Below, in pieces: positions 1 through 34,004 of a DNA stretch of 34,004 nt. Source of the DNA: a virus. How positions within the stretch are numbered: position 1 is the stretch's first letter; each line of letters begins with the position of its first letter. The DNA is taken from IMG/VR virus record IMGVR_UViG_3300010430_006947, positions 1 to 34,004 of that record, one strand, 5' to 3'. The notes below the pieces were generated by a model. It saw only the letters and a program-made list of their open reading frames with translations. It was not told where the DNA came from and ran no database searches. The position numbers and the translations under genes were made by a program.

Positions 1-363
1 TTAATTACCTTTCGAGCTAATTTGTTCAAGAGTTGCAGTTAATGAGCGAACCATGGCTTTATACTCTGCTAGCTCCGTAGATAGTGACTTTACTAGATCA
101 CCTTTGCAGCTATCTTTACCTGCTAAATTTACGTTTTCAGCATGGAAGTTCATGATATTGAACGAACCATCTAACATTGCATGACCTTCACCAACTAAAA
201 GCCATCTAATCGACATATTCTTATAGGTTTTAGCGAGTGTAACCAATTCACTAATTGTCAATTCTGTATTCAAATCAATATTTGTTTTGCTACAAAAATC
301 TCTCTCCGTTTCGCCAGTCATTTCAATAAATTGAAAGAGGCGCTCTTGTATCTCTCTCTCCAT
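1..363 (-). CDS. CI-like regulator with a shortened helix-turn-helix
   Basis: A 120-aa protein. The motif SIRWLLVGEGHAM (about residues 36-48) is the hallmark that follows the HTH in phage CI/XRE repressors (usually 'WLLTGEGEM'). The region before it (FCSKTNIDLNTELTIS) is several residues shorter than in a normal HTH, and the recognition-helix segment seems to be missing. The C-terminal 30 residues are heptad-like and may form a coiled coil. There is no S24 peptidase domain. The ATG at 363 is preferred; the open frame extends to a TTG at 402, which adds 13 unlikely residues. It lies downstream of, and is probably co-transcribed with, the fuller repressor at 420-872. It might be a second repressor, or a partner that modulates the first by heterodimerisation (inference). 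Confidence 0.6.
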   Translation of the reverse strand: MEREIQERLFQFIEMTGETERDFCSKTNIDLNTELTISELVTLAKTYKNMSIRWLLVGEGHAMLDGSFNIMNFHAENVNLAGKDSCKGDLVKSLSTELAEYKAMVRSLTATLEQISSKGN

Positions 364-419
364 ATCTTTGCATTTTAGAATACAACAGAAGACATACCCC
401 AATTGTTCATCTTAGGTAG

Positions 420-872
420 TTATTTTTTCAGAAGTGAAGTAAGAAGTTCAACTTGTCCTTCTAGTTTTATCACCTTGATGTGTAGTTCTTTATTTTCCTT
501 TTTCAGCTTCTTATTTTCAGCTTTAAGGTTGTTGTATTCAGGTGATGATTCAGAAACGACGGTGTATTTACCCACCTTACCTTTACCAATGTTTACTTTA
601 GCCATACTGTTGTCTATAACCGTTTGTCCAGACATGTTTCCAGCATTTACATCTGCAATGTTTTGTGTCCCGGCTCCGGTTAATATCCAATCCTTACTTA
701 GGTGTTCACATTTTGAAAACACTAAATCGTAGTCGATAGTTCCACGTCTTTTCCAATTGGAAAGCGTAGACTTACTAACCTCTAAAAACCTTGATAATTC
801 GACATCTGAGTCAATTTCCAACGCTTCTTTTAGGCGACTAAGTATTCCTTCTATTTCTAGGTTAGTTTTCAA
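420..872 (-). CDS. CI-like phage repressor (HTH plus C-terminal coiled coil)
   Basis: A 150-aa probable lysogeny repressor. Residues 8-65 carry a complete CI-type HTH (LSRFLEVSKSTLSNWKRRG) followed by DWILTGAGT, the usual end of the CI repressor domain (Phage_CI_repr-like). The middle part is Gly/Asn rich. Residues 110-148 are charged heptads (LKAENKKLKKENKELHIKV), a likely coiled coil for dimerisation in place of an S24 autoprotease domain, so induction would not use classical self-cleavage. The frame starts with TTG at 872 and no in-frame ATG lies nearby. A 17-bp operator-like palindrome (865-881) covers this start, suggesting autoregulation. It is divergent from the early operon, as c is from ner in Mu. 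Confidence 0.8.
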   Translation of the reverse strand: MKTNLEIEGILSRLKEALEIDSDVELSRFLEVSKSTLSNWKRRGTIDYDLVFSKCEHLSKDWILTGAGTQNIADVNAGNMSGQTVIDNSMAKVNIGKGKVGKYTVVSESSPEYNNLKAENKKLKKENKELHIKVIKLEGQVELLTSLLKK

Positions 873-881
873 ATGGTAAAC
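865..881. promoter_or_regulatory. Operator-like palindrome, family B (GTTTTC-N5-GTAAAC)
   Basis: GTTTTC AAATG GTAAAC spans the TTG start codon of the repressor. It shares the 6-5-6 layout with sites at 906-922, 16118-16134 and 27305-27321, and has the same single deviation as the last of these. It would suit autoregulation of the repressor (inference). Confidence 0.5.
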
Positions 882-899
882 GATTTCTTGGTAAAATGC

Positions 900-930
900 T
901 TGATAGTTTACGAATTGTAAACTATATTTG
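900..930 (+). promoter_or_regulatory. Early promoter of Bacteroidetes type
   Basis: TTG at 900-902 and TATATTTG at 923-930 are separated by 20 nt, an exact fit to the Bacteroidetes -33 (TTG) and -7 (TAnnTTTG) consensus. It points toward the Ner-like gene, whose ATG is at 961. The palindrome at 903-925 fills the spacer, so a bound repressor would block polymerase. Confidence 0.7.
903..925. promoter_or_regulatory. Early operator, perfect inverted repeat (family B)
   Basis: ATAGTTTAC GAATT GTAAACTAT is a perfect inverted repeat with 9-bp arms around a 5-bp centre. It lies between the -33 and -7 elements of the early promoter, overlapping the -7. The 17-bp core GTTTAC-N5-GTAAAC (906-922) recurs elsewhere in the window. 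It is the best candidate for the main repressor or Ner-like operator. Confidence 0.7.
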
Positions 931-960
931 TCGTGTATTCATTACAAAACTATCTTAAAA

Positions 961-1182
961 ATGGATAAAGAACAAATAATTAATCAAGAAGCTTACGAAC
1001 TAGGTAAGCAAATCTCAGGCTCCGACAGGGTACTTATTCAATCCAAATTAGATGTGAAAGAAAGCACTGTAAACGTAGTATTGTCTGGTAAAAGACGTGC
1101 AATACGAGGGAAAGCTTTAGAGGTGATCGAAATGGCTAAAAAAATAGCTGAAATAAATAATGTAAAAGCTAAACTTTTTTAG
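961..1182 (+). CDS. ner: Ner/Cro-like small DNA-binding protein
   Basis: A 73-aa basic helical protein (MDKEQIINQEAYELG...), first gene of the rightward early operon and divergent from the repressor, exactly where Mu encodes Ner. Residues 20-50 (VLIQSKLDVKESTVNVVLSGKRRAIRG) read as an HTH, with 'KESTVNVVLSGKR' as the probable recognition helix and wing. The ATG at 961 is chosen; an upstream TTG at 928 lies inside the promoter. The next gene starts 3 nt after the stop. By analogy with Mu it would turn down early and repressor transcription. The role is inferred mainly from position, and sequence similarity to Ner itself was not tested. Confidence 0.6.
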   Translation: MDKEQIINQEAYELGKQISGSDRVLIQSKLDVKESTVNVVLSGKRRAIRGKALEVIEMAKKIAEINNVKAKLF

Positions 1183-1185
1183 TCA

Positions 1186-3234
1186 ATGCCTACCTATCAC
1201 AACAACATACTATGCACTACACGCGATGAGCTTACAGCTTGCGGAATCTCCGCAAGCTACGTAAATCGTGCACTTGCAGGACAACGCAAGGGTGAAGTAT
1301 ATTGTTGGGAACATCACAAAGAAGGCAAACAAGTGTACATACACTACCACTCTCTTAAAGAAAAGTATCAAATTTTAATCAAAGCCGTTCATTGTAACAA
1401 CCTCGAACCAGAGGTTTACCTGAAGCAACAACAACAGGAAAAGGCAACTGCGGTATTTGAAAACCTTGCTGATCAGGTTTCTCTATTAGTTTCTTCCAAT
1501 CCTGAAGAGATTAAATACCTTACCGAAACAAAGCTTTACACGCCTACAGAAGTACATCAATTGGCACGTGCTGCCGGTTGGCTTCGTTTGATTAATGAAT
1601 ACGACGTTAAAAAGGCTCGTAAACTTGGTTTTAAATCTGTGAACGACTTTAGAGCGGAGGTGTTTAAACGCTGTTTAAACGAGCAGACCGCTAATCCTGC
1701 CCTTATTCGATTTAAAAAGACTCTGATTACCAATGTTCGAACGCTTGTTAAAAATGCAGTAGAGTACAAAAATAACGGTATAACATGCCTAATTCATAAA
1801 GGAGTAGGTAATGTAAACCGTGAGAAAACAGATACTGTAATGCACGCTAAACTGGTTAAACTTGCAAGTGAGCCAGTAAAATACTCTTGGGAAGATGTTG
1901 CATTGATGTACAACGATTGGGCAATATCTAATTCCAAACCACAAATTACTGTATCAACAGTTAAATCCTATTTAAACACTCCTAAAGTTAAAAAGGTGTG
2001 GTTTTACCAACGTCACGGCAAACATGCTGCTGATAACGAGATACAATCTCTTATCAATCGTAAAACGCCAAGTTTCCCGGATGCATTGTGGTCTATCGAT
2101 GGTACAAGCATGCAGCTTTACTATGTCGATAATGATGGTAAAATTAAGTCTGACCTATATGTATATTTCGTTACCGATGCTTGCACAAGTGCAATTATAG
2201 GAGTATCAGTAGCATTTGCCGAGACTTCGGGAATGGTTACCGAAGCTTTACGCAATGCCGTTGATACATACAAATACAAGCCTTATCAACTGCAATACGA
2301 TAACAGTTCTGCCAACGTATCAGTTGCCGTTAAAAATCTAATGACCAACATGAGCCGTGTGCATTTTCCTGCTGAACCATACAAAGGACGTTCAAAATAT
2401 GTTGAAAGCATTATTGGACACTTCCAGCAACGTACATTACGTCACTACTCAAATTTTAAAGGCGGTAACATTAATGTTAAAAGCTTAAACTCTCAAGCCA
2501 ACCCCGAACTATTGGCATGGCTCCGGAAGAATCCGGAATCATTACCTGATCGTAATGGTGTTATTGAAATGTTACACGATGCAGTGGCAAAATGGAATGC
2601 TCGTGGTGAAAAGCGCGATAGTTACGGTCGTTTTGTAGGAGCAAGTAAAATTGATCGCTACACTACTATTCAGCACGAACAGCGTGCAGAGTTGAATTAT
2701 TTCGACCGCATGAGCATGTTTATGGTTGAGCAGCGAGTGCCTTACACTTATGGCACTAATGGTATTGTTGTAGATGTGAAAGGCTACGATCATCATTTCA
2801 TAGTGCCTGACGGCGATAATGTTGGTGACTTCATGTTTGCTAACGATAACCTGGGCTTAAAATTCAAGATCAAAATAGACCGTGATAATCCGGGCATGAT
2901 AGCACTATATCGTGACGGTGTGTTTATCGACTTTGCATACAACAAAGAACGCTATGCCGCTTGTGTGGTAGATTCTAAGCCGGGCGAAACTGCTAAGCGA
3001 GTTAGATTCAAAGAAAAGCAAGTTGAATGGGGCGAAGAATACTCCAGACGAGAACTTGAAAAGCAAATGGCTGAACTAGGCGAACTACAAGCAACCGGAA
3101 CTGAAGGTTTTGGGTGGTTCGATACCTCTAAATACAATAACAACATTCGTGAGGCAGCATTAGAAGATGCTCAGAATGGTATGGGTGACGGATTAACGGA
3201 TAAACAGCGCAGGATTTTGAAAATCGGAAAATAA
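1186..3234 (+). CDS. Mu-type DDE transposase (MuA-like)
   Basis: A 682-aa protein (Mu A is 663 aa) that would cut and join the phage ends during integration and replicative transposition. The N-terminus (residues 8-60: TRDELTACGISASYVNRAL...) resembles the small DNA-binding domain of MuA-type proteins. The catalytic core of the RNase H fold is visible: D305 in LWSIDGTSMQ, D372 in LQYDNSSAN and E407 in KYVESIIGHFQQR. The spacing of 67 and 35 residues is close to that of MuA. A Mu-type beta-barrel region and a basic C-terminus that could contact the ATPase follow. It lies directly behind the Ner-like gene and ahead of the MuB-like ATPase. A family A motif sits inside it at 1663-1679. Confidence 0.93.
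   Translation: MPTYHNNILCTTRDELTACGISASYVNRALAGQRKGEVYCWEHHKEGKQVYIHYHSLKEKYQILIKAVHCNNLEPEVYLKQQQQEKATAVFENLADQVSLLVSSNPEEIKYLTETKLYTPTEVHQLARAAGWLRLINEYDVKKARKLGFKSVNDFRAEVFKRCLNEQTANPALIRFKKTLITNVRTLVKNAVEYKNNGITCLIHKGVGNVNREKTDTVMHAKLVKLASEPVKYSWEDVALMYNDWAISNSKPQITVSTVKSYLNTPKVKKVWFYQRHGKHAADNEIQSLINRKTPSFPDALWSIDGTSMQLYYVDNDGKIKSDLYVYFVTDACTSAIIGVSVAFAETSGMVTEALRNAVDTYKYKPYQLQYDNSSANVSVAVKNLMTNMSRVHFPAEPYKGRSKYVESIIGHFQQRTLRHYSNFKGGNINVKSLNSQANPELLAWLRKNPESLPDRNGVIEMLHDAVAKWNARGEKRDSYGRFVGASKIDRYTTIQHEQRAELNYFDRMSMFMVEQRVPYTYGTNGIVVDVKGYDHHFIVPDGDNVGDFMFANDNLGLKFKIKIDRDNPGMIALYRDGVFIDFAYNKERYAACVVDSKPGETAKRVRFKEKQVEWGEEYSRRELEKQMAELGELQATGTEGFGWFDTSKYNNNIREAALEDAQNGMGDGLTDKQRRILKIGK
1663..1679 (+). 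promoter_or_regulatory. Family A 17-bp motif inside the transposase gene
   Basis: TTTAAACGCTGTTTAAA fits the symmetric consensus TTTAAAYRNYRTTTAAA. This copy lies within coding sequence (codons read F-K-R-C-L-N) and deviates from the usual A at centre position 2. One of eight exact matches in the window. Confidence 0.4.
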
Positions 3235-3238
3235 AAAA

Positions 3239-3266
3239 GGCGCACAGCTAACCACAGCTATGCGCC
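3239..3266 (+). other. RNA hairpin between transposase and ATPase genes
   Basis: GGCGCACAGCT (3239-3249) pairs with AGCTATGCGCC (3256-3266) with one C/A mismatch and a 6-nt loop. No U tract follows, so it is not a standard terminator. It may be a processing, stability or attenuation element that sets the ratio of transposase to ATPase (inference). Confidence 0.5.
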
Positions 3267-3283
3267 ATTACCACTATCAATAA

Positions 3284-3300
3284 TAGTAATAACAATCAAA
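3284..3300 (+). repeat. 17-nt leader repeat, copy 1
   Basis: TAGTAATAACAATCAAA occurs here, 8 nt before the ATG of the MuB-like gene, and again at 6791-6807 running into the ATG of the RecA-fold ATPase. Both copies follow a CCACT a few bases upstream. It may be a shared translation-initiation leader for two ATPase genes. Confidence 0.45.
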
Positions 3301-3308
3301 GCAAAAGT

Positions 3309-4244
3309 ATGAAAAAGTACAGCTTAGAACAAAAAAAAGACCTACGTAATAAAATTATTACGTTACAAGAAGCTTCAGGACTGTCAGGTAACAACTTTGC
3401 AACACAGCGTCTTGGATTCTCTAACGGCTCTAAATTTAGCCATATCCGTAACAATTGGGACAGAAACGGAATGGTTGGGAACGACACTTGGGAAGCCGTA
3501 GAAAAGTACATCGAGAAAAACGAAGGTTACAAAGGTGTAGCTACTGCCAATCTTCAAAAAGTGTGGCAAACATGTGAGCGTGCTTATGCTCTTAAAAAGC
3601 CTATGGCTGTTGTTGGTGAAGGTGGTATGGGGAAAACCTTTGCCGTTGAGAAATACAAAGAATACATCGAGGCACAGCAACGCTTTCAGGTGGTTCATTT
3701 CGATGCTTCTGAAACTAAAACCACTAAACAATTTCTTGTTGGCTTACTAGAATCTTTGGATATCTATAAGCCCGGAACCATTGCCGCTCAGCTTCGCATG
3801 CTTCGCGAATATGTAATTAAAAAGGACATGCTTTTAATTATTGATGAAGTAAGCAGCCTGAAGAATCACCACGTGGTAATTATTAAAGATGTTATGACCG
3901 CTCTTAAAGACAAATGCGGCATCGTATTTACTGGCACTCCTTACTTTATCAATAACCTAAACAAAGGCGCAATTAAAGACCGCCATTTGTTCTCTGAAAC
4001 ACGCGACCGTTTATTCATGCTACCTGAGCAACTGGAGAAGCCAACATCAGCTGAAGCCTTGGAAATATTCAAAGCTAACGGTGTAACCGATCCTGAAGTA
4101 CTTGAAATTGTTATGGGTAAAAAGCCTGAATTCAAAATGCACTCTTGGTTGGCAAAACAAAGCTACCGTGGTATTAAAGACTGTTTGGATATGCTTGCCA
4201 TGTCTGAAATGCCAGCTATCGATTTTAACAATATCCAATTGTAA
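3309..4244 (+). CDS. MuB-like AAA+ ATPase, transposition target selector
   Basis: A 311-aa protein (Mu B is 312 aa). Residues 1-70 form an N-terminal HTH-like region. Walker A is GEGGMGKT (103-110), Walker B is LLIIDE (175-180), and IVFTGTP (205-211) is a sensor-1 segment as in the AAA_22 (MuB/TniB/IstB-like) group. By family, it binds target DNA with ATP, recruits the transposase and stimulates strand transfer. It follows the transposase with a 74-nt gap that holds a hairpin and a repeated leader, so its translation may be set separately. The family is firm; the exact role is assumed from Mu. Confidence 0.9.
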   Translation: MKKYSLEQKKDLRNKIITLQEASGLSGNNFATQRLGFSNGSKFSHIRNNWDRNGMVGNDTWEAVEKYIEKNEGYKGVATANLQKVWQTCERAYALKKPMAVVGEGGMGKTFAVEKYKEYIEAQQRFQVVHFDASETKTTKQFLVGLLESLDIYKPGTIAAQLRMLREYVIKKDMLLIIDEVSSLKNHHVVIIKDVMTALKDKCGIVFTGTPYFINNLNKGAIKDRHLFSETRDRLFMLPEQLEKPTSAEALEIFKANGVTDPEVLEIVMGKKPEFKMHSWLAKQSYRGIKDCLDMLAMSEMPAIDFNNIQL

Positions 4245-4249
4245 TTGAT

Positions 4250-4429
4250 ATGAAAAGATTTGCAAAAGGCTACAGCAAAAGCATAACTGCAGTTTGCGAA
4301 GACTGCAAAGGTATGAAAGAAACATGCAAAACCTGTGAAGGAAGTGGCATGGTTAAAGTAAGAAAACAGGTATTCACAAGCGTTACAATTAAGCCATTTA
4401 AGGCAATACAAATAGAAGTTCAATCTTAA
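4250..4429 (+). CDS. Small Cys-rich protein with DnaJ-like zinc repeats
   Basis: A 59-aa protein that starts 5 nt after the ATPase stop and ends 11 nt before the DUF3164-like gene. It has two CxxC pairs, C16-x2-C19 and C26-x2-C29, in the setting CEDCKG...CKTCEGSGMV. This strongly resembles two repeats of the DnaJ central zinc-finger (CxxCxGxG). The C-terminal half is basic and then beta-like. A single zinc ion could be bound. No function is known to me. Its tight packing within the early operon and the clean frame support it as real. Confidence 0.7.
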   Translation: MKRFAKGYSKSITAVCEDCKGMKETCKTCEGSGMVKVRKQVFTSVTIKPFKAIQIEVQS

Positions 4430-4440
4430 ATATTTTAATA

Positions 4441-5094
4441 ATGGAAAACACAATTATGACAGCCGAACAAAGGCAACAATTAGAAGAGTTAAAGAAGCTT
4501 GAATCTAAGGAAAAAGAGCAAACCAAAGAAGAGCGCGAAACGCTTAAAACTATGACCGACGAAACGGTTAAGGATGCTTTTGGTGTATTGCTTGGATTAA
4601 GTAAAAGCATTACTGAAGCCAAAGGTGTGGTGTATGGCATGTTTGCCGACATTATTGAGCTGAAAAAAGAGGTGTACAAAACCAGCGATGAGCAGTTCTC
4701 TCACACTTTTACAACCAGAGATAGCAAGCTTCGAATTATTGTAGGCTTTCATGTGGTTGATAGTTTCGACGATAGCCACACAGCCGGGGTTGATGGTGTT
4801 AACGAATACCTTAATGGTATGGGAACTGACAAGGACAGCAAATGGTTGGTGAAAACTATTAAGAAGTACATTTCTCGCAATACCAAAGGCGAACTAAATG
4901 CCAAAAAGGTAATGGAGCTAATGCAACTGGCTAACGAGCGTGGCGATCAAAAGCTAATTGATAAGGTGCAGATTATTGTTGATGCTTACACACCTATTAA
5001 GACTAAGCTTTTCATTATGGCAAAGCATCGCGACGAGAAGCAAAACGAGTGGAAAACCTTACCGCTTAGTATTACTGAAGCTAATATGGATTAA
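4441..5094 (+). CDS. DUF3164-family early phage protein
   Basis: A 217-aa protein. The N-terminal 45 residues are highly charged and helical (EQRQQLEELKKLESKEKEQTKEERE). The C-terminal part contains NTKGELNAKKVMELMQLANERGDQKLIDKVQIIVDA followed by a K/R-rich strand ending in TLPLSI. This layout recalls DUF3164 proteins found in the early region of Mu-like phages behind the transposase and ATPase genes. The function of that family is unknown to me. Position and architecture support the family call; no search was run. Confidence 0.6.
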   Translation: MENTIMTAEQRQQLEELKKLESKEKEQTKEERETLKTMTDETVKDAFGVLLGLSKSITEAKGVVYGMFADIIELKKEVYKTSDEQFSHTFTTRDSKLRIIVGFHVVDSFDDSHTAGVDGVNEYLNGMGTDKDSKWLVKTIKKYISRNTKGELNAKKVMELMQLANERGDQKLIDKVQIIVDAYTPIKTKLFIMAKHRDEKQNEWKTLPLSITEANMD

Positions 5095-5102
5095 TCAACA
5101 CT

Positions 5103-5124
5103 GGCGCGCGATTCTTCGCGTGCC
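5103..5124 (+). other. GC-rich RNA hairpin in early operon
   Basis: GGCGCGCGA (5103-5111) pairs with TCGCGTGCC (5116-5124) through 9 bp including one G-U, closing a TTCT tetraloop. It stands out in an AT-rich 45-nt gap and has no U tract, so it is more likely a processing or stability element than a terminator. Confidence 0.55.
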
Positions 5125-5139
5125 ACTAAAACTATCCCT

Positions 5140-5343
5140 ATGAAAACAAAAGAAGACATTACAAGAACAGTAAGATCATTTATTTCTGATTTAAGAACCG
5201 CAATAGAACAAAACAACACTAAGAGCATCGTTCAGCTTGTGGGTGATGTTGAAAACAATCCATCAATTGATTTACGTGCTCTTGATGACGACTTGTTTAA
5301 TCAGTGGGACACAATCACCAGAGAAGCTTATAACCTTATCTAA
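5140..5343 (+). CDS. Hypothetical early protein
   Basis: A 67-aa acidic, mostly helical protein (MKTKEDITRTVRSFISDL...). It begins 16 nt after a GC-rich hairpin and 10 nt before the next gene. There is no motif, membrane segment or Cys cluster. The unbroken tiling of the early operon supports it as coding. No function is recognised. Confidence 0.55.
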   Translation: MKTKEDITRTVRSFISDLRTAIEQNNTKSIVQLVGDVENNPSIDLRALDDDLFNQWDTITREAYNLI

Positions 5344-5353
5344 AATCAATAGA

Positions 5354-5602
5354 ATGGATAGAACATATATAGTTAAAGCTCGTGTTAAAATATCAAGCGA
5401 TCAGCCTCACGAAAACTACAAGCCACTTCCATTAACAGGCTTGTTTCTTCCGAAAGGAAAGAGAAAACGACATGCTGATATTTCAAAACAATGCAAGGAG
5501 CATATCATTTCTAACCTGAAGAAACAAAGCCCGGAACTGTCATTTGAAGTTACCAGCATTAAAATTGACTCTTACCCTTGTGACTTTATTCTAAAAGAAT
5601 AG
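5354..5602 (+). CDS. Hypothetical early protein
   Basis: An 82-aa basic protein beginning MDRTYIVKARVKIS. The open frame extends upstream into the previous gene, but the ATG at 5354, just after that gene's stop, is the sensible start. Alternating hydrophobic residues at both ends (TYIVKARVKI and LSFEVTSIKIDS) suggest beta strands flanking a basic loop, LPKGKRKRHA (residues 32-41). No family is recognised. Confidence 0.55.
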   Translation: MDRTYIVKARVKISSDQPHENYKPLPLTGLFLPKGKRKRHADISKQCKEHIISNLKKQSPELSFEVTSIKIDSYPCDFILKE

Positions 5603-5621
5603 TCGCTCCTGAACGGTTCAA

Positions 5622-5640
5622 GGGTGGTTCGATTCCACCC
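5622..5640 (+). other. tRNA T-arm-like stem-loop (fragment, no full tRNA)
   Basis: GGGTGG TTCGATT CCACCC forms a 6-bp stem with a 7-nt loop. GGTTCGATTCC (5626-5636, in the stem and loop) matches the tRNA T-arm box. I could not find a matching acceptor, D arm or anticodon arm upstream. It could be a tRNA remnant or an RNA element; it lies between two early genes. Confidence 0.4.
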
Positions 5641-5667
5641 ATAGGAACAACCTTAAAATTCTAACTA

Positions 5668-5684
5668 TTTAAACACTGTTTAAA
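5668..5684 (+). promoter_or_regulatory. Family A 17-bp motif upstream of a start codon
   Basis: TTTAAACACTGTTTAAA is a perfect odd palindrome, and one base separates it from the ATG at 5686. It matches the consensus TTTAAAYRNYRTTTAAA seen eight times. A bound protein here would hide the start region in DNA and could set a transcript boundary in the early operon. Confidence 0.55.
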
Positions 5685-5685
5685 C

Positions 5686-6009
5686 ATGGCTAACATCAAC
5701 TATGAATATGCTACTCAGCTCGAACAGAATGAGCAAAAGTGGGACTTCAGAAAACAAAAGCTTCAGGACGTTGTGGTGTTTTTTACTTGCAACACCTTTC
5801 TCCAGCTTGCCGCTTTCCACATTCAGGAAGAAGCTTACGAACTTCTTTCATTTATCGATAAAGGTGAGCGTAGCGATTATTTCGCCTCCCAAATAGACAG
5901 TTACATGGAGAATTTCGAACAGTTTAAAACAACATTCGAAAGATCTTGCATTGCAGAGGCCTTGGAAAAGTTTGCAAACAAAGTAAGTAATCAACTTAAA
6001 GTTAAATAA
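5686..6009 (+). CDS. Hypothetical early protein behind a family A motif
   Basis: A 107-aa acidic and aromatic-rich, probably all-helical protein (MANINYEYATQLEQNEQKWDFRKQKL...). There is no signal peptide or known motif. The ATG at 5686 directly follows the palindromic 17-bp motif, suggesting separate control from the genes upstream. It ends 1 nt before the next start. No function is recognised. Confidence 0.55.
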   Translation: MANINYEYATQLEQNEQKWDFRKQKLQDVVVFFTCNTFLQLAAFHIQEEAYELLSFIDKGERSDYFASQIDSYMENFEQFKTTFERSCIAEALEKFANKVSNQLKVK

Positions 6010-6010
6010 T

Positions 6011-6496
6011 ATGGAAGCAATAAAGCAAAAAAGACAGTACTTCCACCAGCTTTTAATTCGCCTTGGTGAAGTACGCCACAAATCGATAATTGTTGAATCC
6101 GAGTTTGGTGTTTCATCAACAAGCGATTTGAAAGAAAAACAAGTTGATCAACTGATAAGATCAGCCGAAAGCCGTTTAAATCGCCAAAGCAGCCAGCTAA
6201 AGCAATCAAGATCGAAAGAACAAAAGCAGTTGAAAAATTGGCGTAACAAGTGTCTCCTGGTTCTTAACGAACGTGGCATAGTTGCAACCCCAAAAGATTG
6301 GAGTGCCGTTAATGAGGAATTATCGAAAAAGCAGTATCAGTGGGTAATGCCCGATAACGGAATTATCAACCGCAAAGGCTTGTTTGCTTTTCGCAGACTT
6401 GACGACCTAAAAGTACTGTTTAAACAGCTTTGCGCTATTCGCGATAACGAGAAGAAAGCAGCAGTTAAAATCAAAAAATTAACACTTCAAAATTAA
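6011..6496 (+). CDS. Possible GemA-like (DUF1018) early regulator
   Basis: A 161-aa basic protein. The N-terminal part (residues 8-55) with HKSIIVESEFGVSSTSDLKEKQVDQLI recalls the segment 'tG..S..dLs..EL..vl' of Mu GemA/gp16 proteins. The C-terminal part (ERGIVATPKDWSAVNEELS... RRLDDLKVLFKQLCAIRD) resembles the end of that family. In Mu, GemA modulates host gene expression and DNA supercoiling. The match is by eye and weak, so treat it as a hypothesis. It is translated from a start 2 nt after the previous stop. Confidence 0.4.
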   Translation: MEAIKQKRQYFHQLLIRLGEVRHKSIIVESEFGVSSTSDLKEKQVDQLIRSAESRLNRQSSQLKQSRSKEQKQLKNWRNKCLLVLNERGIVATPKDWSAVNEELSKKQYQWVMPDNGIINRKGLFAFRRLDDLKVLFKQLCAIRDNEKKAAVKIKKLTLQN

Positions 6497-6499
6497 GAT

Positions 6500-6778
6500 A
6501 TGATACTTCATTACAGTCTAACAGTATTTTTTACACAGCTAATATTTATTGGTTGTAGAACATGGAACGTACAGGCAGTGGCAAAGAACCACATTCCACA
6601 AGCTTTAATCAGTGGTGTATTCGTCAACCTTTCTTGGTTGGTAAGTATTGCCATTGGAGCGGTAAGCATGTTCGAAATAATTAACGATTTCAAACTTGAG
6701 TTTCTTCCGGTTGTAATTTGTTCAGTTGCTGGTGGAACCATAGGCAGCTACATCGCAATGCGATCAAAACGTAAGTAA
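6500..6778 (+). CDS. Small integral membrane protein
   Basis: A 92-aa protein with three hydrophobic segments, about residues 3-20, 33-57 and 67-87, and a basic C-terminal end (MRSKRK). A conserved-looking stretch, FFTQLIFIGCRTWNVQ, lies in the first third. It begins 4 nt after the preceding stop. The size and topology could suit a holin, but its early-operon position and the separate holin at 16646-17098 argue against that. A role in the host membrane or in superinfection control is possible but unproven. Confidence 0.6.
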   Translation: MILHYSLTVFFTQLIFIGCRTWNVQAVAKNHIPQALISGVFVNLSWLVSIAIGAVSMFEIINDFKLEFLPVVICSVAGGTIGSYIAMRSKRK

Positions 6779-6790
6779 TAAACCACTAAT

Positions 6791-6807
6791 TAGTAATAAC
6801 AATCAAA
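6791..6807 (+). repeat. 17-nt leader repeat, copy 2
   Basis: This is identical to 3284-3300 (TAGTAATAACAATCAAA); its last A is the first base of the ATG at 6807. It is located in front of an ATPase gene, as is copy 1. Confidence 0.45.
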
Positions 6808-7430
6808 TGACAGAAAAAACCAAAAGGTCGGTAAGAACATGGAATCCTGCCGACATCGTAAAACGAAACGTAGAGGTGTATCCCTTTACCGGAGATTGGA
6901 ACAAGCTACTAGGTGAGCCTGATATCCGATTCTCAACCCTTATTAGAGGGAAAGCCAAAAGCGGCAAAAGTACCTATTGCATGAAATTAGCACAGGAATG
7001 CAGCCAGTGGGGACGCGTTCTTTACATTTCAGCTGAAGAAAGAATTAACAGCAAAACATTACAGCAGCGCATTGCTCATTGTGGTGTTAATTCTCCGAAA
7101 GTACGCTTTGCTCACACCAAGGATCTCGACCAAATTGATATGCTATTGCAAAACGGAGGTTACCGCTTTGTAATTGTCGATTCTGTACAGCACATTAAAA
7201 TGGATTACGACAAGTTTGAAGCCATGCGTCAAAAGTACAAGCGTCGTAAGCTTTCGTGGCATTTGGTGATGCAAATGGGCGTTAGCATTGTAAAGTGGGA
7301 ACACGAAGTAGACGTGTTGGTAGAAGTAAAAGAAGGTTTTGCTTATGCACACGGACGCTACGGAGCCGCAGATAGAATGCAGGTGTTGAACCATAAACCT
7401 AAAGTAGAACAACAATCTTTATTTCAATAA
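6807..7430 (+). CDS. RecA-fold ATPase (RadA/Sak4-like) with a clamp-binding-like tail
   Basis: A 207-aa protein with a RecA-type core. Walker A is GKAKSGKS (48-55). 'VLYISAEERI' (71-80) matches the glutamate-bearing strand of RadA/DnaB-type ATPases. Walker B is FVIVDS (121-126). The length fits phage Sak4-type recombination ATPases, which have only the core, better than full RadA. The C-terminal end, QQSLF (202-206), resembles the bacterial sliding-clamp binding pentapeptide QL(S/D)LF. A job in phage DNA replication, repair or annealing is likely. Assignment to Sak4 rather than RadA-like is uncertain. Confidence 0.7.
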   Translation: MTEKTKRSVRTWNPADIVKRNVEVYPFTGDWNKLLGEPDIRFSTLIRGKAKSGKSTYCMKLAQECSQWGRVLYISAEERINSKTLQQRIAHCGVNSPKVRFAHTKDLDQIDMLLQNGGYRFVIVDSVQHIKMDYDKFEAMRQKYKRRKLSWHLVMQMGVSIVKWEHEVDVLVEVKEGFAYAHGRYGAADRMQVLNHKPKVEQQSLFQ

Positions 7431-7433
7431 CCA

Positions 7434-7772
7434 ATGAAGCAAGAGATACCAAATTTAAGTGATAAGGTGCAGTTTTGCGAATGCGAAACACCACAAGTAG
7501 AAACTTGCGTTTTGTCTGGAATAAAATTCTGTATGAAATGCATCAACCCCATAAAACAAACAAATATGCTTATAGGAGTAGCGGTAGATCCGTACAAAGA
7601 AAAGCCTTACATCAAGGCAATAGCAAAAGCCGGCTTTACTATAGAACACATTGATCAGGGAGCCAATTTTAAGCTGTTGCAAATTAAAACCGATGAAAAC
7701 GGAAAGTTAAAGCTTGCAAAATTAATTAAGAAGCTAGAACGCAAGTATTCACTAAGAAATAGAATGAATTAA
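7434..7772 (+). CDS. Hypothetical protein with an N-terminal Cys cluster
   Basis: A 112-aa protein. Cysteines in CECETPQVETC (residues 14-24) and CMKC (33-36) could bind zinc. The C-terminal two thirds (MLIGVAVDPYKEKPYIKAIAKAGFTIEHID...) looks like an alpha/beta fold with a basic end (KLERKYSLRNR). It starts 3 nt after the RecA-fold gene and ends 3 nt before the methyltransferase, so the three may act together on DNA. No family is recognised. Confidence 0.55.
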   Translation: MKQEIPNLSDKVQFCECETPQVETCVLSGIKFCMKCINPIKQTNMLIGVAVDPYKEKPYIKAIAKAGFTIEHIDQGANFKLLQIKTDENGKLKLAKLIKKLERKYSLRNRMN

Positions 7773-7775
7773 GCC

Positions 7776-8654
7776 ATGTATAGACCAACAATGAAATCAA
7801 AGTGTAGCGGTGGAGGCTTTTCTGATTTAGGTTTTTCATTGGCAGGGATTGAAATTATTCAATCCCTTGAGATTGATTTGAATTGTGTTAAGACGCTTTC
7901 AGCGAATTTCAATCATAAGATACTACACACTGATATTCGAAACGAAACAGTTCTTTCTCAAGAAAAATCAGATATTATAGCAGCAACTTATCCATGTACT
8001 AAATATTCCACTATTGCGGATATCCATGGCACAAGAACTGGCGATGATTTGTTTTTACATGTATTTCGTCACATTGCAATTGAACAGCCTGAAATGTACA
8101 TTATTGAGAACGTTCCGGGAATGAAGAAATTTCCTGTAGTAATGGAAGCCATGACAAAGCTTCCCAATTATTACATTAACGTTTTCTGCCCACTGGATGC
8201 TTTGAACTGGTTACCTCAGAAAAGAGAAAGGTTGATACTGATTGGCACAAAGAGAAGGTTTAGTATTGCTCCGCCAACCAGTACAAAAAGAATTCTTCTT
8301 TCTGATATCATAGACGAAATTCCTGATATGAAAGTGCCTGATTACGTTGTGTCAAGGATAAACGGTAAATACAGAGACAAGCCAATAGTAAGCGATCCAG
8401 CGGATAAAGATGCTTACGCTCCAACCTGTGTAGCTCATTATTCAAAAGACAGAGGAACAAGATTGGTAGTAGACAAATCTCATCCTTTGGGAGTTCGACC
8501 TTATTCAGTACGTGAATGGGCAAGACTACAAGGTATTCCAGATTCTTATATTTTGCCAGTTTCAGACAGTGAAGCATATAAACAAATAGGAAATGGTGTT
8601 CCGGTACACATGGCTGAATGGATTGGACGCGAAGCAATAAAATATTTTAATTAA
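7776..8654 (+). CDS. C5-cytosine DNA methyltransferase
   Basis: A 292-aa protein that would methylate cytosine at C5 using SAM. Motif I is SGGGFSDLGF (11-20). Motif IV is YPCTKYST with the catalytic Cys at residue 74; the usual PCQ is PCT here. Motif VI is IIENVPGM (109-116), motif VIII is LPQKRERLILIG, motif IX lies in RPYSVREWARLQG and motif X is YKQIGNGVPV near the end. The target-recognition region between VIII and IX is short. No restriction endonuclease is nearby, so it is probably an orphan anti-restriction enzyme. The first ATG (7776) is used; an ATG 5 codons later is an alternative. Confidence 0.9.
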   Translation: MYRPTMKSKCSGGGFSDLGFSLAGIEIIQSLEIDLNCVKTLSANFNHKILHTDIRNETVLSQEKSDIIAATYPCTKYSTIADIHGTRTGDDLFLHVFRHIAIEQPEMYIIENVPGMKKFPVVMEAMTKLPNYYINVFCPLDALNWLPQKRERLILIGTKRRFSIAPPTSTKRILLSDIIDEIPDMKVPDYVVSRINGKYRDKPIVSDPADKDAYAPTCVAHYSKDRGTRLVVDKSHPLGVRPYSVREWARLQGIPDSYILPVSDSEAYKQIGNGVPVHMAEWIGREAIKYFN

Positions 8655-8673
8655 CCCCTTTAAATTACCAGAT

Positions 8674-9069
8674 ATGACAAGTCAAAGAGAAGTAACAAGA
8701 GTATATGAAAAGCTTATGCACGATGTGGAAACAAAAGAGTTTTATACAAATATAGACCTTGCAAGTAAGGTAAACTGCTATACATGTAGCAAATGCAAAC
8801 ACATAACCAAAACAAAAGACGTTGATGCCGGGGTAACACCTTTTTGCTTTGTGTGTGAGAAATGCGGTGCAACAGCAACAAGCTCCTTTTACAATGATAT
8901 TGCACCACACATAGATCCAACAATTGAATGGTACAGACCAAGCCTAAAAGAAACATTGAAGCTTAGAAAAGACCAATCAACGCTAGATCATGTATTGCGT
9001 GGCGGTTTAATAGATCGCAAGTACAACTTTGAAAATGATTGTATTGAAAAAATGAAAGAGGAGGTTTAA
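8674..9069 (+). CDS. Zinc-ribbon protein of unknown function
   Basis: A 131-aa protein. Residues 35-64 hold six cysteines, C35-x2-C38-x2-C41 and C58-x2-C61-x2-C64, separated by about 16 residues, a rubredoxin/zinc-ribbon arrangement with one spare Cys in each knuckle. The flanks are helical and charged. It follows the cytosine methyltransferase by 19 nt. A nucleic-acid-binding role is plausible, and the Mu Com zinc protein is a loose analogy only; no sequence similarity is claimed. Confidence 0.65.
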   Translation: MTSQREVTRVYEKLMHDVETKEFYTNIDLASKVNCYTCSKCKHITKTKDVDAGVTPFCFVCEKCGATATSSFYNDIAPHIDPTIEWYRPSLKETLKLRKDQSTLDHVLRGGLIDRKYNFENDCIEKMKEEV

Positions 9070-9294
9070 ATGACAGAATTAACAGCTATAGAATTGGCAG
9101 GTAATTATCCTGACAACATTCAGATAGATGCCTTAAAAAGTGATAACGGTAAGTTTGCCGCCTTTTGTTACAGATTAAAAGACGGTGAAATACATAAACT
9201 AATGTTGAGTACGCAACCAGTTTTTGAAAATGAAGAAGAAGCAAACAACTCACTACATGAAGTAGCCAAAGCCTGCGTTAAGCATTTTAGTTAG
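9070..9294 (+). CDS. Hypothetical protein, last gene of the early operon
   Basis: A 74-aa acidic protein (MTELTAIELAGNYPDNIQID...), with a probable beta-alpha layout and an amphipathic helix at the end (NNSLHEVAKACVKHF). Its ATG directly abuts the stop of the previous gene, implying coupled translation. A strong terminator starts 21 nt after its stop. No family is recognised. Confidence 0.6.
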   Translation: MTELTAIELAGNYPDNIQIDALKSDNGKFAAFCYRLKDGEIHKLMLSTQPVFENEEEANNSLHEVAKACVKHFS

Positions 9295-9315
9295 TGAACT
9301 TATTACCCTCTCACC

Positions 9316-9343
9316 AAGGCGCGACTTCTCAGCGCCTTTTTTT
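9316..9343 (+). terminator. Intrinsic terminator of the early operon
   Basis: AAGGCGC (9316-9322) pairs with GCGCCTT (9332-9338) around a 9-nt loop, followed by an uninterrupted T tract to 9343. It is oriented for plus-strand transcription and closes the operon that begins at the early promoter. Confidence 0.85.
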
Positions 9344-9383
9344 CTCCCTAGTTTTTTCTACTTTTATAGTTAAAACACACACA

Positions 9384-9971
9384 ATGAAACAATTCTTTTT
9401 AATTGCTGCAATTCTACTGGTAAGCCTGATCAGCGTGGCTCAATACGATGCAACAACCAATATCCCTAACAAGAAAATAAGCAACTTATACGGTGAAACC
9501 GTTACTGTTGTTGAGCTAAACGAGCTTTATTCAGACAAGCAAACCAAAATTACCAACCCGGAAATAATTGGCAGGCAGTACACATTTGTAAAAGCTGAGC
9601 GAGACAGCAAACGCCCACAAATTTGGGTAGAACTGAGCAATAATGAAGAAACAATTTATTACCGTTTAACCGGCACGAATATGCAGCACCCACCAATAAT
9701 GGTAAACGCTTATTTTGAGAAACAAAAGCAGCTGTACCATAACAAAACGCTCCAGCTTAAAATGGATAACGAGTACACCACCACGTCCGGACAAAGCAAA
9801 ATGTACAACACCAAGCAGCTATTTACTTGTGCCGACATTAAACTGCTTAAACAAGGCACTGAGCTTGTACCATCCTACGTACTCACAACAGCCAGCGATA
9901 CCATAAACGTACCGTTTACCAGCTTCGAAAACAATCGTTCTAACACTATCGACCGCTTTATTAAGCAATGA
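9384..9971 (+). CDS. Exported protein, likely moron gene
   Basis: A 195-aa protein with a clear Sec signal peptide (MKQFFLIAAILLVSLISVAQ), with likely cleavage at or near A19-Q20. The rest is beta-rich with repeated YT/YF patterns and no Cys after the signal, so it is not a lipoprotein. The ATG at 9384 fits the signal peptide; a longer frame from 9294 overlaps the terminator. It sits between two terminators (9316-9343 and 9995-10018). A weak -7-like TACTTTTA at 9359-9366 could be its own promoter. Independent transcription and export suggest lysogenic conversion or exclusion (inference). No family is recognised. Confidence 0.7.
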   Translation: MKQFFLIAAILLVSLISVAQYDATTNIPNKKISNLYGETVTVVELNELYSDKQTKITNPEIIGRQYTFVKAERDSKRPQIWVELSNNEETIYYRLTGTNMQHPPIMVNAYFEKQKQLYHNKTLQLKMDNEYTTTSGQSKMYNTKQLFTCADIKLLKQGTELVPSYVLTTASDTINVPFTSFENNRSNTIDRFIKQ

Positions 9972-9988
9972 TTTAAACAGCATTTAAA
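9972..9988 (+). promoter_or_regulatory. Family A 17-bp motif after the moron-like gene
   Basis: TTTAAACAGCATTTAAA begins at the base after the stop codon of the exported-protein gene and ends 6 nt before the terminator hairpin. No gene starts downstream on this strand, so this copy does not support a purely translational role for the motif. Confidence 0.45.
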
Positions 9989-9994
9989 CGAACA

Positions 9995-10018
9995 AAAAGC
10001 AGCCGTATAGCTGCTTTT
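9995..10018. terminator. Bidirectional terminator
   Basis: AAAAGCAGC (9995-10003) pairs with GCTGCTTTT (10010-10018) around a 6-nt loop. U-rich tails follow on both strands. It separates the plus-strand exported-protein gene from the convergent adenine methyltransferase that ends at 10025. Confidence 0.85.
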
Positions 10019-10024
10019 CTTGTT

Positions 10025-10897
10025 TTAACTAATTGTGCTATTCCACTCCGGAACCTCACCGGCAACACTCACATTTTTAAACAACATGATATCAGTGTAA
10101 CCGGCATTGTGATTTACTTTCACCTTTATTTCCTCTTTGGTTGAATTGTGGAAAGGATTAATGGCCGCTAAATTTGTCTCCAGCCATTCACAAAGCTCCA
10201 GTATGCTGCTTTTGTCAGAAGTAAAATAAACGTAGCTATTTTCCTTCAGTACCTTTAATACATCCAAGTAATCAGCCAAACGCCAATAGTTGTTGTAAGT
10301 TCCCTGCTCGGTACTCAAGTAAGGAGGATCTACTATAAAAACCACGCCCGGCTGATTGCGATACTTATTAAACAACTCTTTGTAATCGTTCTTTACAATG
10401 TGTAAACCTTCCAAATAGCCGGTGCAATTGTAATTACTTTTGCGTACACAATTGTACATGGTTTGCTTGCTGAAACCTTCTAAACTGGTAGCGTAATTCA
10501 TACTGAAGAGTAAAGAACTGGAGAGCGTAATATAATCCACAAAGCCATGCTTTTGCTCTTGTTCCTTCAGGTAGCTAATTATTTTTGCCTTTATTCCTGG
10601 ACTAAGCTTCTTATCTTCCGGGCAAGCTTTCACCATTTCCCGGATTGCTTCCAACATGCCATTGGTATTTTCTACATTGATAAGCCGCAAATGGTAGTCG
10701 TCGAAATCATTATAAACTACCATGGCATTCGGTCGTGTATGTTTGGTTGTGTGCGACAATAGACCAGAGCCGCCAAATAAATCAACAAATATTTTTGCCT
10801 CTGGAAACTCCTCTAATGCACTTTTATACAACTTTATAAATCTTCGCTTTTGCCCCATAAATGGCAAAGGCGCACTTGTGTAAATCTTTTCTCTCAT
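10025..10897 (-). CDS. N6-adenine DNA methyltransferase, D12 class
   Basis: A 290-aa Dam-type enzyme. LPFMGQKRRFI (11-21) matches the N-terminal PxxGxK-type motif of the D12 class. VDLFGGSGLLS (38-48) is the SAM-binding motif I, and VDPPYLS (189-195) is the catalytic DPPY. It would methylate adenine in duplex DNA; the target sequence cannot be read from the protein. There is no partner endonuclease, so it is likely protective or regulatory. It is the last gene of the long minus-strand late cluster, separated from the tail gene by 177 nt of strongly folded leader. In Mu the DNA-modification gene mom is also at the end of late transcription, by unrelated chemistry. Confidence 0.9.
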   Translation of the reverse strand: MREKIYTSAPLPFMGQKRRFIKLYKSALEEFPEAKIFVDLFGGSGLLSHTTKHTRPNAMVVYNDFDDYHLRLINVENTNGMLEAIREMVKACPEDKKLSPGIKAKIISYLKEQEQKHGFVDYITLSSSLLFSMNYATSLEGFSKQTMYNCVRKSNYNCTGYLEGLHIVKNDYKELFNKYRNQPGVVFIVDPPYLSTEQGTYNNYWRLADYLDVLKVLKENSYVYFTSDKSSILELCEWLETNLAAINPFHNSTKEEIKVKVNHNAGYTDIMLFKNVSVAGEVPEWNSTIS

Positions 10898-10933
10898 AAT
10901 TTTATTGTAGTTTTGTTTTCTCTCTCAAACTAA

Positions 10934-10998
10934 AAAATGCGAAACAGCCGCACATCGAAGACATTATAGTCTCCGGGTATGCGGCTGTTTCGCATTTT
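10934..10998 (-). terminator. Long-stem hairpin before the methyltransferase
   Basis: A perfect 19-bp inverted repeat (arms 10934-10952 and 10980-10998, core GCGAAACAGCCGCA) encloses 27 nt containing a small inner AGAC/GTCT pairing. In minus-strand RNA the stem is followed by UUUUUU including its end, which fits a terminator for the tail operon and therefore an attenuator for the methyltransferase. In plus orientation the tail is only UUUUGU. Confidence 0.7.
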
Positions 10999-11000
10999 GT

Positions 11001-11028
11001 ACGGTTGAAAGGTGAGAGAGTCAACCGT
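11001..11028. other. Second hairpin in the methyltransferase leader
   Basis: ACGGTTGA (11001-11008) pairs with TCAACCGT (11021-11028) around a 12-nt loop. The loop holds GAGAGAG (11014-11020), which is complementary to CTCTCTC at 10920-10926 on the other side of the long stem. A third, small hairpin GCTTC/GAAGC lies at 11037-11052. Alternative pairing is possible. Confidence 0.5.
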
Positions 11029-11074
11029 GACCGGGGGCTTCTTTTTGGAAGCTGGGTTTATTTTACTTTAACTT

Positions 11075-13885
11075 TTAGGATAAAGTATATTTAATCCAAG
11101 CATACATTTGAATTCCCCAAGCCCTATGACATAATCCATTTGGATGCCAATCGGGACCACCACCATATTCGGTCAGATATTTATGTTTGACTTGTGCAGA
11201 ATAATCAAACTCAGGACTGTTTATGGTTCTCCAAGGTGTTGCCCAGGCTGTTGGCTGGATAAACATTGAGGGAAGAAGGTAAATTTTTTCCACATCCTCA
11301 TTTGCATCATCAACCCAATATTCAGCTTTCAGTCTGTTGAAATTGTCATAAGCTTTGGCATGCCCCCCTTCATGATTCCAAAGACTGCACTCTGTGTCAA
11401 ATTCAGGATATCTGCTTGGATAATATGATCCTGTATGATCAATAATAGATAAACCAATATGAACATCACCCCATCCATTTGCAGCGTATTCAACTTTGAT
11501 TGAATTTGTCCATTCTCTATAATTAGTATTAATCCAATCAACATTCCCATCGTTGTGCGAATGCTGCAAAATTATATGTGAAGGCAAGCAAACATCATAA
11601 TCATTCACATCTGAAACTTTTGAACCTTTAGTCCCTGCATCTAATCTTACCAATCCTGAATCATCTAAAGTCTTATAGCGATCCAACCATTTTAACATTG
11701 AAAACTTGACATCTCCAACCTTGTCTTTATCAAAAAATGGATTCACAGGATTATCAAGAAGATCATTGGCTTTTGCCAAAGCTGTTGTGTAGTCCACAAT
11801 ACCATCACCAGGATAGATCTCAGACATAAATGTCACCAATGCTGCTGTGTTTTTTGGAGCAAACTTTCCTTCAGGGGTTCTGTTAATCAGTTCTATTTGT
11901 TCAATTGAACCTGTATAATCTGAACCGGAGCCATCACCCAATCCAAGCAAGTCAAAAATGCCCTGCCCTTCAACAGTTACACCAGACCCATATTGACCAC
12001 GATTATCAGTGTGAAACATATGTGTTGAACTTTTCCAACCACCATAGCCTTCACAATATGCTGACATTGATTTAGTCACGCCTTTGTAATTCAATTCCCA
12101 ATGATTAGAATTCCAATGGCCCAATGAAACACAATTGTATTCACTTGCATTGTTCCCCCCGTCAATTCTTGCTTTCTCAAATTGTTCTAAAATAACAGAC
12201 CAAAATTGATGTGGATTACCTTCAGGAACACCAACATTTGCTAAATAACCGTTAGTAACTGAATCGCCAACACTTAATACTTTTACTGTTGCAGATTTCC
12301 CAACGCTTTCTTTTGTTGATTTCTGCTTAATTGTGATACTCGCATCATTGAATGATCCACCACCTTTGATTTGAAAAGTTTTATCATATGATTTAACATT
12401 TTCAACATGTTCAGGTGAATAAATCATTTGTCTTTCTGTTCCTGACAATTCAAAATTTGCAGTTGGTTCAGATGTGATCCCTTTCATCATGTGATCCAAA
12501 TACAAAGCTGCTGAATAACTTCTTGCTTCAGTTAAATTGCTATCTAAATCATTTAATACTGTGTAGATTTTCTTTGGTGATAACAGATTCAAATCAGCTT
12601 TTTCACTTGATCCACCATCCAAAGCACTAACCCTTTCTTCAAGATCTGCCAAAGGCTTGTATTCGGTATATTTATCAAAGGAATAAACAGTTCCTTCAAT
12701 GATTGCCCTTGATTTTATATAATCTAAATCGCCACCTGTCAAATAGCAAAACACAACAAATCCATCACCACTTTGATATGTATATTGATCTGTATTTGAT
12801 ACTGTTCTTAATGGTGTTTTATTCTCATCATATACAACATGTGAAGATAGTCCACTTGCTGATTTCCCTGTATTAATCGAAATCAACCCGGCTTCTTTTG
12901 CTTTTATGAATCCAGATAATCCATACATATTGCCCGATCCGGTTGCAACTGAAGTTGATCCGGCAAAAAAGAACTCATTAAACCTAAATTCTTCAGGATT
13001 CAATAAATTCAATGATGGTTTTTTATCTATTTTGTTTAAAAGTATAGGATCAGAAGCATCCTTCTCTGTTTTTAAATAATCAACATCAGTCACAATGGAT
13101 TTTAAATCACTCCATTCTTTCAATGCCCCATAATGATCTGAATATACTTCATCAGCAAAACGAAAGCTAGGTATTGCACCATGTTCACCATCTGATATCC
13201 TACTCCAATCAACCAACACTTCTGCTGATCCATGCCCACCGGAACCTTGTAAACGTGTGATGTTGTGGTTTGTTTCAACAACTGTCAATGCAAATCTTCC
13301 TGGATCATTCCCATCTATATAAGTGCCGAATTCATTCACTTCATAAAGAATTACAACCTTCGTGTCTTTATTTATGATACTTAATCCATAATATTTTCCG
13401 GAAGTGTCAAAACCTGTCAATCTTGCATCAATAATAAATGCAAAACCTTCTGATCTTGATATTCCTGAACCCATCTGTGTTACTGGGTGCAATATCTGCA
13501 CTCTTAATAAAGCCTCATCCGCAAGTGAATTCAAACTTCCCTGCAATTGGACTAAATCAGGATCTTCCACATAAGAAAACGCAACGCCATCACAAACCAA
13601 TTGCCCACCAGCCTTTACTTCAACACCATTCAAGTCACCACCATCAACACTGGTAACATTGGTTTTAATTTTCCACCAACCCAATACCAATGCTGGGTAA
13701 GTTGCAGGCGTACCACTCAAATCAACCGAACCCAGCAAGTCAGCAGCTTGTCTATCCGCAAGCTCTTTTTGTTTGTTCACCACATCGGTCATAAAACCAA
13801 AGAAGTCGCTTTTACCAATTGAGAAGCGTCCAACACGGCTTTTAAATTCGTTTATTTTATTTAGTAATTCGTTAATTGTTGCCAT
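11075..13885 (-). CDS. Large tail fibre/spike protein with SGNH hydrolase domain
   Basis: A 936-aa protein. The N-terminus (1-60, MATINELLNKINEFKSRVG...) is a helical tail-attachment-like segment, and the middle is beta-rich, as in fibre shafts and carbohydrate-binding modules. The C-terminal third carries an SGNH/GDSL hydrolase: GDS at 540-542 (Ser542 nucleophile), YGGWKS (614-619), HSHND (775-779) and DWHPN (912-916, Asp912 and His914). This set fits block I, II, III and V residues of the family. It probably deacetylates or de-esterifies a surface polysaccharide during adsorption. It is at the distal end of the tail cluster, where receptor-binding genes sit. No separate chaperone gene is seen. 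Confidence 0.8.
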   Translation of the reverse strand: MATINELLNKINEFKSRVGRFSIGKSDFFGFMTDVVNKQKELADRQAADLLGSVDLSGTPATYPALVLGWWKIKTNVTSVDGGDLNGVEVKAGGQLVCDGVAFSYVEDPDLVQLQGSLNSLADEALLRVQILHPVTQMGSGISRSEGFAFIIDARLTGFDTSGKYYGLSIINKDTKVVILYEVNEFGTYIDGNDPGRFALTVVETNHNITRLQGSGGHGSAEVLVDWSRISDGEHGAIPSFRFADEVYSDHYGALKEWSDLKSIVTDVDYLKTEKDASDPILLNKIDKKPSLNLLNPEEFRFNEFFFAGSTSVATGSGNMYGLSGFIKAKEAGLISINTGKSASGLSSHVVYDENKTPLRTVSNTDQYTYQSGDGFVVFCYLTGGDLDYIKSRAIIEGTVYSFDKYTEYKPLADLEERVSALDGGSSEKADLNLLSPKKIYTVLNDLDSNLTEARSYSAALYLDHMMKGITSEPTANFELSGTERQMIYSPEHVENVKSYDKTFQIKGGGSFNDASITIKQKSTKESVGKSATVKVLSVGDSVTNGYLANVGVPEGNPHQFWSVILEQFEKARIDGGNNASEYNCVSLGHWNSNHWELNYKGVTKSMSAYCEGYGGWKSSTHMFHTDNRGQYGSGVTVEGQGIFDLLGLGDGSGSDYTGSIEQIELINRTPEGKFAPKNTAALVTFMSEIYPGDGIVDYTTALAKANDLLDNPVNPFFDKDKVGDVKFSMLKWLDRYKTLDDSGLVRLDAGTKGSKVSDVNDYDVCLPSHIILQHSHNDGNVDWINTNYREWTNSIKVEYAANGWGDVHIGLSIIDHTGSYYPSRYPEFDTECSLWNHEGGHAKAYDNFNRLKAEYWVDDANEDVEKIYLLPSMFIQPTAWATPWRTINSPEFDYSAQVKHKYLTEYGGGPDWHPNGLCHRAWGIQMYAWIKYTLS

Positions 13886-13898
13886 AGTTGCTGTGTAT

Positions 13899-14192
13899 TT
13901 AGATAGGACATGCGGTTAAATTCTCTCTGTAGGCTATTTCTGTTACTACGTCGTCCACAACAAGCCCTGCCTCTTGGCTTTCTGCATAAGCTATAAAAGC
14001 CGCCAATCGTGTAGTGTAATCATCAATTGGCATGGTTGCCATTTTAAGTGTGTCAATTGCCGGGTAGGTAACAGAATTGTAAGTAAATTCATTTCTACCG
14101 TAATAGGTTTTCGGGTAGCCAGCTTGGTTTTCTCCAGCTACAGTTTTGCCAATTACGAGCGTTAAGCTTCGTTGTTTTCCTGTATATGCCAT
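13899..14192 (-). CDS. Small tail-associated protein
   Basis: A 97-aa protein (MAYTGKQRSLTLVIGKTVAG...), with an N-terminal beta region and a C-terminal helix-like part ending in LTACPI. It lies 13 nt before the large fibre gene and 5 nt after a baseplate gene in the minus-strand operon. Its position suggests a connector, adaptor or fibre-assembly role. No family is recognised. Confidence 0.5.
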   Translation of the reverse strand: MAYTGKQRSLTLVIGKTVAGENQAGYPKTYYGRNEFTYNSVTYPAIDTLKMATMPIDDYTTRLAAFIAYAESQEAGLVVDDVVTEIAYRENLTACPI

Positions 14193-14197
14193 GTCGT

Positions 14198-14950
14198 TTA
14201 TTCTTGTATATATACTAAGGTGTAATTAAAATAATCGTCGGAACTTGGAGTTACTGTTACTCCTGTACTAAAGCCATAAGATTCCGCTTCAGAATTAGGA
14301 TTTATCGTATCATCTATACCGTGAGAGTCACCAGTGTTAATAGTAATATGGAAACTATCAACAACAAGCATTTGATGCTGATCGTTATAACCAACCACTG
14401 AGCCTGAAATTGTAAGATCAGATTTAACTGGTTGTTGAGCATTGGCATCAACTTGGATATTTCCACCAGTAGTCATGCCCAGGAATAAAGTAATTTTGTT
14501 GTCGCCATCCTGTTCACAAACGTAATCGGTAAACTCAGCAGTGTACAACTCTATGATATCCTCACACTCGTGATTGATAAAATCAGCCGTGTAATCAACT
14601 GCACCCAATTTAAACATGAAGCTCTTTCCTGCAATCTTATACTGATTTACCAAAGCTCTTAAACGTGTTTCGTCAACAGGACTATGAACATCAACTAAAA
14701 AATCAAATGGTTTTCCGTCCAATTCCTCAATAGTTGCCAGTGCGTCCAGTTCTGTTTCAATCAATTTTTCAAGGGCAATGGTAGAAGCATTTAAATGTGT
14801 TCTATACTTCAATTGAGCTAACTTCAAATCAAAATCACTGCCTATTTTCGGAATCTGAAACACCAAAACGCGAAGTGTTTCAACCAAGCCTGTCAAGCGC
14901 AAGCGTGGTGGAAGCATTTCCCGGATATATTTGTACCAATTAATAATCAT
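14198..14950 (-). CDS. Baseplate-region protein, gp48 / tail protein I analogue
   Basis: A 250-aa protein whose start overlaps the end of the baseplate J-like gene by 11 nt. Residues 1-120 (NWYKYIREMLPPRLR...) include LDALATIEELDGKPFDFLVDVHSPVDETRLRALVNQYKIAGKSFMF. A Gly/Asp-rich beta part follows. In Mu and P2, the gene after baseplate J encodes the second baseplate wedge protein (gp48 or I). The call rests on gene order rather than on a firm motif. Confidence 0.5.
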   Translation of the reverse strand: MIINWYKYIREMLPPRLRLTGLVETLRVLVFQIPKIGSDFDLKLAQLKYRTHLNASTIALEKLIETELDALATIEELDGKPFDFLVDVHSPVDETRLRALVNQYKIAGKSFMFKLGAVDYTADFINHECEDIIELYTAEFTDYVCEQDGDNKITLFLGMTTGGNIQVDANAQQPVKSDLTISGSVVGYNDQHQMLVVDSFHITINTGDSHGIDDTINPNSEAESYGFSTGVTVTPSSDDYFNYTLVYIQE

Positions 14951-15782
14951 CTGCGTTGCCGGCTGTATAGGTTATAGTAATAGTTTGAGCGTTGAAGAAT
15001 CCGGAAGGACTTTCAAAGCTTTGAGTGTTCACAGTTTCGCCGTTCATTTTTACCTCACCCAAAACAGCGTCGAGTACTCCAGTGGCATTTTGCACCGCAT
15101 CGATACACTTTGTTCGGTTAAACATTCCGCTATAGCGTATGCCGTCCAAATAGGCAGCAATAGCAAGATTAACCGTGTTTGTACTATCAACCAATGTATC
15201 ACCACTATTGCCAAGCAATTGCGGATTGTAGGTAACAACCAAATTCAATTCAAGCTGATCAGGATTGAGACTGGTAAACTGAAAGTGAGTGCCTGCGGCT
15301 CCGATCTGTTTTGCGTAGCCTTTAAAGGCTTCCAATTGCTCAGCAACTAAAGCTGCTTTGTCGGTAGTTGTAGCGTAAACATGCAGTTTACTTACACCTT
15401 CAATTTCGCGCTCACGAATCGCCACAAACTTTACAACTTGTTTACTGGCATCAATTGCCGGGTACTGGAACTTTTTCTCAGCTTCATTAAAAGCAAGTTT
15501 GTCTCCCAATTGGAATGCAAGAAATTGGCGTTTGTACCAATTCTTTGTAAATGGGTATTCGTCCGCTATTTTATTCTCCAGCTCAGTTGCCTTGTCATTC
15601 ACAATCATTTCATGCAAATAAATAGCCGAGGCAACAATATAAGTCAAAGCCGATTCAAGGCTTATTTGGCTAAATTGTTCCTCAAAAGTTTTTTCCGGAT
15701 CAATTTCGTAGACATTCTGCAAAGTCAGATTTGCTACAAAATCGGCACGTATGGCACTTAGTATTTCTTCAAAGCTTCTCAT
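14940..15782 (-). CDS. Baseplate J-like protein (Mu gp47 type)
   Basis: A 280-aa protein. The N-terminal helical half (RADFVANLTLQNVYEI... SALTYIVASAIYLHEMIV) and the C-terminal part (QLELNLVVTYNPQLLGNSGDTL...VNLAIAAYLDGIRYSGMFNRTKCIDAVQNATGV) follow the layout of baseplate J/gp47 proteins. Those have a polypeptide carrying an 'aI.aYl..l...g....s.l...i..v.GV' region. It would form the wedge ring of the contractile-tail baseplate. It is smaller than typical J (about 300-380 aa). It precedes the gp48-like gene with overlap. Confidence 0.7.
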   Translation of the reverse strand: MRSFEEILSAIRADFVANLTLQNVYEIDPEKTFEEQFSQISLESALTYIVASAIYLHEMIVNDKATELENKIADEYPFTKNWYKRQFLAFQLGDKLAFNEAEKKFQYPAIDASKQVVKFVAIREREIEGVSKLHVYATTTDKAALVAEQLEAFKGYAKQIGAAGTHFQFTSLNPDQLELNLVVTYNPQLLGNSGDTLVDSTNTVNLAIAAYLDGIRYSGMFNRTKCIDAVQNATGVLDAVLGEVKMNGETVNTQSFESPSGFFNAQTITITYTAGNADDY

Positions 15783-15788
15783 TGTGTC

Positions 15789-16067
15789 TTATTCAAATTC
15801 TTCAAAAAACTCTTCACTAAACAAACGGTCGTATTCTTCAGTCAATTCCGGTGATGCCGTTTCGGGCTTAATGCCTTTGCCTTTATAGTATCGTACCATA
15901 TCAGCACTAACAATTTCAGGAATCTCAATGGTCTGTCCCGGCTCCAATGTATCGGTAATTGCAATGCCGTTTGCCTTTGCAATTTCATAAGCCGCACGAG
16001 CTAAACCTGCTTTCTGAATAGCTACGTCGAATAAACTTTGCTTTCTACTTACCTTCACACTTGCCAT
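15789..16067 (-). CDS. LysM-domain tail protein
   Basis: A 92-aa protein. Residues 8-50 (KQSLFDVAIQKAGLARAAYEIAKANGIAITDTLEPGQTIEIP) form one LysM-like fold: a beta strand, two helices and the closing 'L.pGq.i.IP'. The tail is acidic (EEFFEEFE). Similar small LysM proteins in contractile phages help join tube, hub or baseplate, and peptidoglycan binding is another option. It is the first gene after the 66-bp control-rich gap at 16068-16133, so it may begin a separately regulated baseplate segment. Confidence 0.7.
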   Translation of the reverse strand: MASVKVSRKQSLFDVAIQKAGLARAAYEIAKANGIAITDTLEPGQTIEIPEIVSADMVRYYKGKGIKPETASPELTEEYDRLFSEEFFEEFE

Positions 16068-16075
16068 AATTGCCG

Positions 16076-16092
16076 TTTAAATGGTGTTTAAA
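16076..16092 (-). promoter_or_regulatory. Family A 17-bp motif before the LysM gene
   Basis: In minus orientation it reads TTTAAACACCATTTAAA and ends 8 nt before the ATG at 16067. A family B operator-like site lies 42 bp away, measured centre to centre (16118-16134). This is the only gap inside the tail cluster that carries both motif types. Confidence 0.55.
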
Positions 16093-16117
16093 TTAAATTA
16101 TCTATCCGTTTGCGACC

Positions 16118-16134
16118 GTTTACACATTGTAAAC
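16118..16134. promoter_or_regulatory. Operator-like palindrome, family B
   Basis: GTTTAC ACATT GTAAAC has arms identical to the early operator at 906-922, and the flank TAT after the right arm is shared too. The site abuts the stop codon of the spanin-like gene, inside the minus-strand late cluster. It suggests that the repressor can act on an internal promoter or as a roadblock here (inference). Confidence 0.6.
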
Positions 16135-16649
16135 TATTTTAAAAGCCCGTAGCGCCTTAAAATGAAATAAGCAAAAACCAAAGCTCCCAGCACCAATAAA
16201 ATGATTGCCCAATTGATTATGCCCGGTGTTTTCACCTTGGTTTTTTCTTTTATATCTGTTTGCTCTAAGTTGTCCGTTTTCAAATCTGTTTTATCGGCAA
16301 GTTCAGTTTGAACCACAGTATTTGCGGTTGAGTCGCGAGCATTGTGTGTGCGTGTGTTATCGCTTTTATCGTGTGTAATAGTTCGCTCAGTAATTTTTGT
16401 GGCATATTGCTGACCGGATGAATCGGGTTTGCTCAGCTCTTTAACCACTTCGGTAATTACCTTATTTTCTTGCACGTCGTTTTGTGTTTCAACAACATCA
16501 CTAAGCACAACAACAGCTGTGCTATCAGTTGTTTCAACTATATCGCGCTTTTCCTCTGTTTGCACATCGCGTTCAATCTGTGTGCTTACCTTGGTTGTTT
16601 TGCAGGCGAACAGGAATAAAGCCGCCAATAGAATTACAATGTTTCTCAT
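16134..16649 (-). CDS. Probable one-piece spanin (lipoprotein with C-terminal TM)
   Basis: A 171-aa protein. A lipoprotein-type signal (MRNIVILLAALFLFAC, Cys16) is followed by a long hydrophilic Asp/Thr-rich region (17-140), a single transmembrane helix at about 144-163, and the basic tail RRYGLLK. Lipid in the outer membrane at the N-terminus plus a C-terminal inner-membrane helix is the defining topology of unimolecular spanins such as T1 gp11, which fuse the two membranes in the last lysis step. The start overlaps the stop of the holin gene by 4 nt, directly behind endolysin and holin. Phe at position -2 of the lipobox is less usual. Confidence 0.65.
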   Translation of the reverse strand: MRNIVILLAALFLFACKTTKVSTQIERDVQTEEKRDIVETTDSTAVVVLSDVVETQNDVQENKVITEVVKELSKPDSSGQQYATKITERTITHDKSDNTRTHNARDSTANTVVQTELADKTDLKTDNLEQTDIKEKTKVKTPGIINWAIILLVLGALVFAYFILRRYGLLK

Positions 16650-17098
16650 GATTGTTTGTTTTTGTCCGAAGCTGGTTTTAAATCAACTCCAGCGGTGTTT
16701 TCAACTCGTTTATTCATATATGATTTAAGGATCTCGAAAATTCTACCTCCGGTTAAGTCGTGCATGTTTTCGGCAAAGCTCCAGAGGAAGAACCCACAAA
16801 CTAACCAAGCCGCTATATTGTAGCTTGCCACTGTCTTTTGGTGCATTTCTTTATCCATAGCATAAAGCAAAGCCACGAATACAGTTACACCCATTGCGCG
16901 AACAATGGCTACAAATACCTTTTTCATGCAAAACTTTTCTTTACGCTTTATCAGCGATGCGGCAATTCCGGCAAGCAAGTCAAAGGCAATAATTACCCAC
17001 ATTACATGCACAGCTCCTTTTATTTCTGCGAGATAAGCCAAAACAGCTACAATTACTCCGACTATTGTATTTCCTATGTGAGAGAGAAACCAGTTCAT
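16646..17098 (-). CDS. Holin
   Basis: A 150-aa membrane protein with about four hydrophobic segments (residues 8-25, 29-50, 64-81 and 92-108) and a charged soluble C-terminal tail. The pattern 'NTIVGVIVAVLAYLAEIKGAVHVMWVIIAFDLLAGI' with basic KRKEKF after the second segment resembles the Bacteroidetes and Firmicutes phage holin family (Hol44/TcdE-like). It sits 3 nt after the endolysin gene and overlaps the spanin-like gene, so the three form a complete lysis cassette inside the tail operon. Confidence 0.7.
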   Translation of the reverse strand: MNWFLSHIGNTIVGVIVAVLAYLAEIKGAVHVMWVIIAFDLLAGIAASLIKRKEKFCMKKVFVAIVRAMGVTVFVALLYAMDKEMHQKTVASYNIAAWLVCGFFLWSFAENMHDLTGGRIFEILKSYMNKRVENTAGVDLKPASDKNKQS

Positions 17099-17101
17099 AT
17101 T

Positions 17102-17521
17102 TTAAAAATTTGAATATTTTCGACCATCAAAACGTAAGACTTGCCAACGATTACCAGACTCTTTAAAACTTACATGCACCCAATCAGGCTCCATATCATT
17201 ACCCTTTTCCCAAATCAGCTGATCAAAAGGCAACATATCTCTTATAATATGGAAAGCTTTTGCATTATCGCGACAAACAATATCAACCGCTTGTCCTTTC
17301 GTATGCTGACTGGTTGCTGCACCTCCTATTTTAGCATTCACAGAAAGCGAACGAAAACCGCTTGTTACTTGAATAGGCATACCATAAGCATCGCGCAAAG
17401 GCTGTAGTACATTTTCAACAAGCTGCTTTAAATTCTCAACCTGATCAGCATTTGGGACATTAGAAAGCCCAGTGTTGGTAGTTGTTAACTCTTTTAATGT
17501 GAAATTTTCTGATAACTTCAT
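17102..17521 (-). CDS. M15-family peptidase endolysin
   Basis: A 139-aa peptidase of the M15/VanY-like type (Peptidase_M15_3). Zinc ligands are H73 and D80 in SQHTKGQAVDI and H116 in DWVHVSF. The N-terminal ENFTLKELT and VTSGFRS segments also match the family. It should cut peptide cross-links in peptidoglycan and lacks a signal peptide, so it depends on the adjacent holin. Its start overlaps the stop of the preceding gene by 1 nt. Confidence 0.88.
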   Translation of the reverse strand: MKLSENFTLKELTTTNTGLSNVPNADQVENLKQLVENVLQPLRDAYGMPIQVTSGFRSLSVNAKIGGAATSQHTKGQAVDIVCRDNAKAFHIIRDMLPFDQLIWEKGNDMEPDWVHVSFKESGNRWQVLRFDGRKYSNF

Positions 17522-17829
17522 TACTCAGTTGTTTTAATGGTTGTTGCAATTAGTTCTTTGTACTCGTTATAATTGATGCCGGCACGTGTAAAGTGCTGAC
17601 GTATTTTTAATTTAACTTGCGACTTGCTGTATTTGCCACGGATGAATTTTGTTAATGCGGCTCCCAATAGAGGATCTTCCTTTAATTCGCCTTGACTCAT
17701 TTCCAAGACCAAAGCGGCACACTGATCGGTGTTGTCGCCAACAACCAAACCTCCAGTAATCAAACCTTCACTGTCACGCTTTGGCTTAATCACTAATTCA
17801 TTATTGATATCAATTAAAATGCCTTTCAT
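17521..17829 (-). CDS. gp25/gpW-like baseplate wedge protein
   Basis: A 102-aa protein. The segment DNTDQCAALVLEMSQGELKEDPLLGAAL (32-59) resembles the 'aI...L.t..GEl..dP.fG..l' pattern of T4 gp25 and XkdS-type baseplate proteins. The C-terminal half is a basic amphipathic helix region. It stands between the spike-like gene and the lysis cassette, matching the spike-then-wedge order in Mu (gp45, gp46, gp47). Identification is by pattern and order only. Confidence 0.55.
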   Translation of the reverse strand: MKGILIDINNELVIKPKRDSEGLITGGLVVGDNTDQCAALVLEMSQGELKEDPLLGAALTKFIRGKYSKSQVKLKIRQHFTRAGINYNEYKELIATTIKTTE

Positions 17830-17874
17830 CTGTTTATAATTTTCTTACAGTTGTCAGATGGAACATGCGTTTCA

Positions 17875-18390
17875 TCAGTGCGTTATTTTGTCGTTTTCAA
17901 TTTCCTCCAGCTCTATTTTTTTGCCTGTCATTGCGCTTTCGTAGGCTTGTTTGCCCATGGCTCCATTTGCAGCTGTACCAGCACCAATAGAACTAAAAGC
18001 ATTTGGCAAAGCTGAATGAATAGCCTCCACGTAATCCTTAATGCTTTCAAGGTTGGTAACAATCTGTTTACCGATTGTTAAGCCTCCATTTTCGCCACCA
18101 TTGTATTGAATCAGCTCCACTTTATCAGCAAAAAGCATAAAGGCAGTGGCTTCATCATTTTCCACAATGGCAATTAAACAATCCGTTCCTACAACTGGCT
18201 TAACCACCGCTGAATCAATCCCCAACAACACATCAAAAAACTCAAGACCTTCGCCGTCGCTTGCGTCCATGGTTTGTTCTTCCCAATTCACTTTGTCAGC
18301 CGTTACCCAACGAATGGTAGCTTTCATTGTGCCGTTTAAATGTTGTTTAAACAGCTGCCCAAAATTGTCAAGTTCGCCTTGTAAATTCAT
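17875..18390 (-). CDS. Baseplate spike protein, gpV/gp45-like
   Basis: A 171-aa protein. Residues 24-95 (KATIRWVTADKVNWEEQTMDASDGEGLEFFDVLLG...) look like an OB-type beta barrel with following strands, and the C-terminal Gly/Ala-rich part may form the spike tip. In Mu the gene after the gp44 hub is the gp45 spike, and this gene occupies that place, overlapping the hub gene by 4 nt. A family A motif lies within its codons 14-19. Confidence 0.55.
   Translation of the reverse strand: MNLQGELDNFGQLFKQHLNGTMKATIRWVTADKVNWEEQTMDASDGEGLEFFDVLLGIDSAVVKPVVGTDCLIAIVENDEATAFMLFADKVELIQYNGGENGGLTIGKQIVTNLESIKDYVEAIHSALPNAFSSIGAGTAANGAMGKQAYESAMTGKKIELEEIENDKITH
18335..18351 (-). promoter_or_regulatory. 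Family A 17-bp motif inside the spike-like gene
   Basis: In minus orientation it reads TTTAAACAACATTTAAA, in frame as F-K-Q-H-L-N, near the start of the gene (about 40 nt from the ATG). It fits all positions of the TTTAAAYRNYRTTTAAA consensus. Confidence 0.4.
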
Positions 18391-19343
18391 TCTGCTTTAT
18401 TTCCTAGTTTACAACTTTGGGTATATCCGGGAGGCGTTACCGTTTTGGTAACAGCATCCACATAGTAAGTGCCGTCCTTTTCAGGATATAAAGCACTTTT
18501 TAAATTCATCTTACTGCCATGCTCAACACGTGGAACACCAAACAGAGTAACATCTCCATCCAAGCCCGGCTGTTTGGCATCGCGATACATCTTTTCAGCT
18601 TCACGCTTCAGCTCAGCTTCGGTAATTTCAATACCGCTAATTTCTTTTGTCAGGCGTTTGCCTGCATTGTCGTCACCAACTTCAACAACCAGCTTTTTGC
18701 CTTTCTTCCGGATCAGGCTCATAATTACCAGTGTGTCTTCAATTGGCTTTTGCTTTAAACTTTCACCGGCTGTCATTTCCAGTTGTACATCTACAGCAGC
18801 TTCATCGCTCTGACTTCTACCCATGGCATGAAGCTCTTTATTCTTGAACCAGGAGTAAATGCCTTTCTTTTGCAAGTCCTCTAAAATCTGACTTGGAGAA
18901 ACCTTTGAATAGCGCACGTTACCAAGTTTGGTATCATCGCAAACAACAGTGTAACCCGGTGCAATTTCTTGTAATAGCTGCTTTACTGTGCAATCCTTTA
19001 AGCTCACGCTTACCGTGTTTCTTTTTAGCTTATACATTTCATCCTCACAACTTATTAGCAATGGAATGCCAGCCGGAACGGTTTTGATGTAACCGCTAAA
19101 TTCTTTCTCCAGATTACCATTGTAACCTATCCACACTTCAACCGGATCACCTTCGCGAAACCACTCGCTAACTTTCATTCGGTCGAAATCTTTCACCTTA
19201 CGCGGCAGTACGATTTCAGCACTATCGGTTAAACTTTTCCAACCGCTTTCAATCTTCACCTCACTAAAGCGACGCACTTTAAATCCCTGCCTACCTTCGT
19301 GAGCCGGGAATATAATTTCTCCATATAGTGCGTAAGTTGTCAT
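18387..19343 (-). CDS. Baseplate hub protein (gp44 / late control D-like)
   Basis: A 318-aa protein. The order of strands and motifs fits the gpD/gp44/gp27-like hub: an N-terminal 'FKVRRFSEVKIESGWKSLTDSAEIVLPRK' barrel, 'GDPVEVWIGYNGNLEKEFSGYIKTV' and 'LLISCEDEMYKLKRNTVSVSLKDCTVKQLLQEIAPGYTV'. The last is the typical 'c.d....l+r........t.ldvl..ia' segment. It would form the trimeric hub under the tube. It overlaps neighbours on both sides by 4 nt. Confidence 0.7.
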   Translation of the reverse strand: MTTYALYGEIIFPAHEGRQGFKVRRFSEVKIESGWKSLTDSAEIVLPRKVKDFDRMKVSEWFREGDPVEVWIGYNGNLEKEFSGYIKTVPAGIPLLISCEDEMYKLKRNTVSVSLKDCTVKQLLQEIAPGYTVVCDDTKLGNVRYSKVSPSQILEDLQKKGIYSWFKNKELHAMGRSQSDEAAVDVQLEMTAGESLKQKPIEDTLVIMSLIRKKGKKLVVEVGDDNAGKRLTKEISGIEITEAELKREAEKMYRDAKQPGLDGDVTLFGVPRVEHGSKMNLKSALYPEKDGTYYVDAVTKTVTPPGYTQSCKLGNKAE

Positions 19344-20002
19344 AGAATATCGGTTAATAGTAAATCATCATCGCTAGTAGCCTGTATTGTGTATTGCAAC
19401 ATGTTTGGCCTGCCTTGTATTGGCTCAAACTGGCAATCCTCAGTAACTATTCGCGAAATGTTTCGATCTGCGAAAATCTGTCCTTCCACCTCAATACTAC
19501 AAGCAGTTTCATGAAAGCTTTGTATCATATCCTGTTGTTCCTTTACAGATTGCTGCTTCGAAGGATTAAATTCATCTGGAATAATTATTCCGGTAATGCT
19601 GATATCCCAATCAGCTAAACCGTAGATTTCTTTTACTGTGCCAGCTCCACCTACGGTTGGTGTTTTCTTTACCACTTTAGCACGTTTAAAAGTCACAAGC
19701 GAAGCCAATGGCATCAACAAATCAGAGTATTGCTCTTCTTTCAATTCTCCATTTTGCCCAAAAGTCAAATAACCACCACCTTTAAACCAAAATGCTCCCC
19801 ATGTCTTTTGTCCAAATCGCACCGGTGCATTATCATACTCAGGTGCAGCAGCTTCAATTTCCACATTTGGAAATGGAGAAGCTTGTATTTGTTTTTCCTC
19901 TAGCTCCGGGTGGAATACTGGAGTAAATCCAAACACGTCCTGTAGCAATCCGCTAACAAAACTTACATCCAAGGTTTTATATGCAAAGCTTTTTATTCCC
20001 AT
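19340..20002 (-). CDS. DUF6046-like tail protein at the Mu N position
   Basis: A 220-aa soluble protein with VKEIYGLADWDISITGIIIPDEF and YTIQATSDDDLLLTDIL near the C-terminus. It resembles the DUF6046 group of Bacteroidetes phage tail proteins. It lies between the tape measure and hub genes, where Mu has the N protein needed for tail-tip assembly. The structural role is inferred from order, and the family name is from memory without a search. Confidence 0.5.
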   Translation of the reverse strand: MGIKSFAYKTLDVSFVSGLLQDVFGFTPVFHPELEEKQIQASPFPNVEIEAAAPEYDNAPVRFGQKTWGAFWFKGGGYLTFGQNGELKEEQYSDLLMPLASLVTFKRAKVVKKTPTVGGAGTVKEIYGLADWDISITGIIIPDEFNPSKQQSVKEQQDMIQSFHETACSIEVEGQIFADRNISRIVTEDCQFEPIQGRPNMLQYTIQATSDDDLLLTDIL

Positions 20003-20005
20003 AGT

Positions 20006-22012
20006 TTATGCACCTGCCACTACCATAGAGTCGCTTAATTTTGTGTTAATAGCTCTTACCACTTTAGCAGCAATTGCTTCTATTTCTGTTTGTGTGGTGT
20101 TTGCACCCACATTAAAAATGTTCTTTACTTCAATTTTTTGACTGATATTTTTAATGGCTCCACCTCCGGAACCTGAACCACTTAAACCACTTTGTTTAGT
20201 TCCTCCGGATGAAGTACCACCTTTACCCAATTGTCCCGGAGTAATTACTGGAGAAACACCACCGCTTGGAATTACTCCAGCTGAAGCTGTTGAATCTTCA
20301 GGTATTGTTTCCTCTGCAAATTCTTCAGGATGATCACGACGGTAGGAATCAATTCCTTTTTGTTTCCCTTCACCGTAAGCCTTACCAACATTTTCACCAA
20401 GTGTCTTGGCTGAGTCACCTATACCACTCATGGCATCTTTAAAGGCATCGGCAAAACTGAAACTCTTTTTAAACCAGTTAAGCGGATTGAACACATTTTT
20501 AATGAGTGTCCACATGCTTTTTAGGACTTCGCTTACAAATCTGAATATGCCAGTGAAGGTTACTTTTATCACTTCCCAAGTGCCGGAAAGGATGCCACGG
20601 AAAGTTTCTGAAGTTTGCCAGAAGTAAGTACCTAAAGCAATCAGCCCGGCAATAATAGCGGCAATCCATCCAATAATAGGAATATTCATAATTGCCACAC
20701 CAGTAGCCTTTGCAGCTGTGCTTATCATGCCTAAACCAGTAGAAGCAATTGCACTACCAGCAGTCACAATAGAGCCAACAACCGGCATTGTTTTCAATGT
20801 GTTGAACATGAGCAAAACTCCTTGTCTCGCATTTGCCATATTTGCAAACACCGAAACAGTACCGGCAAGTCCTGTAACCATCGGAGTAATCTTACTGGTT
20901 ACATCAAACATACCAATGGCAATATCGTTAAGCCACGTCTTCATGCGTGACATTCGCTCGTTATAGCCGCCCATTATGACGTTTGCCTGCTCAGTAGCTG
21001 TATTGGTGTTCACTATTTTGCCCTCTAATTCTTCGATAAATCCTATATTATCAAGAATCGCATTAACCGCATTTTGATTTTCTACACCAAATATTTGTGC
21101 TACGAGCGTACCATCAGCCTGTGCCTTTTGTAGCTCTTTCAATCTGTCAATGAACGGAACGGTTTTATCAGAAATTAAATCGTAGTTAATACCAAGGGCT
21201 GTAATTTTTTCTAATGCTTTTTGTGGCAGTACATCAGTACCAGCCATTTTTCCCAACATATTTCGAAAGCCAACACCAGCTTCACTGCCGTAAATTGTCG
21301 CTTTTCCCATTGCCTGAATAACGGCATTGGTAGTGGCAAAACTCACATTTGCAGAATCGGCAGACTTACCGGCTTGCTTTATACTTTGGCTTATAAATGG
21401 CACTTCGGCAGATCCTTCTTTCGAAGCAGCTGCCATAATATTCATTTGCTCAGTCATCAGCTGAGCCATTTGCATTGGGTCTTTAATGTCGGAACCAAAC
21501 TGCAGAACAGAACTGGTTAGCGCATTCATTGAACCAACCGCATCGCCTTTCATGGTTTTACTCAGTGTTGCCACATTTACACCCATCAAATCAAGAGCAT
21601 CCTGATTGGTTGCGATTCCTGGCCCAAGTTTAGAAAGGATACCTTTGTAACTCTCCAACATTGCGGAAGCATCACCACCAAATATCTTAGCGGTTTTACG
21701 TCCTTTCTTACCCATTTCTTCCAGAGCGTCGCCTGTTACTCCGGTAATGGCTTCCAAGTCCATTAACTGAGCATTAAAAGCAGCACCGGGCGCGTTTATT
21801 TGTTCAAACTCACGAGCAATATTTTGTACAGCATCATTAATGGCATACAAGTCAATCGCTGACATTTTCTTCAGCTTCTCACCACTTTCATCCGCTTTTT
21901 TACCAACACCTTCAACACCGCTAGCCGCTTTTTCAGAGCTGCCAACGATCCCTTTCATAGGTCCGGTAATCTTATCTACCAATTCAAGTATCCACTGCGT
22001 TGTTGTCCCCAT
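20006..22012 (-). CDS. Tail tape measure protein
   Basis: A 668-aa protein. The N-terminal third matches the TP901-type tape-measure core: helical 'FNAQLMDLEAITGVTGDALEEMGKKGR' (79-105), 'IKQAGKSADSANVSFATTNAVIQAMGKATI' and 'GVGFRNML'. Hydrophobic segments cluster at about 405-465, as expected for the membrane-penetrating part. The C-terminal tail is Gly/Ser rich. At about 0.15 nm per residue it would measure a tail near 100 nm (inference). Its start lies inside the end of the frameshifted chaperone frame (overlap of 29 nt). Confidence 0.88.
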   Translation of the reverse strand: MGTTTQWILELVDKITGPMKGIVGSSEKAASGVEGVGKKADESGEKLKKMSAIDLYAINDAVQNIAREFEQINAPGAAFNAQLMDLEAITGVTGDALEEMGKKGRKTAKIFGGDASAMLESYKGILSKLGPGIATNQDALDLMGVNVATLSKTMKGDAVGSMNALTSSVLQFGSDIKDPMQMAQLMTEQMNIMAAASKEGSAEVPFISQSIKQAGKSADSANVSFATTNAVIQAMGKATIYGSEAGVGFRNMLGKMAGTDVLPQKALEKITALGINYDLISDKTVPFIDRLKELQKAQADGTLVAQIFGVENQNAVNAILDNIGFIEELEGKIVNTNTATEQANVIMGGYNERMSRMKTWLNDIAIGMFDVTSKITPMVTGLAGTVSVFANMANARQGVLLMFNTLKTMPVVGSIVTAGSAIASTGLGMISTAAKATGVAIMNIPIIGWIAAIIAGLIALGTYFWQTSETFRGILSGTWEVIKVTFTGIFRFVSEVLKSMWTLIKNVFNPLNWFKKSFSFADAFKDAMSGIGDSAKTLGENVGKAYGEGKQKGIDSYRRDHPEEFAEETIPEDSTASAGVIPSGGVSPVITPGQLGKGGTSSGGTKQSGLSGSGSGGGAIKNISQKIEVKNIFNVGANTTQTEIEAIAAKVVRAINTKLSDSMVVAGA

Positions 22013-22223
22013 TACTGTCTATGATTTCAGCAAGTGCCGCAATAACAGCGGCTTTCATATTCAAATGATTGAGTTTGTTGATGTGCAAATATTCTGCGTA
22101 GAGCTTGCACCACTCTTTGTCTTTAAGAGTATCCGGGTCGATGCCGTATTCTTTACGGATTACGGCATCGGCTTCCCGGATAAAATCCCCTTCCTCTATT
22201 TTAAAACTCTCTACGCTTTTGAT
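21984..22223 (-). CDS. -1 frame extension of the tail chaperone (T part)
   Basis: This 79-codon frame has no start codon near its beginning and is open from just before the stop of the chaperone gene to a TGA at 21984. It reads IKSVESFKIEEGDFIREADA... and has good helical composition. Reached by a -1 slip at 22223-22229, it would give a fusion of about 300 aa, equivalent to lambda gpGT or Mu gp41/gp42-type products, between tube and tape measure genes. An internal ATG would give only about 24 residues. It bridges what would otherwise be a 198-nt gap. Confidence 0.75.
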   Translation of the reverse strand: MKSVESFKIEEGDFIREADAVIRKEYGIDPDTLKDKEWCKLYAEYLHINKLNHLNMKAAVIAALAEIIDSNGDNNAVDT

Positions 22224-22885
22224 AAAAAACTTCTAGCTGGAGATATCATTCGGCGCAATTGAGCAACCACACCCATGAAAACAATACCATCTTCCAGCAT
22301 TTCCAAGTCTCCTTTAATCACAAGGTTTTTAACTGCCTTTTCTGAGAATTCATCCACTTTACCTTTTTCGGCTAATGGTAGTAGCATCTTGATTAAACCT
22401 CTATCCGGGCGTTTCACAATGAACTGATATTGCTCAGCCTTTTCAATTTCCTTACCTGTGTACTTACTTAATTCTACAGCGATTTTACTTTTATCTTTAT
22501 CATCCCTGAAGTCTGCTAATTGTTCAAGTGGTTTTAATCGATCTTTAAGCTCTAATTCTGTATTCTCAATAATTTCGACATCAATACCAAGTATGCGCAA
22601 ATTAGCCCTGTCCTTTGATGTTAATTCGTCAATGTCATAAACAGCAGGCTCTACCACTACGGTAATCAACTTAATCCGTTTATACTTCAGCTTCAATTCT
22701 TCAATTAGTTCAGGAGTAATATTTGCACTTACAATAATAGGAGCAGCCATTGCCACATAAGCATTATCATGCATCAACTGAGAAACTCTTTCTGCGGCAA
22801 ATTCCACGTGTACAGGTTCAATCGCTTGAACGGTAAGAATGGTTGCAAAAAGGGCAATAAGCCCGAAAATGATCTTTGTTTTCAT
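22211..22885 (-). CDS. Tail assembly chaperone (G part) with an odd hydrophobic N-terminus
   Basis: A 224-aa protein. Residues 150-224 (YQFIVKRPDRGLIKMLLPLAEKG...LVIKGDLEMLEDGIVFMGVV) follow the pattern of phage tail chaperones. Residues 46-75 (MAAPIIVSANITPELIEELKLKYKRIKLITV) also fit the usual start of such proteins. The first 21 residues look like a Sec signal peptide (MKTKIIFGLIALFATILTVQA), which is unexpected; M46 (22750) is an alternative start. The gene lies between tube and tape measure and ends just after a T TTT TTA slippery site. It should coat the tape measure during tail assembly. Confidence 0.7.
   Translation of the reverse strand: MKTKIIFGLIALFATILTVQAIEPVHVEFAAERVSQLMHDNAYVAMAAPIIVSANITPELIEELKLKYKRIKLITVVVEPAVYDIDELTSKDRANLRILGIDVEIIENTELELKDRLKPLEQLADFRDDKDKSKIAVELSKYTGKEIEKAEQYQFIVKRPDRGLIKMLLPLAEKGKVDEFSEKAVKNLVIKGDLEMLEDGIVFMGVVAQLRRMISPARSFLSKA
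22223..22229 (-). other. Programmed -1 ribosomal frameshift site, T TTT TTA
   Basis: In the chaperone frame the codons read AGT TTT TTA TCA AAA GCG TAG, so T TTT TTA is a canonical X XXY YYZ heptamer 9 nt before the stop. The -1 frame continues for 79 codons. No obvious downstream pseudoknot was seen by eye. Confidence 0.75.
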
Positions 22886-22898
22886 CTTTCTAAAAGTG

Positions 22899-22915
22899 TT
22901 TAAATGATATTTAAA
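22899..22915 (-). promoter_or_regulatory. Family A 17-bp motif before the tail chaperone gene
   Basis: In minus orientation it reads TTTAAATATCATTTAAA, ending 13 nt before the ATG at 22885 and overlapping the stop codon of the tube gene. This location supports 22885 as a real start for the chaperone gene. Confidence 0.5.
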
Positions 22916-23345
22916 TATTCCAGTTAATTTTCCCTAAAACCAGTAAATCCGATTTGTAGGCAATAGTTTTGTCACCTTGCTTAACGGCAACACCGCGACC
23001 TTTTAATTTGGCTGTAAACACATCCTTAATTTTTAAGCCGTCGTATTCATACTCAACCACAATAGGAAATGGTGCTATTTCGGCAATACTCATTCCCGGA
23101 GGTAAAGAGCGTTGCAAAGCGTTCCACTCTTCTAAATACATAGAAATAGAAGCTTTAGCCTCGTAATTTCCTTCACCGTAACCAATTGGATATGCTCCAG
23201 CACCTTTTACAACCTCAACATCAATCGTATCGTTGTAGTCCAATTCATTAATGGCTTCCAAATCGCGTCCAAGCATGTTGACAGTAATGGAATTCCAACC
23301 TGCCATTTTCCCGAACTTGTTAATTATACTACTTGCTTTTGCCAT
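22911..23345 (-). CDS. Tail tube protein
   Basis: A 144-aa protein. Features such as 'GRDLEAINELDYNDTIDVEVVKGAGAYPIGYGEGNYEAKASISMYLEEWNAL' and the beta-rich C-terminal end (KSDLLVLGKINWNI) match tube proteins of contractile phages, where a Gly-rich 'G.G.y...as' turn follows an early strand. It follows the sheath gene by 5 nt, the universal order in myophages. It would stack as hexamers to form the DNA channel. Confidence 0.75.
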   Translation of the reverse strand: MAKASSIINKFGKMAGWNSITVNMLGRDLEAINELDYNDTIDVEVVKGAGAYPIGYGEGNYEAKASISMYLEEWNALQRSLPPGMSIAEIAPFPIVVEYEYDGLKIKDVFTAKLKGRGVAVKQGDKTIAYKSDLLVLGKINWNI

Positions 23346-23350
23346 AATGA

Positions 23351-24574
23351 TTATAGATTATTGGTTAATCCTAAGTCCACATCAAACTCATGAACAATTT
23401 GACCTACTACCAGCTTACCTTTTACTTTAAGCGGTGAATCTTCACCCACAGCCTGAGCCGGGTTAATGTACACGTCCGATTCTTCGATATTGCCAGCCGA
23501 AACCATTGCCTTTAAAGCTTCAGTTACCGAACTTTCAATGCCGCTTACCCATGTACTTGCCAATTGCCCCGTAGAAGGATCGGTAGGTACTTTCGAACGA
23601 ATGCGAGGGATAATGGTATTTCGAATAATGCGAGCTGCCTTATTCCAAATGCAATTGAAATTGAAGTAAGCGTAGTCGCTATCTTTGCTCACAGCTCCGG
23701 GACAACCATTCAGGTAATAACCAGGATAGTTTGCAAAACCACCAACATACATCCAGCCTTTTGCTGTTAAGCTCTTTTGCTCAGCTTCGCTTAATGTTTC
23801 AAAGCCTGTACCATCACTTAAAGCAGCCGAAAGCCAGTAGCCTAAACCATCATCGCTAAGGCTGTAATTTTCTTCACCTCTGCGAGTACGTGGCTTAGCT
23901 TCGATATCAACAGAACCTAGATCCTCATGCACTTTACGAACCGAAACCGAACCTAAGGCAGTACCAATAGCACCAAATTTGCCGTATTCAGCTTTTAATC
24001 CAGCAACAGCAGGATCTTGCCCAACCATGTAATGGATATTTTGAGCAGAAAGCGCTCGTAAGTCTGGATAATCGGCAATAGCCAAAGCAGCTGCACCTCC
24101 AACTCCTTCTACAAAAATGCCATCGATGTATAAAAACTCGCTTTCAAATGCAGTTACCAAACCTTGTAAAGCCACAGCCTCAGTCTCAGCATTTGCAACC
24201 AAAGTTGAAATACCGGCAAGTCCTAACACATTTACATTATCAATACCGCGAATTGCGGCTTTTAGAGAATCATCAGCTACCAACTGAGCAACGGTTTTTG
24301 TTTTCTCCACTAGAATCAAGTGGCAAACATTCTCAGGTGCAAGCCTGAAAATTTCCGATAAGTGGTAGTGAGCAAGTTCCTTGTTTGTATCATCGGTACT
24401 GGCAGTAATACCCAAATCTTCAGCGGTGGAAATATCCAATAGCTCGTAAGCTTTATTGTATGCCAAATCCACTGGCTTGGTTGCCCCGATAATGATACAA
24501 ACCACACGGTCGGTCTCAGCCGAACGACCAAGACCACCGTTTAATTTGTTTATAATAGCTCCCTTAAAACTCAT
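23351..24574 (-). CDS. Contractile tail sheath protein
   Basis: A 407-aa protein of DUF2586/sheath type. The N-terminal 'GAIINKLNGGLGRSAETDRVVCIIIGAT' is a typical start. The C-terminal 'ADYAYFNFNCIWNKAARIIRNTIIPRI' region and 'GKLVVGQIVHEFDVDLGLTNNL' strand match the polymerising sheath core. Its presence defines the phage as a myophage. It overlaps the upstream repeat-bearing gene by 1 nt and is followed by the tube gene. Confidence 0.85.
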   Translation of the reverse strand: MSFKGAIINKLNGGLGRSAETDRVVCIIIGATKPVDLAYNKAYELLDISTAEDLGITASTDDTNKELAHYHLSEIFRLAPENVCHLILVEKTKTVAQLVADDSLKAAIRGIDNVNVLGLAGISTLVANAETEAVALQGLVTAFESEFLYIDGIFVEGVGGAAALAIADYPDLRALSAQNIHYMVGQDPAVAGLKAEYGKFGAIGTALGSVSVRKVHEDLGSVDIEAKPRTRRGEENYSLSDDGLGYWLSAALSDGTGFETLSEAEQKSLTAKGWMYVGGFANYPGYYLNGCPGAVSKDSDYAYFNFNCIWNKAARIIRNTIIPRIRSKVPTDPSTGQLASTWVSGIESSVTEALKAMVSAGNIEESDVYINPAQAVGEDSPLKVKGKLVVGQIVHEFDVDLGLTNNL

Positions 24575-25146
24575 TATTCAGCAGTTTTAAGAGATTCTAA
24601 TTTCGCGTCAGCAGCTTCTAAAACTGTTTTGCGTTTTTCTCCAGCTTTCTCAGCTTCCACAATCACAGCTACAGCATCAACAGTTGTAGCAGCTTCAATT
24701 TCTGCTATCAATGCTTTAGCTGTCTTTTGACCATCACCACTGTTACCTTTAAGAGATTCCAATTTCTCTTCAGCAGCTTCTAAAACGGTTTTACGCTTCT
24801 TACCAGCTTTCTCAGCTTTAACAATAGCGTTTACAGCATCAACAGTTGTAGCAGACTCAATTCCCGCTATCAATTCTTCAGCTGTTTTTTGATCTTTACT
24901 ATCACTAGCTTTGCTTTTGTTACTCTTTTCAGTAGTAGCAAAATCATCGCGAGTAAATTCAGTAATTGCAAGCTTCTTACCATAACGATTTTTGCGTGAA
25001 TGATTCTTCACTGCCAAATCGTTTTCATCGGTAATAAAGGCAGTACCGTCAGAAGTTACAGCCACATTTTGAGCACCTTTGTAACGCTTTAATATGCCTT
25101 TGGCTATTTCTTTAACTTCTGATTTGTTTTTAATTTCCAATTTCAT
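24574..25146 (-). CDS. Structural-region protein with two tandem 47-aa repeats
   Basis: A 190-aa protein. Residues 1-60 form a small basic domain (MKLEIKNKSEVKEIAKGILKRYKG...). Residues 87-133 and 141-187 are near-identical helical repeats (K-T-A-x-x-LIA-x-IE-x-ATTVDAV...KAG-x-KRKTVLEAA-x-x-KLESLK), offset by 54 residues. The Ala/Glu/Lys-rich repeats likely form helix bundles. It lies between major capsid and sheath genes, which suggests a head decoration, head-completion or joining protein. The close similarity of the repeats implies a recent duplication. No family is recognised. Confidence 0.65.
   Translation of the reverse strand: MKLEIKNKSEVKEIAKGILKRYKGAQNVAVTSDGTAFITDENDLAVKNHSRKNRYGKKLAITEFTRDDFATTEKSNKSKASDSKDQKTAEELIAGIESATTVDAVNAIVKAEKAGKKRKTVLEAAEEKLESLKGNSGDGQKTAKALIAEIEAATTVDAVAVIVEAEKAGEKRKTVLEAADAKLESLKTAE
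24586..24726 (-). repeat. Copy 2 of internal 141-nt coding repeat
   Basis: It encodes residues 141-187 of the structural-region protein and matches copy 1 (24748-24888) over most of its length, in the same frame. The start-to-start distance is 162 nt. Differences are concentrated at single codons. Confidence 0.8.
24748..24888 (-). repeat. Copy 1 of internal 141-nt coding repeat
   Basis: It encodes residues 87-133 of the same protein; its partner copy is at 24586-24726. The linker between copies encodes GNSGDGQ. Confidence 0.8.
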
Positions 25147-25167
25147 AATGAAAATTTTTAAGGTGAA

Positions 25168-25187
25168 GCCCTGCCTTTCGACAGGGC
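25168..25187 (-). other. Hairpin downstream of the major capsid gene
   Basis: GCCCTG (25168-25173) pairs with CAGGGC (25182-25187) around an 8-nt loop in the 47-nt gap after the capsid gene. No U tract follows directly in minus-strand RNA. It may slow RNA decay or partially terminate, raising capsid expression over later genes (inference). Confidence 0.5.
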
Positions 25188-25193
25188 AATATT

Positions 25194-26120
25194 TTAAACG
25201 TTAGCACTCACAATTGCACCAAAACCGTAATCTTCCACACGATCAACCAAGCCATAAGTTTGCGTACGATATACACTCTTAGGATCAGCCGATTTGGTAT
25301 CCTGAGTTTCAGGAGTATACAAAGACTTAACCTTATCAATGTGTTTCACAGTGTTACCACCGTAGAAGAATAGAGAACCGTATTGGTCGGTTGCACCAAG
25401 TGCAGCACCTTTTGCCAATTTGTTACCATCACCAGCATAAGCTACGGCAGCATTATTTTCGTAAAATTTGAAGCCCATTACAGACTTAACTTTACCAGTA
25501 AGAGGATCGAAAAAGATTTGCTTGTTTGCGAAATAAGCCGCTGAATCACGGTCTAGAATCAAATCAGTTGAATGCTTAGGACAAAGAATCATGTTCAAAT
25601 CATTCACATTTGGCAAGTTCAATGCCTTAACAATTTCAAGGTATTCAACTAAATCCTTAAAGGTCATTCGCAAACGACCGTTACCATCATTACCACCTGA
25701 AGTTCTCACAACTGGCATTTCCGATACAGTATTATCGTCCGGAGCCAATTTCCAAATTACATGATCGCGATAACCAAGCTTAAATGCATCAGCATGAGCT
25801 TTACGTACTTCTGAACGCTTATCGAATGCAAGACCGCGTAATTCAGCGTCATCCACTTCGGTAGGATCAGTGTCATATTTCTCCCACTCAACAAAACCTT
25901 TTTTACCAGTCATTTTCTTAGCGGTAAAATCAGAAGTGTTGTCAACGTGGAAACCCACATTATTAATCAGCTTATTAAAGCGAATACCATCCGCTGTAAT
26001 AGCTGCTTTAGGCGCACTTTTTAGAGCTGCTAAAAAGTCGTCATTAAAATTCTTAAATTCTTTCAACAACTGAGGCGAAACATATTGGTTTAGCCAGTTG
26101 CCATCTACTATAGTTGCCAT
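25194..26120 (-). CDS. Major capsid protein
   Basis: A 308-aa protein (Mu gpT is 305 aa) with a probable HK97-type fold. The N-terminal helix region (NWLNQYVSPQLLKEFKNFNDDFLAAL) leads into extended strands around WEKYDTDPTEVDDAELRGL. A central domain has 'NDLNMILCPKHSTDLILDRD', the typical 'vlnP.h...l...d' feature of capsid proteins. The C-terminal strands read SVYRTQTYGLVDRVEDYGFGAIV. It follows the protease/scaffold gene by 11 nt, the standard order in Mu-like phages (I, then T). Confidence 0.8.
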   Translation of the reverse strand: MATIVDGNWLNQYVSPQLLKEFKNFNDDFLAALKSAPKAAITADGIRFNKLINNVGFHVDNTSDFTAKKMTGKKGFVEWEKYDTDPTEVDDAELRGLAFDKRSEVRKAHADAFKLGYRDHVIWKLAPDDNTVSEMPVVRTSGGNDGNGRLRMTFKDLVEYLEIVKALNLPNVNDLNMILCPKHSTDLILDRDSAAYFANKQIFFDPLTGKVKSVMGFKFYENNAAVAYAGDGNKLAKGAALGATDQYGSLFFYGGNTVKHIDKVKSLYTPETQDTKSADPKSVYRTQTYGLVDRVEDYGFGAIVSANV

Positions 26121-26131
26121 AGAATAACCTC

Positions 26132-26602
26132 CTATTGAATTTTGTTACGTTTCTTCCAGTCAGCAAACAACTTATTGTAAGCCTCTGGGTTATCTTCTTC
26201 TAATGCCTCCAAAGTCTCAGGACTTTCGTCTTGAAGCTCTTCAAAAGTTTTACCTTCGTAAGTAGCTCCTTTACCGTCAGCACTAGGCTTAATGCCATCA
26301 GACAATGGCTTTTCGATACCTTGTACGGTAGCAAGTAGCGCCTTAGTCCCTACAGGGTCTTTGTCGTACATTGCTTCCCACTTAGCGCGTGAATCCGCAG
26401 AAATACGCTTAGCTTTTTCAGCTGCATCTAGGTCAGCCTTTTTACTAGCTGCCAGTTCTTCTTTCTCTTTAGCATCCTGTTGAGCTTTAAGAGAATCGTA
26501 ATCCGCAGCTTTTTGAGCGTTCGCTTGCAAGCGTGCGTTTACTTGCTCCTCAGTAGAATTCGCATCCATACCGAGAGCAATTGCTGTTGCTTTCAAATCC
26601 AT
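26132..26602 (-). CDS. Possible internal start for separate scaffold protein
   Basis: The ATG at 26602 begins MDLKATAIALGMDANSTEEQ in frame with the protease, just after the protease domain ends. Nested protease/scaffold genes are usual in lambda (C/Nu3) and Mu (I/Z). A 156-aa scaffold could be made here. There is no strong ribosome site, but these genomes rarely show one. Confidence 0.4.
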   Translation of the reverse strand: MDLKATAIALGMDANSTEEQVNARLQANAQKAADYDSLKAQQDAKEKEELAASKKADLDAAEKAKRISADSRAKWEAMYDKDPVGTKALLATVQGIEKPLSDGIKPSADGKGATYEGKTFEELQDESPETLEALEEDNPEAYNKLFADWKKRNKIQ

Positions 26603-27247
26603 GTCTAAATTGTTTTGTGATTGAGTAATAATATGCTCGGCTGCTATTGCAATTGGCGAACCACTGTCTTTAATTGCCGCAGCTGTTTCTTTGTCGATTT
26701 TCACCGAACCTTTTACCGATGTTATAAAACCCCACTCTTCAGCCTGTTTAGCGGTCATCCAAAAATCACCAGCCTCCCATTTGGCTTTAAAATCTTCTTC
26801 CGGTTTTTTGAGTTTGATTTTGTAAGCATCGTAGTAAGTGGTGGTCATGTTCTTAACCAAGGTGAGATAGTTATCAATTTCGGTCTCATTACCATATATA
26901 CCACCCATAGGCTTATGGATCATGAATTGACCGTTCTCTACCTGTTCAAATTTAGTAGCTCGAGCAGCAATGTAAGTTCCGGCACTTGCAACAAGAGCTC
27001 CACCTTCCCCGGTGTAACTTCCAAACACTTCATTAAAAATGTTCACAATCTCGTTAGCTTGAAAACAATCACCACCCTGACACATTAAATATGCAAATAG
27101 CGAAGTTGCACCAGCATCTTTTAAATCCTGACATTTGGTTCGCATTTCTGTAGCATTGTTCTTATTCCATTCGGAGATTGATCCGATAATGTCTACACGT
27201 CCGACAGTTCCTTCAGCATAAACACTTACTAGCAATTTCTTACTCAT
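26132..27247 (-). CDS. ClpP-like head maturation protease fused to scaffold
   Basis: A 371-aa protein. Residues 1-180 are a ClpP-type serine protease: 'LFAYLMCQGGD' (oxyanion region), VASAGTYIA with Ser88 as probable nucleophile, and FMIHKPMGG with His111. Residues 215-300 are Ala/Lys/Glu-rich and coiled-coil-like, as in scaffolds, and the C-terminal 70 residues are acidic. An internal ATG (M216, 26602) could start a free scaffold of 156 aa, as Mu Z is made within I. It is the first gene of the leftward late operon, with its start 20 nt from a -7-like element. It would process and shape the prohead. Confidence 0.85.
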   Translation of the reverse strand: MSKKLLVSVYAEGTVGRVDIIGSISEWNKNNATEMRTKCQDLKDAGATSLFAYLMCQGGDCFQANEIVNIFNEVFGSYTGEGGALVASAGTYIAARATKFEQVENGQFMIHKPMGGIYGNETEIDNYLTLVKNMTTTYYDAYKIKLKKPEEDFKAKWEAGDFWMTAKQAEEWGFITSVKGSVKIDKETAAAIKDSGSPIAIAAEHIITQSQNNLDMDLKATAIALGMDANSTEEQVNARLQANAQKAADYDSLKAQQDAKEKEELAASKKADLDAAEKAKRISADSRAKWEAMYDKDPVGTKALLATVQGIEKPLSDGIKPSADGKGATYEGKTFEELQDESPETLEALEEDNPEAYNKLFADWKKRNKIQ

Positions 27248-27266
27248 AATTTCTTGAATTGTGAGT

Positions 27267-27278
27267 TACAAAGTTTTG
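27267..27278 (-). promoter_or_regulatory. Candidate leftward late promoter -7 element
   Basis: In minus orientation it reads CAAAACTTTGTA, 7 of 8 positions of TAnnTTTG at 27269-27276, about 20 nt before the ATG of the protease gene. The rightward candidate at 27411-27421 has nearly the same sequence (CAAACTTTGTA). No clear -33 TTG is seen, as expected if an activator is needed. Confidence 0.4.
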
Positions 27279-27304
27279 TTAAAAGATTTACACTTTGAAA
27301 TCGA

Positions 27305-27321
27305 GTTTTCATATTGTAAAC
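27305..27321. promoter_or_regulatory. Operator-like palindrome, family B, in the divergent late region
   Basis: GTTTTC ATATT GTAAAC has the same 6-5-6 form and the same single deviation as 865-881. It lies about 30 bp behind the leftward -7 element and 90 bp behind the rightward one. A weaker relative, ATTTAC-N5-GAAATC, is at 27286-27302. The 204-bp region otherwise holds AT-rich sequence and a short AAAAAGC/GCTTTTT element near 27378-27392. Confidence 0.55.
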
Positions 27322-27411
27322 ATATCGGCGTACATGTGGCTATTATTCTGATAATCACGAAATATTTATGCTTTATAAAAAGCCGCTTTTTCAATTCGCA
27401 CTATATAAACA

Positions 27412-27419
27412 AACTTTGT
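27412..27419 (+). promoter_or_regulatory. Candidate rightward late promoter -7 element
   Basis: AAACTTTG matches 7 of 8 positions of TAnnTTTG, 32 nt before the ATG of the terminase small subunit gene. No proper -33 TTG was found at the right distance. Its flanks (CAAACTTTGTA) mirror the leftward candidate. Confidence 0.4.
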
Positions 27420-27451
27420 AGTGTATTAATGTAAAATAATGTGTATCGACA

Positions 27452-28000
27452 ATGGGAAAAACCAAAAGAACAACTCGTAAGAAACAACTTCCAAAGCGCG
27501 AATATGAAAAATTGCGTCGCACTGCTTATGAGTATGTTGTAGTACAAGGTTTGGAGCAAAAAGAAGTTGCAAAACTTTTAGGTGTTACTGAAGCTACCAT
27601 TAGCTCATGGGCTAACAATCCAAAAGAAGGAAAGTGGAAAAATCTTCGCGAAGCTAGAATGCAGTGCCAAAGCACCGAAGCTGATAATATTAAAAAGCTC
27701 ATTCAGATTCTTAGTAAACAACGCTTAGATCTTGAACCGCAAATTAATGATGCCATGCACTCAGGCGAAGCAAAAGAGGAGGCACGATTGCGACAACAAG
27801 CCAGTAAGATCAGCGACGAAATGAGCAAACAAAACAAAGTATTGCTCACTATCGACCAAAAATCTTACACTTTAGGTGTTTTTATTGACGTTATGGACGA
27901 AATCTTTAACAGCCTCCGTGTTGATAATGAAGAGTTGTGGGAAAAGACCATTGAGTTCCAAAGTACATTGATACGCAAAAAAACACAGGAGCTAGGATAA
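27452..28000 (+). CDS. Terminase small subunit-like HTH protein
   Basis: A 182-aa basic protein. Residues 31-58 (GLEQKEVAKLLGVTEATISSWANN) form a typical terminase-small/transposase HTH. The rest is long helices (residues 70-135) suited to oligomerisation. It directly precedes the large terminase with a 1-nt gap and opens the rightward late operon. It should recognise phage DNA for packaging; Mu-type phages package from the left end of integrated copies. Confidence 0.8.
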   Translation: MGKTKRTTRKKQLPKREYEKLRRTAYEYVVVQGLEQKEVAKLLGVTEATISSWANNPKEGKWKNLREARMQCQSTEADNIKKLIQILSKQRLDLEPQINDAMHSGEAKEEARLRQQASKISDEMSKQNKVLLTIDQKSYTLGVFIDVMDEIFNSLRVDNEELWEKTIEFQSTLIRKKTQELG

Positions 28001-28001
28001 T

Positions 28002-29543
28002 ATGGCAACATCAAGAGCGAAAGCAGATAAAATAAAGGCGGAAAAGTACCTGAAGAAACTCGACATTGTTAGAAAAACTAACGATGTAAACCCTTTTGAA
28101 ACGAAAACTGAGCAACAGGAACGAATTACCAGAGCGCAAAACGATGTTGAGTATTTCTTAAAGACTTACTTGCCACATTATGCTTTATCAGATTCAGCTG
28201 ATTTTCAAACTGAGTTTTCTGAAATGGTAGCCGCTGATCCTTTATTTATTGGTTTTGCTGAATGGTTTCGTGGTGCTGCCAAATCTGTTCGATGCAATAT
28301 CATTAATCCTCTTTGGTTGTGGATTCGTGGTGAAGATGTTTTTATGTGTTTGCTTTCTGATAGTAAAGAGCGTGCCCAGGAACTACTCGCAGATGTTCAG
28401 GCAGAATTAGAGGGTAATCCGCTTTTAATTCATGATTTTGGCGCACAAAGATGTGAGGGAGATTGGGAAATAGGAAATTTCAAAACTATTGACCAACGTT
28501 TTATTGGAATGGCTTTTGGTATCAAAAAGAAAGTACGTGGTGTAAGAGTAAAGCACCGCCGTCCTAACCTTTGGGTAATTGATGACTTGGAAACGCCGGA
28601 TACCATTTCCAATCATAAACGCATGCGCAAGCAAGCCGACCAAATTGAGCGCGATGTAATTCCTACGATGACTGGAGATATTCGCCGTGTTGTTTATGCA
28701 AACAATAGATTTGCAAGGGTAATGACACAAACTATATTACAGGAACGTCACCCGGATTGGGTAGTCCATCATATCAAAGCTTACAACAAAGTAACCTATA
28801 AGCCAACATGGAATTATTACACTGCCGACTTTTATCGAAAGATGGAAAAGGCTATGGGAATTACAGCAGCTTATTCCGAGTACTTGCAAGAAGCTAAAAT
28901 AGAGGGTGCAAACTTTTCCGAAGATCAAATACAATGGGCTAAACTTCCTCCTATGGAAGAGTTTAAAATGATCATTTCACATTGGGATATTGCCTATACC
29001 GACAACGAGACGAGTGACTACAACGCCATAAAAGTTTGGGGTTTGCATGGTCGAAACTTTTGGTTGATCGATTGCTATGTGAAACAATCAAAAATGAAAC
29101 AAGCAGCCAATTGGAATTGCCATTACAAAAGACAATTACAACGGGGTGTTAATTACATTGGACAATTTGAAAGTCAGTTTTGGAATGGTGAGGTGGAGCG
29201 TTCAATCAGTGAAGCTGAAGATGAAAATAACATCGACTTGAATTTAATGGAAATAAGCACTCCAATGTCTAAGAAAATTCAACGCATGATAACCATGCAG
29301 CCATATTACCAAAACAACCGCATTTTCTATAACGAAGCATTAAAAAGTCATTCTGACACTCAGGTTGGTATTATGCAGCTTTGTGCTGTAGAAGAGGGAA
29401 TGACAGAACATGACGATAGTCCCGATGCAGATCAACAGGCTATTTCTGCTTTAGATAAATATTGTACTCCCGGACGTAGACGCAACACCGGAGAAAAGAG
29501 TTTTAAAACGGGTAAGATGAAATCAAAATATAATATGCCATGA
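28002..29543 (+). CDS. Terminase large subunit (Mu gp28-like)
   Basis: A 513-aa packaging motor and nuclease. The Walker A-like motif is RGAAKS (90-95), Walker B is LWVIDD (190-195) followed by LETPD, and a probable coupling segment is VVYANNRF (230-237). The RNase H-like nuclease begins with HWDIAY (Asp329) and has another acidic site near DDSPDADQQA (about residue 472). It cuts and pumps DNA into the head through the portal encoded two genes later. The stop overlaps the next ATG by 4 nt. Confidence 0.9.
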   Translation: MATSRAKADKIKAEKYLKKLDIVRKTNDVNPFETKTEQQERITRAQNDVEYFLKTYLPHYALSDSADFQTEFSEMVAADPLFIGFAEWFRGAAKSVRCNIINPLWLWIRGEDVFMCLLSDSKERAQELLADVQAELEGNPLLIHDFGAQRCEGDWEIGNFKTIDQRFIGMAFGIKKKVRGVRVKHRRPNLWVIDDLETPDTISNHKRMRKQADQIERDVIPTMTGDIRRVVYANNRFARVMTQTILQERHPDWVVHHIKAYNKVTYKPTWNYYTADFYRKMEKAMGITAAYSEYLQEAKIEGANFSEDQIQWAKLPPMEEFKMIISHWDIAYTDNETSDYNAIKVWGLHGRNFWLIDCYVKQSKMKQAANWNCHYKRQLQRGVNYIGQFESQFWNGEVERSISEAEDENNIDLNLMEISTPMSKKIQRMITMQPYYQNNRIFYNEALKSHSDTQVGIMQLCAVEEGMTEHDDSPDADQQAISALDKYCTPGRRRNTGEKSFKTGKMKSKYNMP

Positions 29544-29980
29544 AGTATCTGGAGAAAGAAGATTTAATCGCAGTAATTCAAGAGCGTTTAATGGGGCAAA
29601 GCCTTGCAACAAGTGCCGATATTAATTTAGACGACAATACAATTCTGGATAACATTGAAGGAAAAGCAATTGATTTTGCCATATCATATATATCCGGTAA
29701 ATACGATACTGAAGTAATTTTTAATGAAGCTACTCCAATTCGTAACGGCGTATTAGTACAAGCCATTGCATGTATTGTGGTTTATCGCTCAGTACGACGC
29801 AATGCAGCTCGTAAAGTTCCGGAGGATTACATACAACTATACAGCGATGCCAAAAAGGACTTGGAAAAGATCCAGAGCGGAGCTATGAACCTCATTAACT
29901 GTCCTAAGTTAACTAACGAAGACGGCACAAGCACAAGTCCGGTTTACGGCAACAATACAAACGATAACTATTTTATTTAA
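29540..29980 (+). CDS. Mu gp36-like (DUF1320) head-tail protein
   Basis: A 146-aa protein. The segments 'AIDFAISYISGKYDTEVIF', 'NGVLVQAIACIVVYRSVRRNAARKVPEDYIQLYSDAKKDLEKIQSGAMNL' are characteristic of gp36-like connector proteins: two helical parts, then '...Y..A...L..i..G...L'. It probably acts as a head completion or adaptor protein. Here it sits between terminase and portal rather than after the capsid gene as in Mu. Confidence 0.8.
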   Translation: MKYLEKEDLIAVIQERLMGQSLATSADINLDDNTILDNIEGKAIDFAISYISGKYDTEVIFNEATPIRNGVLVQAIACIVVYRSVRRNAARKVPEDYIQLYSDAKKDLEKIQSGAMNLINCPKLTNEDGTSTSPVYGNNTNDNYFI

Positions 29981-29992
29981 ACACTATTTAAA
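29976..29992 (+). promoter_or_regulatory. Family A 17-bp motif overlapping the portal start codon
   Basis: TTTAAACACTATTTAAA; its last A is the first base of the ATG at 29992, and its first bases overlap the stop codon region of the gp36-like gene. This is the tightest coupling of the motif to a start codon. Confidence 0.55.
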
Positions 29993-32508
29993 TGGCTAAG
30001 AAAATTGGAATAATCGGACGTATCGGCGATGCAGCTGAACAAGTGATTTTAAGTAGAGTTAAAAACAGCACCCTCTATGGTGAATACCACAAACGCGCTG
30101 AAAAGGGTGCTCCATGGGATCGTGAAAGCACTGCATACAAAAAACAAGAGATAGAAGACTGGATTAGAGGAGTTGCAGCAGCTACTGATCCGGACACACC
30201 TCAACGCGGTTTACTCATGCGGTTTTATCAAAGTTTATTATTAGATCCACACCTTACTTCTGTTATTGATACTCGCATTTCACGTGTTCAGCGCTCTTCT
30301 TATAAGTTGGTAAACGAAAAAGGAGAAGAAAACGAAGAGCTTAAGAAACTGTTGGAGCGTCCATGGCACGACGACCTTATTAAGTTAACGCTTAATAAAA
30401 ACTTCGTAGGAACAACACTGATTGAAATGTTCTGTACAGATCCAGAGACAATGGAACTTGATCGCGTTATTGCAATCCCTCAATCAAATTTTATAGCACA
30501 CCTCGGAATTGTAACAAAAAACGAAGGTGACGAAACCGGCACAAGCTACCGCGAAGGAAAATACAAAGATTACTACGTACAAGTAGGTGAGTCTTTTGAA
30601 TTGGGAATGCTAAATGAATTAGCCATGGTTGTTATTGCTAAAAAGCTTGGTTTAGGTTCATGGATAAGCTATGTTGAAAAGTTTGGAGTACCACCGATTT
30701 TTGCAATTACCGAACGCATGGATACAGGACGTCGTGATGAATTGTTTGATATGTTGCAAAGTTTTCGATCTAACCACTTTGCAGTACTTCAGGGAAACGA
30801 GAAAATTGAAGTTCCAAACAATTACAATGTAGACGCTTACCAATCATTTAAAGCATTAAACGAAGTTAGCAATAGTGAAATTAGCAAGCGTGTTCTTGGT
30901 GGTTCAGCAATGGTTGACGAAAAAAGCTACGTAGGATCTGCTGAAGTTCAGGAGAGAGTTGCACAGGATAGATACGAGGCAGATAAGTTGTTGTACAAAC
31001 ACTATTTTAACACTCAATTTCGTCAACGCTTAGCTAAAATTTCAAGTGTGTACGCTGAATTTGCCACACATACGCTTGTATGGGACAATCAGGAAACACT
31101 TGATATAAACGGCTACATCGAAGCTGTTACTAAGCTTTCAACCGCATTCGATTTTGATGTGGAAGAAATACGCAACCGTACAGGATTGCCTATTACTGGA
31201 ATGAAAATAGTTTCAACTGAGCCAACCAGTCAAAAAAAAAATCCTGACGCAAGTGGAAAAGGACTAGTTTCTCCACAAGCTCAAACGGATATTTACGAAC
31301 TATTTGCAGCAACATGGGACAAGGCAATAGACAGACTAGCAAACGATATCTACGACGGAAAGGTGAAGACTACCGACTTAGATAAAGATTTGGTGTTGAA
31401 GAATTACGCAGCATTTAATAAGGAAGCTAAAAAGGCTTGGGGCAAAGGTTACTATGATGAACCAATTACCCGACAATTCCGGGAGAATCTATTGCAATTT
31501 GCAGGTGCTAAAGCTCACGATTTAATGAAACAACTGGATGGTTTAAACACTGAAAAAACCAAGAAAGAAGATTTTATTAATCAGGCTAAAGCCATTGTAA
31601 ACAAGCACAACGAACAATGGCTAAGCACTGAGACAAAGTTCGCCGGTGATTGTGTAAGCTCTGCCCAGGAATATGCTTCTTATATGGATGATGTTGATAT
31701 TTACCCAAACATGAAGTACCGCACAATGGGTGATGCCGATGTAAGAAGTAGCCATGCAGCTAACGAAGGTTTAATTATTCCTGTTGATGAAATTACAGCA
31801 CTTGCACCATTTGACTATGGTTGTCGCTGTTGGTACGAACAAACCACCGAAGCTCCAACTAGTGGCAAAGCTATTAAGGGTGTGAAGTTCAAAAACAATC
31901 CTTACAAATCCGGGAAGGTATTTAACGATGAACAAAGCTATTTCCTTAACATGGCTGACAAACACCGTAGCATCATTCGCGATAACACTGAGCTAATGAA
32001 ACAACACATGCCATACAGCCAAACCATAATGGTCGATGACCAAACGGTACATGTGAATGATTTTTACGACTTAACCGATGGTACTGCCAATATTAAAGCA
32101 GCTAAGAAACTGGCTGAAGAGCTGGAGCAAGATGTTTACATTTTGCCTCACATCGAAAACAGCGCTAAGCTTCATCACAAGAACCCTGAAATGGCTATCG
32201 GTAAAACAAGTTATACCGCCGATTTAAAAACCTTTAACCCGGACGTGGCTTCCAGCACTCGCAAGTTTATTGCCAACAGTGTAAACACCGCCAACAAACA
32301 AGCATGTAAAGCGGTTGTTTGCGATATCTCAAAAGCTCCTGAAGCTGACTGTCTGAAAATAGCAGCAACCAAGCTAAGAGGCGAATTAAAAGGAACTGGA
32401 AAAGCCAACATTAAAAAGGTTGTTGTCATTAAGGATAACACGGTAATAATGGTTACACGCAAGCAATTGGCTCAAAAGAATTACCAGAAGTATTTCGAAG
32501 TAGAATAA
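29992..32508 (+). CDS. Portal (DUF935) - MuF - nuclease-like domain fusion
   Basis: An 838-aa protein. Residues 1-410 match the Mu gp29 portal type (LLMRFYQSLLLDPHLTSVIDTRISRVQ, then 'GVPPIFAITERMDTGRRDELFDMLQSF'). Residues 430-620 form a MuF/gp30 domain ending in RTMGDADVRSSHAANEGLIIPVDE and DYGCRCWYE. Residues 687-838 are an extra domain: 'AAKKLAEELEQDVYILPH', NPEMAIGK (731-738), TADLKTF (742-748) and KQACKAVVCDIS (769-780). This resembles C-terminal nuclease toxins of MuF and CdiA type, possibly PD-(D/E)xK-like with E733, D744 and K746. Portal and MuF are usually separate genes (29 and 30 in Mu). The toxin-like end may be injected with DNA, or act in the head (inference). Confidence 0.82.
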   Translation: MAKKIGIIGRIGDAAEQVILSRVKNSTLYGEYHKRAEKGAPWDRESTAYKKQEIEDWIRGVAAATDPDTPQRGLLMRFYQSLLLDPHLTSVIDTRISRVQRSSYKLVNEKGEENEELKKLLERPWHDDLIKLTLNKNFVGTTLIEMFCTDPETMELDRVIAIPQSNFIAHLGIVTKNEGDETGTSYREGKYKDYYVQVGESFELGMLNELAMVVIAKKLGLGSWISYVEKFGVPPIFAITERMDTGRRDELFDMLQSFRSNHFAVLQGNEKIEVPNNYNVDAYQSFKALNEVSNSEISKRVLGGSAMVDEKSYVGSAEVQERVAQDRYEADKLLYKHYFNTQFRQRLAKISSVYAEFATHTLVWDNQETLDINGYIEAVTKLSTAFDFDVEEIRNRTGLPITGMKIVSTEPTSQKKNPDASGKGLVSPQAQTDIYELFAATWDKAIDRLANDIYDGKVKTTDLDKDLVLKNYAAFNKEAKKAWGKGYYDEPITRQFRENLLQFAGAKAHDLMKQLDGLNTEKTKKEDFINQAKAIVNKHNEQWLSTETKFAGDCVSSAQEYASYMDDVDIYPNMKYRTMGDADVRSSHAANEGLIIPVDEITALAPFDYGCRCWYEQTTEAPTSGKAIKGVKFKNNPYKSGKVFNDEQSYFLNMADKHRSIIRDNTELMKQHMPYSQTIMVDDQTVHVNDFYDLTDGTANIKAAKKLAEELEQDVYILPHIENSAKLHHKNPEMAIGKTSYTADLKTFNPDVASSTRKFIANSVNTANKQACKAVVCDISKAPEADCLKIAATKLRGELKGTGKANIKKVVVIKDNTVIMVTRKQLAQKNYQKYFEVE

Positions 32509-32514
32509 AATAAC

Positions 32515-32545
32515 AAAAGGTGAATGCCGGAAACATTCACCTTTT
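32515..32545. terminator. Terminator-like hairpin after the portal-MuF gene
   Basis: AAAAGGTGAATG (32515-32526) pairs perfectly with CATTCACCTTTT (32534-32545), a 12-bp stem with a 7-nt loop. The U's are part of the stem and GGG follows, so termination may be partial. It lies in an 86-nt gap and could lower expression of the gpG-like gene. Confidence 0.6.
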
Positions 32546-32594
32546 GGGCTGAGATTGGACTCGTCCGCTCTCACTTACAAATATACAACTTTTT

Positions 32595-33209
32595 ATGGCA
32601 CGTAAAAATAAAGTACCGGAATTTGAAAAGATGGCTAGAGAACTTAAGAAGAATGCCTCACGTTATGCGGCTTCTGAGTCGGTTAAGTTTTTCCGGGAAA
32701 GCTTTGTTAAAGGTGGTTTTACCGATACAAGTTTTGAAAAGTGGACGCAAACTGGCAATCCAATGGCAGGCAAACGAACCATGTACAACAAAGGTCGTTT
32801 AATGCGATCAATCAAAAAGCTTTCAGCTTCGCTTAACAGAGTTGTAGTTGTTGCCGATTCTGAATATGCAGACATTCACAACAAAGGCGGTTACATTGTG
32901 GTTACTGCCCAAATGAAAAAATACTTTTGGTACAAGTATTACAGTTTTGTTGGTGATGTATCAGTAAATAAAAAAGGAGCAACACCACTAAACAAACGTA
33001 ACGTTGGGCTTGGAAAAAAAGCAATGTTTTGCAAAGCCATGGCATTAAAGCCTGTTGGCTCTAAAATAAAAATACCTAAACACCAATTCATGGGTAACAG
33101 CCGAACCATGATGAGAGATTTCGACAAGTGGTTTGGTGACACAATTAAATTTCAAATAGAGAAACAGTGGAATAAGCCCACAATAAATATTGACTTAAAG
33201 AGTGTTTAA
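32595..33209 (+). CDS. Phage virion morphogenesis protein (Mu gpG-like)
   Basis: A 204-aa basic protein. The segments 'SVKFFRESFVKGGFTDTSFEKW', 'GRLMRSIKKLSASLNRVVVVADSEYADIHNKGG' and 'IPKHQFMGNSRTMMRDFDKW' are the classical pattern of virion morphogenesis proteins: 'L..si.......v.....yA..hq.G', then 'iP.R.flg'. In Mu, gpG (gp31) is needed for tail completion and follows gp30. It follows the fused portal-MuF gene here, keeping the Mu order. Confidence 0.85.
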   Translation: MARKNKVPEFEKMARELKKNASRYAASESVKFFRESFVKGGFTDTSFEKWTQTGNPMAGKRTMYNKGRLMRSIKKLSASLNRVVVVADSEYADIHNKGGYIVVTAQMKKYFWYKYYSFVGDVSVNKKGATPLNKRNVGLGKKAMFCKAMALKPVGSKIKIPKHQFMGNSRTMMRDFDKWFGDTIKFQIEKQWNKPTINIDLKSV

Positions 33210-33221
33210 ATACCATTTAAA
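33205..33221 (+). promoter_or_regulatory. Family A 17-bp motif upstream of the gp37-like gene
   Basis: TTTAAATACCATTTAAA overlaps the stop codon of the gpG-like gene and ends 11 nt before the ATG at 33233. Confidence 0.5.
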
Positions 33222-33232
33222 TAGTATTAGTT

Positions 33233-33778
33233 ATGGAAGCATGGACAGACCTTTATACAGAAATTGCAGAACGTATTAACGAAAAGCTGCCGGACATTCA
33301 ATGGATAGACCTTTGGCACGAACAGGTAAGTTATCTAACTGAGGAGTTACCATTCCCAACACCAGCTGTTTTCATTGGCTTCAATACCACCAATTGTAAT
33401 GATTTATCGCAGCTTATACAGGAATGCGAAATGCAAGTAGACCTGTATTTCTTTTACGAAACCTTCAGCGACACTTACGTAGGTTCATACAATCAAGCCA
33501 GTGCAATTGACTATTTGAGAACACTTACCCAATTGCACACAGCTTTTCATGGTACAAGCGGCGACAACTTTCAAACCATGCGCCGGGTAGATATGAAAAG
33601 AGAAGAAAGCGGCGGAGCTGGTAATCTTTACCGCATTTCATTTGCCTGCAATGTAGAAGATGCAAGCGCACAAGTAGTACACGATCAGCAAACAGTTAAT
33701 GAAATTGAGCTGACAGACGAAACCTACCAACGTCCATCAACTACCGACAGTGAGGGCATGTTTGTTATTCCTAAATAG
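33233..33778 (+). CDS. gp37-like (DUF1834-like) tail terminator candidate
   Basis: A 181-aa acidic protein. The layout is an N-terminal amphipathic helix (TEIAERINEKLPDIQWIDLW), strands with 'PTPAVFIGF' and 'CEMQVDLYFFYET', a helix 'AIDYLRTLTQLHTAFHG', then strands. It follows the general pattern of tail terminator proteins, including Mu gp37. It is the last gene of the rightward late operon, 23 nt after the gpG-like gene. Family membership is inferred by pattern and order. Confidence 0.55.
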   Translation: MEAWTDLYTEIAERINEKLPDIQWIDLWHEQVSYLTEELPFPTPAVFIGFNTTNCNDLSQLIQECEMQVDLYFFYETFSDTYVGSYNQASAIDYLRTLTQLHTAFHGTSGDNFQTMRRVDMKREESGGAGNLYRISFACNVEDASAQVVHDQQTVNEIELTDETYQRPSTTDSEGMFVIPK

Positions 33779-33788
33779 CACAAAAAAA

Positions 33789-33810
33789 GTGCGAGCTTAT
33801 TTGCTCGCAC
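33789..33810 (-). terminator. Terminator between convergent genes
   Basis: GTGCGAGC (33789-33796) pairs with GCTCGCAC (33803-33810) around TTATTT. On the minus strand it is followed by seven T's (33788-33782), a clear terminator for the small gene at 33831-34004. On the plus strand there is no U tract. Confidence 0.8.
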
Positions 33811-33830
33811 TGCTAACGTAATGGTAATTT

Positions 33831-34004
33831 TTATTCGGTATCTGTATCGGACTTAACTTCACTAAGTTTTTCCTCTAAATAGTAAATATATCTTTCCAGT
33901 CCTTGTGCGTAACTAAATAGCATTGGACTTTCTTCTTGGGCTTTAGCAACATCATTTAGTTTTGCATCTTTACCAAAATAATCTTTAACCTGTGGTCTTT
34001 TCAT
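33831..34004 (-). CDS. Small hypothetical protein at the window edge
   Basis: A 57-aa acidic protein beginning MKRPQVKDYFGKDAKLNDV. Its ATG occupies the last three bases of the window, so a start further upstream cannot be excluded. LFSYAQGLERYIYYLEEKLSEVK (residues 30-52) is a probable amphipathic or coiled-coil helix. It has its own strong terminator (33789-33810). I recall similar short 'K+P.v.DYFGKDA' proteins in Bacteroidetes phages, of unknown function. Confidence 0.6.
   Translation of the reverse strand: MKRPQVKDYFGKDAKLNDVAKAQEESPMLFSYAQGLERYIYYLEEKLSEVKSDTDTE

Follow-up and report, generated by a model that had tools for sequence, protein, structure and literature searches.

The window, by which we mean the whole 34,004-nt stretch of phage DNA analyzed here, carries eight copies of a short repeated mark made of two TTTAAA boxes. 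This mark is one form of an element conserved in Mu-like transposable phages, dispersed over their genomes and found at orthologous places, and it tracks the module of the transposition proteins MuA and MuB. We tentatively propose, with a probability of roughly 0.4 and on the grounds of this co-occurrence, that the boxes are read by the N-terminal domain of MuB, which would be seeded in this way on the phage DNA as self. The motif was unreported in the open-access papers searched, a scope outside which most subscription papers lie.

The repeated 19-mer in the window

All eight TTTAAA-N5-TTTAAA copies were found at the coordinates given in the first-pass annotation, and every center obeyed the rule YRNYR. 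The motif is, however, longer than first described, since 8/8 copies match the palindromic 19-mer RTTTAAAYRNYRTTTAAAY, in which the two boxes lie one helical turn apart with near mirror symmetry (Table 1). Allowing up to three mismatches, the window had 13 matches to this pattern versus 2.2 expected. The number of TTTAAA boxes in the window was 55, rather than the ca. 45 counted earlier, but the expectation of far less than one pair by chance was borne out: shuffled windows gave means of 0.05 (100 shuffles) or 0.066 (500 shuffles) pairs and a maximum of 2, versus 8 observed. No TTTAAA pairs were found in the window at spacings of 0 to 4 or 6 to 23, and spacings of 24, 27, and 30 had 2, 1, and 1, respectively.

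The placement first reported (five copies at start codons, one after a stop, and two within genes) was likewise confirmed. At the five start-codon sites, the gaps between the 19-mer and the ATG were 0, 7, 12, -2, and 10 nt, and 4/6 intergenic sites overlapped a stop codon. The centers of 6/8 sites were noncoding, a category that made up 4.9% of the window with our gene set (binomial P = 3.5e-7). Moreover, the sites were more evenly spread than by chance, with a coefficient of variation of the gaps of 0.34 versus 0.83 for random placement (P = 0.007).

Table 1 Coordinates of the 19-mer sites and of the genes discussed, with the presence of each site in related phages
Feature	Position	Strand	Sequence	Location or evidence	Match to 19-mer	Presence in phages compared
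CI-like repressor	420..872	-		Phage_CI_repr, E 1.1e-10; disfavored as binder		
Ner-like small protein (first-pass label)	928..1182	+		No Pfam or PHROG match; disfavored as binder		
MuA-type transposase	1186..3234	+		phrog_310 transposase, E 6.6e-53; rve domain, E 2.5e-8		
Site 1	1662..1680		GTTTAAACGCTGTTTAAAC	Within MuA gene, +476 nt	Exact	13/13 close phages, exact in 11
Weaker MuA-gene site	1959..1977			About +773 nt	2 mismatches	8/13 close phages with <=2 mismatches, exact in 0
MuB-type AAA+ protein, N-terminal helical domain	3309..4244	+		AAA_22 and TniB matches; phrog_296 DNA transposition protein, E 4.4e-25		
Site 2	5667..5685		ATTTAAACACTGTTTAAAC	Ends at ATG of ORF 5686-6009	Exact	ORF without homologue among compared records
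Site 3	9971..9989		ATTTAAACAGCATTTAAAC	Between convergent genes, over stop of ORF ending at 9971	Exact	5/5 having the gene, exact in 4
Site 4	16075..16093		GTTTAAATGGTGTTTAAAT	7 nt before ORF 15789-16067(-)	Exact	8/10 having the gene, exact in 6
Site 5	18334..18352		GTTTAAATGTTGTTTAAAC	Within ORF 17875-18390(-), +38 nt	Exact	10/10 having the gene as labelled, exact in 6
Site 6	22898..22916		GTTTAAATGATATTTAAAT	12 nt before ORF 22211-22885(-)	Exact	6/8 having the gene, exact in 3
Site 7	29975..29993		ATTTAAACACTATTTAAAT	Over stop of 29540-29980 and ATG at 29992	Exact	8/11 having the gene, exact in 6
Third, weaker box	33193..33211			In 11-bp register with site 8	2 mismatches	Same three-box arrangement in G012
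Site 8	33204..33222		GTTTAAATACCATTTAAAT	10 nt before ATG at 33233	Exact	8/8 having the gene, exact in 7

Conservation and association with the MuA/MuB module

In twelve close relatives, sites occupied the same junctions between genes and also recurred within the transposase gene, whose codons there are frozen (TTT, AAA, and TTA of site 1 were identical in 13/13 close phages). The relatives were searched for with the peptide FKRCLNE, encoded by this same site, so the presence of site 1 among them is partly selected, while the identity of its codons is not. The first-pass annotation would have been contradicted by a lack of conservation in related phages; instead, the sites were kept at orthologous places. 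In the wider Mu-like phages, the element takes the form of runs of two to about five boxes of the 8-bp palindrome RTTYRAAY, with a period of ca. 11 bp, and the box is common to phages of very different hosts. Some gammaproteobacterial records also had a 10-bp spacing (5, 4, and 5 N4 pairs in Pasteurella AFS-2018a, G457, and G448, respectively).

The window phage is a Mu-like transposable phage, as indicated by its MuA-type transposase and MuB-type AAA+ protein. The AlphaFold model of the latter (pLDDT 89.9) had as its top structural match the MuB filament 8xvb (E 1.2e-8). Its N-terminus (79 residues) matched no solved structure by sequence, and judging from alignment and model, the domain appears to be helix-turn-helix-like. 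Whenever the gene content of a carrier record was compared, both MuA and MuB were present, and a comparison of 13 carriers found MuA, MuB, the small terminase, and structural proteins in all of them. When sampling started from the motif, MuA was detected in 17/24 records with at least three sites, and 5 more were fragments with a window-type portal gene.

The element tracks the MuA/MuB module: an excess of TTTAAA-N5-TTTAAA (P < 0.01) was found in 30/37 Mu-like records (8 of the 17 "other Mu-like" records in this test having been chosen for carrying the motif), versus 0 to 1 pairs in non-Mu phages. Among the five non-Mu phages, lotta8, FPSV-S1, and 6H had none and HP1 and F108 had one each, and two of the five share late genes with the window. 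The Mu-like records without the strict pair were Hankyphage, Porphyromonas phage006a, Mu, D108, B23, and D3112, with TCUEAP3 as a seventh exception (weak excess; P = 0.014). Hankyphage and the Porphyromonas phage have the looser RTTYRAAY form, and Mu has one clear three-box run.

Host chromosomes were nearly devoid of the motif. An equal density there would have counted against a phage element, but the exact 19-mer was found in only 18/395 Bacteroidota genomes (23 matches), with the reversed control pattern in 10. In Marinilabilia, 5/9 TTTAAA-N5-TTTAAA pairs were in a prophage and all obeyed YRNYR, while the 4 elsewhere failed it. A host chromosomal operator was rejected after inspecting the match neighborhoods in 11 of the 18 match-bearing genomes: the isolated match of one, G187, belongs to a MuA prophage, and the others had no neighbor gene in common. 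The match in G070 resembles a terminator hairpin and that in G211 a protein-coding repeat.

Candidate binders of the element

In the reading that we favor, the helix-turn-helix-like N-terminal domain of MuB would read boxes that are spaced by one helical turn and so lie along the same DNA face, and MuB would load at these sites and then spread. Occupancy every few kilobases would therefore make the phage's own DNA a disfavored target for transposition, and MuB bound at gene starts, in some phages including that of its own gene, may affect transcription. A similar N-terminal domain is present in the MuB proteins of Mu and of Pasteurella, Vibrio, Shewanella, Bacillus, and Bacteroidota phages. 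Box runs lie directly 5' of the MuB gene in Mu, D108, the Shewanella phage, two Vibrio phages, and three Pasteurellaceae-like phages. In the wider Bacteroidota set, this was so for 8/64 loci versus 14/1,520 random windows. Against this reading, no site lay within 100 bp upstream of MuB in the core family (0/12), and the N-terminal domain varies from one carrier group to another and is similar to the one in Hankyphage, a phage with a looser box. B23 has the domain yet shows no pair excess, a weak test at 60% G+C.

The evidence from Mu itself cuts both ways on MuB as the binder. In the available part of one study, strong MuB binding was found at all seven internal regions probed, with MuA at the ends only, and specific Mu sequences were proposed to aid MuB polymerization (PMC2837660). 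Against a role of the boxes, the whole of Mu is coated by MuB, although its genome has a single clear three-box run, at 3314-3343. A bolder version, which we consider doubtful, is that Mu-like phages of several phyla share a dispersed self-identity code that seeds MuB and would be the missing sequence determinant of genome immunity to self-integration. If so, phased palindromic boxes, kept even inside genes, would underlie Mu-type genome immunity. A compact conserved sequence across Mu-like phages, located in Mu just before B, offers a concrete element to delete, move, or bind, and whatever its binder, it is a marker for AT-rich Mu-like phages in metagenomes.

Alternatively, a host protein conserved across phyla, such as DNA gyrase or a nucleoid protein, might read the boxes and organize the prophage for synapsis of its ends; with gyrase, phased TTTAAA bends would support wrapping like that at a strong gyrase site. 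The same box in phages of very different hosts speaks for this, and for gyrase in particular, the Shewanella, two Vibrio, and Pasteurellaceae-like G426 phages have a site between the head-morphogenesis/G and protease I genes, the junction at which the annotated gyrase cut site of Mu (17879) lies. DNA-bending repeat motifs are also described in the right arm of the Mu strong gyrase site, according to the accessible text of PMC10052514. However, arrays of the core family (89 compared) usually consist of only two boxes and are not flanked by further phased ones, the Mu model involves one central site rather than eight evenly spread ones, and the 395 Bacteroidota chromosomes almost lack the motif. 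We regard a host protein as an unlikely binder.

MuA of Mu reads the internal enhancer through its N-terminal domain, and the boxes could by analogy be dispersed enhancers or MuA posts for target immunity. MuA was in every carrier record compared, and its predicted N-terminus weakly matches the DNA-binding domains of the Mu transposase (1tns; target TM 0.57, E 1.3) and the Mu repressor (1qpm; 0.56, E 2.4). Nevertheless, the G426 and G444 repressors share the MuA-type N-terminal sequence, and their repressor-ner regions have GAAACT repeats and no 11-bp box pair; the pair was also absent from this region in G429, G457, and Mu itself. Since these operator regions lack box pairs, MuA was lowered as a candidate. 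The transposase-end-like repeats of the core family have a different sequence, and chromatin immunoprecipitation (ChIP) found no MuA at internal Mu regions in the available part of PMC2837660. MuA as the binder is distinctly unlikely.

Another conserved phage regulator, for which the sites would serve as operators or as roadblocks to transcription, would fit the contact of 5/8 sites with start codons and the overlap with stops noted above. It is improbable, because the window proteins found in all 13 carriers (ORFs of at least 35 amino acids compared) were MuA, MuB, the small terminase, and structural proteins, and repressors reached all 13 only by loose single linkage.

The first-pass annotation had read the mark as an operator or other phage-wide control element, with two CI-like proteins and a Ner-like protein as suggested binders. 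Sequence-specific, phage-wide sites were upheld, but these binders were not, being unlikely because they are mostly not common to carriers: in an iterative profile search, homologues of 420-872 were found in 4/19 and those of 928-1182 in 2/19 other records. As for the CI-like pair, 420-872 has a CI match and 1-384 has none. Although a looser single-linkage BLAST placed the repressors of all 13 carriers in one group, their N-terminal halves mostly differ. The regions of the divergent promoters (873-927 and 27248-27451) had no site even with four mismatches. A repressor operator was rejected on these two grounds, the unconserved N-terminal domain and the absence at divergent promoters. Stoperator-like sites bound by the immunity repressor are, along similar lines, very improbable; the dispersed sites within short intergenic gaps do recall stoperators, but the box is constant while the repressor domains differ, and stoperators are asymmetric and oriented in the available text of PMC9283540, whereas the window sites are palindromic.

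Finally, the odds of a chance or composition effect (0.05 pairs expected per window) or of an RNA hairpin are negligible; the two boxes could pair as RNA, but positions 8/12 are C/A, which do not pair, in 19/57 exact core sites, and the hairpin was rejected for this lack of covariation.

Comparison with known systems

The Mu operator/transposition enhancer consists of clustered binding sites for a winged-helix domain between the repressor gene and ner, where the box pairs are absent in Mu, G426, and G444. The transposase end repeats are also unlike the mark: tandem repeats resembling CGAATC.TG.AAATT lie near the left ends of G001, G002, G003, G008, and G012, with no such pair near the ends of the window. 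Like the window sites, the stoperators of L5-type mycobacteriophages occur in many copies genome-wide, mostly in short intergenic gaps. Each stoperator is, however, an asymmetric 13-mer to which the immunity repressor binds, and stoperators also occur in promoters and are oriented with transcription (from the accessible text of PMC9283540). The window sites are palindromic, do not follow the repressor, and are missing from the main divergent regions.

The strong gyrase site and the mark are alike in being Mu-phage elements in which bends in the DNA are phased, and several gammaproteobacterial relatives have one array at the gene junction corresponding to it. The strong gyrase site is single and central with a long phased arm, in contrast to eight short sites, without extra phased flank boxes in the core family. 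For Mu genome immunity, exerted through MuB coating, the sequences proposed in the available part of PMC2837660 are the gyrase site and the ends, with no repeated box named there; as in our proposal, the role that its authors put forward is phage-wide, tied to MuB, and dependent on specific sequences.

Conservation of a paired box in the window and its close relatives

The window, an IMG/VR virus record of 34,004 bases, codes for a MuA-type transposase and a MuB-type AAA+ protein; the best structural match of the MuB model is the solved MuB filament. All eight TTTAAA-N5-TTTAAA pairs reported by the first-pass annotation were found in the window where it had placed them, and no TTTAAA pairs occurred there at spacings of 0 to 4 or 6 to 23 bp; shuffles gave a mean of 0.05 to 0.066 chance pairs per window. 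The true unit is the 19-mer RTTTAAAYRNYRTTTAAAY, fitted by 8/8 copies. Site centres were noncoding in six of the eight, with noncoding DNA amounting to 4.9% of the window (p 3.5e-7), and the gaps between sites were more regular than under random placement (P 0.007; P values in the nonindependent relatives G005, G012 and G002 were 0.03, 0.01 and 0.07).

Using a MuA (transposase) search, we collected viral and host-genome relatives. Pairs were present in 12/12 close relatives (2 to 9 per record), and the sites lay at orthologous places, bearing out the conservation check that the annotation had proposed. Counting the window and allowing up to 2 mismatches, the site at +476 inside the MuA gene was shared by 13/13 phages, that 3' of the 9971 stop by 5/5, and that at +38 within the 17875 gene by 10/10, while sites upstream of the 15789, 22211, 29992 and 33233 genes were shared by 8/10, 6/8, 8/11 and 8/8, respectively. 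At the MuA-gene site, the codons TTT, AAA and TTA were identical in 13/13 (one relative search used the peptide encoded here, which biases site presence but not codon choice), compared with a mean codon identity of 0.26 at other invariant MuA leucines (13 columns). The glutamate immediately beyond showed an ordinary 0.46, and two relatives (G008 and G009) had arginine replaced by cysteine with the palindrome retained. This pattern amounts to selection acting on the DNA within the MuA gene. Positions 9/11 of the 19-mer were A/C or G/T in 41 of the 57 exact core-family sites and complementary (A/T or G/C) in 16, a bias that may not be independent given the shared descent of these sites.

Because both limits of the window coincide with gene boundaries, the phage's true ends lie outside it. 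Close to the left ends of five relatives we observed CGAATCGTGTAAATTT-like repeat pairs, 23 bp apart and variable at the first base (CGTGC, CCTGT), which are probably transposase end sites. A homologue of the D12-class methyltransferase was also found in several motif carriers.

Coordinates of genes and repeat features (relatives' repeat-pair starts in oriented coordinates)
Feature	Record	Position	Detail
MuA-type transposase	window	1186-3234	
MuB-type AAA+ protein	window	3309-4244	
C5 DNA methyltransferase	window	7776-8654	PF00145, E 5.6e-38
D12-class N6-adenine DNA methyltransferase	window	10025-10897	PF02086, E 7.7e-7
CGAATCGTGTAAATTT-like pair	G001 (L014/L015)	38, 61	
CGAATCGTGTAAATTT-like pair	G002	1267, 1290	
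CGAATCGTGTAAATTT-like pair	G003	462, 485	
CGAATCGTGTAAATTT-like pair	G008	147, 170	
CGAATCGTGTAAATTT-like pair	G012	618, 641	
Three-box composite	G426	13719-13757	
Three-box composite	G444	18561	
Three-box composite	G429	10588	
Three-box composite	G408	16750	
Three-box composite	Shewanella MuM16-2	17103-17140	
GAAACT/AGTTTC repeats	G426	30120-30300	repressor-ner region
GAAACT/AGTTTC repeats	G444	33870-34060	repressor-ner region
Lone three-box array	G108:C1	1301758-1301787	Bacteroidota chromosome

Distribution among Mu-like phages and host genomes

Across 62 of 63 distant MuA relatives (804 kb), RTTYRAAYRNYRTTYRAAY with up to one mismatch occurred 92 times, in 45/62 loci, against 2 in a shuffle (one per locus), 6 at a 12-bp period and, with a looser pattern, 17 at a 10-bp period. 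Since extra boxes appeared at -11 and -22 in these loci and in gammaproteobacterial phages, the element takes the form of a box run in the wider family, as against a pair in the core family. Strict pairs were in excess (p<0.01) in 17/20 Bacteroidota and 13/17 other Mu-like records, and numbered 0, 0, 0, 1 and 1 in five non-Mu phages. TTTAAA-N5-TTTAAA was the highest 6-mer dyad in 10/13 core records (exceptions G003, G004 and G010) and the highest palindromic one in 12/15 wider records (exceptions Mu, D108 and B23), of which eight had been chosen for carrying the motif and seven by MuA similarity (motif seen in four of the seven). BalMu-1 of Bacillus had 3 pairs (p 8e-6), the dyad ranking second. 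For RTTYRAAY, Hankyphage had 3 exact and 5 one-mismatch pairs versus about 0 expected, and a Porphyromonas phage had 3 with one mismatch; B23 (60% G+C) and D3112 (64% G+C) had no strict TTTAAA-N5-TTTAAA pairs.

Scanning viral contigs with RTTTAAACRNYATTTAAAY gave at least 118 stretches, and we examined 50 selected longest-record loci (records of at least 15 kb). Among the matches listed, 24 of the 50 had at least 3 sites (up to one mismatch). Of these, 14 had MuA by profile A3, three more (G429, G444 and G457) a Mu-type MuA, five were 19- to 29-kb fragments with a window-type portal gene (48 to 71% identity), and G431 and G448 had a remote portal match only; MuA accompanied 4/22 single-site records.

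In Marinilabilia, 5/5 pairs obeying the YRNYR centre rule lay inside a prophage, and 0/4 pairs elsewhere fitted it. The exact 19-mer was found in 18/395 Bacteroidota genomes (23 matches, 4 in the Marinilabilia prophage and 1 in a MuA prophage, G187), and a reversed control pattern in 10/395. By the suggested host-genome check, the motif is therefore not one that hosts commonly carry. One lone array lay in a Bacteroidota chromosome with no recognised phage genes nearby; we read the adjoining gene as mnmE-like. That Mu-like phages carry a conserved, phage-specific phased-box DNA element is well established computationally by these observations.

Candidate readers of the boxes

A link between the arrays and gyrase remains a rival explanation because, in several phages, one array occupies the gene junction corresponding to the Mu gyrase site. 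The composite at this junction has three boxes, with spacings of 11 and about 20 bp.

MuA was present in every carrier compared, and the predicted model of the window MuA N terminus weakly resembled a Mu transposase domain. Where the repressor has the MuA-type N-terminal domain in common, however, the phage operator regions held GAAACT repeats and no box pair; the corresponding region of Mu had no box pair either. In two Pasteurellaceae-like Mu phages (G426 and G444), the GAAACT/AGTTTC repeats are probably the true repressor operators.

The binders originally favoured fared poorly, profile searches finding homologues of the CI-like repressor in just 4/19 other records and of the Ner-like protein in just 2/19. 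Looser single-linkage BLAST brought together the repressors of 13/13 carriers and the Porphyromonas phage, with differing N-terminal halves. The left-most ORF, 1-384(-), which the annotation labelled CI-like, had no Pfam or PHROG match; its homologue was absent from the 19 records compared.

We tentatively propose (probability about 0.4) that MuB reads the boxes and that their function is self-marking. The MuB N-terminal domain would recognize phased boxes and the phage would thereby mark its own DNA. MuB was present in every carrier compared, and a similar N-terminal domain occurred in Mu, Bacillus, Pasteurella, Vibrio and Bacteroidota phages. D3112 B lacks this domain and D3112 lacks boxes, a weak test at 64% G+C. 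Boxes lay upstream of the MuB gene in several phage groups and in 0/12 of the core family. The Mu literature describes MuB as non-specific and, without it, Mu genome immunity as only mildly breached (PMC7350765); it also reports that internal Mu DNA is occupied by MuB rather than by MuA, and proposes that specific Mu sequences help MuB (PMC2837660). Mu and D108 themselves have no strict pair, and carry a single three-box run, in 11-bp steps, between A and B.

What the first reader, a model, noticed from the sequence alone, without database searches (positions are those of the whole stretch)
29992..32508. Triple fusion: portal, MuF and a nuclease-like C-terminal domain in one 838-aa protein
Mu keeps portal (29) and MuF (30) separate. 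Here they are joined, and about 150 extra residues follow (32050-32508) with NPEMAIGK...TADLKTF...KQACKAVV, which resembles nuclease toxin domains known at the ends of MuF and CdiA proteins. Each portal ring would carry a copy of the toxin-like domain. No obvious immunity gene follows, since the next gene is gpG-like, so it may be inactive until delivered, be neutralised elsewhere, or have a packaging role.
Basis: partly seen in the sequence, partly recalled or inferred. Interest (0 to 1): 0.68.

Follow-up and report, generated by a model that had tools for sequence, protein, structure and literature searches.

The report
Phage capsid toxin with RNA partner
A Mu-like virus of Bacteroidota bacteria fuses a toxin-like nuclease to its DNA-portal protein and, where related toxins have a protein antidote, encodes a small structured RNA on the opposite strand that is found almost exactly where the nuclease is intact, suggesting an RNA antidote.

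Summary
The ORF is real: Portal_Mu (residues 77-399), Phage_Mu_F (551-613) and a C-terminal domain (about 674-838) whose AlphaFold model best matches the CdiA-CT tRNase of Burkholderia pseudomallei (4g6v, Z 10.1). E733, D744, K746 and Q770 are nearly invariant in relatives. Nine of 21 homologous domains hit Pfam CdiA_C, two over the cut-off; the window's own domain does not. Portal-MuF-nuclease fusions are already published.
The unexpected part lies just outside the given coordinates. The 86-bp gap after the gene has no immunity ORF. On the minus strand it holds a Bacteroidota-type promoter, a covarying hairpin and a terminator: a small RNA of about 70 nt. An antisense promoter sits there in 75 of 81 nuclease-bearing relatives (5 of 136 gap-matched control genes). 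It is absent in four loci with substituted catalytic residues and in nearly all nuclease-less ones. RNA and nuclease are swapped together between otherwise similar phages; extra RNAs occur in tandem and in one toxin-less prophage. Secreted CdiA_C toxins have an adjacent ORF instead. I propose that the RNA is the cognate antitoxin. This is inferred, with no experiment.

The parts
29992..32508 (+). 838-aa portal-MuF-nuclease fusion protein
   Evidence: same architecture in many relatives
30220..31188 (+). Portal_Mu domain (residues 77-399)
   Evidence: Pfam PF06074 E 1.3e-52
31642..31830 (+). Phage_Mu_F domain match (residues 551-613)
   Evidence: Pfam PF04233 E 4.4e-7
32011..32505 (+). C-terminal CdiA-CT-like PD-(D/E)XK nuclease domain (about residues 674-838)
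   Evidence: AlphaFold2 pLDDT 87.5; 4g6v Z 10.1; homologues match CdiA_C PF18451
32188..32229 (+). codons of the catalytic-motif residues E733, D744 and K746 (Q770 at 32299-32301)
   Evidence: near-invariant in the alignment of relatives
32578..32588 (-). promoter-like TTGTATATTTG (-7 box TAnnTTTG) of the small RNA, reading leftwards
   Evidence: only match in the window with up to 1 mismatch (the motif alone is expected about 1.5 times by chance, so the weight is in its conservation)
32550..32573 (-). 5' hairpin of the small RNA: stem GAGA/UCUC, internal loop GC/AA, stem GGA/UCC
   Evidence: covariation
32506..32546 (-). terminator hairpin and U-run of the small RNA, reaching the stop codon of the fusion gene on the other strand
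   Evidence: score 46.0; fold z -5.7 for the whole RNA
32595..33209 (+). gpG-like tail completion / virion morphogenesis gene that follows
   Evidence: Phage_tail_S weak, phrog_26

Best explanation
The protein is the phage portal fused to the MuF head protein and to a C-terminal PD-(D/E)XK nuclease of the CdiA_C type, so the nuclease is probably built into the virion near the DNA gate and enters the cell with the DNA or is exposed there (inferred). The nuclease probably cuts tRNA or another RNA, as its closest solved relative does (inferred from fold). The cell that makes the virions, and any lysogen, is probably protected by a cognate small RNA made from a housekeeping-type promoter on the opposite strand in the 86-bp gap after the gene: a hairpin with a conserved 2x2 internal loop followed by an intrinsic terminator. 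The RNA would bind and block the nuclease, perhaps as a substrate decoy. Nuclease domain and RNA body move together as one cassette. Shown by computation here: the fusion, the fold, the RNA gene with promoter, structure and terminator, its tie to an intact nuclease, and co-swapping. Inferred: transcription, binding, neutralisation, RNA target, delivery.
For: Nuclease: AF2 pLDDT 87.5; 4g6v Z 10.1; viral library hits named CDI toxin-like and tRNA nuclease CdiA; CdiA_C profile in 9 of 21 homologues, two over the cut-off. RNA: promoter in 75/81 nuclease-bearing loci against 5/136 gap-matched control genes; minus-strand terminators in 92% against 22% of shuffles; covariation above all of 500 shuffles; fold z -5.7. 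Tie to activity: four loci with substituted catalytic residues (L070, L076, L185, L193) lack the promoter; every locus with an intact E/D/K triad and enough downstream sequence in this phage set has one (p 6e-7, no correction for relatedness). Co-swap: L058/L054, L003/L004, L101/L100, L065/L024 have similar MuF and gpG but differ in both nuclease and RNA; RNA similarity follows nuclease (partial r 0.19, p 0.001), not gpG (-0.01). Independent sample found by Pfam only: MuF-fused CdiA_C 12/13 with the antisense promoter against 4/21 others, three of which proved to be phage on reading; secreted-type loci L267, L273-L276 have an ORF 1-6 nt downstream instead. Extra RNAs in L083, L107, L164 match other phages' RNAs; a prophage region in L241 carries three tandem RNAs, one with the window's core sequence, and the only confident nuclease of that genome lies on another contig.
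Against: No experiment: no RNA-seq, toxicity or binding data. The window's own domain does not reach the Pfam profile. L081 has a truncated nuclease yet keeps the RNA. L204 and L213, with other C-terminal domains, also have a promoter-like site. L291 has MuF and an intact motif but no RNA of this type at the usual distance. Relatedness between loci inflates the p-values. The extra and orphan RNAs rest on few cases. The data also allow the RNA to be a cofactor of the nuclease.
Confidence: 0.72

Rival explanations
1. The RNA is a cofactor or guide that the capsid nuclease needs for activity or target choice, not an antidote.
For: RNA and nuclease are swapped together and the RNA is missing where the nuclease is substituted at its active site; both fit a cofactor equally well.
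Against: Extra RNAs matching other phages' toxins and a three-RNA array in a prophage region without a nuclease make sense for immunity, not for a cofactor. Secreted CdiA_C relatives have an adjacent ORF where the phage versions have the RNA. No RNA guide is described for the known CdiA-CT tRNase (PMC9086364, passages read).
Confidence: 0.13
2. The element is only a regulatory antisense promoter and terminator for the late genes (for example of gpG) and has nothing to do with nuclease immunity.
For: It overlaps the start region of gpG; antisense RNAs are common in phages (general knowledge).
Against: It is present where the following gene is the tape measure and not gpG (L254, L256); absent where the nuclease is absent or dead though gpG is there; RNA sequence follows nuclease, not gpG.
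Confidence: 0.07
3. The nuclease is an injected early effector of the polyvalent-protein type that acts on host RNA or defence and needs no immunity at all; the RNA has another role.
For: PBECR nucleases fused to MuF and portal were interpreted in this way (PMC5512222); one relative (L016/L029) adds a zincin-like HEYGHH domain.
Against: Does not explain the close tie of the RNA to an intact active site nor the co-swapping.
Confidence: 0.05
4. The C-terminal domain is a structural or packaging part whose nuclease fold is inactive.
For: Position on the portal; some relatives have dead versions (L070, L076, L185, L193).
Against: E, D/E, K and Q are near-invariant in about 80 diverse copies, and phages with the same portal-MuF but no domain exist (L041-L043, L046), so it is dispensable for the virion.
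Confidence: 0.03

Closest known systems
MuF polymorphic toxins of temperate phages (Jamet et al. 2017, PMC5576092), including the CdiA-type cd13442 toxin domain
   Same: MuF head protein with a C-terminal, exchangeable toxin nuclease, encoded next to terminase and portal
   Different: here the portal is in the same chain, no immunity ORF follows, and a small antisense RNA gene takes its place
CdiA-CT of Burkholderia pseudomallei 1026b (PDB 4g6v; tRNA-Ala acceptor-stem nuclease, PMC9086364)
   Same: fold (Z 10.1) and an acid ... D/S-x-K active-site pattern
   Different: delivered by two-partner secretion, neutralised by the protein CdiI; sequence identity of only 15% over the aligned residues
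Portal/MuF-PBECR fusions and polyvalent proteins (Iyer et al. 2017, PMC5512222)
   Same: nuclease fused to MuF and portal in phages
   Different: PBECR is a BECR fold; here the fold is PD-(D/E)XK; no RNA partner in the passages read
Bxa of a Bacteroides stercoris prophage (PMC11699363)
   Same: MuF-fused toxin of a Bacteroides prophage
   Different: ADP-ribosyltransferase toxin, two protein immunity factors (Bsi, BAH)
Type III toxin-antitoxin systems (ToxIN, CptIN; PMC5086642)
   Same: a nuclease proposed to be held in check by a small structured RNA
   Different: here the RNA lies downstream on the opposite strand with its own promoter and terminator, mostly in single copy, and the toxin is fused to a virion protein and has a CdiA-CT fold

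Membership tests
CdiA_C nuclease family (Pfam PF18451) | score above the curated cut-off | tested here: inconclusive
   window's own domain: no hit; homologues L020 29.9 and L021 32.5 bits, cut-off 26.6; 9 of 21 members match
CdiA_C nuclease family (Pfam PF18451) | fold of CdiA-CT Bp1026b (PD-(D/E)XK) | tested here: met
   4g6v_A Z 10.1, rmsd 3.1, 121 of 132 residues; plain Foldseek gave no significant PDB match
CdiA_C nuclease family (Pfam PF18451) | conserved acid and D/E-x-K catalytic residues | tested here: met
   E733, D744, K746 near-invariant
CdiA_C nuclease family (Pfam PF18451) | tRNase activity | not testable with these tools
   needs biochemistry
MuF polymorphic toxins | MuF domain followed by a toxin domain in a phage head module | tested here: met
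MuF polymorphic toxins | conserved N-terminal part with exchangeable C-terminal toxin | tested here: met
   L054/L058, L003/L004 and others; other or no C-terminal domains on the same scaffold
MuF polymorphic toxins | small immunity protein gene directly downstream | tested here: not met
   86-bp gap, then gpG; same in most relatives
Type III toxin-antitoxin systems | RNA antitoxin encoded upstream on the same strand as tandem repeats | tested here: not met
   RNA is downstream on the opposite strand with its own promoter
Type III toxin-antitoxin systems | ToxN/AbiQ-type toxin fold | tested here: inconclusive
   not among the fold matches; best match is CdiA-CT
Type III toxin-antitoxin systems | toxin held inactive by binding of the RNA | not testable with these tools
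   needs binding and toxicity assays

The most novel reading that the evidence does not exclude
A widespread family of capsid-borne CdiA_C-type polymorphic toxins in Bacteroidota phages uses small structured RNAs instead of proteins as cognate immunity, with spare RNAs collected in tandem and in a toxin-less prophage as polyimmunity arrays.
Probability: 0.65. Interest if true: 0.93.

Novelty: new variant of a known kind. Interest (0 to 1): 0.88.

Why it matters
As far as I know, and as far as the searched papers show, immunity to polymorphic toxins is by protein; RNA antidotes are known from type III toxin-antitoxin systems. If the RNA neutralises the nuclease, this joins the two worlds: a virion-borne toxin with an RNA antidote that can be exchanged, collected and perhaps used against superinfecting phages. 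It would explain how a phage can carry a nuclease on its own portal, would give a structured RNA family that is not in Rfam 15, and makes the question of what MuF toxins are for directly testable with a small cassette.

Tried and rejected
Direct profile searches of the window's C-terminal domain (Pfam, NCBIfam, PDB sequences) gave nothing, and plain Foldseek against the PDB gave no match with E below 0.001; the identification came from homologues and VIA-align. I first suspected a BECR-type (PBECR) nuclease; the CdiA_C hits and the fold match point to PD-(D/E)XK instead. Protein immunity elsewhere in the window: Pfam scans of 20 further ORFs gave no immunity family, though several small ORFs are unassigned. 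Rfam: no match for the RNA. Genome hits L242 (inside an ABC-F gene) and L243 are false positives; L255 and L257 have no phage genes and are doubtful. A structure-picked alignment (A9) was not used for covariation, as it was chosen by fit. Filing it as a type III system was rejected because the gene arrangement differs. Literature searches for an RNA partner of MuF or polymorphic toxins found none; the library lacks most subscription papers.

Full report
What the window is. The record is a 34-kb virus record (G000) of a Mu-like transposable phage: rve transposase and a MuB/TniB-like ATPase at the left, small and large terminase, gp36, the fusion gene and gpG on the plus strand at the right, Clp-type head protease, major head protein and sheath on the minus strand.

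The observation. ORF 29992-32508 encodes 838 aa with Portal_Mu (77-399) and Phage_Mu_F (551-613), followed by about 190 residues without any database hit of their own. The same triple fusion is found in dozens of related phage records and in Bacteroidota genomes. In a second branch the portal and the MuF-nuclease are two ORFs, so the portal-MuF fusion is a lineage trait. Fusion of nuclease, MuF and portal as such is published for PBECR nucleases (PMC5512222).

The C-terminal domain. Homologues share K-N-P-E, (A/G)-D-L/R-K and a later Q. PF18451 CdiA_C matches 9 of 21 members; L020 and L021 pass its cut-off, and the gut-phage relative L006 falls just short (25.3 bits, cut-off 26.6). The AlphaFold2 model of the window's own domain (pLDDT 87.5) is closest to CdiA-CT of B. 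pseudomallei, 4g6v (Z 10.1, rmsd 3.1, 121 residues), then a type IIS restriction enzyme (Z 6.8); CdiA-CT of Y. pseudotuberculosis follows lower down (Z 5.2). In the viral library the best matches are named CDI toxin-like, minor capsid, tRNA nuclease CdiA and portal protein. Plain Foldseek against the PDB gave nothing significant, so the match rests on VIA-align plus homologues. The CdiA-CT of 1026b cleaves tRNA-Ala at the acceptor stem, while its relative TA271 is a DNase with active-site residues Asp198 and Ser209-x-Lys211 (PMC9086364), 11 residues apart as are E733 and D744-x-K746 here. The substrate is therefore likely, but not proven, to be RNA.

The C-terminus behaves as an exchangeable toxin. 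On the same portal-MuF scaffold some relatives have no domain (L041-L043, L046), some have other domains (L079/L087 with a THNHP motif, L090/L180 PBECR-like by eye), and one adds a zincin-like HEYGHH tail (L016/L029).

No immunity protein, but a small RNA gene. In nuclease-bearing loci the gap to the next gene is usually about 60-140 bp, too small for an immunity ORF. In relatives without the nuclease or with a different one it can be only 6-22 bp (L041-L043, L046, L070, L090). The gap holds, on the opposite strand, TTGTATATTTGC (the Bacteroidota -7 box TAnnTTTG, general knowledge), a hairpin and a terminator. A TA[TC]NTTTG box lies 45-110 nt from the stop codon in 75 of 81 nuclease-bearing loci. 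The motif density predicts 0.02 per locus, and gap-matched control genes in the same loci have it in 5 of 136. Intrinsic terminators on the minus strand are found in 92% of these loci against 22% of shuffles, often built from the last codons of the toxin gene itself. The window's RNA folds with z -5.7.

Structure. In an unselected MAFFT alignment of 15 class-A RNAs, 13 of 19 pairs change on both sides, and the covariation score is 0.402 against 0.191 in shuffles (0 of 500 as high). G-U pairs exceed A-C mismatches in the minus-strand reading (18 to 8), which fits the strand given by promoter and terminator but is a weak test. Across classes the hairpin keeps a stem, a 2x2 internal loop (GC/AA, GA/GA or UC/UU) and a second stem (found in 46 of 75 by a simple search, against 6% of shuffles). 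Rfam has no such family.

Tie to an active nuclease. Of the six nuclease-bearing loci without the box, four have lost catalytic residues: L070, L076 (E to N, K to T), L185 (E to P, D to V) and L193 (E to T, K to V). The other two have an RNA promoter after all: L177 with TAATTTTG, and L004 with TATATTTG 252 nt away after its extra domain. So every intact copy of this set with enough sequence has the RNA. L106, with a shifted motif, also has it; L081, with a truncated nuclease, still has it. Fisher p is 6e-7, or 3e-6 with L081 counted against; relatedness is not corrected for, and L177 and L004 were added after the exceptions were inspected.

Co-swapping. Pairs such as L058/L054, L003/L004, L101/L100 and L065/L024 have similar MuF and gpG but different nucleases, and in each the RNA is different too. 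RNA similarity follows nuclease similarity with gpG and MuF held constant (partial r 0.19, permutation p 0.001) and not gpG (-0.01). In L058/L054 the promoter is shared and the change begins right after it. L004 and L252 share RNA core and nuclease type.

Independent test. CdiA_C loci found in Bacteroidota genomes by Pfam alone were examined afterwards. Of 13 with MuF in the same ORF, 12 have the antisense promoter 46-76 nt from the stop. Of 21 others 4 do (Fisher p 4.5e-5; with a looser distance 12/13 against 8/21, p 0.003), and on reading L268, L281 and L285 look like phage MuF contexts as well. Secreted-type toxins (L267, L273-L276) have an ORF starting 1-6 nt downstream, as expected for protein immunity. 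In distant Mu-like phages (L254, L256; portal 25-29% identical) the RNA is again at the end of a MuF-CdiA_C gene although the next gene is a tape measure by sequence, not gpG.

Spare RNAs. L083, L107 and L164 carry a second RNA gene that resembles the cognate RNA of another phage. L241, a prophage region in a Carboxylicivirga MAG, has three RNA genes in a row, each with promoter and terminator. The first shares the window's core GTGAGAGCGGAnnAGTCCAATCTCAGCCCAAA and the second the core of L004. The only confident nuclease match in that genome is on another contig (one marginal hit elsewhere), and no portal, MuF or nuclease match was found in the parts of the contig read. This resembles the polyimmunity loci of polymorphic toxins (PMC3482391) and is the main reason for preferring antidote over cofactor.

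Reading. Most likely (0.72) the fusion is a virion-borne CdiA_C toxin whose cognate antidote is a small RNA. Transcription, binding, neutralisation, substrate and delivery are inferred. It works like a type III toxin-antitoxin pair but is not a member (arrangement tested and not met), and it is a MuF polymorphic toxin except for the immunity protein.

Noticed in passing
L241:9219-9610: Tandem array of three RNA genes, perhaps further promoters after them (TACCTTTG), near the end of a prophage region without the nuclease.
   Followed up: partly
L016/L029 (same gene as L004), C-terminal 260 aa of the 1106-aa ORF: Portal-MuF-CdiA_C fusion with an added C-terminal zincin-like domain (HEYGHH).
   Followed up: no
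L091 and L281, MuF domain: Intein-like insertions at the conserved RC motif of the MuF domain.
   Followed up: no
L204 and L213 (downstream of MuF genes with other, PBECR-like tails): Antisense TATCTTTG at 63-65 nt from the stop: other capsid nucleases may have RNA partners too.
   Followed up: no
L079/L087, MuF C-terminal domain: Unassigned C-terminal domain with THNHP motif (JAB-like by eye) on the same scaffold; about 290 bp gap behind it, possibly with a minus-strand ORF.
   Followed up: no
L291:1933-2007 (-): tRNA-Tyr gene on the opposite strand behind a MuF-CdiA_C gene, where other loci have the small RNA; probably a host tRNA at an integration site.
   Followed up: partly
L005/L064 (contig IMGVR_UViG_3300039008_000111): Portal and MuF-nuclease in two frames, whereas a near-identical gene (L027) is one intact ORF: frameshift in the record or in the phage.
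   Followed up: no
window 7776-8654 and 10025-10897: A C5 cytosine methylase and a D12-type adenine methylase, likely counter-restriction genes.
   Followed up: no
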